Shown: positions 1 through 64,000 of the stretch, in pieces | Layout: each line of letters opens with the position of its first letter | Position numbering within the stretch: position 1 is the first letter of the stretch | Assembly (NCBI GenBank): GCA_951230915.1 | Contig: OX579642.1 | Location: forward strand, 11,284,001 to 11,348,000 | DNA length: 64,000 bases | Source of the DNA: Antitrichia curtipendula | Taxonomy: Eukaryota > Streptophyta > Bryopsida > Hypnales > Leucodontaceae | Reading direction: 5' to 3' | The notes under the pieces: generated by a model | Told to the model about the DNA's origin: nothing | The model's database searches: none | What the model saw: only the letters and a program-made list of their open reading frames with translations | Translations under genes and position numbers: made by a program

Positions 1-2
1 TC

Positions 3-2324
3 GTGTGTGTCATTTTCCAGGTATCAAGAATGGACGCAGAGGATGTAGCAGGAGGTTTGGGACCTGGAGGTGACCCTCCAGGAGGTTTGGGACCTGGAGG
101 TGATCCCCTAGGAGGTTTGGTACCTGCAGGTGAACCCCAAGATAGAAGGAAGAGAGGAAACAGAGCAACCTTGGATTGGGGCACACTTAATGCCGAAGCG
201 GTTATGGCAAAGCTTGGATGGGTGGAGGCAGATGGCCCATGGACAAGAGTGACATGTCGGCAATATATAGATTGGGCCCACATCAACCGCCATTGGCCAC
301 ACGACCGGTACGAGATGCACGTGAAATCTGGCGTGGTAAATATTGACCAGTGCCAACATCCGCACTTCAAGAAGAAGATGATTGAAGTGTCATTGGCACT
401 TTGGGGGTCAAGATCCAAGAAAGACGGGACACTTTCATTGTGCCAAATGGCATATGCGGAGGGTTTTTTTGGCAAGGATGTGGACTGGAGCAGCTTTTTG
501 GGCAGAGCGCGGAATAATGCATTTCCAAATCGAACTCGCCACATTGCACAAAATCTTGCTGTACCATTGGATAATGTACCAAATCCTGCCGTGCCATTGG
601 CTGATGTCCAAAATGTGCAAATGAACGTGGTTCCACTGGCGGAGCGTCTAGGGACGAAGTTGATGGAGGTAGAAGTTGGTCAGGGCAGCGGTCCACATGT
701 CAACCAACAAGATGTGATTGGTGGAGTGTAAGCTGACGGTGAAGAAGTAATTCGCTTGTGCCAATTAGTACAAACACTGCAAGCAGAAAAAGAAGAAACA
801 CAACGACAACATGCTGCAGTGTTGGAAGTTCATCGTGCAAGGATGCGGGCCGTTTAAGATGAAAATGTGCGCCTCATCGCACGTGAAGCCGAGTTCGTAG
901 AGCGTGAAAGGCGGGTCAGCACAGACTCAGTTCCACCACTCAATCTTGTAGTGGAACGTGCTACATACGGTTCAGATGAAGACACACCAGGCCCGAGCAA
1001 TACATCTGAGTTTGTGCTGCAATCACGATCCACTTTTCCAAGTGCAGAAAGTGCCACATTGGATATTATGCGTACATGTGCTGAGCGAGTTGAAGCAGAG
1101 CTTGGAAGTACTCGCACAAACATGGAAGAATTAACAAACGCCATGCGTGCTTTGGAACTTCGTGCCAACAATGCCGAGGCAGAGGTGGCGGTGCTGACTG
1201 CAGCTTGAACAGCTTTGGAGCAGACCATGACCGCATTGAATGCTGAAAATATGCGGTTGGTTCAAAATCCTCAGAAGGAGCAGAGGCTGCTTCAAATGTG
1301 CAACATGAAGTTGACATGCAGCTTAGCGCTAAACGAGGCTAAGCAAATGCAACGTGAAGTGAGGAGAGTGGCTGCAGAATTCAATGATGACGGTCAACAT
1401 TATTTTGGCTTGACCTCGTGGCCTCGGGTGGCAGAAATGTTCACCGATGATTTGCCAGTGTATAGGGAGAATTCAAGCATCGATTGGAATGCCCGTCCAG
1501 ACTTGGAATTCCAATATAATATCGATCGCCAATGGTACGGGCCACCCAACCACGATGGCATTATGCCACTAGTGTGGCCTTCTGTTCCAGATTTTGTACA
1601 AGATGGAACAACATGTATAATGTGCCAACAACCGTTTGGCCCCGAGGGTGGATGGAATCTTGGTACATGTGGCCATCTATACCACCTCGTGTGTCTTATT
1701 CCACACATGGTCACCAGAAAGAGATGTGCGCAATGCAAGGCTCCATTTCATGCACGACTGTACAAAACGTTTGGCCTTCAAGACCACATGCCTGAACATT
1801 ACGAGTACAATGAAGAAAATTTACCGGGCATCGGTAATAGAGTACATTGGGGGTCCAACATGACATGGCTTTGGAAGTGGGGCCACCACAACCGACACCT
1901 CCCGGCAGGAACGGTGGCTGACATTCCATTGACGAGTGACGCCCAAGTGACAGAGGTGATCAGGAGGGTGTTTGGAGACAGTGATCCAGGGCGTCGACTA
2001 TATTTTGGTCAGATTGCCGGTGGACATTGGGACCCAGACCGCTTAATTTTTGTGCGTGCACCACATCCACAATGCATCATGTTTAACTCTCAAGGCCAGC
2101 CAGTCGGATTTGAGGGTGAATTGGGCTATGAAGAAGAAATGGCGTACATTGCAGAGAATACCTTCCATGAGCCAGCCCTCGTGAATGACATTTTTTCCCA
2201 CTTACATGATAGATACGATATAGAAGCACTTCAGCTTCTGAGGACTTTTGAATCGCAACAAGAACTGCAGCGATTTTTGAGAAATAGCATAGCACGCGGC
2301 GTTGTAATCGAAGAAGTAGACTAG
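3..2324 (+). pseudogene. RING-H2 / coiled-coil protein gene, probably cargo of element C1
   Basis: One reading frame runs from the window edge to the TAG at 2322-2324, broken by three in-frame stops: TAA 729-731, TAA 855-857 and TGA 1206-1208. Each is one C-to-T change from CAA, CAA or CGA. The frame is otherwise intact, so this is a lightly decayed gene whose 5' end lies outside the window. Order of parts: a Gly/Pro repeat (51-138), a conserved module around YIDWAHINRHWP (about 270-450), acidic and coiled-coil segments (about 730-1400), then a C3H2C3 RING finger at about 1612-1740 (CIMC, a Cys before GHLYH, HLVC, CAQC). RING-H2 domains are usually ubiquitin-ligase modules; that role is inferred. 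The first module recurs in the gene at 49820-51264, so the two genes are related. Transcription points toward the C1 terminus, as terminal genes do in A and B. Confidence 0.7.
51..138 (+). repeat. 30-bp in-frame minisatellite, three units
   Basis: Three head-to-tail 30-bp units starting GGAGGTTTGG encode three copies of a GGLGPGGDPP-like decapeptide near the N-terminus of the RING gene. The unit is a multiple of three, so copy number could vary without breaking the frame. Confidence 0.8.
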
Positions 2325-2997
2325 ATTGTGTATAACTAGATAGATGTATAGAATTAAATACTGGAAGTTGTACAAAGCGAACGTATGTAATATGTAAAGC
2401 CTTTATTAGTTTACCATGTACTTCAACGGATTTATAAAATATGTACATTTATCGTTTTCTTTCCACCTCGTGTATTGTTGCTTTGCCTTTGTCTATTTTT
2501 GTAATCTATTGGATCTTTTTGTAATAGTATAGAAGAAGCTTGTATGCTTAGATGGTAGGTAAAAGAGTGTTCTATTTTATTTTTGGTGAAGCCCTAAAGT
2601 CCGAAGTCCATTTTTTGGCCCAAAACACCCTAAACCACCACTTTTGCTATGTTCACCTATGAATTAAATTTTCCATTTTTTTTTTAATCAAACCAAAGGA
2701 TCTTGTTGTACACTTTTCTTAGATGACGTGATAAAAAATTTGTAATGTTTGACCGTATGGATTGAAAGTTATTAGCATTCAAAGTGAAAGAAACAAATTT
2801 ATTTTAAGAAGTTGCTAGGATTGCCCGCTCCACAAAAAACCCATAACTTTTCCATTCCTAATCCAAATGGGATGAATGAAAGCCTCCCGTTTAAAAGAAA
2901 ATATAATCCAACTGGCAAAAAATATACAAATTTGTATTTCATTTTTTTGTGGATTTTTTTGTCTACCCGGAGTCCTGGACTGCCCGGTGTCCCGATC
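2325..2997. other. AT-rich non-coding stretch 3' of the RING gene
   Basis: No convincing ORF. It probably belongs to C1, but the matching C2 sequence lies past the window end, so this cannot be shown here. No CAGGGTTG-type terminus is visible, so the far end of C1 is not in this stretch. Confidence 0.5.
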
Positions 2998-4208
2998 TCC
3001 TCTGTTTGAGGTTATTGTGGCATACCCTTTGCTCTTAGGCACCGATTGGAATAGAAATTGTATTATGAATAAACTCATAAGTTTATCTATCATTCTATAT
3101 TATCATTCTTATGAAAAAAAATTCAAAAGTTTCAGTAAAAAATGAGATCATAGGAGCCTATCGAAAATCCATTTTGTCCCTTGCAACAAGAACAATGAGA
3201 GTATGTTACTTTAGGGGCTAAGAAATAAAAACAATGGAAATTCTTTACCAAAGCAAGAAATAAGTAACAAACTATTTTATTGCTTCATATTTGATGAAAT
3301 CTCCTTTAAGTCTTTAGAATTAAACCAAAAAATAATTCACGTTTTGTAACTTTTGTTCTATTAGTTTTAATGCTTTTTTAGTTGGACTATTCATTGACTA
3401 CTACCTTATGTTTATTTTTAAATCCAAAGTTTACAAATTAAAGTATTGAACATTTTTCATTTTTTCTCAAATGGCATTATAGAAATCAAATGATCAAAGT
3501 CTAATATCTTGCAATTGCTAACTTGATAAGGTCACGCTACATGAAATTTATTTGAAAATCAATTGAAATAAATGACTTTATGAATGGCAATCCTATACTT
3601 GAAAGTCTTAAATTGAATAGATTCTAATTTTTTCTTTTCATTTCATTTCAAGATGAACATGGTGAAATGACAACTTGGAGTGTTTTTTGGCAATAATTAG
3701 CATAGGGCCTACATGGATTAATATTTTTGAATTTCTTGCCATATAGTCAATGTAAAATCAATTTAGCAACTTCTCTAATTAGAAATCCAATAACGAACTT
3801 TAATCCTTAGAATCCTAGATGCTCAAGTCATGTTTTGAGCTCCTACGAATTTGCTCTAAATTGAACAAAATGTCAATATTTTGATTAGGTGACTAGGTGT
3901 ATCAATTAAAAAAATTTTGTAACCGTATAAATTCAAACAAGACATGTTACAAATCTCATAGGTTGCTAAAACACAAAAATATCACTTATAGAATAAAAGA
4001 TAATAATGTTTGAACATGAGGGTGTTAAAACTACAAAAATGATGTGAAGTCTTCCAATCCTCTTTTCAGTTTTCACAAGTCAAATTTAAAAAGTTTTTGA
4101 CCCAAAAAATATGAGTTTAAATTTCCTAACATATATAACCCCAATCAATTTATGGCTTTTCAAAATATACTATATATACTTTTTTTTAATTTTATTTAAC
4201 CCCTAAAG
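2998..4208 (-). mobile_element. Element C1, internal segment left of the A insertion
   Basis: Non-coding sequence that is the reverse complement of 62791-64000 over its length, with small differences. In C2 that segment runs directly into the counterpart of 19434-20782. This shows that 2998-4208 and 19434-20782 were contiguous before element A inserted. The last ten bases (4199-4208) are the left target duplication of A. The left limit of 2998 is only where C2 leaves the window; C1 almost certainly extends further left. Confidence 0.85.
4199..4208. repeat. Left target-site duplication of element A
   Basis: ACCCCTAAAG abuts the left end of A and is repeated exactly at 19434-19443. The single-copy empty site is present in inverted orientation at 62791-62800 in C2. 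Confidence 0.9.
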
Positions 4209-4260
4209 CAGGGTTGCTATTTTGTGAGCATTCGAGCATGAGCCTGTGAGCTTGTGAGCG
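4209..4260 (+). repeat. Left terminal inverted repeat of element A
   Basis: Starts CAGGGTTGCTATTTTGTGAGC and continues with GAGCATGAGCCTGTGAGC. It matches the complement of 19382-19433 with scattered mismatches. The first eight bases are also the first eight bases of element C. Confidence 0.85.
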
Positions 4261-4329
4261 TACAAATTTTATAAGTTTTTATCAAAAAAATTTGATCAAA
4301 TTTTATTATGCTTGGTAAATCTTAGTAAT

Positions 4330-4386
4330 TTTTACCATGAACCTATTACCGTGGATCTATTGCCGTGGACCTATTACCATGGTCCT
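4330..4386 (+). repeat. Subterminal short repeats, left end of A
   Basis: About four imperfect copies of ACCTATTACCGTGG in tandem. The complement occurs at the right end (about 19155-19272), so this is a mirrored subterminal array, as expected of transposase-binding sites in large DNA transposons. The binding role is inferred. Confidence 0.65.
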
Positions 4387-4563
4387 TTGAACAACCTTGA
4401 TGTACTATTTATTAGACTTTGTTAGATTTGAAGAAAAAAAGTGGTGATTAATTAGAATTTATTTAAAATAAAATAAATTTGTTTTATTTAAATTTAAATT
4501 TTTATAATCACTTTTGTTTTGTTGCGTGGCTCCCCTCCCCCGAGGGCAGCCCTCAAGCAAGCA

Positions 4564-4591
4564 AGAATAAATAAATAAATAAATAAACATA

Positions 4592-4622
<31 letters not shown>

Positions 4623-4660
4623 TTTTAATTTTTTTTAATTTTTTAATTTTTTTTTTTTTT
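4564..4660. repeat. Simple-sequence tract (AATA, TA and poly-T)
   Basis: AATAAATAAATA, then about 12 TA dinucleotides, then T-rich sequence. Confidence 0.9.
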
Positions 4661-4670
4661 TGCTTGGGGT

Positions 4671-4692
4671 CTCCCCTCGGGGCCGAGGGGAG
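4671..4692. repeat. Element-A palindrome variant with GGGGCC centre
   Basis: CTCCCCTCGG, then GGCCGAGGGGAG: a near-palindrome of the A family. Two more diverged versions follow within about 130 bp. Confidence 0.7.
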
Positions 4693-4815
4693 TTCCCAAG
4701 GAGGGGGGAAATGATGTTTTTTTCAGTGTTTGTTTATTTTTTTTGGCGTTGGGAAGCTCTCATCGGTGTTGAGGGGCTCCCCTCGGTGCTGAAGGGTTCT
4801 CCTCGATGCCGAGGG

Positions 4816-4870
4816 CAGGGTTGCTATTCTGTGAGCGTGTGAGCGTGAGCCTATCATCCTGTGAGCATAC
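4816..4870 (+). repeat. Internal duplicate of the A left end
   Basis: CAGGGTTGCTATTCTGTGAG starts here, 607 bp inside the true left end, and resembles the terminal sequence at 4209. The left end of A is therefore duplicated, or carries a partial relative. Confidence 0.7.
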
Positions 4871-5285
4871 AATTCCATCTAAAAATCCACGGGAATAGGT
4901 CCATGTTAGTATGTAGGTTTCAAAATTGATTTTTAAAATCTAAATCTGAATAGATCAACCTCATTCGATTTCAAATAAATCACCATTGTAGTAATGTCTA
5001 GGTACTTATTGTTGTTAATTGATGATGTGAATTTCATCCATAAAAATGATGCCTTCCAAATTTTGGTCCAAATAGTGCAATATAGCTTATAAAATGCAGT
5101 TTCTATTCTAAATCAAAATTTGGTAAAATTTTTAAATTTTAGTACTTCCAAGTGATATGAAGTTCAACATATAATCATTTGTCGTTGATTCGGATTTAGG
5201 AGATACTTATCATGGAAGGACAGAAAACAACATATAATAAACGATGAAATAAAATCAAACAACTGCATAGCAATTACAAATAGAG

Positions 5286-8200
5286 TCACCTAGAGTGAGA
5301 GTGGTCACTACTATCAGTGGATGAAGTCTCCTGCTCTGCCTCTAGGGCTGTCTCATCTACAAACTGCAGAACTTTAGGGTCTATAGTTTTAGACTTCTTC
5401 CGTATAGGAAAATGTCTCTGAGAGGCAAATGTCGAAGGTAAAGCCTCTGCATATGATGGCAACACAAAGGACTTCTCTGGGCTTGGGAAAAATCCAGGTA
5501 AAGTGAAGAAGGGACGATGAGTTGCCGCATTAGAGATTATGCTGCCAAAAAAAGAACAGATTATTAGAAATGGATTGAATATCACATTTTTGATGAAACA
5601 AACATGTATCATAAAGGTAAAGGAAACATAAACAATGGATTAGAACTACACATATCAATTGGGAAAGAAAATGCAAGCTTGGATAGACTTACTTACTGAA
5701 ACGGGATTTCTTCACGATGTGTGGGACTTCAACTTCCACTGCATCTTCATCGTCAGAACCCAGTATGACTGTTGCAGCTGATGTTGAAACATCTGGAACT
5801 GAGCGAATCATTGGGGCCAAAATTGCATCGAAGATTGCCTTATCTTCTTCAAGTGCAACAATGTGCCTGCTGAGGATCCTACAAGCGTGGATGGAGGCTC
5901 CTAATCCCAAGAACAGAAAAAATTCAGTTACTAGAGCATTCATAAGGAATAAAAGAGAATATGAAAATCTAGATTACAAAAAATAGATTGTAAAGGCAAC
6001 TGGAATGACCTGTTGCAGCAGTGCAGTCGATAACAACGTCATTGAGAAGTGTTGATGCCTCTATCAACATCTGAAGGAATCGGGGATCCTTCTCTCGGGC
6101 CCCTCTCCATGGGTTGAACTTGCTGTCCATGGTCAAAGTCTCCTTCTTTGTGAAATTTTGAAGAACATCATCAACAGCTACATCTATCCCTAATTCCTTC
6201 AGCCTTGGGCATAGTTGAAATTTGAATTTAGAAGGACCAACTCCAGGCAAGTTCCTCACCAACAACATAATGCCAAAGCGTTGTGTCTGCAAGAATGATG
6301 AGATAGGGAGACAATCAGTCCATCACAAATGCATAGACATAAATTACAAGCTTACTCTAAAAATCATTATAGACTGAAATATGTAGAGGCATACAATTCA
6401 AAAATAACGGGAAACATAAAGTACATTGCGGTAGAACTGAGAATGCCAAAATTGAACTATTAAGGCAATTGACTTCATCCAGAAACAATAATAGGAAATA
6501 ACTGAGTTTGAAATCGAAATGCATAATGAATATACCGTTCTTGAAGTAGAAACAGGCGAGGCTAGATGTAATCAATTCATTCTCCACTAGTCCTTCATCT
6601 TCTCAAAAGAGTATGTAGTACCATACTTCAAAATAGTAGCCTTCGTAATGGCCCTCAAGGGATAAATAACGATTAGAGCTCCATCATCTTGTAGATGACC
6701 ATCAGCAAATTCAAAAATGGCCTCTAACTAGGAAGGTGTGTCCATATTCCACTTCGGAACGCTAGTTGCAGGCATCGACAAATTTGGGACCGGCAAACCC
6801 TCTGGCATGTCTGCAATAATAAGGTCAATCCGCGGTTTATCACTTCTGGCTCCTTTGAAGAAGCGCTGCTTGTCCCCTTTGTGCTACAACAGATTTTTAA
6901 AGGGCAGACGATTGAAGCCCAAAACAGAGTAATAAAGCTCAAGAACCAAATCACAAAAAAACGGTGAAAGGCATGTATAACTGCTAACCTTATCAATGAA
7001 ATCTAGGATGTCACTATACACCTTGGACAGAGGATCAGCAATTACATCTGCAAGAGAGTAATTGACAATGAACTTAGAGATGGAAATCTCTGAGTCATTG
7101 AGATATTCCACAGCTGATGGCCCATGCTGCATTCCCTCTTTGCTGAGTGAAGCATATTGAGCATCACGCTTGGTGCCACGCGAGACCGAACGCTGGTGCT
7201 GGGAGCCGTCATCCTTCGATGATGAAGGCGGAATTTGCTCCCTTGCCTTCTTCCCCTTGGTCTTCTCCGCTGCTGGTGCCTTCTCAGTCTCAACAAGTTT
7301 TTGTGCTTTCCTAGTGATCTTCTCCTTGGCCTTGTCCACCGCTTCCAAGTTCTTCAATGCAATCTTCTTGTCAGCCTCCTCTCTCCGCTTAATAGCTTTG
7401 GCCTTCGCATCATCATTAAGGTCGGCGAACTCATCAAATTCTGCAACGACCTCATGAGAGTTGATCGCCTGCTTGATGTGCTCTTTTGGCAGTGGCGTGA
7501 ACTCCGGTGGACAATCTAAATACCATGCACCGGATTTGAGGTGCAAACTCATCCACCAACGCAATTGCGCCGGTGAAAACATGCAGTGCTCGGAAGAGAC
7601 ATCTAACCACGTTCCAAGAAAAGGAGGCAGGTCACGCTTTGCGATTGCTCCCTTTGGTAGCAGCTCATATTTAAAATACCTGTACAAAGCATAGAAAGTG
7701 AGAAGGAATATTGTCTCAAGGTCAAAAATTGAAAAATCTAATTAAGCATACCACAGTGACAACACGAAATGGAAGTCGTACCGATAAACTGCACATTTGA
7801 CAACGAGATCGGAGCCTTTGGGTTTTCTGAAGTCATCCGACTTCCTGAAGACATCGTGTCCTCAGAACTGAGTCAAGAATGCATGGTCCCAGACTCGAAT
7901 TCGCCATGCTTCAATATAATCTGTGAAATTGTCAGGCTCTTGGAGAGAGTCCATTGACAACGTGAGCTGGTCCTTCTTCACAATGTTATCGAACATTTCA
8001 ATTCCCACCTCTTCAATCTGTGCAATCATATGAGGTAGTTAGACATATGCAGACAATGCAAGATTCCGTTGCAATCAGCATTTCACAACGTCATGCACTA
8101 CATAATATGACAATGATATGATTAAATACTAGAACAAATGAAAGGGAAGTACTTACCCCTGCATACCACCAGGCCTTCGCCAAGAAGGACCTTAACTCAG

Positions 8201-9668
8201 TCTCTCCTACTGGCTTCAATGGAAAGCGCCTTCCTTCTCTTGTTTGAATGGATGAATTCCACCAACGCAACCACTTCACCTTTTGTTCCCGGCTGACGTT
8301 GCAAGTTGCAATCAGCTGCAACTTCTCCAAGGTCATTTCCGGAGTGATGTTGGAGCTCCAGTGATGCTCAATCTGAAGCACAAGTTACATAGAGTTAGAG
8401 GTAGTATATGATAAGAGAAGAACATAAAAATGTGGTTGTAGGCAATGTCGTCATACCTCTTGAAGCCATTCGTTTCCAAGATTGGGATTGGCAATGGCTG
8501 TTAACTTCCCCAACTTCTGGATCAACTTCGATGTCTTTTCCTTTGTACCTAATTTCATAGCAGCCAAGACGCCCTCCTCTAACTGATCCTCCTCCGATGT
8601 TTCTTCTTTGTAGAGCCTAACTGCAACATCAGATGCTGCCGCTATCTCGTACTAGAAACAACATAAACATAAGTTAATTCCGATATAGAATGCTTTGAGC
8701 AAAATACAATAAAAAAAAAAAAAAAAAATTATGTTGAATGACTCTACTTACCCGGAAGATAAATGAAGTGAATACTTCAACCGACATCGAGTACCAACTC
8801 TTTTGAAGATTTGTTTGGCACTGGGTCATCTCAGTGTCACTCAAGTGCTCAGAGAACTTCTCCAATGGCAATAGTCCGTACTTGCGAACACAATACAACG
8901 TGTGAACAAGGCTAGTCTTGATGAATGAATTTTCTATATGCTTGCAATATGAAATGAAGTTGTTAAATTGTACCTAAATCATAACAGAGGACAACAAAAA
9001 AAATATACAATGTAATGATGAACTTACTTGTTGATGTCGTGCATGGCGTGCATGACATCACCGATCTTTCCCTTCGTCTCAAGAATTATGGAATCAACAG
9101 AAATATGCCAATCTCTATCGAGGCCATGGTGCTTCTTAATATAAGAAGTCCATGAAAGCAGTCTATGGTTACCATCACAGACAAAGAACTTGGAGTTCTG
9201 AAAATGATGCAATCCCAGAGTTGCATTGAGGTGGGAGTTGAAGATCTCGTTTTCTTCATTCCACAATGGTCCCCATGCCTCTTTTTCTGCATCAGACACC
9301 TGCTCAGTCTCACCCTGCTCGTTAGTAACTGACACATAAAAAACGCACGATCCATCTCTGTAGCCGTGCACGAACTCCTGTTCCAATTTCGTGAGATCAC
9401 ATTGAAGCGCAAGCCTAACCATTGGCATTGGAGCAAGACGGCACAATGGGATCCTTAGCCGAGATATGGAATGAGGTTTTAATCTCAATTCGGCAATGGA
9501 CGCAACGGAGTTGACTTTCTATGCTCTCCTAAACGCGTCCTCGGATTTGTACTCCTCTCCAGTCTCCTCCATGTCTTGGTCAATTGAGTTTCCCTCCTGA
9601 ACTCCACTTCCAGAGGTGACACGCTCTAAAATAGATTGAGTCTCCAGTTGTTCTAAACAAGCCTCCAC
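5286..9668 (-). pseudogene. Element A ParB-like domain / amino-DNA-methyltransferase-like protein, multi-exon
   Basis: Exons by GT-AG signals and frame (minus): 9668-9028, 8973-8752, 8651-8457, 8372-8157, 8017-7752, 7679-6989, 6883-6536, 6286-6010, 5900-5693, 5541-5286; stop TGA. The first exon has a ParB/sulfiredoxin-like block ending FFVCDGNHRLLSW. The exon at 7679 has a Lys/Glu-rich coiled coil. The exon at 6883 has IDLIIADMPEG and LQDDGALIVIYPL, the place and spacing of motif IV in beta-class N6A/N4C methyltransferases. The exon pair 6286/5900 has NPWRG, then VVIDCTAATGASIHAC and RHIVALEEDKAIF, matching motifs X, I and II in the right order. Motif IV reads DMPEG rather than DPPY and motif I lacks FxGxG, so activity is doubtful. 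In-frame stops: 9521-9519, 7864-7862, 6730-6728, probably 6599-6597. The end of exon 6883 may contain a frameshift. Fused ParB-methyltransferases are known from phages and bacterial mobile elements. Confidence 0.7.
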
Positions 9669-11090
9669 CTGAATAGAAAACAGATGATGCATGATGAAGT
9701 GAAGTATAGGAACGAGAGGATACCAAATTGGATGGCCCAGCAACTACCCTTGGCGCCGAGGGAAACCCTGGAGTAGAGTCCCTCAGATAGAGGTCAAGGA
9801 AATTGAATAAAAAAAACAAGCAATTTACTTACAACATCAAATTAGTCAGTCACCAAAAAAACTATGGAGGTGAATTGGAGAATCTTTTGAATTAGGAGAC
9901 ACATCCAATTAAACAGATTGAGCTCATCCCATTAGTATTCAGTCAAGACCTCATGTCCACAGTACTACCCTCGACGCCGAGGGCTGGACTAAGAAGAACT
10001 CTGTAGATCAAAATACAATTAAAGAGAAGGATTCCCGAAATTGAACTTGTCAAAATAACTATTAGCCAGTACAGAATATGCTATAATGATAACTTGGGAC
10101 AGAAATTCCTTCCCTAAGTTCGCAAGCTCATTTTATTTAACGCAGGGCAGGAAGTTTCTATCAAGCTACTACATCATCATAATGTTCCGAAATAAATTCA
10201 AATGGATAGGTGCAGATCAAGCATAGATAAATTATCTTTATTCTCTTATCTAGGAAAGACAATGTAACAACACGAATTATCAGCAAGGCATTGCTAAATT
10301 CAAATAAGAGAAAACATTAGTTCATGAACTGATTGTCAAACCTAAGTGAAGTTATACACAGATTACGACTAACTCAATTGATTAAAACAGTATGATAAGA
10401 CGTTCCTAATCGCCAAGTAGATGGATGTATTTCGTGAATTTCAAGATCATACAAGAAGTCCGAACTCATGATTGAAATTACATATGCCCTTGTAAGACCT
10501 ACCATAGTCCTACGATCAGAACGCACTCACAACACACATACCCTCAGCGCCGAGGGTATGAGACCAGTAGTCGCCTACTGACTGAAATTACAAATACGAA
10601 GTTCAACTTCGACACTGAGGATACTAGAAGGTGAAGAATTAGCTAATATACATTGTAGAAGATGTTACAATACTATTACTGTACTATATCAACCCCATGT
10701 CATCCGACCACTACCCTCGGCGCCGATGGATACATATACGTACTGACCCGAGATTAACTAGGACAAAACATTTGATAAGATAGTGTTCACAATAAGCAAA
10801 TTGAGGAGTAAGCCAGGAATGTTCGTGAACAGATACCTTAAGAAAGAAGAAATCTCAAGAACCCGAGATATTCTACATGTCATTGAGTAATGACCACAAG
10901 CAATACGACAGACACAAAGCAGCAACTTCCCGAAACAGATCAAACAAACAAGACACTGGACATGCCCTCGGCGCCGATGAGAACCTCAGGGGCTGACCGT
11001 TTAAGAAATTTCACAAAATAGTTCGCTCTCCTAATCTTGTCATGAGGTGCGGGGGACACGAGAAGCTCAACACGATCTGCGGTTCTCTTG

Positions 11091-11106
11091 CCCTCGGCGC
11101 CGAGGG
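11091..11106. repeat. Perfect element-A palindrome
   Basis: CCCTCGGCGCCGAGGG reads the same on both strands. It is the consensus for the dispersed A family. Confidence 0.9.
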
Positions 11107-11135
11107 CAACCTAGGTTCTATTACCTTTTGATCAG

Positions 11136-11222
11136 GAAATTCGAGGCACGACAACGAGAGGCACGGGAATGCGAGGCACGGGAATGTGAGGCACGACAAT
11201 GCGAGGCACGACAATCTAAGCG
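11136..11222. repeat. Short tandem repeat GAGGCACGRSAATG
   Basis: About five units of 15-17 bp containing GAGGCACG. Found only here in the window. Confidence 0.75.
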
Positions 11223-12153
11223 TCTCACAAACTGCAACCAATGAAGTCGTCAACATACCTCGGCGCTTACCGTTTCACATATAGCCTTTTGAATCAGAGA
11301 GAAACTCTTACTTGCGCTCAAAGAAATTTATAAACAGATATTGTATCGTACCGCAATATGAAGTCACATTTCATTTGGGACAGAATTAGCATAATCTGAG
11401 GTAATTGTTGCAGATTGGTATTTCTAGTTCTCCAAAAATCAGAGTTTGAAGAAATAAATCGTCAAACCTGTAGGCCGAGATCCTCCCCTCAACGCCGATG
11501 GGAACGTCCAGACAGGTCTCACTTGATACGAGAAATTCCTCTACGAGCTGCAGTTCTAGAAACTTAAGGTAACATAACAGTAGAAAATCGTTCGCTTTTC
11601 TGAATCTGCCATGTACAGGCGATAAAACGAAATTCATTCACGAGTAGACTGCTATTCAGTAATCCAATCTCGATAGGTTTTGGTGCACCTATTGTCCGTC
11701 ATTACACAACAGTTTGGATTAGGGTTCTCACTGTGGATAAATACTACACTCATGTGATGACACAAGTAAAATGGGGACATACTGATTCTAATGATATAGA
11801 TTGTCGGGATACCAGAATGTGGGACTGAGATGATGAAGACAGGGACAATGAGATATTCTCAAATTTGTCTATCCTTGCCCTCCGAGACCCTCAAATGTCA
11901 TTAAGGGACCTCCTTCGGATGCTTTGATACTCTGTTTACTTAATCCGACCAACTTAAATACATTTCTAAAATCAATAATCAGTTGGGATTAGTCGTGACT
12001 GCTGAAGTGAGATGTGGAATTGGAAGACCAAACCCCTAGGCGCTGAAGCAAAAAGAATAATTGAATCGCAAAGAATTGATACGCTGGAGTAACGAATTCA
12101 AGCGGTGTTTGAATCCAGGGTTTATTGGTTTAAAATCCTCGGCGTGGCTTTTC

Positions 12154-12169
12154 CCCTCGGCGCCGAGGG
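12154..12169. repeat. Perfect element-A palindrome
   Basis: Second exact CCCTCGGCGCCGAGGG copy, with a diverged half copy immediately upstream (about 12137). Confidence 0.9.
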
Positions 12170-13165
12170 CGGAGTCTACAAAGCCACAGCTGATCCGACC
12201 TTTGTTTGGCACCTAAGGGACGCTCCGATAATGTAAATTTATTATCTCAAACCCTAAACCGACCTCAAGTCCCAGTTACCGATCATGTAGAAGCGACCGT
12301 CCTCCTCAAATCGGTGCCTAAAATTCCGGTCACGACACAACATCTGGAAATAAGGGATCAGGGAAAAAATACCTCTGTTGCTGGAGCTACTGCAGAGACC
12401 GTGACGTCAGCCATCCTTTCTTCAACTACGTTGTCGTTGCTTCCGCTTCCATCTCCGTCGTTTTCCCTGCAGCCCCATTGCGGCACTTCGCGTAGCCGGT
12501 CTCCTCGCCATTTCTCCGTGCTTGTGCAACAAAATAAGAATTAGGTAAGTTCTCAAACAATCAAGTGTGCATTCAGAATCAAAACCCTAGCTAAGGACAG
12601 TCTAGCGGCATAGTGTAGTTCAAAGTTGCGCACAAGAGTGTATTCGCGGCGGTGCGGTCTTGCGGGGCGTGGCAAACCAGCGTCACTCTCTGCAGTGAGA
12701 TATATCTGGATCCCCAACCCTAAACCCAAAATCCCGTAAGGTCATCTGCAGGTCAAACCGTAAATATACGACGTGGACCATATTTCAACCACTGCATTTA
12801 TGATTCCCAACAGCACACGACCGGGTCTAATGAAAATGATACTGGACCGTCCGAGACGGTCCTAGTTTGTAAGGTCTCTAGTGAAATAAGGTAAATGGAA
12901 TTATTATATATCCCAGGCTGTGAATTAAACAATGTTATATGAGTAATGCTTATACGATAAACTAAACAGAATGAATCAAAGATTATATTTTATTGATTTT
13001 TAGAATGCCTGGACGTTAATTGATTACCTTGAGTGTAATCAGTTCATGATTCAAAGGTATATCGAGATAACATTGGCTTTGCGTGATCTGCGGACCATAT
13101 AGTTCAAATCCAGAATTCATCATAAACAAAGGAAATAGCATTGCATAGGTTGTGCACAGAGAGAT

Positions 13166-13536
13166 TTACTTACTGAATTGTACGGCGTTGCTTCCATGGT
13201 AAAATACTTCGGCGGCTTATCCACAATGTGCGTTACCTTCACTTGACTCCCGTCTGTGAGAACGCCAACTTGTTCAAGTTCTTGAATTTGAATGTGTGTA
13301 GTGTCTCCAATTGGTAGCGACTTACAAAGTACATCAACCTTAGAACCTCTATTCCTTGACCGCTGCAATTCTTTCCTTGAAGAGTATAGGAGTTTTCTAC
13401 TCTTCCTCCTCTTCCTATAGCTATGCACAGAACCACCATCGGTTAGACCGTCTGGCGTAAGCATAAGACTAACACTACATAATCCGGAATAACATTGAGC
13501 AAGATGGAATGGAATGTGAGCTTCACCGTCCATCAC
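13166..13536 (-). CDS. Possible 5' coding exon of the A ParB-methyltransferase gene
   Basis: An open frame from the ATG at 13536 to a GTAAGT donor just after TPYNS (about 13166). It is basic and Ser-rich in the middle (YRKRRKSRKLLYSSRKE) and polar after that. No known domain recognised. It shares strand with the ParB exons and occupies the place where element B has its 5' exon (35903-35542). Linkage to the ParB exons is inferred from position only. Confidence 0.4.
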
Positions 13537-14930
13537 TTATCATTATGGACACACGACGGTATTTTGAATCATTCAGGAGGGCTGAACGTCCGAGACACTG
13601 AGTGGTTGCTATAGTTGTTGCACTGTGACTAATGCCTTGATGTTGTAGACGTAATGCCCGTTTCGATGAGAACATTAATTTTCGCAAATGTCTAATTCAA
13701 TATAGAAATTCATACATATGATAGCACATTAACAGAAACGACTCTTATTGATTTACCTATGTGTACCCATAAATGCTCTTTCAAATTACTTGTAGACTGT
13801 AGTACCTTGGATATGAGATTCCAACAGTAACATGATCGTCCATATCTCATTGCGCCACCAAAAAATTAGATACATTATCAAAGAGAATTTATTATAGGTT
13901 TCAACTTTGTCACATTCATTAGTTAGGTAACCAGACTTGCAGGTATTCTCTGGGTGATTGCAAGAATGACTTGCTATTTCTGTTCCACTTTGGCAGTTTA
14001 CAGACTTTTTTTGGGAGTACTATAAAATAGAATATCATTTTTAAAATAATATTAATAATATGGACAATGTATACTATTATAAGAAGACAGTACCCTAGGA
14101 AGGAAAAGCATGAGAAGAAATTCTAAATAGGAGATATAGAAAAGTGCAGAATCGACAGAAAATAGATACTTGGACGTTTTAATTTGTAAAGAATTGGAAA
14201 AGTAATTTTCAAAGATTCTAAGAATAAGCCATTTGAAATAACTTTATGGTGTAGAGATTTCACTATAAGAATGAACTTGGAACCGTATTGAATGTTCAAA
14301 AGTGCACGCGCAAGGGAGCTCTATTTTCACAAAGGTGGAGGACATAACATAAAATACTTTTAAATTCCCCTTGGTAGGAACATGCCTTCCTAGTGTGGGA
14401 ATAGACCATAGAAATTTCAGGTTTAGATCACTTAATGTGCTGGTCACCCAGTACTAATACCCTTAAAGCCGAAGTGTGACAAATTAGCTAAATTGACTTT
14501 TAAATATAAAAATATTTTTGGTAATTTTTTGAAAAATAAGGGATATGATTATACTGAAGGGATCCATCTCCAGTAAAACTTTCAATTTCATACGACTCAT
14601 TCTTCAATAGTTATTACAATCTAAAGCTAAATCACCCCTGCTGTGACAATTATCCAATACCAATGTTGTATGCAATGACGCATCTCTTAACAATATAAAT
14701 AACAATTTGATTGCCGGTTTAAGGTACATTAACTACGGGATTACTGTCAGTATTTTGTATTGAGAGAAAGTAATGACGTCGCATTACTCTTTGGGGTTTG
14801 AATTTCAATTTGATGTCATTCATATATCCATGTAGTGTGTTCCGTTCAATCCCTTAGTTCAACTTTTCATTGAGGTCAATGCTTTTTTGTGATACTATTC
14901 CTGTTATTGTTGTGCTCATTTTCTGGGACA
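13537..14930. promoter_or_regulatory. Intergenic region between the two divergent genes of A
   Basis: About 1.4 kb without a convincing ORF, AT-rich, with one diverged palindrome (about 14459). Because genes run outward on both sides, promoters for both should lie here. No specific TATA box is assigned. Confidence 0.4.
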
Positions 14931-17089
14931 ATGGCCTCCCTTCAAGCGGATGGCCACGAGATACCACTAGTACTTCCGCTTCGAGATGATGGATGTGTTG
15001 TAGTGTCTTCACATCTTCTTCATGTTCGCTTTGGTTTCGTCCAATCCAGTATCTATGTTGAGGAAGAGGTTATGTCTGAATCTGGCTTCTTGAAAGAGTC
15101 TGTCTATATACCAAAAATAGTGGTTGAGGATGGTCATGTCTGGCACCTTTATCAAGGGCGCTATCGAGCTTACGGTTTGATGTCTGAAGTGAGAGTAGCT
15201 TCCACTGAGATTTTAGCTCGCCAATCTGAATACTCTACTGTGAACATGCCTGATTCCCACCATGATATTGAAGAAACTATTGACCGCAATCATATTCCGA
15301 TTGCTGATACTCCTATTCAACTTGTCTGTATAAAGCAAGAACCTCTTGACCCGGTCATAGATATATCTAGTGAGTCCGAGGGAGAGTCTTCTGGCCAGTT
15401 AGGTCTTCAGGCAATACTTCCTAGTAGAGTCTCTGATGATGTCTTGAAGACACCATCTGGTATATATCGAACTTCTTCTAATAGTCCTGTTGTGTCCAGT
15501 CACTCTCGGCCGCCAACTTATCCGAGTAGTACACCCGCAATTAGCATCATTGGATGCCTACGGAAGCTAGCAACGATTCGTGGATCTAGAAACGAAATTG
15601 CTTCGTTAGACTACGACTCAGTCATCCATCAAAAGGTGCAATACCTTCCTGCAGATTTTGATGGAGATGTACTATTCGAGTTGCCTTCTCTTCGTGTTTC
15701 ATCTTCATCATCCCCTGCTGGGAACTTATAGGGCATGGATAAACAATACGATGGACATGCATGGTGTCGTACCATGACGTCCAATATCAACAACCAAGAT
15801 GGCCTGAAGTTTAGAAAATCTTCCTGTGCAGGCCATCTTGTATGTGACAACTCCGAATGCGATTACTTAAAGCGGTCCTTGAAGCGGAATGAGACTGAGT
15901 GGTGTGGTTATACACCCGCTCCATTCCATGTTGGCACGATCCCTCCGAAAGATTCATTTCTACAATGCAAGATATGCAAATATCCGCCGCATTGCGTTAG
16001 TACATGTAGTGCTAGAATATATTACGTTTTTGGTGATACTACACAATTGACTAGAGCATGCATTCACTTAGGGAATCACGTGCATCCTGTAGCATCAGGA
16101 ATGTATAGAGAGTCTTCAGATACAATTTCCAGTCTCATTGCAGGCGTGGTTTCAAGAACCCCTAGTGCCACCAACTCTGCCATTGCCTTAGCAGCTAGTA
16201 AACAGTTTCTAGACAATCACCTCATACACAATGGTGAAGGACCTAAGGAAATGTTGTGGGGGAACTTGCTAGAGGATGTGATGGACAAGTTCCAGATACT
16301 TAGTTCTCCTAGCATTCGAAATGTTATTTCTTCGTTTCGTACTAGTGGCAGAAGTGGGGTCATAGATAGCATCATGAATATGAAACGGAATTTGAGATTT
16401 GAGTATATTCATGACAGTGTCTTTCCCGGACAAGGAAAGGCAAAAGTTTATTGTTTAAAATGTTGGTAGAAGGGCCAGGGAGTGGAGTGGACTTGGTCAC
16501 TCGCATGCAACCCAACGGAGATCTGGAGAACGCATGGATCATGTTTGATCACGTCAAACGCGTCAAAGACTGGACCACAATGGCTTGCCACGTCTATGAC
16601 ACAAGCTGCAGGAAGGTCATGACAATTGCTGTCTATGACATGCAATCTGAAGACACGGAGATTCAATGCATCTTTTGGAGGTTATTGAACAATGTCATGA
16701 AACTCAATGGCGTGGAGAACACAAACTTCAAGGGCTTCATGGCGGACAGTGCACAAGCAAATTGGAATGCCATTCGCACTATTTACGGTACTGGAAATAC
16801 AAAAGATGAAATGCTGAATCGTGAGCGAACTTGTCTTCTACACTGGAGTACGTCCATGCATTGCCATACGCAGAAGCTCATCAAACCGGACTTGCAGCAT
16901 CAACATATTCGTCTTTGCAAGCAGTACAAGGACTCCAAGTCTATAGATGAAGCTGAGACTCGATTCTTAGCGCTTTGATCCTGGTGGTTATCATCTGGAG
17001 CAGCCTTGGAAGATGCTATGCGGGAACTGGAGTTGTGGCTTGCATTTTGGCATTTCCGATATCGTCAATGGGGTGGCTTCATGCAAATG

Positions 17090-17526
17090 GTACTTTGCTC
17101 TATGTGGTTTCTCTTATAATGTCTTTTTTCTAAATCCAATTTCCTTCTATTATAGTTGTTTTTTGTGAGTGATTATCACTTGTCGATAGAAATTTTGATC
17201 ACTCCAGGTAGTGGGTGAGGCTCTCCTTGCCTACGAGGGGAGCCTTGGCCTCTACCACGAGTGATCAAAGTTTCTATTATTCCGTTGTAACCAACCCTAC
17301 GATGGTATGCAATTTCATTGTACTTGCTTTTGTAATTATTTTGCTACTAGAAAGCAATGTACATCACTAAAGATAGTTGCCAAGGTTCCCCTCGGCGCCG
17401 AGGGGAGACTTGGCTACATATAGGAATGATCAAAACTGTTTTAATTTGTCAGAACTAAAACCGTGACAGTCTCCATTGTTTCTTTGAATTTGTCTTGATT
17501 CTCAGTTTTTATGTTTATTTTTCTAG
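17090..17526 (+). other. Intron of the A transposase gene carrying a perfect palindrome
   Basis: Donor GTACTTTG after FMQM and acceptor TTTTTCTAG before GATTTAAG. It contains an inverted repeat at about 17193-17275 (GATCACTC... and its complement) and the longest exact A palindrome at 17387-17406. Confidence 0.7.
17387..17406. repeat. 20-nt perfect element-A palindrome
   Basis: TCCCCTCGGCGCCGAGGGGA is identical on both strands. It lies inside the transposase intron. Confidence 0.9.
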
Positions 17527-18932
17527 GATTTAAGTGTAGAACAAATGGCGGACATGCCATCATGCAACTTATCCGAAACAGTTCACAACAAATGGTTGCA
17601 GCAGTCCGGTAACCGAGGTAATGATTTGTTTGCAGCCACTTCCGATGATTGCATTCGAGCTTTCATGCAAATGACAAATTACCGGGCTTTTCTAAAAGGC
17701 AATTCGTTAAGGTTGGGGCCATCTAAAGAGGAGTTGAAATTAAGAGGCGCTAGACGCAGTGGAGATCCGAAAAAGATTGCGGAGGCATTGAATTGCCTTC
17801 CTGGAGCGGCGGAAGTTACAACTCGTATTCCTCATTTGGAAGGCGAAGAAGTATTTGGTAGTAGTAAGCGCAAGCTTGATCCCCCATTGGATCGGATGGT
17901 GACTCTCACCGTCCTGACAAGGTTAACTTCTCCCAGCCACGAGTGCAAACACGATCTACACGTACACTTACGGCGGCCTCTAATGAAATAGACACACTCG
18001 CAAACTCTGCTGAGGTACCACATGTGACAACAGCCATGGAGAGCGATTGTGACATTTCACAGTGGCATATTGCCCGAATTTTGCATAAGTCGAGCTGCAA
18101 ATGTCATGCGCAGCAAAGAGGTTCTAACATCCGTTGCGTTGCCAAGATTGCAAAGGGATCGAAAGGCACTCCAGCTCCGACATATCGTGGTAGAAAAAAA
18201 CAGTATGGCGGAAACAAGGAGATTATCACCGACTTTTGGTTTTGTCCAGATGATACTGAACGATGTGTACAAGGCTCTAAATGCGGTTGGATAATTGATT
18301 GGCCCCAAGTACCAGATGTGTGGCCTGTATTAACTGGGACCAGATTGACTCGCCACGAAACATTGCTGCTGCAAGAGGCTGGATTTCAGCTCCAACAAAG
18401 GCCACCTATATCACCTCGACGTTTGTTCATGATGTCTAATGTCTTCGATGTGATTCTATATGATCAGCCAAGTCCTTTGCATGCGGACGCATATCCAACC
18501 ACTCGAAGGAGCAAAGCGATTCGACGTATTGTAAATGCTCCTACTACAGAGCATTGCAATAAATGGGAGAGTGCTGGTAATGTCAAAGGATCAATCTTGG
18601 GAGTAACCATGCTCCCCTCTCCTGGAATTGGAGCCATAATCTCCCTTCAGTCTGGAACTGAGCCCTACCAAAAGGTTTATCGCATCACATTTGGCATGTA
18701 TTCGGAATGTACTTGTCCCGATTTTGTTGACATGGCCGTCTCAGCAATTGGTGGACGTCATCAATACGTGAACTGCAAACATCTTTACTATTTATTTCGT
18801 TACTTCTGCAAAATGAATCCAGTAGACGATAAGTTTATACATTCTCTAAGCTTCAGCTTCAATGAAGTAAAGCTTCTTCTTACGAAGGCCGGTATCATCA
18901 AGGTTCCAGACGACAGTCTGCAACATGCCTAG

Positions 18933-19154
18933 AGGACCATCAAACTTGAAGTGATTGACATCTGAGATTGAAAGGCTGAAGTTAAATATGAAGCTTTAGA
19001 AATACCAATTTCTATTTGGACGAATACTATAATTTTTCGGAGTATTTAATACAACCTTTTTTCATTCTCAATTTGCATTTTCATGTAGTTCACTTGTTTG
19101 CCTTCAGAATATATATTTCTATTATTTTTGACAATATTGAAAATTAAACTATAC
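18933..19154. other. 3' flank of the transposase gene
   Basis: AT-rich, with no ORF or recognised signal. Confidence 0.4.
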
Positions 19155-19272
19155 ATAACCACAGTAATAGGTCCTGGGTAATAGGTTCATAGTAATAGCC
19201 CCACAGTAATAGCCCCACGCTTATATATGCATGGTAATAGGTCTACGGTAATAGGTTCACGGTAATAGGTAT
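19155..19272 (-). repeat. Subterminal short repeats, right end of A
   Basis: Seven or eight imperfect copies of CGGTAATAGGTTCA, the complement of the left array at 4330-4386. Confidence 0.65.
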
Positions 19273-19381
19273 TAAAATTTACTAAAAATAATAAATTTTC
19301 TTATAATTTTTAATATGTTTTCTATTTTTAGAAATATTATTGAATTTTTTCTAATTTCAAAATTCCCCGCTCACATAATCC

Positions 19382-19433
19382 CCGCTCTACGCTCATAGGC
19401 TCATGCTCACAAGCTCACAATCTAGCACCATTG
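19382..19433 (-). repeat. Right terminal inverted repeat of element A
   Basis: The complement starts CAATGGTGCTAGATTGTGAG and continues with GAGCATGAGCCTATGAGC. It is followed at once by the right target duplication. Confidence 0.85.
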
Positions 19434-19443
19434 ACCCCTAAAG
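19434..19443. repeat. Right target-site duplication of element A
   Basis: Exact copy of ACCCCTAAAG from 4199-4208. Confidence 0.9.
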
Positions 19444-20394
19444 GACCAAACACCGTTTTTTGACAACATAGCGTTTTTGGGCAGCTCACCACGAATGGAA
19501 TTTTTATTTTTTTTCTTTGAAATTTTCACACAAGATGTGCCCAAGGAGTAGCTTTAGGGCCCAATAATTTTCATAACTTTTGACGACATGGTTAAAAAGT
19601 TATGGTATGATATGTAGTTTTCATTGTTCGGCGGGCAGCCCGGGCAGCAAAATAAACTTCTTTAAAAATCATTTTTTAGAGAAATAAAAATTTGAAATTG
19701 GTTCTCTAGATTTATGTGCATAAGGAAAGCTTTAAATCATTCCACTTTGATTTATGAGATGAAAGTTATGAGGAATTTTAGTTGTAGGTAGTTTGCGGGT
19801 AGTTATAGAATCTCTACTCTAAAATAAACTTTGAAGTCTTTTATTGAACTCAATTTTCAATATTTTTGGAAAAAAATATGAACACAAGGTGTAGATTGTT
19901 TATTACAACATTACAGTCGTTTGGATTGGCATTTTTCAATTCCATCATTAAATCCTTAACAATTTAGTGTTTTGAATCATTTTCTACTTCTTTCTACTTA
20001 CTATTTTTTTCCTACATGTTGTACAATTCCAAATGATCTGAAATTTTTCAAGCATGTAGCTAATTTGCTTTGAAGAATGAATTCAAAGAGTTACCACCAT
20101 TTTGGACATTTTTTCATACAAATGTGACCATGTGAAGTGCAGCTGCCCGGTTTTTCGCAGGGACAAAAAAAGGGTTTTTGTCACTTCAAATGCTAATATC
20201 TTGCAATCTACACGGTGGAAATTTCTGAAATTTTTTGCACATCTTCTCAAACTAGTTTACTACAAGAATCCTATGGTTACATGTGTCCAAAAATGTTTTT
20301 TTTCCAAAATTTGGTACTTGTACTAGAAATGGCAGTTTGGGAGCATTTTTTGTGAAAACATAGTCAAAAACCTTTAGGGGTTAATTTTAAAGGT

Positions 20395-20640
20395 CGCCCG
20401 TCCAGTGTGGCCATCCAGCGCGGTCGTCAACGGAAGGTTCCCCGTCCAGCTCGGCCGTCCAGCGCGCCCATCGACGGAAGGTCGGCCGTCCAGCGCGGCT
20501 GTCCAGCGCTGCCGTCGACGGAAGGTCGGCCGTCCAGCTCGGTCGTCCAGCACGGCCGTCCAGCTCGGTCGTCGACGGAAGGTCGTCCATCCAGCGCGAC
20601 CGTCAACGAAAGGACGCCCGTCCAGCTCGGCCGTCCAGGA
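20395..20640. repeat. Subterminal array of GGCCGTCCAGC units in C1
   Basis: About 245 bp of degenerate CGGCCGTCCAGCTCGG units separated by TCGACGGAAGGTC. Open frames here on both strands are by-products of the repeat. The matching block in C2 is only about 100 bp (61735-61835), so copy number varies between copies. Confidence 0.85.
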
Positions 20641-20782
20641 TGAACTTTCATCCATTTCCATAGTTTTCATCCTCTGTCAACGGTTCTCGTCCAAATTTCA
20701 TCCTGCCGGACGCCGAGGTTGAATCCTGACGTCCGTTCGGACATCCTGACGGACGGATAGGACGTGACGGGGACAACCCTGC
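20641..20782 (-). repeat. Terminal region of C1
   Basis: The outermost 140 bp is well conserved with 61594-61735. It contains several GGACGTCAGGAT and TCCGTCCGTCAGG blocks that make it locally self-complementary. Confidence 0.75.
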
Positions 20783-20817
20783 TTCAAGGCCTGAGCGATC
20801 GCGGGTGCGACGACTGC

Positions 20818-21105
20818 GGGTCCGGGAGGGAGGGAAAATTCAAGTTTCAAATTCCTAGAATCCAAGTTAGAGGCGACCGCAGGTGGGGCGACCTCGGGTC
20901 CAGGAAGGAGGGAAATTCAAGTTTGATATTTCCAGAATCCAAGGTAGGGGCGACCGCGGGTGGGGCGACCTCGGGTCCAGGAAGGAGGGAAATTCAAGTT
21001 TGAAATTCATGGAATCCAAGGCAGGGGCGACCGCAGGTGGGGCAACCTTAGGTCCAGGAAGGAGGGAAATTCAAGTTTGAAATTCATGGAATCCAAGGCA
21101 TGGTG
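20818..21105 (+). repeat. Tandem repeat, about 77-80 bp unit, four copies (element D motif cluster)
   Basis: Each unit reads GGTCCAGGAAGGAGGGAAAT, AT-rich sequence, then GGGGCGACCGCGGGTGGGG. The GGCGACCGCGGGT and GGCGACCTCGGGT parts are the motif that recurs at 24740-25300, 46768-46811 and 49546-49680. Confidence 0.85.
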
Positions 21106-21589
21106 ACCAAGGGTAGAGAGATCAAAATTTTTCACTTCCTAAATCTGATTTTGGATGCTCATGGTACACTTTGAAATGAATTTTAAGAAAAACATGTCAA
21201 CTACCACAATTAAGAATTTAGTAAGGTTCTACAAGACCACTAAGATTTTTCTTCACCAAAATGTGGAAGATACACTAGTAGAAAATTCAGCGTCCAAAGT
21301 GACAAAAAAATGTTGATTATTTTTGTTCATTTTCGTGTTGATTTGGACGTGTTGACTTGGACACTGTATAGCAAAACAGTGTTGATTTGGACATGAAAAT
21401 TAACACTTTTGTGTGGTTCATCAACACAAAAGTGTTGATTAAGTAACTAGAAAGTGTTGATTTGGCAACTAGAAAGTGTTAATTTTTCAACAATTTAAAA
21501 AAAAATTCAAATTTTTTATGGAAAAACGAACTTTTAACAAATGCCACGTAGTAGCTGCCACGAGGGCAAGCCGCCACGCAGGCAGGTTG

Positions 21590-21690
21590 GCCGCCACGCA
21601 AGCAAGCCGTCGGCAGGGTTCAAACCCCAAACCTTGGGGTTAGAACTCTAGTGTCTTAAGCCAATAGACCACATGTGTGTTCACATGTCT
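21590..21690 (-). repeat. tRNA-like sequence inside the CACTA element
   Basis: The complement contains TGGCTTAAGAC, similar to a Pol III A box, and GGTTTGAACCC, similar to a B box, at roughly tRNA spacing, preceded by GTGGTCTATT. It does not fold as a clean functional tRNA by eye and is probably a tRNA-derived relic. Confidence 0.35.
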
Positions 21691-21750
21691 ATTAAGTTGT
21701 GTGTTTTTTATTTAACTACTTCTAGGTTATTTTTTCATTTGCATTGGAAA

Positions 21751-22100
21751 GTCAGCAAACTTCAGGGGCCGTTTTCACATAGTAAATTAACTTATTTTTT
21801 AAAACTTTAAAAGAAGAAAAGTTTTTAAATGAAGTTAACTTTCATCTCCAAAAATCCGTTTGTGATTTGGAGTCTTAAATAAAAAGTTATGGACAAAATT
21901 CAGAGAAGGTGTTCAAAGTGTCAAAGCAAAATGGCTATATCAACCCTTCTCTGAATTTTGTCCATAACTTTTCATTGAAGACTCCAAATTGCAAAAGGAT
22001 TTTTGGAGATGAAACATACATTCATTTAACAACTTTTCTTAGTTGAAAGTTTAAGAAAAAAAGTTAATTTACTATGTGAAAACGGCCCTTGAAGTCTGCT
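21751..22100. repeat. 350-bp foldback (arms about 150 nt)
   Basis: The left arm begins GCAAACTTCAGGGGCCGTTT and the right arm ends with its near complement. Arms pair over GAAGTTAACTTTCATCTCC, GTTATGGACAAAATTCAGAG and neighbouring stretches, with a loop of about 35 nt. Diverged single-arm relatives recur at 23263-23830. Confidence 0.8.
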
Positions 22101-23930
22101 GAAATTTGTAAACACCGATTTCTGAATGATGAAGTTATTAAGAAAAAAATTGTATATACTATTTCCTTCAAGCATGAATATAAAATATTTTTTTAAGGTT
22201 CAAGTATAAATTTCCAGCATATTTCTTCAACATGTAATGAACACTTGCAAGTTCAAGAATTGACATACATTTTTTTGGATAAATTCTTTGAAATATAAAA
22301 CTTAACCAGTTGGAAATTTAAAAAATTAACCTCTAAATGACGAATCAGCATTTTTTGGCAATATAGAGATTTTAGATAGCTCATTGTGGATAAAATTTCA
22401 ATTTTTTGGCTTTAATCCCTCAAGGCCTAACAATGTTTTTACAATGGAGGTTTTCAATGAATTGTCCAATTTTGATGTTTTTTTGCACATGGACATGTTT
22501 GAAATTTTTAATTTTAACCGTAAAAAAGTGAAGGATACTTTGTCTAGTATGCACGGAATTAATTGTGGAAAATACTAACCATTAGATTTTTAAATTATAA
22601 TAATTTTGGATGATCAACTCTTTAGGCAAAAAACTCTTCTAGAGAAAAAAAATTATAAGAAGGTAATAAATGCTTTATTGCCCTCCAGAAAAATGGTTTT
22701 AGAATCTAAGGCAAATGTATTACTTTTTTATTTAAAAAATTAAAAAATTAAAAACTCTTCCAAGTTTGTAGACATTTTTAAGCAAAAAGAGTAGAAAGCC
22801 AAACTTGACCAAATCGGATTCTACAAAGAATTTAAAAATTGATAAATGTATCATTTTTTGAAATTTAACAATTAATATCATTAGTTCAATGTTTGGAACA
22901 TCTCCAAAAAATTTGAAATCATTCTAATTATTTTTGTATTTTTAATCACACCAAATTGGATTTTGTATTTTTTAAATTACTAAAAATAAAAATTTGAATT
23001 TTTTACTTCAAACCTAGTTTGATTGTGCAAAGTAAAGACTATAAATGTTTAAGAAAATATCTCCTTCTATAGTTCCATCCCTACTATGTCTTTCATTGTA
23101 AGCAAATTATATTTGCTCCCTTTTTCCTTTAGACTACATTTTGTAAATAAATTTTTAAATACTTCCCATATATATTGGAATTTTGAAAATCGGATAATAG
23201 CATAGAAATTAACATAGAACCTAACAAAATGGAGATAGGTTTTTTAAAATTATTTCATTGTAAATTCAGCAAACTTTGGAGGTTGTTTTGGCATAGTAAA
23301 AAGACTTTTTTGAAAAGATTTTGACCTAAAAAAAGGTAGTAATTCAAAAAAGCTTTCATCTCCAAAATTCCATTTGAGATTTGAAGATTTTCCTCAAAAG
23401 TTTTGGACAAAGTTTAGAGAGAGGTTAGGAAATCATCACTTTTGACATTTTTGACATTTTTTAACATCTTCTCTCAATTTTGTTCATAGCTTTTGATTGG
23501 AGGATCAAAACTTCAAACAGATTATAAGACATGAAAGTTTTCTAGAATTTACAACTTCTCTTAGTTTAAAAGGTTTTCCAAAAAATCCTTTTATTATACC
23601 AAAACGACTTCCAAAGTCTTCTGAATTTACTAAAAAACTAATTTCCAATACTTCTCTAAAATTTGTTCATAACTTTTGATTGGAGATTTGAAATCTCAAA
23701 AAGACTGTTGGAGATGAAAGTTGGTTTAATTCCACAACTTTTTTTAGTTGAAAGTGCTTTGAAAAATGTTCATTTATTATGTGCAAATAACCTTCAAAGT
23801 CTGCTGACTTTATGGAACACCGAAATGTGTACTTAATTTTTTTGGTAAATACATTGTAAAATGAAGATGTTAAGAGATTCTAAAAAATTCCAAAAGATTC
23901 TAGAAGGTTCAAAAAGTATGCAACAAAAAT
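22101..23930. other. Interior of the CACTA element, no gene
   Basis: AT-rich. Repeated degenerate arms of the foldback family (23263-23480, 23480-23690, 23690-23830) are the only structure seen. Confidence 0.5.
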
Positions 23931-24699
23931 TTGTTGATTTTGTCACTGATTGTCCAAATCAACAAAAAAAAAATGTCGCCATTAACAAAAAAATGTGAAG
24001 ATTGTCCAAATCAACCAAAAAAAATGTCGCCATTAACAAAAAAATGTGAAATTGGACACTGCAGTACCCAAATCAACATAAATATGTTGATTTTCTGTTA
24101 ATTTGGACGTCATTTTCTACTAGTGATAGGCCATGTGGGGTCTAATGGATGGAGGTTTAGTGAATCTATTCCTCATTTTATTACTTTCTCCTCCACCATT
24201 CATTTTAGTCATGTACCATTTACTTCATTTTATTCAAAATTACATATAAGGGGAAAGGCCGTTGAATTGAAAAAAATTCACAATGAAAAATAAAACATGG
24301 ATGTCACTTCTATATATTTAGGTGACTTCTTCATAAGAAAGCAAAAGAAGTGGGATTACATAACTCTAGGCTTGGCATACAAAATTAATAAACTTGGTAT
24401 TAGGGTTTAGGGTCTAGGGTTTGAGAAGACCTTTTACATTGCACCAAATTATAATTCACTATTGACATTGTATTACTTTGCTATTCACTTGTACATGCCT
24501 TAGGCCTTTCAATTAGGTGTTTAATGGACAATTGTCCTTTAGGGATTTATGCTATCATTTTGGAATGCAATTTCAACAAATCGACTTGTCGAAGGATTTA
24601 ATTTTATTGTTACAATTATTTTACAATTGGATTATTGTATTTTGATTTCATCTTTGAGCTATTATGATTTATATTTAATCTTGAGCCATTATTTTGTCT

Positions 24700-25080
24700 T
24701 GGTCTCAAAATTGGTCAAATTTTGTGGTTTAAGGAGCGATTTCGGGTCTAGGCGACCGCACGTAGGCGACCTCTTGTCTAGGGCGACCTCTTATCTTGGG
24801 CGACCTCGGATGGTGGTGGGTTTAGTTCATTTGTCTTTGTCTCAAAATTAGTCAAATGTTGTGTTGAAGGAGCGATTTCGGGTCTAGGCGACCGCAGGTA
24901 GGCGACCTCTTGTCTTGGGCGACCTTGGATGGGTGTGGGTTTAGTTCATTTGTCTTTGTCTCAAAATTGGTCAAATGTTGTGTTTAAGGAGTGATTTCGG
25001 GTCTAGGCGACCGCAAGTAGGTGACCTCTTGTCTTAGGCGACCTCTTAGGGCGACCTCTTGCCTTGGGCAACCTCGGGTG
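24700..25080 (+). repeat. Tandem repeat, about 119-138 bp unit, three copies
   Basis: Units start TGTCTCAAAATTGGTCAAAT and contain GGCGACCGCAGGTAGGCGAC and GGGCGACCTC. Further loose GGGCGACCTCGGGT copies extend to about 25300. Same motif family as 20818-21105. Confidence 0.8.
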
Positions 25081-25299
25081 GATGTAGGATCCATTGAAAG
25101 AATGGAGGAGACTTCGGGTCTTGGGCGACCTCGGGTGGGGATAGACCCTTTCTTCCTTCCCAAATGGGGGGTCATTGGAGAACTCGGATCATTGGAGAAC
25201 TTGGGTAGGGAGAGTCCCTTTCTGCCCAAATGAAGGAATGTAAGAGACTTCGGGTTTGGGGTGCATGCGAGATTGGGGCGACCTCGTCTTGGTTGATCG

Positions 25300-25990
25300 C
25301 GGGTAGGGAACGGAAGTTCAATTTGGAAGAGATGATTAGGAACAAGTAAAGAGACTTTCTGAATATGTGACACATGGAAGAAATGCACAATCAAATACAG
25401 TAATCCTATGAACAACCTCGTTGAGCCATACAAAGAATTTTGTAGCAAGGTGGATCATAATTGGTATTTTTTAGTAAGCGTAAATAAAATTGCATTTTTC
25501 CTAATTGGTGTGTAACATACTAAATTTGTGTTTTCAAAAATAAAATTGCCTTTCCTATAAATTTTTTATTTAATACTCATGGACTTATATTTATAATTCA
25601 ATAAAGTCATTGTTGTTGAAATATTTTAATTTGGTTGTGGACATATGTAGGAATCATTTGATTTATATCTTCCCCTCAATGAGTACTTCTTGGAAAGTTT
25701 TACAATTCTTCATGCAAAGATTTCTATATTAGGGGGATAGGGGCGATGTCAAAGTTTGTAAAATAGGTATTTCTTTATCATGCTAAGATTGTTATACTTG
25801 GCCCTCATAAGGTAAATAATTTTATAGATTTCAACAAGACAATACAATTATGGATTTATGTTGGCAAAATCTAGTTAATCAACATAGAGATATGTATTTC
25901 ACAAAGTTTAGTCATATGGCACCTTACATTGCACCCTTTGTATGTCATATAATTGTTACTGAAGGGAGTCATTTTTTAATATGGAAGATG
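25300..25990. other. AT-rich non-coding segment of element D, left of B
   Basis: No ORF of note and no repeat family recognised. Confidence 0.4.
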
Positions 25991-26023
25991 TGCGTATATG
26001 CCCTATTTAACTACTTTTGGACT
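25991..26023 (+). repeat. Left terminal inverted repeat of B
   Basis: TGCGTATATGCCCTATTTAA followed by CTACTTTTGGACT; complement at 46007-46039 with two mismatches. Confidence 0.8.
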
Positions 26024-26623
26024 TTGGGCCCAATTTTGGACTTTTTGGAAGATATCCCATGATGATTACAACCAACATTATGGAAAAAATCACCATCATG
26101 ATGTTGAAAGTAGCTAGGATAATAGGTAATTGAGCACATATGTATATTAAAAGCCATATAACAGAACGCGCTTTGGCATTGTAAGCGTTTAGGGTGCGTT
26201 TTTTGCTGTTTTATTCATTGAAACAAATCCATCATCTAGGGATTTCATGATGTAGAGATTGAAATACTTGTCCACAAATTTACTTCTGGAAATTGCAGAC
26301 CATGTGTAAATATTGTGAATTCAAATGCTAACATGTCTACATGTTTATTTCGTTAGAAGCATTGAGATCCACAACAAAATGGAGGTATGAAATCCATCAC
26401 TGAAATTGGGAATTGGAGATCAAGAGATCTCCAGATGAAATTCCCATAGCATTATACAGGCATATAGGATGACATGTTCAATGCATGCAAATAGAGAGAT
26501 TTCTGCAAAATAGAGACAATTGTATAGTGAAGTAAGGTGAAATCACCACAATTCATTCGTAAAGATACACCAAAGCATACTTAGGCGTGCGCCTCTAAAA
26601 TGAATATGAAATTAGCTTGCATT

Positions 26624-27211
26624 TCAGAGTCTACTGTACAAGTAATTGGGGTCATCTCTAACATGTATGACCGGGGGGATTAAATGCATCCGCATGTTCA
26701 TAGGATCTATATCAAGGAAATGAACCGTTCGATTCCTAAGTACCTCCCTGGCATGAGGATCAGTAACGAGGGTCTTCAATACATGTCGACGATGAGGATG
26801 ATGCAATTGCAACTTGCAATGTAAATCACATCCACAAGTTATCCACCATAACCTCGAAATAAGTTTTTGTGGAAGAAAACGTGCAAGAATCTCTTTCAAT
26901 GACGACCAATGCATATTCGACCAGAGGAAAACGGAAGTCGTTGTCAGCAGAAGACTAATGAACGCCTCGAAGCGTGATAATGTCTTCACATTAATCTGGA
27001 GATCCGAAGGAGAATCGCCACTGCAGAGAGCACCCGTGAGTACCAGGATCACCACCGCCTGCAGAGAACAACACCCGCCCACAGTCAAGGACACAATACC
27101 TATAATGAAAGGAAATGTGACCTTAATTATCGAGAGATCTCCTGATGGAATATATCCTATGAAACTGTCTGTAGCATACCCGAACAAGGGATCAGTGTTC
27201 CATGAACTGCA
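26624..27211 (-). CDS. Possible exon, 195-residue protein with two hydrophobic segments
   Basis: Open frame on the minus strand with a good acceptor (TTACTGCAG) just before 27211 and a stop at 26624. It contains hydrophobic stretches (FPFIIGIVSLTVGG; FISLLLTTTSVFLW) and a Cys/His-rich patch (CGCDLHCKLQLHHPHRRH). A B palindrome at 27129-27147 lies inside and would be translated. No family recognised. It may be the end of another B gene or chance. Confidence 0.3.
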   Translation of the reverse strand, partial: CSSWNTDPLFGYATDSFIGYIPSGDLSIIKVTFPFIIGIVSLTVGGCCSLQAVVILVLTGALCSGDSPSDLQINVKTLSRFEAFISLLLTTTSVFLWSNMHWSSLKEILARFLPQKLISRLWWITCGCDLHCKLQLHHPHRRHVLKTLVTDPHAREVLRNRTVHFLDIDPMNMRMHLIPPVIHVRDDPNYLYSRL

Positions 27212-27223
27212 GTAATCAAGCAT

Positions 27224-28506
27224 TCCGATTTACTAATAAAATTATAAAGAAGAATGCAGAAAACAATTCGTACTTCCGACGACCCCCAGAAGCTTTGGGA
27301 AAAATGTGAGACTTGTGTAATTATGCTCCCATCGGTTCAAAGTAATTCCAAGATGATCGAGAGAAGTAGGGCTCCATTCTTAAGTGAACTGCTTATGGAG
27401 AATGTAGATCATTCATAAACTAAAATGAACTAAAAAACTACCTCTACATGTGGTGGTAGACTCAGAGGAAAAGAATTCGGACCGAGGTAAACCATGAAGA
27501 TTTGTATCATGAAATCCCGTGATGCAGACTGTAAAAGAGTAATACACCCGTACCCGAAAAGCAGAATTATCGAACATCAGGAGATCTCCGGATGAGGTAA
27601 TGGACGAGCTTATTACAAAAAAACATCCGAAGAGTTTATGCAGAAGCGAACTGAACCAGTGTCCATATTACTGATGGACGAATAAGTTGGTAAAAAAAAA
27701 AAATATATATTGTAAGAATGAATTCTAAGCGAAAGAAATAAGAAACAAAACAATGATACCATACGCACTCAGAATAAAGATATGACATGTATAAGGAATC
27801 ATGTAACAGGAGATCTCCTGATGAAGAGTCAGCAGTGGGAAGGCTAGGGGCCCCAACTTACCACAATTCAAATACGATTAAAATTATTCCAAAGAAGGTA
27901 GAGGGGTAATAGAATACCGAGAGCGTAAATGAAGTATTTGACAAAAACATAATGAAGGACTCATAAAACGGAGAGCATTTGTGAGACAAATCAGACATCT
28001 ACATCTCTTCCGAGAAAATCCTAAAACTACGCAAATTTAACGAACTGAGTCTGCCCGAAGGATTATAATTTACATATTACAGGATCATGGAAAACAGACG
28101 GCCATACTAAGAAATAAACAACCACATTAGCGAATTCGCTGGAAATTCCCATCATATCGATTACAGACATTAGAAAACAGTAACTCACAGAAGGGACGGA
28201 AAATAGAGTACTTTAAAGAGAGAACAAGAACAGCTTGGTATTCGACTACAACAACACTGAAGTAAAAGAAAGCATCGTGAGATATCACGATGATTGCATT
28301 ACTATAAAGATTACAAGTAAATTTATAAGGTCAACCAGTTTCTCTGTTATGAACATAAGCGTCGAAGTCAGTTACAGAAGATACATTTACTATGATTATA
28401 GTCTGTTCTACCAATATTGTGACACCCACTATCTCTACTTATAAAGAAGTCCCAGATATCATCGTGAGATCTCCTGATAACGCCTACCGAGTATGAAAAA
28501 ACAGCC
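27224..28506. other. Non-coding part of B with dispersed palindromes
   Basis: No solid ORF. Palindromes at 27575-27594, 27808-27819, 28273-28292 and 28460-28479. Confidence 0.6.
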
Positions 28507-29734
28507 CTATTTAGGAATTCCGCCCAGAATACTCTTCGCCAGCCTGGAAAACTTAATCTCCGACCTCTGACCACCCAGAAGTGGATGGTTCAAGACGTAG
28601 GAGACAACACTCTCGTTTGACTGAAACAGATCCTGAAGCCATGGCTTCAACTGCCCCTCCAAGAAGTAGTCCTTCAGATCACCAGCCTATGTTTTCGGAT
28701 GAACGGCGGTGCATGGATCATTCAGGAGGTTCTTAATCGGACTGTCATCAATTAGAAGAACATTGTCTAAGGAATTCAAATTCGCGATTGTGACGAAGGT
28801 GGTCAGATCCTTCAGGAAGTAGGGCCTATCCGGATTGTTGCGGTCTCTAAAGGACGACACCCTGCAATCCTCCTGCGAGAGAACAATGACGTCCGCTGCT
28901 TTAAATGAGGTGGGCCGCAGAAGGGTATCCAGTAGAGACCTCACATTCCGGCTCAAAGCGCTGCTCCAGAACGCAACGGCTGCATGTCTACGCAACCAGT
29001 CAAGGAACTCTACAACACCCGGACGGGGTACATTCTTGCGTCGATTACGATCATCAAAGGATCTGTGAAGAAGAAGCCCATTGAGGTCAAGGACCACAGA
29101 GTACCGTCTGAAAACTACCTCTCTCGATGAACTCGCCACAGGCAAGGAAGGCATTCCAAGCTCTGCAAAAGACAAAAGAAACATGTAGTTAGAGTCAATT
29201 CAGGAGACATAGCTTTAAAACAAAATATGATACAATGAAATAGTAGAGCACTCAAGCACCTGTGACGTCTTTCGTCTCATTTCCCCTCTGCTTCGGCGCA
29301 TCGCTCTCCGGTACTTTCAAAGCATCTTGTGACGGCGCCCCTTGTTCAAGATTCCAGTTAAACACCTCTTCGTATATGAAACGATTTGCTTGCCTTACGG
29401 CTTCCAGATGCTTTGACTTCGGATTATCTAGTCGTCGATTGGGGTATGAATTTAGACTCGAGAAATGACATAACTCCTTGAACACATCAAAATTGCTGAC
29501 TTTCAGAACCTTTGCCCCATCTAAGGGCAAGGCATCCAAAACCCCCGTGTCCACACCTGTATCGCTTTCTCGAGCAACCTCACCTGTTGCCTCGAGGGCG
29601 ATGTTTACTACAGATGCCTCCTCAAGCCTCGACGAGTCCCTACCTGGTACGGGACTAAATAAGTCCAAATCCGTCATAGCATCCCTTCGAACGTCAACAC
29701 TCATGTCCACCTGCACGCGCTTTTCCAAAGGCAC

Positions 29735-29754
29735 TATCGTGGGATCCCCCGATG
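29735..29754. repeat. B palindrome inside a coding exon
   Basis: TATCGTGGGATCCCCCGATG; read as SSGDPTIV on the minus strand. Confidence 0.75.
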
Positions 29755-30052
29755 AAGGAAGGTTCTCCTCCATTGTCTCTATACCCTTCCCCTTGCATCT
29801 AGAAGTAACATAGCCATGGGAGATAACCGGTGTCTCCTTTAGCATCTCACCCAATACCAAAGTGCCGGTTGCAAGTTCTGATTCCTCCTTCCCTAGGATC
29901 CGCGTCTCACTTGCAGGACTCGATAGCAGCTCAGATTCTCCAGTCCTCAACTGATTCACCTCTTCATGTATGCCGGAAAGCTCTAGCGTGCAGCCAAGTG
30001 CAGGGCTAGGTGACTGACCGTCTTGCCCAACGACGACCGGGTCCTCCTGTGC

Positions 30053-30072
30053 CATCGTGAGATCCCTCGATG
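30053..30072. repeat. B palindrome inside a coding exon
   Basis: CATCGTGAGATCCCTCGATG; read as SSRDLTMA on the minus strand. Confidence 0.75.
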
Positions 30073-33000
30073 ACGGCTGGGCAACTTCCTCCTGCGGTCG
30101 TCCTGCCTCCTTCACAGGTGACTGAACGATCGGACCCTCTCCATTTCCCTGCTCCGCATCAGACATCTGAGGGTGCTCAGCACCCGAGAGTGTATCATTG
30201 GCGGATTCTAAATGTGACGGTCGAGAGGCGCAGGAAACAAGTGTCTTCGCGGCTTTCGACGCTTCCGGTGACGGCGAATCCACTGCATCGTTGCCGGAGC
30301 CCTTGCCTTGTTGATTTCCGGTTGCCACCATCTCAGGATCTGAGCGACGAACAAACCAGTCCTTCTCAATCACTTCCACGCCAGGTGACGAGGTGATTCC
30401 GTCCTCCAAGAACTTCTCCGCCGCTAGCACTGTGGTGCTCTTGCTCTTCTTCTTAACGATTACCTTGTCCTTCACCTTCTCCAGAACATCAGAAAGCTTC
30501 TTCTTGATTTCTGGTTTTTTCCGCTTCTCCTGCGTCGACTGCTCTGGACCTCTGACTGACTTCGAAGAGTTCTTGACGGCTTTCTTACGGAGTTTTCTCT
30601 TGTCAGTAAGCGCCGCGTCCGCAGCGTCATCCTCCAACTCACTATAGTGACGAGCAGCACCTGAACCAGCTGGTGAATCCCGAACTCCCTCCCCATGCCT
30701 TTCCCTCCCGCTCTCCCGCGCTGGACAAACTTCCTTTTCTATCTTGTTGACCAAGGGCGGAGTCTCGAAGTCACCCGTCTGCCCCCTTCCTCGCAGAGAG
30801 TCCTCCTGCGTCGGAACATGCCAACGACACTGGAAATCAATAAGCCATTGGAATAGCGTATATCATTGATGTGCGCTGCCAGGCATCCGGAGATCTCACG
30901 ATGGCTCAACAAGAAGTGTACACTGACCTTATTGTTCCCCTACAATAATCCGGTTCCTCTTCATGTTCTCGTTCATCGGAATTGTCCAATTCCTTGTATG
31001 CTTCTTCCTCCTCATCCGAGTCCTGCTCCTTGTTGTTCAGTACTTGGTGCTCAGACAGTGGCTTCGGCTTCAAGTGGAAGTAGTCCCACATTTGTCTCGC
31101 AAAGGCTTGACTTTCATATGCAGCCTCCGCGGATTTCACAACTTTGAGGACTTTCACTTTGGCACTCTACAGCAGATGGGGAAGAAGAGTACGTCAGTAT
31201 CTGCTAGTTTATGGGATCAACATAATATTGGAAGGCGATGAAAAGGAGAGGGACAATCAGTTTTGTACCATTCCTAGGAATGTGAACTCTGGTCCACCGT
31301 TAATGTTGACGAGGATAAGGTCGCCATATACGTGCTCGAAGAAGATGATCATGGCCGTCAAAATCTTCAAGTACGGTACATTCTGCCGTCTCCAATATGT
31401 GAAGTCATCCCGATGCTCTTTGGACCTGTACACTTGCTTCATCTTTTTAGATTCTCCCGGGAAGAACGTTTTGAAAGACAATTGCGAACCATATTCCTTG
31501 TTGTACCCGAAGCAGAACACAACGAAGACGTTGAAGCCCTCCCCGGCAATAGCCTCCGGGAATCCGTCCTCTGGTGCCGTCATGTAATTGACGAGGTGCA
31601 GGTCCCACACTCTAGTGTTGCCGTTTTCACGTCTTCTCTTCTCCAAATGAAGACACAGCATGTGGTATCCATCTGCATCAGTAAAGAGTACGGCGGCAGA
31701 CCGGGCTGTGATAAGCTTCGTGAATGGGTCGTAGCACTCCAAAGCGTCGAAGAATAGTCTCAGTCTTCGATCCTCCAGAAGTTTTGCCCGTGATCCCAAA
31801 TCCGTCTGCTCAAAGAGAAACCAGAAGTACATGTGCGGCCTACTTCCATCCCGCCAAGAAACGACGTCGGGGTTCCTCAGAACACTGCTGAGATTCCCGG
31901 AGTGGTCGTCCAAGACTCTGCACATGTAGTTCTCGGAGTATCCCTTCTCAAGCGCCTCCTCCACTCCAATGGTCGCCGTCGAACTGAAGTACGCCTCCCA
32001 CATGTCCCGCACAAATTGCGGATAGTCAGCCGGGTCGATTGTCTTGTTAAGCCCCGCTGTGCGATCCAGCAGCCACTTTGATCCGGAATGCGAATCCATG
32101 GCTTTGTTCACCCAAAGCTCTACTTGCTCGCGATCTATTCCCTTCTCCTTTGCAAAGTCGTCCCACTCCGTTGGGCGTTGGGGAGTATGGTTCGTACTCC
32201 GGCTTCTTGCTGGGTAGTGGATGCTTCCTGTAGTGAAGCATCAACTCGTTCTTCATCCCCCAAATGAGGCGCTCCTTGGCGCCTGCCGAAGCAAGAGTCG
32301 TGAGGGGTTTCGGGGTCTTGACCTTACCGCTCTTCACGGTAATTTTTTTCTCTTCCACGAGAGTCGCAAGGTAGTTGATGTCTTCCGCTCGAAGCCCATA
32401 CAACGTCTTGAAATTGTTTGCAGTAAGGGGCTTGCGCTTCAGAGATCCGGTCTCATTGACTGACCCTGCGGTGTCCGGCAGCAACCTTGTCATGTACTTC
32501 TCCTCAATTTTAATCCATCTGTCAACATCCTTGTCGTCCTCGAGAAAGGCAAGTGGAATCCGCAGCTCCTTGTTGTCTTTCGGCTTCTGACCCGTGAAGA
32601 TTGTTACAAGGGACGGATGAAATGCCTGCTCAAGACCAGAAATACAACGAGACTATTAGTACAGGACCGTGTACAGCATTGAAGCATCAGAGGATCTCAC
32701 GATGATAAACTATTTTGGAGGAAGTCATCATGTATTTCGACACTCGAAGTGGGCATTTCATTCTAGAGTAAGCGAACTCATGATCCTAGATTGAGAGCTA
32801 CATTAGCATCAAGGGATCCCACGATATTGAGAATGAAGACTGCATTTAGCAGTGGACCGACCAAATGAGGGCATTTGACATCACTCATACCAGGTACTTC
32901 TTGTCGTGGTGCCTGCCAAAGAGTGCTGGTTGCGGGCTGCCCATGTCTCTCCATTTGATCTTGGCGTTGATTAGTTGCTTCGTGAAGCACTATTCTTTCT

Positions 33001-34278
33001 GTTCGCCAGCAAGATTTTGGTTGAGGGCCCGTGAAAGCAACAACACGTTATCGAAGTTCTCCTTCTTGGCGAAGATGGGTACTATGTTGAATGTCGTCGC
33101 TAACTTCCTGTCCGCCTCTGCTATCTCGCCGTCTTTCACCAGATTCCTGTACGCCCTCACAGTGTGTTGTCCCCCTATAATGAAGTACTGAGTCTTTGTG
33201 CTGAAAACCGCATTGTCGGGCTCCTCTTTGTAGAAGTCGGCCTTCTTCTTGTCCCCATAAGGACCGCACTCGACAGGGAGCACCGTTATAACTCTATTAT
33301 CTGAGTTGAAGTCAGGTGCGATTTTGGCCTTGTTCATGATCCCTTCAAGGCGGCTTTGCTCTATTCCTCTGTATACGAGAATTCCGGGGGGAGCCTCGTG
33401 CAGGCAATCGTAGTGTACGCGGATGGGATTTCCATCCACGTTGCAGAATGGTTTTTTCCCCCATCGGTACAAGTCCGTGAAATGGGTGTCATACAACTTC
33501 TTCATCTTAGTCATGTCCTCCTTTGTCAGCTTCTTGATTTCGCTCTCTTCCATATTCACGCACACGTGAATAGATAACTCGGTCCCTACCTTTCGCTTTT
33601 TCCCAGATGATGTGGCTTCTTCTGCCACCTCTTTGTCACTTGGAGCTCCGGCAGCTGACTTGCGCTTCTTGGCCTTCTTCTTCGGAGATGGTTTGGTAGG
33701 AGTACCGTGAACAACTGGACGCTCGGGAGCTCCAACGTCGATCCGATCCTCGTCAATCAAATCCTACTGAGATTTCATTTCAGCCACACTCCAATGGGGT
33801 GATGAGGTGCTTCTACAGAACAGCAAGGATCTGTTTGTCATGGACTTGCACTTCGTCATGTTGAGCTTAGCGTAGTCCAGGATTAAGCCGTAGGTGATGA
33901 ACTGGTCACTGTTCGGTATCTTTTCCTCCACAACGACAAGAATTGTATGCCCATCAAGGCCCTGCATCTCCGTGACGTTTAGCCCAGCTAGTTTGTGCAC
34001 CTTGTTGAGATGTCTCAGCATCAGGACGATGAGAGCCTTGCCTTCCTCTATCACAAACTCCAGCCACCATTCCGTGACGCTGAGGTTGCATCGGAAAACT
34101 GCCGCCGGATTGTGCTCTCCGATGTACTCGAAGGAATGTATCCAGCAGTCGACAAAGGCTGCAAGCTTCCTTGGGCTCAAGTCCTCAAGAATGTCCTGCA
34201 TCTGTGCACCACTGCAGCATTTCATATCATACGAAGTGTTAGATTAGAGTGTCATCATAGCAGGTCCACATCTGGAAT

Positions 34279-34876
34279 CATCGTGAGATCACACGATGTC
34301 TGCTTATACAGTAGGGCTTCTATGACAGATTATTACGACACCGCAGCTTCGAATGGAACTGGAGAGTTCCTACGTGAACATCATCAGGGGATCTCACGAT
34401 GCTAGACTATTACTGGTCATCATCGTGAGATCTCACGATGTGTCCTCACTCATACATCCAGGCTTAGGGTTTAGACTGAACTACTTATTATTCATGATCT
34501 GTTGGTCTACCTTGCTTATCAGGGGATCACACGATGCAATCACTATAAGGGGAGCAGCTCTGGTTGGGCAGACTACAATAAGCTTTGGTGTTCTGGGATA
34601 CCACTCATGATCCGTTATCGTGAGATCTCACGGTAATCTCTCTTTTATTCTACAGCTTCAGTCTCAGGAGTGAGATTTTACGGTTATGCGGTTGCTTTTT
34701 CAGCTTATTGAGTATCTTATTTCCCTCATTTCTTTGATGTCTCTTGGTTATCAAGGGATCTCATGATGATTTGAATGTGAATACAATCATTTACAAGACA
34801 TCCAATGCAGATTAACTGTCCCAAATTTTCCAGTCGGACTACTCTAATGGATACTTCATCGTGGGATCTCCTGATA
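34279..34876. repeat. Dense run of B palindromes in an intron
   Basis: Copies at 34279-34298, 34381-34400, 34420-34439 (perfect, CATCGTGAGATCTCACGATG), 34517-34536, 34614-34635, 34749-34768 and 34857-34876, then 35051-35069. All have a central GATC. They lie between exons 35208-35091 and 34201-32891. Confidence 0.9.
34420..34439. repeat. Perfect 20-nt element-B palindrome
   Basis: CATCGTGAGATCTCACGATG is its own reverse complement; taken as the family consensus. Confidence 0.95.
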
Positions 34877-36847
34877 GGGCTGACCCCTTATGCATTTCTC
34901 TGGTTGATGCCACGCCACGATGCGCGGTTATAGGGTTTTAACAACCTTAAAACCGTGGGTTCTGAACTACAGACCTGTAATTATCGTGCATTCTTCAATC
35001 TGCTAATTCTAAAACCTCTGTTGTTCTTGTCTAAAACTCTGTAATGGTAGTATGGTGAGATCTCACGACATACGGTTCAGAGGAACTTACCTGTCATTCC
35101 AAATTGGAAGGCCTCCGCTACGTTGTGATGACGGTCCTGCCATGCTTCGTCTTCAACGTGGTCAAGGCCACAAAGCAACCTTCAATGTATGAATCGCAGC
35201 CTCAACTCCTGATACATGACGGCAAAGATCAACATCAGGAAGCCATAAATTTGAACTATGTATCAAACTCAAAGAACCGCAATGGATACAGCTTAAACTT
35301 GCACGCCAGTGACCACAAGAACGAGGTGGGACAAATTTGAACGGAAACGAGTAGCATTTCTCCAAAACTCAATGAAACTACTAATAACATCTATATGCTG
35401 TCCAACGTCCACAATGTCAAAGCTACCAACAAGATAGCACAAGCTAACAGCACAATTGTTCTCAACGCACAAAACAAAAATCCCGTGATGCATTTCCAAA
35501 AGCGAGCAAGTGGGGACACTCAAACGGAGACATTGACTCACCATCGCAACAACTCTTTCAAACCCGTTGCATGTCGCAAATCAGGTACTATTTGCTCCAA
35601 CTCCTCCAAGGTCGGACGCACTCCTGGAGTAGTTCCAATGTCCTACAGCTCCAGCAATCCTCCAGTGTCGGACGCGCCTCGCCGCCAATAACGCCGAGTT
35701 CCACTCACTGACGACAAGGGAAGTTGTCCACTCCGGAAGACCAGCGGCACAAAACGCAAAGGATCCGGATCGAAGACTGGAACATCGGGAGAGAAAACAG
35801 CGTGAGGTTGGGGAAAGGAAGAGTATCGGGAGAGAAAACAACGGGAGGCAGCAAAACTCTCATCGGGGGAAAGAGAAAACCATCCGGAGGCGACAGAGGC
35901 CACGTGGCGCGAGCAGACAGGGCGAGGCGGAAGACCGGCGGCGGATGTACAGGGTCATCATGACCAAAATTCATCAAGGAACTCCCTTTATTAAAATCCA
36001 CATCATGAGATTTTTATAAAATCCATGAAATACATATCATGAGATTTTCTGGCTCCTGTAGAGGACGGAGGTCTAATCAAAATTTATTTAACTTACTACT
36101 AACTATTCAAATTTAAATTGATGAACACTCTTTTCCAATAAGTTTTAGAACTACTTTCTTTTTTATATAACAAATACTTGCTTAGAACATGATGTGTACT
36201 ATCCGTGTGTGTACAACCAAGATAAAAGTAAAGAAAAGGTTAACTAATTAGTTCGTAATTGAATTAAAGTATGTCAATTATTTTTGACACCCTAAGCAAC
36301 GTATCAAATGTCCAGTTCAACAACGTTGCGAAGGATTATTTCCTACAGTTAAGAAATTGAAAACACTACGAATGTTTTCTTCTGGTTAATTTTCCATCAA
36401 GATTAGAATTAGTTAAAAAAAAAAGGAAGTGTACATTGTCATTCGTCCTATTTCCAATATATAGGAATACCTATTTTTCCTAGTGCAAAATCTTAACAAC
36501 TTTATTAGATGTTACTTCATCACATTTTCAGAACGTTAAAAAATTGACCACCCTGGTCGAGAGTAGGTCACTTTGTCTAATCCAAATTGGATCGTGAGCA
36601 TCTTACATCTTATAACTTAGAGTAATAATCACAAAATGAATCAATTATTACAATCATACAACCTAAATTGGATCATGTTTTATTAGGAATACTTGCAATT
36701 CAGCAAAACGCTATAAGGTTAGCGAAGTTCAAAGGCCTTTCTTCCATGAACACCATATTCATTCAAATGAGAGTTTTCCATTGAAATGAAAGATAAATTT
36801 AAAAAATTCGGTGAAAAGGTTTTAATGTAATTGAAGTCGAGTTTTTA

Positions 36848-36993
36848 CCTGAGTTGACATAAAACGTTTGAGATTTGACCTAATTTTGAAAGGTTTTCTT
36901 GCAATTTATGTTGATTCGTCCTAAATTGCAATAGAACCTTTCAAAATTAGGTCAAATCTCAAACGTTTTATGTCAATTCAGATCAAAACGAAT
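36848..36993. repeat. Near-perfect foldback, arms about 62 nt
   Basis: The left arm contains GACATAAAACGTTTGAGATT and the right arm its complement AATCTCAAACGTTTTATGTC. Pairing continues through TTGAAAGGTT and TTGCAATTTA with a loop of roughly 20 nt. Could be a MITE remnant or a small-RNA precursor. Confidence 0.85.
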
Positions 36994-38689
36994 ATTCATT
37001 GCTACAAAATACTGCCACAATCATCACTTGCTGGAAATGAAGATAATCTATGTAAATAAAAATCATGTAATTCATGTGCATAAATTAAATGTACTTGTAG
37101 TAAAATTTTGGTAATTGTTGTGAATCATAATTTCAAAATGAAATCCATGCTTTTAGTATACATCATAAAAAATCATTTACCTATACATCATACGCAATCA
37201 TATGGCTTGCAATGATGTGCCATGATACATTATAAATTCAGTAAGTGCTAATCCACGTGAGATAATTTCCATTCATTTGACATGACATGATTTATTACTC
37301 CAATCTTCACAATGATAGTGTAACTATTTAATTTTTCTAACAAGTTCAGCTTACAAAAACATAAAAGGTTATTTGTATTTAACACTAGCAAAAGGGGGCA
37401 TACATTAATTGCAATCTTCAATTGCCATAAATTTACCATATGCCATTTTACTCTTATATTTTTTTCTCTTTAATTTTTTTTCAGCTCTAATTTTTTTTCC
37501 CACCACTTCCGACTGAAAGTTAGAAACTTCGGTGAAGAATTTAGAGTTCCCAAATATGGTGCTTAAGAAGAAGTGCCCATTGCAGAAGGATTTAAACGTT
37601 ATAAAAAGTTGTTTCACTCAGTTGCACTCCATGCAACTAACAAACTCTTCTAAGTAAACCCGTTTTGCTCCTATTTTTTCTTTTTTAAAATGAACATCCA
37701 ACTACTATTTGAAGTGGCACTCTATATATTGGTCATTTGGTACATGATTTTTCAGAATTCCTCGTTTTCATTTTAATAATTTATAAACATAGCAAAGCTA
37801 CGGAACACCAAACATTTGCAGCCTTTTGCCAGCTTACGTGAATTAAAAAAATAACTGCTAGTATATGACATCAATTTCAATTTTATGGTGCGCAATAGTT
37901 TTGGGGGAATTCAATAGATTCCATGCCTCTGTTCTTCATTTGATACTAAGTTTTTTTGAGAGTGCCTAAAGAAATCTATCTAATGATTATTCTACAATTC
38001 AATTCAGAATTTAAAAATTTGTGTATATTGCCTACTAGTTACATATGTGGTAGTTGTACTTGCATACAAACTGAAACAATTACTTTTGATATCTTCAATT
38101 ACGAATTATAGAACCTTGTTGTAGAAAACATTTAAAATTAAAGTTTGCATAAACGCGAGACATAGGTTGAATGTCCTTGTTTCAAATTAAAGGCTTGCAT
38201 TTAGGAAAACAACAACTAGGGACACCATTATTAAATAACAATGTAACTCAACATCAAATCCAATGGAGAGAGAAATCAACACAAAGGTTGTCTAAGCCAC
38301 GATCGCTCCTAAACAACATGATCACATAAATTATTGAAAGCTAACCATTAGTCAATGTAATTTGAATTAAAAACATGAACATAAATTACACTTCAATATC
38401 GATGGTTCAAATTGTTTTGCAAGATGTGGGCACTTATAGCCCTTTAGTTTTGTGAAATCATAATTTATATTAAGAGCATTCCTCGATTCGACATTTTCTA
38501 ATTAAGATAAACAAATGATTGGTATAAAAATACCGTCTAAATTTACTACTTTCACTGCCAAAAAATACCCTCCAATTTTATATTATCTTGATGTTTGAAA
38601 TCCTACTATTGTGGACAATATAAACCTATAACTCTAAAGCAAAGGAACCAAAAAACTAAGATTGTGAACCCTAAAATCGAAGACCGTGA

Positions 38690-38860
38690 ACCTTGCAGTA
38701 TAAGATATTGAAACCCTAAACCCTTAAATTCACTTTAATCTAAACCCTAAACCCTAAGCCCTAAAGCCCTTGAACCCTAAATAATCCTAAAACCCTGAAA
38801 ACCCTCCCCCCCCTAAACCCTAAACCCTAAAACCCTAAAGAAACCCTAAACCCTAAGAAC
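38690..38860. repeat. Degenerate interstitial telomeric repeats
   Basis: At least ten CCCTAAA units, some in perfect tandem (CCCTAAACCCTAAACCCTAA), interleaved with CCCTAAAA and CCCTAAG variants. This is the plant-type telomere unit. Confidence 0.85.
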
Positions 38861-39159
38861 AATGAATTCTGAAATCCTTACCCATAAAAATGTTGAGGAA
38901 TTTTTTTTATTACATTAATAATAGATAGTTAATACATTAATACAAGACGGTTTGAAATTTGCTATTAGAAATAAAAACTAACCTCCAGTATTTATCTAGC
39001 AAAACTAGTGCCAACTCTAGCATATGTATTTGAAATGAATATTAATGAACCCGTACTTTTTGTACTTTCTGCATTTTTTTGATATTCTATTCTTTTCATT
39101 TTTTTTTTTTTCATTTATGTTTTTAGCTTATCTTCATTTAAATTTTATTACTATTTTCA

Positions 39160-39370
39160 GTGTTTTGAGTTTTTTTATTTTTTTATTTTTTCATTTTTTT
39201 ATTTTTTTATTTTTTTATTTTTTTATTTTTTCATTTTTTTATTTTTTTATATTTTCATTTTTTTATTTTTTTATATTTTCATTTTTTTATTTTTTTATAT
39301 TTTCATTTTTTTATTTTTTTATTTTTTCATTTTTTTATTTTTTTATTTTTTTATTTTTTTATTTTTTTGG
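39160..39370. repeat. (TTTTTTA)n heptamer tract
   Basis: About 200 bp of T6-7A units with occasional C or TATA interruptions. The poly-Phe/Ile/Tyr open frame across it is an artefact. Confidence 0.95.
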
Positions 39371-39446
39371 AGAATTGTGAGTTCCTTGCTGTCATGGCAT
39401 ATATTTCTCATGCTTCTTTCATGAAGAATTATCTTAGGACAATAAA

Positions 39447-40283
39447 TTGATCTGCAAATGGCAAAGCGTCGAATATGAATTCGGGATTCCTTGGCTCACT
39501 GAGAAACTGATAGTGTTCAAAGCTAGGTTCGCTTTGCTGAAAGTATCATTGACCCTCAGAGTCCCTTGCAACGATGCCATCTTTGAATGCAACGAAATTC
39601 CACATGTCAGTGAGGATTTGAAAGACCGGTCAAGATTCGAATTCTAAATTTTCTGGCAGGAAATCAAGAGACGCACGCCCTCCCTTCATGTTGTCAGGGC
39701 CGTGCGGATATGGAGAGATCGGTCAACATAAGCGGGAAACGGCAGCACGTAATCCAACGCCTTGTTGAATGCGGCGCGACATTCAAGAACGCATCCAACA
39801 TCCGAAATGAAGGAATGCGCCTCCATTTCAAAATGTCAAGGCGGGAATTCGGAGTTCGAGAATCCCAACCCAGTTCAGTCATAAGCTTTGAGGAACCTGA
39901 AGCTTTCTCTTTTCTGCACTTGATTAAGCTGTGGAGGCTTTGGAGTGAGCAAGTCGTGTTGCTTGCTAGTGCCATTTCCTCTTGTTGCTGGCACAGAAGG
40001 CTCTCAACTGATCCAGTCGTTGCAAGGTATGCTACCAAGACTTCCAATTTCATTGCTCATGATTGCTTCGATGATTTCGCTTTGCTCTAGACAACCCAGC
40101 TGTTCCTCAGATGAGAAACAGGCATCTGCGAAGAGAGAGAGAGAGAGGGATAAGATCCGGGAAGAGCAGAGGCTGCATTTAGTTTGTCCATTGTTCTCGA
40201 CTGCAGCCGGATTAGATCAAGATTCAGCTCCTGAGAAGGATGGAACAGAGGTCTGGGTGTACGTGGACACAACGATCATGTAG
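39447..40283 (+). pseudogene. Unrecognised element-B gene, broken
   Basis: A frame from about 39447 (LTEKLIVFKARFALLKVS) continues past TAA 39645-39647 (CAA expected) through EIKRRTPSLHVVRAVRIW. It then shifts near 39710 into SGKRQHVIQRLVECGATF and again near 39945 into a Glu/Arg-rich tail (KRERERDKIREEQRL) ending at TAG 40281-40283. Composition looks coding and codon-like on the plus strand more than on the antisense frame. No family recognised. Same strand as, and just upstream of, the B transposase. Confidence 0.4.
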
Positions 40284-40364
40284 TATGGAGACGACAATGT
40301 TGTATGTATATGATGTCTTGTATCCACGGCATACGTATACGTATGTTTGAATGTACAGAATGAC

Positions 40365-40994
40365 TATCGTGTGATCCCACGATAGTTTGCTAGGCTGTTC
40401 GACAATCCCTATTACGTGTAGTTATTGCAGGATCTTGCGATGTCTACATCATGGGATCCCACGACAGGAGTTCTGGGGCTTCCCTTCAAATTTGGAACAG
40501 GAGACCTCTACATAGATTAACTTGTGGTGCAGTCTATTGTGTCCTCCGTTTTCATGGAGGTATCATGGGATCTCACGATGTCTACACTACGGCATTTGGC
40601 AGTCGGAGCTTTTGGTTCAGAGTTGGATCAGGGGATCTCACGATAGTTAATCTTGGGCTGCAACTTATAGTTTTCACCAAGTATTTTGAGAAATGGGGAA
40701 TCGTGGGATCGCACGATAGATGAATCCTGAGGTTTCTCTATCGTCTTATCCATGGATGACTTGATAGCTCCGGCAGAGGATCTCGTGTCAGTCGTATTAT
40801 GAAGTTACATGATACCATTTTCCGGGGATGGTAGTCTACATCCATGTTAGGGGCATCGAATGGTGCCTAGTTTGGAATCCTGTACGTGTAATGCTTAGCG
40901 CGATTCCAAATAATGCAAGCGACAATATCGCTTGGTTACAAAAGGAACCATCCCTAGTTCTCTTAGTACATACATCGTGAGATCTCCTGATGAG
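40365..40994. repeat. Run of B palindromes upstream of the transposase gene
   Basis: Copies at 40365-40384, about 40448-40465, 40561-40580, 40627-40644, 40700-40717 and 40975-40994, i.e. in the 900 bp upstream of the ATG at 41271. Centres are GGATCC, GGATCT or AGATCT. Confidence 0.9.
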
Positions 40995-41270
40995 GAAAAC
41001 AGATGGTTGATAATGACCATTCATCTTCTGATCACAAGGTGATGTTGCATTGCATGACCTTGACTATAATGAGATGGTTTCCATATGTTTTGCGCCTTGA
41101 TTAGCATATCTGCTTTCACATGATTCAAAATGTTTGGGCAGATGTTGTATCCTGTACTGGGCACGTGCTATGAATTCTGTCCCTGCCCTGCCTAACTCTG
41201 TCTAGCCTTCATCCTATTCGCAGATAATTGTGCTCCACCAGTTTTCCCTTTTTCAAGAAGTTCACCGTTC

Positions 41271-44200
41271 ATGATGGTCTCAACGCGTCATTCGAATGCT
41301 GGTGCGATAATTCCTCATTTCGAAGGACCAGGTGTGCATGGTGAATCGCATGCCTCCAGTGGTGCACCTGAACCATTCGCCAATGGTGATTGGATTAGGC
41401 TGTTTGTTTATGGCTTCGGTGAAGTTGGAGCAAGGATGGTAAAGGAGGTTCGTCCAGAGGGTCAGTGGCTTGGTGTGCCCATCCCGTTGGAGCCGTGGAC
41501 TTACATTTTAGTTTGGGCACAGTCTATCAAACTCGAATTTCAAGGTTTAAGGTGCGCACCCGTTCAGATAGGGGTGAGATTTTTGGGGGATGCTCAAGAA
41601 CGGATAGTTTTGTGGAGAGCCGCCGACGTCGTCAGATCATCAGGAGGTCCCCCGATGGATGCACGTCCGTATATTCGACAGGGAGCCTGGTGGGGTCTAG
41701 ATGTGCATCGGAAAGACTCGAGCGGTGTCGTATTGTCGTTGGGTCGAATATTCAGTTGGAGGCCGGATGATCATTTTCAGGATGAAACACTTGGTGAGGA
41801 CCACGTGGGTGTGACAATCCGCAAGGTTTTTGTGGGGAATGAAGAGGATGTTATGTCTCACGCTCGGTGGCCACTGTCTGAGTGCTGGTTCCCGAATGGT
41901 CGATCCTTGGAGGAGACCGTGCATCATTTTGCAGTAGTTCCGAACTTGGACGACCCTCTGGCTTATCTCGGCGGCAGAATGAAAGCTCCGTATCAATTCG
42001 TAGTTCGTAAGCCATGTTTGGATGTGACGGATTCACTGTACGATCAGAAAACTACTGACGATGAGATTCGGGAGGTCACCTTGTCGAAATGCTGCAATCG
42101 TTTATGTTGCCAGCACTTCAACCAGTTCCAGACACTCCTTGTGAGGCAGAAATACTACTTGAAGGCATTTGAGGACCGCCGCGAGTATGGCATCTCTGTC
42201 GGAGGACAACTTCATGAGCTTGACGGGAATCGGAAGAGAAAATTCGTCACATTAATGGGGATGGAGGTTTGTGCCACGGCATGGTACATAATTCACGGTA
42301 TCCCGAAGTCGACATACCATAGTTACATAGAGAAGTATAACGAGGGCACTGTATCGGGAACGCACGGAAACAAGGGCGTTAAGCGCCCACGGATTCGAAC
42401 TGTCCAGGTCACTGGAACTATGAAATCCATCATAGACGAGAACGCGGACCAAATGCCCCATCAAATGCGTGGAATCGGGAACGGGCGAGTGAACACGCTG
42501 AAGTTCTTGCCTGCGGGACGAAACTGGAAACGCGTCCAGGCAGATGCCAACGAGGTATTTGTCTTACTCATTGCTCAATGCGTAGCTGATTGTGATTTCC
42601 TACCATGGGCTGTGATCATCGTGTGATCTCACGATGTTCTCTTGGATGTTGGGTGTTCAACTTTCCAGTTCTTCATTGTCAGTTGTATCCAGGCTAATGT
42701 GCGGTTCTCTTTCCTGTGCAGCTCAATGCGGACTATGGACTTCCTCCTGTCAGTCAGTCCACTATCAGTAGACTGAGGAAGGAGCACTTCAACAATGTTT
42801 ATATTAAGCCTGTTGGAAGTTCGTTTGCAAAGTGTAGCACATGCGACCAACTTCAGCAATTTTTTCTGAAATCACCGAAGGGGTGCCCTCAGTATGTGGA
42901 GTTCATGAAGCAACGCACTGAACATCAGTCACCATGCTTCTTGCCATCGACTGTATGCGTCTTGGCATGAGGAATCCAAACAAAACCCTCAGGAGATATT
43001 GTGTATAATTCACAACAAGATGGATACAGCCAAGACGGCTTTACCAAGAATGCGAGTGACCACGAAGGCCACGGCGGGGTTGGGACAACTTCCACTTAGC
43101 GTTACTGGTATGGTAGCCCATGGTCATGCTGATGGGGCTTACGCCCATTATGCTCCGTCTTGCTGGCCAGGAGATTCCAACTTCACAATTTCGTCGCTGG
43201 CCAGACTGTTGCGCCGGTTGGAGGGTCCACCGATTCGAGAGACAGGCGACCTGTTCCCGTATCCGCCAGCTAATCCGATGTTTGAGGCTCTTCTGAGGGG
43301 GAAGTCTAGATGTTTGGACAGCTTAACCCTTGTTGAACCAGGAGCTCGGGGCGGCTCCACTCCTCTTCCCCGAAATTTGTATCTTCAGCTTGACAACTCT
43401 GCTAAGGATAACAAGAACCAGTACCTCATGGTGTTCTTGTCCCTGCTGACTGCACGAGGTGTCTTTAAAGAAATTCAAGTTGGTTTTCTGCTTGTGGGAC
43501 ACACTCATGAAGACATCGATGCATATTTCAGCCATCTCTCGAAGGCCTTGAAGAGCAAAAACACTTTTGTTGTCGCGGACCTCATGAAGGCGTTCATGCA
43601 ATCTCAGGAACTGTCATTTATGCCGGAGTTCATACAGGAAGTGGGGGACTTCAAGTCGTTCATAAAAGGTTACCAGAGCAATGGCTCCGCTAGACTAATT
43701 GGACTAGGGGAGATGCATCTTTTCAAGTTCTACGTGGATAGTGATGGAGTCCCAGTCATGAAATATAAGAAGTCAGCAATGGACTTGAAGTGGCTACCGT
43801 CTGATAAGCCGTCAACCCGCCTTTGGAAGCGAGACCGCAATGGTCGGCCAATGCTCCCTCATAGGTTTCCAAAGCCTATTCCATTCAAGCCAATGTGGGG
43901 CAATGAGGTTCCTAAACCAACGGGAAATCAAGAGAAGGCTAAGGAAATGGCATGAAAGGCAACCGTGAATAAGGGATTCATGCTAATAGGCCTAGAGAAG
44001 TACATTCAGTATTGGCAGAACGGAATGTCCAAATGCGACGGATTTGCGACGGCGTTCGGTCCATACGTGGAATATTGGAAGCGCGTGCTGATCGAGTTGA
44101 AGGAACCATTACCTGAATGTGCTGCTGAATTAGTGGAGGGCTTCTGGCCGAAGCACGATTGGAGGGTGCCTCGCACTGAAGGACCTCTCGCGGGGTTCAC

Positions 44201-44654
44201 TGGGAATCCCTTCGATGTGATTCCGGAGGAGGAGGATCTCGAACCTTACTGCGGCCCTGCAAATGAAGCGCCTCTGGAAAGCTTCAATCCCTGGCTTGAC
44301 ATACGCCCAGGGTTATGGGTGCTTTTGAGACCCGAAAACCCAGCAATCTGTGCTGTATGGCAAGGAAGAGCACTATCTGCCGTATGCAAAGTCAATGGAG
44401 ATGCAAATAACGGGAAGTTCTTGATACAGTATTGGCGACCGGATAACTCGGAGAGTACCATGGAATTGAGGTACCGGAATTGCTGGGAGGGTAAGTGGGT
44501 TGTTGAGAGAAGGGCCCCGGAATGGGTGGATGCTACTTGTGTTGTGTATTCAAACTGGTCCAAGATAGTAGATCCAAAGTCATGGACAATTCCAAAGAAG
44601 AGTAGGGAGGCTGCCTTAGTAAATTTGAATCGGGCAAATGAGGTTGACCCTTGA
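41271..44654 (+). pseudogene. Element B transposase-like protein (DUF7869-type DDE domain)
   Basis: Exon 41271-42554 (428 codons, phase 0), intron 42555-42721 (GTATTTG...TGTGCAG), then 42722-44654. The first exon has a Cys-rich segment (KCCNRLCCQHFNQFQTLLV) followed by the conserved RKFVTLMGMEVCATAWYIIHG. The second exon has CIIHNKMDTAKT, YLQLDNSAKDNKNQYLMVF and GFLLVGHTHEDIDAYFSHLS, the conserved core of DUF7869 proteins, which I take as a DDE-type RNase H fold (acidic residues in KMD, LDN and HED). The C-terminal part (GLWVLLRPENPAICAVWQG) looks like a small beta-rich domain. Damage: frameshift near 42928 and TGA 43953-43955 (CGA expected). Terminal stop TGA 44652-44654. It runs toward the right end of B. 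Confidence 0.75.
42555..42721 (+). other. Intron of the B transposase with a palindrome
   Basis: A GATC palindrome variant (CATCGTGTGATCTCACGATG, 42617-42636) lies in the middle of this 167-bp intron. Confidence 0.75.
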
Positions 44655-46006
44655 TGGACTCCCATGTTCGGATCTTCCCGATCATCGGGAGATCTTCTGA
44701 TCCTTTCTACGGGCCATGCTGCCATCGTGAGATCTCCTGATGAAATCTCCAACCACTTAGCGCAGTCAAGAGTTGTACTTCTGTGTTTGAGTATGACTGC
44801 TTGTAGACACCATTTTCTTGCAGCTGTTGTCTGTGACATGTAATACCGTATGTCGGCATAATGAAAACATCTATTTCGGTATGCTACGGTTTAATCTCTG
44901 CATGCAACTTAGGATAATTTTGCTTATACCTGAAGTGTGGCTTCGGCTTTCTCTGATGTGTTGCATTGCATGTGGTTCATGTTTGTATCAGATTGAAAGT
45001 GCAATGCTTGGATTATGCGTGCTTCAGTATTAATCTGTGTTTGCAATTTATTTCCTCTCACATTTAGTGAACGAGGGAATTTTGCTTTCATGGATTTCTT
45101 GATCTTTAGTCTCAAGAAGTAGGCAACCAGGTAGAGACCATTTCTAGTAGTGAGAGAGACTCCATGTTCCTTTCACACAATCTGTTATTATTTCTGATGG
45201 AACAATATGCTTGCCATTATTCATCTGGAGTCAGATTGGCAATGTCTTAGTCTTTACACACTCCTCCAGTTGCCTTCCTACAAATTTCATCGGGGGATCT
45301 CCTGGTGTACCACTGGAGGTCAGCCATGATGTACATTTGCTGCAAAACGGATTCTAGCTACGAATGCAGTCGTGGACCTCCGCGTGAATGAGTGGTTAAT
45401 AATATACAGTGAGTGTTGGCATTTAATCACAAACCATCACTTTGTTATAGATGATTACATTGCTTGACGATGTTAGTACTCTATCGGGGGATCTCACGTT
45501 GAAATCATGACTGTGGGCGTTTTCCCTAAGAGGAAATCCTCATTTGATAATTATGTAATCATCTCCTACTCTTTGAGACAATCTCTTACATCATGTCTTC
45601 TTGTGAATCATATACTGTTTTGGAGGACTGTAAGTATAGCACTCGCATTGTACCACAAGAGTTGAGATAGGGATTCATATGGGTGATGGGAGCTATATTT
45701 GCTTCAAGCACTTTTCATCGGGAGATCTCTCGATACTTTTTGGGACGCCGTTCTACTGCTAATGGGATCCTCAAATATTGGATACCTTGGTCGGATTTCT
45801 CCCAATCTAGTAGTGCAAACTTCTGCACAGTAATTATCGAGCAATGTCTGAAGAATTCGAGTCATTTCTATATAGACAAAGCAGTTCATGCAGTAGTAAC
45901 GACTGCAAAACTTGATGCATGCAACCCCATCATACATGGGGAAATCTCCTGATATAGAGGAAAACATCGGGGGATTTTGCCACTTCTTTAATTCTGGACT
46001 ACTCCC
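44655..46006. other. 3' flank of the transposase, right arm of B
   Basis: No gene. Palindromes at about 44684-44702, 44723-44742, 45288-45307, 45482-45501 and 45717-45736, with diverged copies near 45940 and 45965, reaching almost to the terminal repeat. Confidence 0.75.
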
Positions 46007-46039
46007 AGTCCAAAAGTAGTTAAATAGGGCATGTATGCA
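46007..46039 (-). repeat. Right terminal inverted repeat of B
   Basis: Complement of the left repeat with two mismatches; contains CAAAAGTAGTTAAATAGGGC. Confidence 0.8.
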
Positions 46040-46687
46040 TATTCCGTACATATGTTTGAAATCAAATTAAAATATTGCAACGACAATATTTTTTTATACA
46101 GTTTTATGTAAGTCCATGAGATTTGAATTTAATCCGGAGGATCGAAGGCCATTTTTTCCTCAAGAAGCATGAAGAATGCCATTCTTTAGCCATGAATTGT
46201 AAACTTTAGAAATTGTTCTTTCTGGCATTTTTGGCTGTAGACTGTTGTAGTAGACTAATATAATAATGTGTAGAAGAAATTTCAAAACCCTTTACCACGT
46301 AGATTGGAAGATATTTGAATTTGAAGTGAAGAAATCAATTGTTTGGGGATCTTTATTAACTACATTTGTTTGAATCTTCTTAATTTAGTATTTTGCCACC
46401 ACCAATTTTTGTTTCTAAATTTCTTAGAATGAGGTCGTGGATTGAGAATTTAGGAACTAAAATTCAACTTAAAAACATTTGGTTTTCACTTTTCGAAAGT
46501 AATTGTTACATACAAGTAGGGTCAAGATGGAAGGCAAAACTAAAATTTGAAGAGTTCTAAGATGGAAATGGAAAACAATAATCGCAAGATTGTTCTAGCA
46601 AGATTCATGAACTATGTCTATGTATTTTTTTTTTAAAATTGTGATCTTTGCATTCAAACATGAATTTAATTAGTTTCTTTTTCAAGA
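46040..46687. other. AT-rich non-coding segment of element D, right of B
   Basis: No ORF or repeat of note. Confidence 0.4.
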
Positions 46688-46767
46688 ATGGTGGAAGTTC
46701 ACCAAAATAGAAAGATTGTCCATAACTTCTTGAGTACTAATTCAAAACAACGAGAAGGGGAGAAAAC

Positions 46768-46811
46768 CCGCGGTCGCCCTTTCTTGGAACCCGCAGTCGC
46801 CCCAGGACAAC
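46768..46811. repeat. Element-D motif cluster
   Basis: Two copies, ACCCGCGGTCGCCC and ACCCGCAGTCGCCC, on the opposite strand to those at 20818-21105 and 24740-25300. It lies about 200 bp upstream of the kinase-like gene. Confidence 0.75.
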
Positions 46812-47002
46812 TGCGAGTACTTAAGAAGTTGCCCCAACCCGCATTCTCCACTCCCGGCCTTGCGCACTGCCTTTCATCCACCTCGAAGTGGCTGAATGCG
46901 TGCTCATGGGCCAGGGGGTGTGAGTTGGTAGGAGGGGGGGAGTTTTTGCTTCTTTCAACTACGAACTTGAAGAAAGCAATGTGAGTATTTTTTCCGACCA
47001 CA

Positions 47003-48586
47003 ATGGCTAATCCACATAAAGGCAGCAACTCAACACAGAAATCCATTTTTGATTTAGATGATGCGGCATTGTTTGCTCTGTAGATACCTGTTAGTGAGGC
47101 AACAGAGAGTGAAGGAAAAACGAAGAAGAAGAAGAAAATCATAACGGCACATGACAAGGATTCAACCTATCCTCCTTCCAATTATGCAAACTATGCATTT
47201 GAGGGTTGCCTGTCCTGGTATGCGGGAAAAACTACACAGTTCTTAGAGGCCAATTACCTAAGGGACCCATCCCACGGCATCTTCAAATTGACTGCTGATT
47301 TGGAGGCAAGAATTTTAAGCAAGTGCAGAGCATCGCAAGATTTTGGAGACGTGGAGGAGACGTATTTTTCCCAATACGAATTGTGGATTGATAACACTGT
47401 AAAGACATGCATATTCAACACCAAGGAAATAATGCTACAGATGCGACTGGAAGTGCCGGGATTTGCAGGAGATGATGAAGCCAAAGAATTCCGTAAAAAG
47501 ATGGCGTGGTGGCATGAAGTTGTGAAGAAACTTTTGAAGACTCAAGTGAGGGGTATGAAGTGGAAAACGGACGCATTGAAGGTGAGTTTTGCACGAGAGG
47601 CTGGCTCCACTGTCACATGGATCTCTCCTCAGGCAAAAGTAATTGCCCTCACTAGATTTGACCGTCAAGGTGGGTTTGGAATGGTGCGCAAGGTGCGCAT
47701 TGAAGGAATGCAAACAATCCCGCCATACGTTGCTTTTGCTGGGAAAGTGCCAAAGTCAAAGAACATGCGTGAAGCGAGGGAGCAACGATCCGTAGAGGCC
47801 TTGGCATGCTCCGTAAACCATCCTGGCATTATTAAGTTTTTTGGTATTCACGTCAAAACTATGGAAGCGTACACACTGTGGTAGAATGGCGGTACATGGC
47901 TTGAAATGCGAAGATTGGATGAGAAGGTGTCAGAGAGCGTTGACTGGCATGAAATAAAGCGGGTGTGGAAACTTACAGAGGACAATCAAAAACATCTTAG
48001 CTTGTTCCGAAGGCACAAGGCGAAGTTGGCGTGGGCTTTAGTGTATGTGACACATCTCATGCACGAGTCTTTGGTGCTACACAATGACCTAAACCCTCAA
48101 AACATACTGCTGCATTTCCCCGATTATTTGGATGAAGTAATCAACATCGGGGTTTGTGATTTCGGAATTTCAAGTCGTTTTGATGAAGGAGCTCCTTCAC
48201 ATTATGGATATGATTATGAGGAGAAGAAGCAGCAATCCTTACGAAGCCGTTGGTGGGTGGCTCCGGAGTTGTTTTATACGTTTGGGCCACAAAATTCCAG
48301 TACGAGCCTAGAGATTATGCAATCACAGTATAAATATACAGTGCAATCAGACTTGTATTCTATTGGAAAGTTGACCGAATGGATGAATCTTCTTAGTATG
48401 GTCGAATACGATACGGACTTATTCAACAGGCGCGAGGGATCCATGTACTTTGCCATAAAGTTGGGTGAACTCACTAACCCTGATCCAAAGAAGAGACTGA
48501 CATGTACTGAGGTTACAAAGTTGCTCATGGATAAACCATGGTACATGAAGCCCTCGGAAGTAGTTTTCTGTGACTCAATTTTGTAG
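47003..48586 (+). pseudogene. Protein-kinase-like gene of element D
   Basis: A frame from ATG 47003 to TAG 48584-48586, interrupted by TAG 47081-47083 and TAG 47882-47884. Parts in order: a Lys-rich patch, a conserved unknown region (YANYAFEGCLSWYAGKTTQF), a glycine loop GGFGMVRKV (about 47670), VAFAGKVPKSKN with the probable ATP-site Lys, the catalytic loop LHNDLNPQNILL (HND in place of HRD), CDFGISSRF and WWVAPELFYT. The length and motif order fit a eukaryotic Ser/Thr-type kinase. All core residues except the HRD Arg are present, so it was probably active before the two stops. No neighbouring host gene explains it; it lies in the arm of D that also carries 49820-51264. Confidence 0.75.
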
Positions 48587-49545
48587 TAGGACTATAGGAA
48601 CTGATGTTATCAAGTCGGCTTCAAATTGTTGGCCACATTGTGCGCCTTTCATTTTGTAATAGCAATGTCAATATACAAAAAGATTTTATACCATGCATAA
48701 TGTCTTCCAGATAAACAAGTATCTTAAATGCAGACCACCCCGTTCCGTTACTTCCATATATTGAATCTTGAATTTAGATTTTGGTGTTCAAACTTCATAG
48801 AATTGTTGGTTCAGATGTACTTGGCCACATTTGCTTCCAAACTATTGTGCCCTAGAGTTTAGGAAACAGAAACTAAATTTGAGGCTCAAAAGATTTTCAT
48901 CCAAAAGATGCCTTCTCGTAATGTCTTTTATAAATAATCGGACTTTACCCTATGACCCCTAAAGTTTTGGAAGTGCCCTTGGGGGACTCTTGAAAGTTTG
49001 GGCAAGCTTCTATGAGCTCAATTTTTGGTGAAACTTTTTGAAATTGTCTCATAAGATAGAGCAACTTATTATCTCTATGGAAATATAATTTTTACTTCAA
49101 TCGGTGCCCGGGAGCAAAAGTTATGCTATAATAACCTTAAATCGGGCAAGACCGAGTAGCCCACAAAAATCTACAAAAAATTGAAATCATTTTTTTTTTT
49201 TTAATACATTATATGTTTGTCTAAATGGGAATCTTTGATTCATTCCATTTAGACTAGTGATGTGAAAGTTCTGGAGTTTCTTTTTTTTTCCAGGCAATGA
49301 AAGCATTTTCTTGAAAAAAAAAATTTCTTTGACCTTGAATGTTAATAACCTTCAAATCTTCAATCCGTAAGGTCAAAAATCACAAAATTTTTACCACATG
49401 ATGTGAAATAAGTGTAGTAGAAGATCCTACATTTGGATTCTAAAAAGATATATTTTTCCTACTTCCTTAAGTGAATGCAATAGAAATGGCAGTTTCGAGC
49501 AATTTTTGATGGAAAAAAGTTGAGACTTTAAGGTTAAACAAGGGG
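48587..49545. other. Non-coding spacer between the two D genes
   Basis: AT-rich. 48950-49140 resembles the non-coding part of C in scattered phrases (CCCCTAAAG, GGGCCC-like and AAAGTTATG blocks), suggesting distant common ancestry. Confidence 0.4.
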
Positions 49546-49680
49546 CCACTGCGGTCGCCCTGGAGCCGCGGTCTCCTGGTACCCGCAGTCGCCCCTCCCC
49601 TGCCTTCGGACCCGCAGTCGCCTTCCGTACGCACCCTAGGGCGACATCAGGTATATAAGAGGTCGCCCATCACCCGCGTT
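49546..49680. repeat. Element-D motif cluster
   Basis: At least five copies of CCCGCAGTCGCCC or CTGCGGTCGCCC, about 150 bp upstream of the coiled-coil gene. Repeats the arrangement before the kinase-like gene. Confidence 0.8.
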
Positions 49681-49819
49681 CTCCACTTTTGGCTTTGCGC
49701 ATTGTCTCTCATCCGCCTTGATGTGGCTGAGTGCTTGCTCGTGAGCTAGGGGTCGGAGTTTTGGAGGGCGTATTTTGATCATTTTGGCATCAGGGGAAGG
49801 AATATTCCTGTATATTGCG

Positions 49820-51264
49820 ATGGAAGAGGAGGCCCAACCTTCGCCGCCTGCTGTACCGAGATCAAAAGCTGGGAAAGAGTCCAAGGCGCTTCAAGGCAAG
49901 GATTGAAAAAAGAAAGGAAAAATCCACAAGAAGCGTAAGGCCATCTTGATCCATCCGAAGATTAAGGCTTTCAAGGGTTGGAGAGATGAACCCGCGCCTT
50001 GGACTTATAAGCCGGTTCAGAAATATGTGGACTGGTGCCACATTGACAAATTATTTCCGTTGTATCGTCACAAGTTTCACGTGAAGTCGAACAAGGTAAA
50101 TCTTGCATATTGCAAGAACAAAGCCTTCCAAGAAAGATGCTGCGAGGTGTGGAAGGAACTCTATAAAGGCCTACAAACGTATTGAAACGATAATTTTTCT
50201 TTCTTTCTTGCAAGAATGGTGTATGCTGAAGTTGTATTGAGGAAGGAAGTGGATTGGTCAAGCATTAAGGATCTTCCGATCGGGACCCATCCAGGAGAAT
50301 CAAGTATTCCTTGGGCAGATGTAGCGCCGGATGTGAAGGAATCGGTGACATCAGTGAAGCCTGGGATGTTTTTCATTTCTGATGAAAATGTAGTGTGGTC
50401 GGCGACTTCTAGCAAAGATGAACACACCTAGAATACGATGGATATTCTTTCCACAGTGACGATGATGACCTTCTCATGGAAATCATGAACAAGGCTTTGG
50501 GCTTGGAAATGGATAGGACGGAAAAAATGAAGGTTGACGAGCCCATCACAGTATCCCACATTGATGTGCAAGGCTTGGAAGATGCAGGGCCTATGGAAGT
50601 GGAACATGTTGTTCTAGAGCGGAACCGCAGCGTTGATGGAAGTGATTCGGAAGACAACATAGAGTTGTTGAGTGTCAAGGCGGCAAGTGTAAGATCTGCT
50701 TTGCGTGAGAAGATGAACAAACTTTGTCAATTAAATGAGAATGAACTCTCAGTACAAGTGGGTCCGGTTGTCGTAGATGATTTGAAGAAGCAGTTGGAGG
50801 GAGTAACAAAAAGCATAAAAGAAAACGACAAGTACTTGAAGGATTTGAAAAAAAATCGCGATTTTTATTTCAGGCAGCGTGAAAGTGGAAGGGTGCACTA
50901 CATGGACAAGTATGTGGTATGGCAATCAAAGCGCGATCTCCTGGAACGTGAACGTTGGATTAACGAGAATGAAAGGCGAGACCTCGAAGTAGCAATAAAG
51001 AAAAAAGAAAAAGAATATTGCATCGCCGCTGTTGAACATGAGCCAAGTACCAGTGTTGAAGAAGTGGCAAGGCTTTGTTCATTGGTGAAGCTACACTCCA
51101 TGAATGCAATGGTGGTACAAGAATCGCTACGCCATTTGGAATCTGAATTTCGTTTTCACAAAGAATGGCGGAAGTTTCATATCAATACCATAGGAAAAAT
51201 AGAGGCAGAGGTGGACGCAATGGGTCCGGGTCCCATTGAAAGCGACTTTTTTTTTAGCACTTAG
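49820..51264 (+). pseudogene. Coiled-coil protein of element D, relative of the C1 RING gene
   Basis: ATG 49820 opens a frame with TGA at 49904-49906 and 50183-50185 and TAG at 50429-50431, then a frameshift near 50432 into a long frame ending TAG 51262-51264. After a Lys-rich start comes a module (YVDWCHIDKLFPLYRHKFHV) that aligns with YIDWAHINRHWPHDRYEMHV in the gene at 3-2324; both are followed by MVYAEVVLRKEVDWSS or MAYAEGFFGKDVDWSS. The C-terminal 220 residues are charged and strongly helical (DLKKQLEGVTKSIKENDKYL), typical of coiled coil. The RING finger of the C1 relative is absent. Function unknown; the shared module suggests an element-borne family. Confidence 0.6.
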
Positions 51265-52554
51265 TGGTACTCATAGGAGCAGAGTGGGAATTTTACATTT
51301 TGCCCACCCTTATTTGGTGTCGCAGCACAGGATAGGTAAATTCCCCATTATACTCACAAAAGTCACCCTAGAGTATAACTAAGTGACTCTAAAGATCAAA
51401 CCCACGAGATTCTGTGAAGTATCTAACTATATTAACGAACTAAGCAAAGTCAGTAGTAAAATCCATCTCTTCCGGTCCTCTTCCTAAAACCGGAAACACA
51501 AACACAAAGAAAACTAATGACCGGATTCCCTCTTTCTTCCGATTCCAACTATTCTTTCGGTTCTCAAAACCAATTCAACCCCAAGATCATATCCTTTCCG
51601 GTCCTGGTATCCGTCAAGACCAATCCGCTCTAAACGACTTATAACTATTTCCTCTCCTATCCAGTTTGGTTTTACCTCTGTTTAGCCATCAGAGGGTTCG
51701 CCGCTTGCTTTTGAGAGTGGTAGGCCCACCACACCTTCCGTGACTTATAGTGGCTGAAGACCCACTTTCCTAATCTCTATTCTCTTAGACTAACACGGAT
51801 CCGGTTTGGTCCTTCACAGCAGTCCAGACAGCAATCCGGTTCACTGGTCACACAAAGACCCCCCGTACGATCCTCTCAATACTACAACGACCTTGATGCG
51901 ATCCTAATCCGTGCGAACCTAAGGCGGTTACAAGTGCATCCGTCCGTTCCAACGTCAACTAGTATTCTTCCGTTTACCGCTAAGATGGCGAGACCTCTCA
52001 AGAGATCGGACACTCAACCGGATTTTCTACCCAAGAGTTCTAGCGCGACTAAGGAATCCCTCCCTATCCACCTAGCCTAACAATGGCTTTCTCACTGGGA
52101 ATCTCAAACTCTAGACGCGTTGAGGCACTGAAATACACTCCCAACTTTATCCTATCCGCTCACATGCACTTAGAACCAAGAAAAACACCAAGGGGAGAAA
52201 TTCCCAACACATCCGCTCACACCTTCCGAACTCCCTCACGCACAACTCTGCCAAACACGGGAGAACATACAACCAGGAAGCACAAAGAGAACACAAACAA
52301 AATGCAAAAGAAAAGACTCCTAGTCCTCAGCACAAGGACTAACTTATATACACTTTGAGAACTTCCAAAAATACAAAAGGCAAAAAGTGCCTTTAAAAGT
52401 CAACCTAAATCCGGATCCTATCTTCCGGTCCGTCCTAACACTACCGGATCGGATTACTAATCCGGATCCGTTCCTATCCTACCCTACAAGAGCCTAACTT
52501 ACTCTACATCGCTATCCCGCGCCCCAATGAAGGACTCTTGGGTTCCGCTTCACA
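51265..52554. other. Non-coding sequence, part of the older Ty3 element or its junction with D
   Basis: Rich in TTCCGGTCC and CCGGATCCGG-type phrases also found in 52555-54034, so it belongs with that element. The junction with D is probably within 51265-51290 but is not marked by a clear repeat. Confidence 0.4.
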
Positions 52555-53859
52555 CTAGTCGGAAACGTCTTCCAAGTTCCTGTTCCGCTCCCCGGCTATC
52601 GGATTTGGCAGGTCGGAACCGGGAGAGGAATCTATGTTGATTGGCGCGGATTGGGAAGGCTCTCTCGGCTTTGACTGCGGCGTCTGATCCTTTCCTTCCC
52701 TCGGTTCCAGTACGTTCGGAAACAATTCCGGCATGGAGATATCCGACAAGTGGACCCTCATCGATCCGGTCAACTTCTGGGTGCACTCCTCCATTCGGTC
52801 CGCCGCTCCTCGTGCTTGTACCAACGTCTTCTCCACCTGCTCGGAGAAGTCGGTCATGATCTGAACTATCCGGGAATCGGATAGCTTCTTCTCCTCCAAG
52901 ACCTTCTCGTCGAAGAGTCTTGCCTTCAGTGCCAAACTTCCGGTCTCACCAAAAGTCGCCTTCACCGCTTCCGCAATTTTCTGCGTCTCGTCCGCCATCA
53001 TCCGGGTGACGGCCATATCTTCCTTGAAGGTTGCTGCTTCCGTCTTCAGCATGTCAACCTCCTCCTAAAGTCGATGGATCTCTACCTCTTGTTTCCGGAT
53101 CTCGGCCGGATTGGTGATGCGATCTGCTACCTTTCCCGGCAACTTACTGTCCAGTGCTACCTGCACCAACTCTCCGATCTGGATTAGGGCGATTCTCTTC
53201 GCCTCCCAATCTGCGCGGATGTCGCAGAGGGTCTTGACCAATCTCTTGAACGGGTTGGCAGGTCCTTTCTTCGAGCCGCTTGCCGTCTCACCTTCCGGTG
53301 TTTTCTCCTTTCCGGTCTTGTCCTCAAGCGGCGATCCCTTTCCGGTCGGAGATGTCGTCTTATGCCGCTTGGGCAACCTCTCCGCCTCTTCTTCTTCTTC
53401 TTCGGTCTTGGATCCGGTTTCCTCGTCTTCCTCATCCGTTTCCGATTCCCCGTACTTGAGGAGATTCTCCTGGGCCTACCACTCCTTCTCTTCCGAGTCC
53501 AACAGGAGCTGGTGTTGCTTGTAGAGGTGGAAGAAGTAGGGACACACGGATGTCGGCCTACTCCTTCCGACCCTTGTTGCTAGCTGGGCCACCAGATCAA
53601 ACATGATCCGGGCCTAGTCCGCCTTCCGGTCTCCGCTCAGAGCACCGAAAATGGTGTTGGCGAGGGTGATCGTAATCCTTGTCGGCTTCTCCGGGTGTAG
53701 GATCGGGATGAGAAACTGCAACAGCTTGTGGTGTCGGTCATTGATGCAGTCCTCCACCGTGTATCCGTCCTTGGAATTGACCGCTTCGCTACTACTTCCG
53801 GACAAGGTTCCGATTCCAATCCGGTTCACTAGTACTTCCGGACAAGGTTCCGATTCCAA
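52555..53859 (-). pseudogene. Gag-like or accessory ORF of the older Ty3 element
   Basis: A minus-strand frame starting MESEPCPEV and ending at 52555, interrupted by TAG 53616-53614, a TAG near 53480 and TAG 53067-53065. It is helical at first (HHKLLQFLIPILHPEK), then very acidic (SETDEEDEETGSKTEEEEEE), basic (LPKRHKTTSPTGK), and coiled-coil (KIAEAVKATFGETG). No zinc knuckle or protease seen. It lies just downstream, in the sense direction, of the probable LTR. That would fit gag of a second tandem copy, or an ORF inside a very long LTR. Confidence 0.45.
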
Positions 53860-53870
53860 TCCGATTCCTG
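53791..53870. repeat. 40-bp direct duplication
   Basis: Two 40-bp units containing ACTTCCGGACAAGGTTCCGA. The unit is not a multiple of three, so it gives the gag-like ORF two alternative starts in different frames, both beginning MESEPCPEV. Confidence 0.85.
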
Positions 53871-53882
53871 GGTATCACTGTT

Positions 53883-54034
53883 AGGACCGAATTCTTTCTA
53901 ACTGTTTCACTACTTTAATGTCTTTCTTAATTTTCCGTTCTCTGCTGTTTCTAAACAAAACCTGGATACTAATTTATAGTTTCCGTTCCATTTCCTAGAT
54001 AAACAACTGAAAACCAAAAATTCTGGTTGCGACA
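53883..54034 (-). repeat. Probable LTR of the older Ty3 element
   Basis: Complement begins TGTCGCAACC directly after a polypurine tract (GATGAGGAGGGGG, 54050-54038) and TAA, and could end CCTAACA near 53883. A TATA-like ACTATAAATTAG lies inside. No second copy is available to fix the length. Confidence 0.45.
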
Positions 54035-54070
54035 TTACCCCCTCCTCATCTGTGAGCGTCCTCGCGAACA

Positions 54071-55379
54071 TCACTCAGAATCTTTTGAAGAAGTAGCAGC
54101 GGTATACTTCTTCACCCTCGATCTGTTCACACGAGTATCCAGCCACTGGCCTTGCAAGTTCTTAAGTTGCAAGGATCCGTTCTGGAACACTTCATTGACT
54201 CGAAAAGGCCCCATCCATCGAGTATGTAATTTACCTGGGAAATCCTTGTGACGGTTGTCGTAAAGGAGCACAAGACCGCCTTCTCGGATTCCGTGGTTGG
54301 CTGGAAGTTTCCGGTTATAGACCTGCTTCCGTTTATCATGGACTTCCAGCGTCCTTTCCAAAGCAGCATTCCGGATCTCCTCTAGATCTTCAATTGCTAG
54401 GAGTCGAGGAAGTGTGTCCATCCTATGTTCTGCATTCCGGGCTGCAATGACACGGAATGTCTCCACTTCTAATTCCACTCCATGCACTGCATTTTGGCCA
54501 AAGACCCAAAAGTATGGCGTCTATCCGGTTGTACTCTTCTCCGTGGTGTTGTACGCATGGACCGCCGAAGGTAGTTTCCGGTCCCAATCCGTCTTGTGAG
54601 CGGAAACCATTTTGTTCAAGATCTTACCAACAATTCCATTCGCCCGCTCCGTCAATCCGTTTGCTTTTGGATTATAGGGAGTCGTCTTCCGGTGCTTGAT
54701 AAGATAATTGGTAGTGAGGTTGACGATGACATCATTGAGGAAATGGGTCCCCTGGTCGCTGACGAATTCCAGTGGATGACCAAACCGCATGAGGATCTCC
54801 TCAAACAGAAAGTTCGCGGAAGTCTGAGCATCATTTTTCCGTGTTGCCTTGGCCTCCACCCACTTGGTTGCGTAATCCGTGGCTAGGATGATGTACCTCT
54901 TCTTTCTGGTACTGACCGGAAAGATGGGTCCAATAAAATCTATCCCCCATTTAAGGCCATATTCATTAAAATGAGACAAAGTGTAGTCTCAATTTTATCT
55001 TCGACTCGAAGATAAATCATTATAACTATTTAATTTTGAGACTATTCGGTAATTGAAGACTTTCATATGTTAATATATATAAAAACATTTGATTATCCAA
55101 AGGTTGCACTCGCATTTTATCTTCGACTTGAGGATAAAATCACTAAAACGGTTTTAGGGTTGAAGTCTCAAAATGACCATTTTGTCTCATTTTAACGAAT
55201 TTGGCCTTATTTCTCGAATGGAGCTAGAGGAATGATCGGAGTGAGCAGCCAGTGGTTCCGGAAGGATGGTGCTCCTGTCCTTTGACACTGATCACAACTC
55301 CGAACAAAATTCCTTACATCTCGATGTAAATATGGCCACCAGTATCCGGCTGATCGGATCCGGTTGACTGTACTCACAA
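54071..55379 (-). pseudogene. Integrase part of an older Ty3/gypsy retrotransposon
   Basis: From 55379 downward: YWWPYLHRDV and CDQCQRTG of the zinc-binding domain, then PLAPFEK, where a MITE interrupts the frame. The core resumes with WGIDFIGPIF, VSDQGTHFLND and NPKANGLTERANG (the D, D, E residues). The C-terminal domain has GLVLLYDNRHKDFPGKLHTR and WMGPFRVNEVF. TAG at 54523-54521 interrupts it; final stop TGA at 54073-54071. Protease, reverse transcriptase and RNase H would lie beyond 55379, where C2 cuts in. Integrase joins retrotransposon DNA to the chromosome. Confidence 0.85.
54953..55208. mobile_element. 256-bp MITE inserted in the integrase
   Basis: Inverted ends AAGGCCAWATTCRTTAAAAT continuing ATGAGACAAA, flanked by ATTT on both sides (54949-54952 and 55209-55212). 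Removing it with one ATTT restores the integrase frame exactly at FEK-WGIDF. Internal TTTATCTTCGACT blocks are repeated in both halves. Confidence 0.9.
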
Positions 55380-55384
55380 ACAGG
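55380..55384. repeat. Left target duplication of the chromovirus
   Basis: ACAGG; repeated at 61593-61597. The last four bases are the first four of element C2. Confidence 0.9.
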
Positions 55385-55760
55385 TGTTATGACTTCGTCA
55401 TGCATCTGGACTGCATGGTAACTAGGGCTAGGGGGAAACCCAGAGGGAACGGTTACCTTACTCTGGTAGTTACAATGGATGGTTGCAGGACGCTCGTTGT
55501 TCCTTCTTAAAGCCAGTGAGAGGGCTATGTCTCTCACCTCGCATTCTGTTAATCTCATGAGCTGTTACGTCCATTCGTTCTCTGGCTTGCATTATGATTC
55601 TTGTATACTTTGTTGAGTTGTGAACCATCCCGTGGATTATGGACAGAGGGGAGAGACGGTGAGAGGAAGGGAACCTGGCAGGTCGGAGTATCGAGCGATG
55701 ATGTAGGAGGCTGGGAGGCGGGACCGGAGCGTCGACATGCCATCGAAGCTAGTTCTGACA
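55385..55760 (+). repeat. 5' LTR of the chromovirus
   Basis: TGTTATGACTTCGTCATGCA to AGCTAGTTCTGACA. A TATA-like TTCTTAAAG (55505-55513) lies about 30 bp before ACCTCGCATT (55537-55546), the likely transcript start. Confidence 0.95.
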
Positions 55761-55761
55761 T

Positions 55762-55771
55762 AATGCGAGGT
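55762..55771 (+). other. Putative self-primer binding site
   Basis: AATGCGAGGT, one base after the 5' LTR, is the exact complement of ACCTCGCATT at 55537-55546 in the LTR. No TGG-type tRNA binding site is present. Tf1-type elements prime reverse transcription in this way. Confidence 0.6.
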
Positions 55772-56170
55772 CACCCAATGCCCACGCTTCAGGCCCACGG
55801 AACCGGTCCAGCGCTGCAACGACGTGCCGAAGGAGCTGCGGGGGAGCGCTTATCTCGGGGAACTGGCGGGTCGCCTGCTTGCGTTCGAGCGACCACCGAC
55901 GGAATCATTACGACGCCAGTATAGACCCAGGCAACCCAGCTATTGGAGAAGGCCTTGGGTTCGGTAGTCTGTGAGGGCAGAGGAAAGAGCCTGGACGGAT
56001 GGAGGCAGCGCCCAATGCGCCAAAAGAGTAGCAGGTAAGTCAGGTTCTATTTGTAGAGGGTCGATCCTACTCTGACATGGAGTTGACCAAGCACGAGCTA
56101 GAGCGTAGGATAATGGAGGCGCCTCGGACAAAGTAATTGCAACTTGGGAGTGACCAGAGAGTGGCTCGAG

Positions 56171-57226
56171 ATGGATCAGGAGAGATCGGCCGAGGAAGGA
56201 GGGGCTCAGGCGCTGGAAGGGGCGGGGTCGGAAGTGGCCGCGTTTATTCAACAGCAGGTCCAGGCAGTGTTCCAGGCCACGCTGCCGCATCTGATCAGAC
56301 AAATTTCAGAGAAGATCGTGCTGCCTCCAACGACGGGGTCTCCCTCGATGACCGCACGAGATTCCGATCGGGCCCACAAGCAAAGTGGGGAATATGATTG
56401 CAAAGTGGCGGCACTAGAGAAGTTTTCCGGAAAGAAGGGAGGGGAGGTGTATAAGTGGCTGGCTCAACTTTGGTTAGTGTTTCGAGGCAGACCCCGGGCG
56501 TATCGAACTGACATGGATAAGATTACCTATGCACTCTTGTATTTAACGGGTGCAGCTCAAAATTGGGCAATGCCAATCTTATAGGCGTTGGACGAGGGGC
56601 GGCATCACGAGCTGTTGGAAAATTACAATATATTTTGGGACGCGGTGATTGCAGTATACGGGGATATCGATCGACGAAGCAATGCAGAGGACAAATTAGG
56701 AAAGCTCCGTCAGACAGGATTGATGGCAACTTATATTTCCATGTTCAATGAATATGCAGCGCAGGTGGATTGGAACGAAGCAAGTTTAATCGCCCGTTTT
56801 TGAAGTGGACTCAAAGACAAGGTCTTGGATTCGATTGCAACCGCAGAAACACAACCCCAACGGCTTCAAGAATGGATGGCGATGTCCTCCCGCATCGATG
56901 AGCGGTTGTGGGCGCGGCGCCAAAATCGACGCCCCGTGACTTATAGCGCGGCCCCACGGGATCATGTAGGCCGATTTCAAGCAAATTCGGGAAGTTCAGG
57001 ACCCACTCCAATGGAGTTGGATTCAATCGGAGTGACAACGGCGCTGGCAAAGACGGCGGCGGAGCAGTTGGAATTTCAAAAACAAGAAAGATGCTGGGGT
57101 TGTGGGCAATTAGGCCACGTTCGTGCAAAGTGCCCAGTTAATCCTTCCAAACCATTGTCCCTGGCGGCTATGGGGAGGGAAGAGGAGAGAATTAAAGAAT
57201 CGGGAAAAGGGCGTGCCCGGGACTGA
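56171..57226 (+). pseudogene. gag: Chromovirus gag
   Basis: Starts MDQERSAEEGG. Encodes a capsid-type helical region (EKFSGKKGGEVYKWLAQL; DKLGKLRQTGLMATYISMF) and one zinc knuckle CWGCGQLGHVRAKC (CCHC, about 57091). In-frame stops TAG 56582-56584 and TGA 56801-56803 break it. Gag packages the element RNA into particles. The pol frame is open across the gag stop at 57224-57226 and lies at -1, which fits ribosomal frameshifting, though no slippery site was confirmed. Confidence 0.88.
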
Positions 57227-60200
57227 GGTCACTACTTTGGTACCCGGGCACACCGCCGAGTGCGGTGACCAATGATTCGCAAGTGGAGTTTGGGGCGACG
57301 CATTCGTTAGCTCCATTATGCTTGCGTGCGACTATGGACCCAGGAGTGCATCTCACATTAGACGCGACCATAAATTCATTCCCAGCTACGACTTTGATGG
57401 ACTCTGGGGCAACGGGGATATTCATGCACCCAGAGTTCGCTCGTAAATGTTGCGCAAAGATCAAATCGAAAATGGTCCCGCGAGAAGTTCGCGTGATTGA
57501 TAGAAGAATCATCAACTCAGGGTTAATCACCCAAGAGGCGGTAGTGGAGCTACAAGTGGGAAGGCACTGGGAAAGCTTGATGGTAGACATTACCAGCACT
57601 GGGCGCTATCCCTGCGTCCTGGGAACACCCTGGTTGGTGCGCCACGACCCAATGATCCGCTGGTCTAAAGGGGAGGTATCTTTTGACTCAAATTACTGTC
57701 ATGAAAATTGCTCACAGTTTTCGGGGCGTAGGCGGGAGGTAGCCAGTGACAGAGCCGGCGCAGAGCAGGCGAAGACCAAGGCAGCGACAGTAACTTGGGC
57801 GGAGGTGGTGGCGTCTGGATGCTCGTAGCCTAGCAGGGAGGGGCGAGAGGAGGCTAGCGACGGAGCCAGCGCTGCCCATGTCGAAGGCCCCATCGCACCA
57901 AAAACAGCGGCAAGGTCCACGGTCACGGTGGGGTCAGTTCACGTTGCCCCCGGGACCCCACACCCAGTCACCAAAGTGCCGCCCGGGATAATCGAAGGAA
58001 CGAGCCTGGTGAGGGTCCGAAGGCAACTTGATCCCTATGCGGCACCCTGGGCCCCAGCGACCCCAAGCCCCGAGCTGCAGGGGGGACGACAGGATTCGAG
58101 AACGGGTACCCTACGAGCACTACCAGAAATGATCGCACCCAAGCACGCAATAGTATCGGCAGCAGCGTTTCGATTATCAGCTAAGGGAGCGGAATTATAT
58201 ACATTGGAAATATCAGAGTTGTTTGGCACAGAAAAAGATAACAAAATTATGGAAGAGACAATTCCTATGGAATATCGAGACATGCAAGAAGCTTTTAGTG
58301 AGCAATCCTCTAATGAGCTACCTGAGCATGGGGTGTCTGACATGAAAATTGAATTCAAGGAAGGACAGGAACCACAAAACACGGGCTTAAGACCAATGTC
58401 TCCGGTAGAGTTAGAAGAACTTCGCCGATACTTGGAGGAAAATTTAGGAAAAGGGTGGATCAGGAGGTCTAAGTCCTCAGTTTCCGCCCCCATTGTATTT
58501 GCCAAAAAAAAAGATGGATCGATTCGCGTCTTTGTGGATTATCAAAATCTCAACCGTGTCACCGTAAAAAATCGGTACCCATTACCCTTAATCCCTGAGC
58601 TCATTGACCGTTTATTAGGGGCCAAAATTTTTACAAAATTAGACATCCGGTAGGCATATCACCGAGTGCGGATGGCCGCGGGACACGAATTTAAAAAGGC
58701 CTTTAAAACGCGTTATGGCCTTTTTGAGTATCTGGTGATGCCGTTTGGCCTAACAAATGCGCCGGCCCAATTTCAAGCATTTATGCAATATATTTTCAAC
58801 GATCTCTTGGACATTTCAGTGGTGATTTATCTCGATGACATACTTATATTTTCAAAGAGTTTGGAGGAACATCAACTAGTGGTAAAAGAAGTTCTCCGAA
58901 GGTTACAACAACATGGCCTTTACACTAAAGCCTCAAAGTGTCAATTTCATCGGACTTCTGTCGAATTTCTAGGAATGATTGTCTCAGGAAAAGGACTTGA
59001 AATGTGCCCCGACAAAGTTCAAGCAATACAAGAATGGCCCCCTCCCAAAACAATAAAGGATGTTCAAGCATTCTTAGGCTTCGCCAATTTTTATCGAAGA
59101 TTTATTTGGGACTATTCAAAAATTACGATACCTCTTACAACATTGACACGAAGCAATCAACAATTTGAATGGACTCCGTTGACGCAAAAGGCATTTGAAG
59201 ATCTCCGCTCTCGTTTTACCAAAGCCCCAGTATTATTACATCCCAACTTCGACCACCCTTTCATTGTCAAGACGGATGCGTCCGACATGGCAACAGGGGC
59301 TATCCTTTCACAACACGAAGAAGATGGACATCTCCACCCGTGCGCATACCGTAGCTCCAAGATGACAACACCGGAACAAAACTATGACATATATGACAAA
59401 GAATTACTTAGCATTGTGCTAGCCTTCTAGGATTGGCGAGTATACCTTGAGGGCTCTCCACACCAGGTTCGAGTAATCTCGGACCACAAAAATCTCGAGC
59501 AGTTCCTTACTACAAAGCAATTGAACCGCCGCCAAGCCCGATGGTCCGAATTACTCTCATCTTTTGATTTTGTTATTCAACATAGACCGGGATCACAAAA
59601 TGGAAGAGCCGACATGCTCTCTAGGCGCACGGATATTCAACAAGACATGGACAATAATTCCAAACCATTATTACGGCTTGCAATGTTGGAGACATGCGAT
59701 TCAGTTTGGAATGATGCAGACATTCTCCAATACATAAGGGAAATAACCGTAGAGGATGAAGATCTTCAAGCAATAGTAAATTTGTTGAATAAAGACCTTG
59801 GCCAAGCCCCATTACACATTCGACGCCGATTCCAAGACTACAAATTAAAGGAGGGATTACTTTATTATAGGGATAAAATTATGGTCCCAAATAATGAACA
59901 AATACAATTCCAAATATTAAGATCAAGACACGATGCTCCTCTTGCGGGACATTTGGGCCGGGCTAAAACACTTGATCTGGTAACACGAATATTTTATTGG
60001 CCCACAATGTGTCGTTATGTCCACCAGTACGTGGACGGCTGCGACTTATGCCAAAGATCGAAATCTACACGGCATAAGCGATATGGCCTGCTCCAGCCAA
60101 TCCCAGGGGGGGAAGCACCGTGGAAACGAGTCACCATAGATTTTATTGTTAAATTGCCCAAGAGTGCGGGTTTCGACACCATTATGGTCGTGGTGGATAA

Positions 60201-61224
60201 AAACACAAAATTAGCCCACTTCATACCAACAAATGAAACAATTGATTCCAAGGGCACAGCTACTCTCTATCTCCGTAATATCTGGAAACACCACGGCACG
60301 CCAGACGAAATAATTTTGGATCGAGGCACGGTGTTCGTGTCAAAATTTATGCGTAGGCTATATGAGCTCCTCCGAATTCGGCCGGCCCCTTCAACAGCTT
60401 TTCACCCGCAGTCGGATGGGCAAACAGAGCGGGTTAATCAAACTCTAGAGCAAATCCTTTGAGTTTTTACCACCCAGCGACAAGATGATTGGTCAGACCT
60501 TCTACCAATAGCTGAATTTGCGTATAATAATTCTCTCCATTCAGCTACAGGTTGTTCGCCGTTTTACGCTACCTGTGGGTACCACCCCTCGTTATCTTTT
60601 ATGTCACCTACGAGCTCTACGGTACCAGCAGCGGAGGAGAGGATCCGTCTCTTACAAGAAGTCCATGAAGAAATAAAAACTACCATCAAAAGGGCAGGGG
60701 AGCAAGCAAAGATGCATTATGACCGACATGTCCAACAACAACCTCATTTTCAAGTAGGTGATAAAGTACTTCTCAGGCATGACAACATTGCTACGACGGC
60801 ACCTTCAAAAAAATTGGAGTCAAAATTTTTGGGGCCCTTCGCTATTACAGCAAAATTTTCAGAGTTAGTATATCAGTTGCAATTCCCCAAAACGCTCCGA
60901 ATTCACAATGTGTTCCATGTATCACTCTTGGAACCATATCGTCAAGACACCATTTCCGCTCGCAGGCATCAGCCTCCGCCATCAGTGATCACGCCAACAG
61001 GCGATATTGAATGGGAAGTGCAAAGTGTATTAGACTCTCGTTTCATCGGGCGGGGAAGAAAACTCCAATATTTGGTCTCTTGGCAAGGATATGGACGTGA
61101 CCAGAATTCCTGGGAACCTGCAGCACATTTGCTGAATGCCCCCACTGCGATAAAAAATTTCATGGTCGACATCCTGACGCGCCTGGACCACATAATAGAA
61201 CCTCAAGGGGGGGTAATGTTATGA
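57227..61224 (+). pseudogene. pol: Chromovirus pol: protease, reverse transcriptase, RNase H, integrase, chromodomain
   Basis: Order and marks: protease LMDSGATGIF (about 57396); reverse transcriptase with VFVDYQNLNRVTVKNRYPLP, LVMPFGLTNAPAQFQ and the active site YLDDIL (about 58830); RNase H with FIVKTDASDMATGA (about 59265); integrase HHCC zinc region (GHLGRAK...CDLCQRS, 59950-60060), DFI (60139), ILDRGT (60315) and QTERVNQTLE (60421); C-terminal chromodomain WEVQSVLDSRFIGRGRKLQY...WQGYGRDQNSWEP (61012-61120). Stops: TAG 57826, 58651 and 59428, and TGA 60460, all in otherwise open frame. Terminal stop TGA 61222-61224 overlaps the start of the 3' LTR. Chromodomains steer integration to modified chromatin. 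Confidence 0.93.
61200..61216 (+). other. Polypurine tract of the chromovirus
   Basis: CAAGGGGGGGTAA directly before the 3' LTR; primes plus-strand synthesis in this family. Confidence 0.8.
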
Positions 61225-61592
61225 CTTCGTCATGCATCTGGACTGCATGGTAACTAGGGCTAGGGGAAAACCCAGAGGGAACGGTTACCTTACTCTGGCA
61301 GTTACAATGGATGGTTGCAGGACGCTCGTTGTTCCTTCTTAAAGCCAGTGAGAGGACTATGTCTCTCACCTTGCATTTTGTTAATCTCATGAGCTGTTAC
61401 GTGCATTCGTTCTCTGGCTTGCAATATGATTCTTATATACTTTGTTGAGTCGTGAACCATCCTGTGGATTATGGACAGAGGGGAGAGACGGTGAGAGGAA
61501 GGAAACCTGGCAGGTCGGAGCATCGAGCGATGATGCAGGAGGCTGGGAGGCGGGCCCGGAGCGTCGACATGCCATCGAAGCTAGTTCTGACA
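61217..61592 (+). repeat. 3' LTR of the chromovirus
   Basis: 376 bp, about 96 percent identical to the 5' LTR by eye. The self-primer start has decayed here (ACCTTGCATT). Confidence 0.95.
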
Positions 61593-61734
61593 ACAGGGTT
61601 GTCCTCGTCACGATCTGTCCGTCCGTCAGAATGTCCGGACAGACGTCAGGATTCAACCTCGGCGTTCGTCAAGATGAAATCTGGACGAGAACCGTTGACA
61701 GAGGATGAAAACTATGGAAATGGATGAAAGTTCA

Positions 61735-61835
61735 TCCTGGACGGCCGCGTTGGACGGCCGAACTGGACAGGCAACTTTCCGTCGACGACCGCGCTGGACG
61801 GCCGAGCTGGACGGCCACTGGACGGGCAACGGACG
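61735..61835. repeat. Subterminal GGACGGCCGAGCTGG array of C2
   Basis: Shorter version of the array at 20395-20640 (about 100 against 245 bp). Confidence 0.8.
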
Positions 61836-62790
61836 GGCGACCTTTAAAATTAACCCCTAAAGGTTTTTGACTATGTTTTCACAAAAAATGCTCCCAAACT
61901 GCCATTTCTAGTACAAGTACCAAATTTTGGAAAAAAAACATTTTTGGACACATGTAACCATAGGATTCTTGTAGTAAACTAGTTTGAGAAGATGTGCAAA
62001 AAATTTCAGAAATTTCCACCATGTAGATTGCAAGATATTAGCATTTGAAGTGACAAAAACCCTTTTTTTGTCCCTGCAAAAAACCGGGCAGCTGCACTTC
62101 ACATGGTCACATTTGTATGAAAAAATGTCCGAAATGGTGGTAACTCTTTGAATTCATTCTTCAAAGCAAGTCAGCTACATGCTTGAAAAATTTCAGATCA
62201 TTTGGAATTGTACAACATGTAGGAAAAAAATAGTAAGTAGAAAGAAGTAGAAAATGATTCAAAACACTAAATTGTTAAGGATTTAATGATGGAATTGAAA
62301 AATGCCAATCCAAACGATTGTAATGTTGTAATAAACAATCTACACCTTGAATTCATATTTTTTTCCAAAAATATTGAAAATTGAGTTCAATAAAAGACTT
62401 CAAAGTTTATTTTAGAGTAGAGATTCTATAACTACCCGCAAACTACCCACAACTAAAATTCCTCATAACATTCATCTCATAAATCAAAGTGGAATGATTT
62501 AAAGCTTTCCTTGTGCACATAAATCTAGAGAACCAATTTCAAATTTTTATTTCTCTAAAAAATGATTTTTAAAGAAGTTTTTTTTGCTGCTCGGGCTGCC
62601 CGCCGAACAATGAAAACTACATATCATACCATAACTTTTTAACCATGTCGTCAAAAGTTATGAAAATTATTGGGCCCTAAAGCTACTCCTCGGGCACATC
62701 TTGTGTGAAAATTTCAAAGAAAAAAAATAAAAATTCCATTCGTGGTGAGCTGCCCCAAAACGCTATGTTGTCAAAAAACGGTGTTTGGTC

Positions 62791-62800
62791 CTTTAGGGGT
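62791..62800 (-). other. Empty insertion site corresponding to element A
   Basis: CTTTAGGGGT, the complement of ACCCCTAAAG, in single copy within continuous C2 sequence. Confidence 0.9.
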
Positions 62801-64000
62801 TAAATAAAATTTAAAAAAAGTATATATAGTATATTTTGAAAAGCCATAAATGGATTGGGGTTATATATATTAGAAAATTTAAACTCATATTTTTTGGGTC
62901 AAAAACTTTTTAAATTTGACTTGTGAAAACTGAAAAGAGGATTGGAAGACTTCACATCATTTTTGTAGTTTTAACACCCTCATGTTCAAACATTATTATC
63001 TTTTATTCTATAAGTGATATTTTTGTGTTTTAGCAACCTATGAGATTTGTAACATGTCTTGTTTGAATTTATACGGTTACAAAAATTTTTTAATTGATAC
63101 ACCTAGTCACCTAATCAAAATATTGACATTTTGTTCAATTTAGAGCAAATTCGTAGGAGCTCAAAACATGACTTGAGCATCTAGGATTCTAAGGATTAAA
63201 GTTCGTTATTGGATTTCTAATTAGAGAAGTTGCTAAATTGATTTTACATTGACTATATGGCAAGAAATTCAAAAATATTAATCCATGTAGGCCCTATGCT
63301 AATTATTGCCAAAAAACACTCCAAGTTGTCATTTCACCATGTTCATCTTGAAATGAAATGAAAAGAAAAAATTAGAATCTATTCAATTTAAGACTTTCAA
63401 GTATAGGATTGCCATTCATAAAGTCATTTATTTCAATTGATTTTCAAATAAATTTCATGTAGCGTGACCTTATCAAGTTAGCAATTGCAAGATATTAGAC
63501 TTTGATCATTTGATTTCTATAATGCCATTTGAGAAAAAATGAAAAATGTTCAATACTTTAATTTGTAAACTTTGGATTTAAAAATAAACATAAGGTAGTA
63601 GTCAATGAATAGTCCAACTAAAAAAGCATTAAAACTAATAGAACAAAAGTTACAAAACGTGAATTATTTTTTGGTTTAATTCTAAAGACTTAAAGGAGAT
63701 TTCATCAAATATGAAGCAATAAAATAGTTTGTTACTTATTTCTTGCTTTGGTAAAGAATTTCCATTGTTTTTATTTCTTAGCCCCTAAAGTAACATACTC
63801 TCATTGTTCTTGCTGCAAGGGACAAAATGGATTTTCGATAGGCTCCTATGATCTCATTTTTTACTGAAACTTTTGAATTTTTTTTCATAAGAATGATAAT
63901 ATAGAATGATAGATAAACTTATGAGTTTATTCATAATACAATTTCTATTCCAATCGGTGCCTAAGAGCAAAGGGTATGCCACAATAACCTCAAACAGAGG

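What the first reader, a model, noticed from the sequence alone, without database searches (positions are those of the whole stretch)
5286..35903. Two unrelated large DNA transposons carry the same kind of ParB-methyltransferase gene
Seen: A (5286-9668) and B (30928-35903) each have a multi-exon minus-strand gene with a ParB/DGQHR-like block (FFVCDGNHRLLSW; FIIGGQHTVRAYR) followed by segments in the order of a beta-class amino-methyltransferase (motif IV region, then motif I region). Known: ParB-methyltransferase fusions occur in phages and bacterial mobile elements. Inferred: the ParB-methyltransferase is the conserved core of a class of giant eukaryotic elements, independent of which transposase moves them. 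I know of no description of this.
Basis: partly seen in the sequence, partly recalled or inferred. Interest (0 to 1): 0.92.

Follow-up and report, generated by a model that had tools for sequence, protein, structure and literature searches.

The report
Transposons carrying their own palindrome arrays
Two large, decayed DNA transposon-like elements side by side in a likely plant-related genome each carry a private set of short palindromes, mostly in their non-coding DNA; at least one also carries a broken gene for a DNA methyltransferase, with a predicted ParB-like DNA-binding part, whose intact form would likely recognise these sites and mark the element as its own.

Summary
A (5286-9668, minus) is a real multi-exon gene: the hand-spliced protein matches a 1147-aa moss protein over 93% (E 1.3e-114) that carries PF01555 above cut-off, and A itself scores as a beta-class amino-methyltransferase. 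It lies in a 15,225-bp element with a 10-bp target-site duplication. B has a ParB-like string by eye but passed no sequence test for ParB or methyltransferase. Both genes contain in-frame stops. "No description" is wrong: PMC12477816 (passages) reports a ParB+N4/N6-methyltransferase accessory gene in a 21.5-kb Ectocarpus Sola1 element and cites similar ones in green and red algae. New here: a scan naming no motif finds two large palindrome families in 64 kb, one confined to each element: CCCTCGGCGCCGAGGG (12 of 12 hits in A) and CATCGTGAGATCTCACGATG (36 of 38 in B), mostly non-coding and dense near gene starts. Best reading, inferred: parS-like self-recognition sites for an element-encoded marking protein, working like Arabidopsis VANC anti-silencing. 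No binding or methylation was tested; the host genome could not be searched.

The parts
4199..4208 (.). left copy of the 10-bp target-site duplication ACCCCTAAAG of element A
4209..19433 (.). element A, 15,225 bp, inverted terminal repeats CAGGGTTGCTA / CAATGGTGCTA
   Evidence: score 18.0; best of 30 random placements 15.8
19434..19443 (.). right copy of the target-site duplication of element A
4332..4383 (.). left subterminal ACCTATTACC repeats of element A
19158..19270 (.). right subterminal ACCTATTACC repeats of element A
9027..9668 (-). gene A exon 1 with the predicted ParB-like block (FFVCDGNHRLLSW); one in-frame stop
6989..8940 (-). gene A exons 2-6 (8940-8752, 8651-8457, 8372-8157, 8017-7781, 7678-6989), linker between the two predicted domains; in-frame stop in exon 5
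6626..6883 (-). gene A exon 7 (3' end uncertain), methyltransferase motif IV region (DLIIADMPEG); in-frame stop
6008..6286 (-). gene A exon 8, methyltransferase motif I region (DVVIDCTAATG)
5286..5898 (-). gene A exons 9-10 (5898-5692, 5540-5286), end of methyltransferase and C-terminal tail
9747..12169 (.). main palindrome cluster of element A: 8 hits of CCCTCGGCGCCGAGGG with up to 3 mismatches, between the two divergent genes
4674..4815 (.). 3 further A-type palindromes, near the left end
17389..17404 (.). perfect A-type palindrome inside the transposase gene region
14874..18932 (+). transposase-like gene of element A (Mutator-like by inference: SWIM-like CxC..CxH at 18708, 10-bp duplication); in-frame stop at 15729
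25569..46127 (.). element B, about 20.6 kb, degenerate inverted ends (exact ends uncertain)
32883..34243 (-). gene B, segment with the ParB-like string FIIGGQHTVRAYR; two in-frame stops
26233..45954 (.). array of 36 palindromic sites, logo YATCRKGRGATCYCMYGATR, spread over element B
41196..44654 (+). transposase-like gene of element B with DUF7869
28687..29199 (-). accessory ORF of element B, NIF/FCP1-type phosphatase domain (PF03031, E 1.6e-12)

Best explanation
Each of the two transposon-like elements holds its own array of palindromic sites, which are likely the landing sites of a protein encoded by the same element; in element A that protein has a DNA amino-methyltransferase and a predicted ParB-like domain, and when intact it would bind the sites and methylate the element so that it is told apart from host DNA and likely escapes silencing. 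Shown: the arrays, their confinement to the elements, the scarcity of sites in the ORFs of B, their density just upstream of the genes in B and between the divergent genes in A, and the methyltransferase in A. Inferred: the ParB-like domain in A and B, binding of the arrays, methylation of adenine (or of cytosine at N4), and the anti-silencing or self-regulating outcome. The copies here are broken, so they would no longer act by themselves.
For: Clustering of palindromic 16-mers, naming no motif, gives two large families in 64 kb: 23 copies, all at 26420-45718, and 9 copies, all at 4674-17389; the two other families and the largest family in 3 shuffled controls have 4 members (111 of 446 palindromes were dropped beforehand as AT-rich or of low complexity). 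B motif: 36 of 38 window hits (up to 6 mismatches) inside the element; 50 shuffles of the element give 0-3, 40 random palindromes at most 4. A motif: 12 of 12 hits (up to 3 mismatches) inside A, 0 in each of 50 shuffles. The B logo is symmetric over 20 bp, and none of the 12 bases on either side carries more than 0.33 of 2 bits, so the site is not part of a larger repeat. 3 of 36 B sites have their centre in the ORFs I took as coding, against 52% expected; 15 of 36 lie in 1.75 kb just upstream of gene B and of the transposase-like ORF, stretches chosen after seeing the sites. Element A has other, separate subterminal repeats for a transposase to bind. Gene A: moss homolog with PF01555 above cut-off; 35.5 bits against an HMM of six phage methyltransferases, best of its 300 shuffles 1.8. 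Published relative: the Ectocarpus ParB-methyltransferase, suggested there to bind and modify its own transposon. Published mechanism of the same logic: VANC21 binds YAGTATTAY arrays in non-coding parts of its own transposon and lowers its DNA methylation.
Against: No ParB profile matches A, its moss homolog or B, and the structure models are too poor to judge (mean pLDDT 34 and 39). B has no supported methyltransferase. No direct evidence ties the palindromes to these proteins: the elements cover 56% of the window, so two random confined clusters would fall one in each about 15% of the time (my arithmetic). GATC as such is not enriched in B (96 against 103.5 expected). A 201-aa ORF at 26624-27229 that I did not count as coding holds one more site (27128). 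Some A copies (4674-4800, 17389) share a longer hairpin context and may belong to another repeat. Motif IV of A reads DMPE rather than a canonical catalytic motif.
Confidence: 0.5

Rival explanations
1. The palindromes are binding sites of the transposases, or operators of the transposase and accessory genes, and the ParB-like methyltransferase has nothing to do with them.
For: One site cluster of B sits directly upstream of its transposase-like gene (40365-41022); transposons often carry repeated transposase sites (general knowledge).
Against: In A the ends carry different subterminal repeats and most palindromes cluster in the middle (8 of 12); in B the sites spread over nearly the whole element (26.2-45.9 kb).
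Confidence: 0.25
2. The palindromes are short mobile or duplicated repeats that happened to spread inside these elements, without function.
For: Some A copies share a longer hairpin context; the stretch at 20.4-25.3 kb has its own short GC-rich repeats, such as GGGCGACCTC.
Against: B sites have no shared flanks and a symmetric degenerate consensus, stay inside the element (36 of 38) and are rare in ORFs (3 of 36).
Confidence: 0.15
3. Ordinary case, which can hold together with either rival above: two old DNA transposons with captured accessory genes, A a member of the published ParB-methyltransferase accessory class, B an unrelated gene whose ParB-like string is chance.
For: PMC12477816 for A; the negative tests for B.
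Against: Does not by itself account for the two element-specific palindrome families.
Confidence: 0.3

Closest known systems
ParB-like + N4/N6 DNA methyltransferase accessory gene of Sola1-1_Ec32 (Ectocarpus; PMC12477816, passages seen)
   Same: giant DNA transposon, protein of about 1100 aa, methyltransferase plus ParB-like domain, on the strand opposite to the transposase
   Different: brown alga and Sola1; no palindrome arrays are mentioned in the passages seen; here the relative found is a moss protein and element A looks Mutator-like
VANC anti-silencing proteins of Arabidopsis VANDAL transposons (PMC5735166, abstract and passages seen)
   Same: works like it: an element-encoded protein expected to bind an element-specific short motif repeated in non-coding parts of its own element
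   Different: the Pfam scan of the moss homolog lists PF01555 only, no VANC domain; VANC motifs are 8-9 bp and often in tandem, here 16-20 bp dispersed palindromes; VANC carries no methyltransferase (recalled)
Bacterial ParB-parS and phage ParB-methyltransferase fusions (PMC12704722, passages seen)
   Same: ParB fused to N6_N4 methyltransferase occurs in phages; parS sites are palindromes (recalled, and in the abstracts listed)
   Different: no detectable ParB profile match here; eukaryotic, spliced, inside DNA transposons
DNA methyltransferases carried by eukaryotic retrotransposons (PMC5890265, passages seen)
   Same: mobile element carrying a DNA methyltransferase
   Different: those are cytosine-5 enzymes (DNMT) or Dam-like enzymes of DIRS retroelements

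Membership tests
ParB-methyltransferase transposon accessory class | amino-methyltransferase domain | tested here: met
   gene A: (gene B: not met)
ParB-methyltransferase transposon accessory class | ParB-like domain | tested here: inconclusive
   DGNHR and GGQHT strings only; no ParB profile hit; models too poor
ParB-methyltransferase transposon accessory class | lies inside a large DNA transposon with inverted ends and target-site duplication | tested here: met
   A: 10-bp duplication; B: inverted ends, but its best duplication only equals the null maximum
ParB-methyltransferase transposon accessory class | opposite strand to the transposase, about 1100 aa | tested here: met
   A spliced 1055 aa without a certain first exon; that 14874-18932 is a transposase is inferred
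beta-class amino-methyltransferase (PF01555) | motif IV before motif I, HMM score | tested here: met
beta-class amino-methyltransferase (PF01555) | canonical catalytic motif (D/N/S)PP(Y/F/W), recalled | tested here: not met
   A reads DMPE; the moss homolog DTPF
ParB (PF02195) | match to the Pfam profile | tested here: not met
   no PF02195 row for the A pieces, the moss homolog or the B pieces; P1 phage ParB also gives none at E 0.001, so this test is weak
VANC anti-silencing protein | VANC protein domains (DUF1985, DUF287) | tested here: not met
   Pfam scan of the moss homolog lists PF01555 only
VANC anti-silencing protein | binds its motif and lowers methylation in planta | not testable with these tools
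   needs experiments
Mutator-like transposon (element A) | 9-11 bp target-site duplication (recalled) | tested here: met
   ACCCCTAAAG
Mutator-like transposon (element A) | MULE transposase profile | tested here: not met
   no transposase family for the ORFs at 14874-18932; SWIM-like pattern only
Sola1 transposon (element B) | 4-bp target-site duplication and Sola transposase (recalled) | tested here: inconclusive
   TTTA scores no better than the null maximum; DUF7869 found, its link to Sola1 is a guess and was not tested

The most novel reading that the evidence does not exclude
A self-identity system of eukaryotic giant transposons: each element encodes a ParB-type protein joined to a DNA amino-methyltransferase and carries its own private family of parS-like palindromes, so that the protein loads only on its own element and writes a base mark there that keeps it active, whatever transposase moves it. 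It would be the parS/ParB counterpart of VANC anti-silencing, and the palindrome would read out which protein serves which element.
Probability: 0.3. Interest if true: 0.87.

Novelty: new variant of a known kind. Interest (0 to 1): 0.62.

Why it matters
ParB-methyltransferase proteins of algal transposons have been proposed to bind and mark their own DNA, but no target sites were named in the passages I saw. Two element-specific palindrome families give concrete, testable target sites, and make the question of why giant eukaryotic transposons carry bacterial-type methyltransferases directly open to a binding or methylation assay.

Tried and rejected
Rejected: that A and B are shown to be the same kind of gene (no sequence link of B to the moss homolog by BLASTP, or to A plus moss by hhalign). 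Rejected: that this class is undescribed. Rejected: that GATC is enriched as such in B. Close prokaryotic or viral relatives: none in viral contigs for A plus moss or for the two B pieces, none in genome contigs for A plus moss, no tblastn hit in phages for the moss ParB-like part and one chance hit (E 5) for that of B. No Rfam match and no tRNA in the window. P1 phage ParB was fetched to seed a ParB profile and dropped, because it gives no PF02195 row itself at E 0.001. Of 384 phage records with a weak match to the moss protein, 10 were listed; I fetched 7 and used 6 methyltransferase genes of 239-275 aa; the seventh, an unannotated record, was left out. They were not scanned for a ParB part. 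Two AlphaFold jobs gave unusable models (a lone B piece; the moss protein with three A exons), so no fold search was run. The two halves of the B sites are not clearly linked in type (permutation p 0.09). The HMM held the moss protein and was replaced by the phage-only one.
Full report
What was checked. The window has no tRNA and no Rfam match and holds intron-rich, decayed mobile elements. Gene A was spliced by eye from the minus strand between 9668 and 5286 (exon ends). A protein search with residues 60-1000 found one protein with E below 0.001 among 7991 scored candidates: Ceratodon purpureus M758_1G295400 (P0001, 1147 aa, E 1.3e-114, 30% identity, 93% of the query). The match runs through the ParB-like block (VWDGNHRLVAW against VCDGNHRLLSW), a long shared middle part and the methyltransferase, with a stretch after motif IV that my splice lacks. 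P0001 carries PF01555 (E 4.9e-7, 30.4 bits against a cut-off of 26.7), matches four phage methyltransferase families and, weakly, a solved DpnA-type enzyme (E 0.005 with the two-row profile). To avoid circularity I built an HMM from six phage methyltransferases only: P0001 scored 51.4 bits, A 35.5 bits, best shuffles of each 1.9 and 1.8 out of 300. The order motif IV then motif I is the beta-class order. A's own motif IV (DMPE) is not canonical; the moss reads DTPF.

Gene B. The ParB-like string is in the sequence. I could not raise it above that. Two protein searches (residues 160-980; residues 255-435 at E up to 10) found nothing; Pfam, PHROGs and NCBIfam gave no ParB or methyltransferase match and nothing above a cut-off; the solved-structure search gave nothing for the ParB-like part and one weak hit (E 0.1, an acylase) for the downstream part; comparison with A plus moss, and with a methyltransferase alignment, gave probabilities below 1%; against the phage methyltransferase HMM it scored -2.0 bits while its shuffles reached 11.9. 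So 'both carry a ParB-methyltransferase' is half shown. Both genes carry in-frame stops, and the transposase-like gene of A too (15729).

The elements. A is bounded by inverted ends and a 10-bp direct duplication ACCCCTAAAG at 4199-4208 and 19434-19443, giving a 15,225-bp element (score 18.0, best of 30 random placements 15.8). Its right-hand gene (14874-18932, plus strand) has no Pfam hit to a transposase but a SWIM-like CxC..CxH at 18708, which with the 10-bp duplication suggests a Mutator-like element; that is inference. B lies between degenerate inverted ends at about 25569 and 46127; its possible 4-bp duplication is no better than chance. It holds a DUF7869 gene and an ORF with a NIF-type phosphatase domain. 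In both elements the ParB-like gene and the transposase-like gene diverge.

The unexpected part. Looking for inverted repeats I found a 20-bp palindrome, CATCGTGAGATCTCACGATG, again and again in B. A scan of palindromic 16-mers, without naming a motif, gave two large families in the whole window: 23 non-overlapping copies, all in B, and 9 copies of the type CCCTCGGCGCCGAGGG, all in A; two further families had 4 members, and three shuffled controls had at most 4 (of 446 palindromes 111 had been dropped as AT-rich or of low complexity). The 20-mer scan gave 17 copies in B and 6 in A, and no family in three controls (35 of 113 dropped). With mismatches allowed, 36 of 38 B-type hits are inside element B (0-3 in 50 shuffles of the element; at most 4 for 40 random palindromes) and 12 of 12 A-type hits inside element A (0 in each of 50 shuffles). 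The B logo from the 36 sites is symmetric, YATC-RK-G-R-GATC-Y-C-MY-GATR, and no flanking base carries more than 0.33 of 2 bits: isolated sites, not pieces of a repeat. Letters 5-6 of the half site read GT in 31 and AG in 16 of 72 halves. Only 3 of 36 have their centre in ORFs I took as coding (52% of the element once an AT-rich stretch at 35.9-40.3 kb is left out; binomial 3e-8, rough because the ORF limits are rough); a 201-aa ORF at 26624-27229 that I had not counted holds one more. 15 of 36 lie in two stretches, 1.75 kb in all and chosen after seeing the sites, just upstream of the first recognised exon of gene B and of the transposase-like ORF. In A eight of the twelve lie between the two divergent genes (9747-12169), while the ends carry other, shorter repeats. 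Against over-reading: the two elements fill 56% of the window, so that two confined clusters would fall one in each by luck about 15% of the time (2 x 0.238 x 0.321); GATC as such is not enriched in B; and the A copies at 4674-4800 and 17389 share a longer hairpin context.

How it most likely works. A protein encoded by the element recognises the element's private palindromes through a ParB-like domain and, in A, methylates DNA amino groups there. Dense sites at the 5' ends of the genes suggest control of the element's own expression; sites all along suggest that the whole element is marked. The published parallel in logic is VANC: VANC21 sits in non-coding parts of VANDAL21, binds YAGTATTAY repeated there, and lowers DNA methylation along the whole element, and VANC6 has other motifs (PMC5735166, abstract and passages). 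In several eukaryotes 6mA marks expressed genes while 5mC sits on transposons (PMC12695648, passages), which would make an adenine mark a sensible anti-silencing signal. None of this was tested here.

What is known. [quoted passage not shown] neither paper was available) and proposes that they bind and modify their own transposon. PMC12704722 (passages) surveys the ParB fold and finds fusions to N6_N4 methyltransferases in phages; its passages name sulfiredoxin as the most common eukaryotic member. I saw no paper on palindromic target arrays in such transposons in the listings, which cover open-licence PubMed Central only and were capped lists.

Limits. The host genome could not be searched in ten tries. 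Structure prediction failed for want of an alignment.

Noticed in passing
4816-4868: A second copy of the left-end sequence of element A (CAGGGTTGCTATTCTGTGAGC...) lies 607 bp inside the element; the left end may be duplicated or hold a small related element (read).
   Followed up: no
19444-25560: Stretch between the elements with its own GC-rich repeats (GGGCGACCTC, CTGGACGGCC) and 160-bp inverted repeats at 21.7-23.8 kb; looks like another element.
   Followed up: no
57196-61224: Ty3-type retrotransposon with aspartic protease, RNase H, integrase and chromodomain.
   Followed up: no
47084-48586: Protein kinase gene just right of element B (PF00069, E 2.4e-12).
   Followed up: no
1209-2324: RING-finger ORF left of element A, with a sub-threshold match to the cysteine cluster associated with KDZ transposases.
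   Followed up: no
28687-30862: NIF-type phosphatase ORF and a 536-aa ORF without a Pfam match inside element B, apparently further accessory genes.
   Followed up: no
35900-40300: AT-rich stretch without palindromes, with a simple repeat at 39.1-39.4 kb, perhaps a later insertion into element B.
   Followed up: partly
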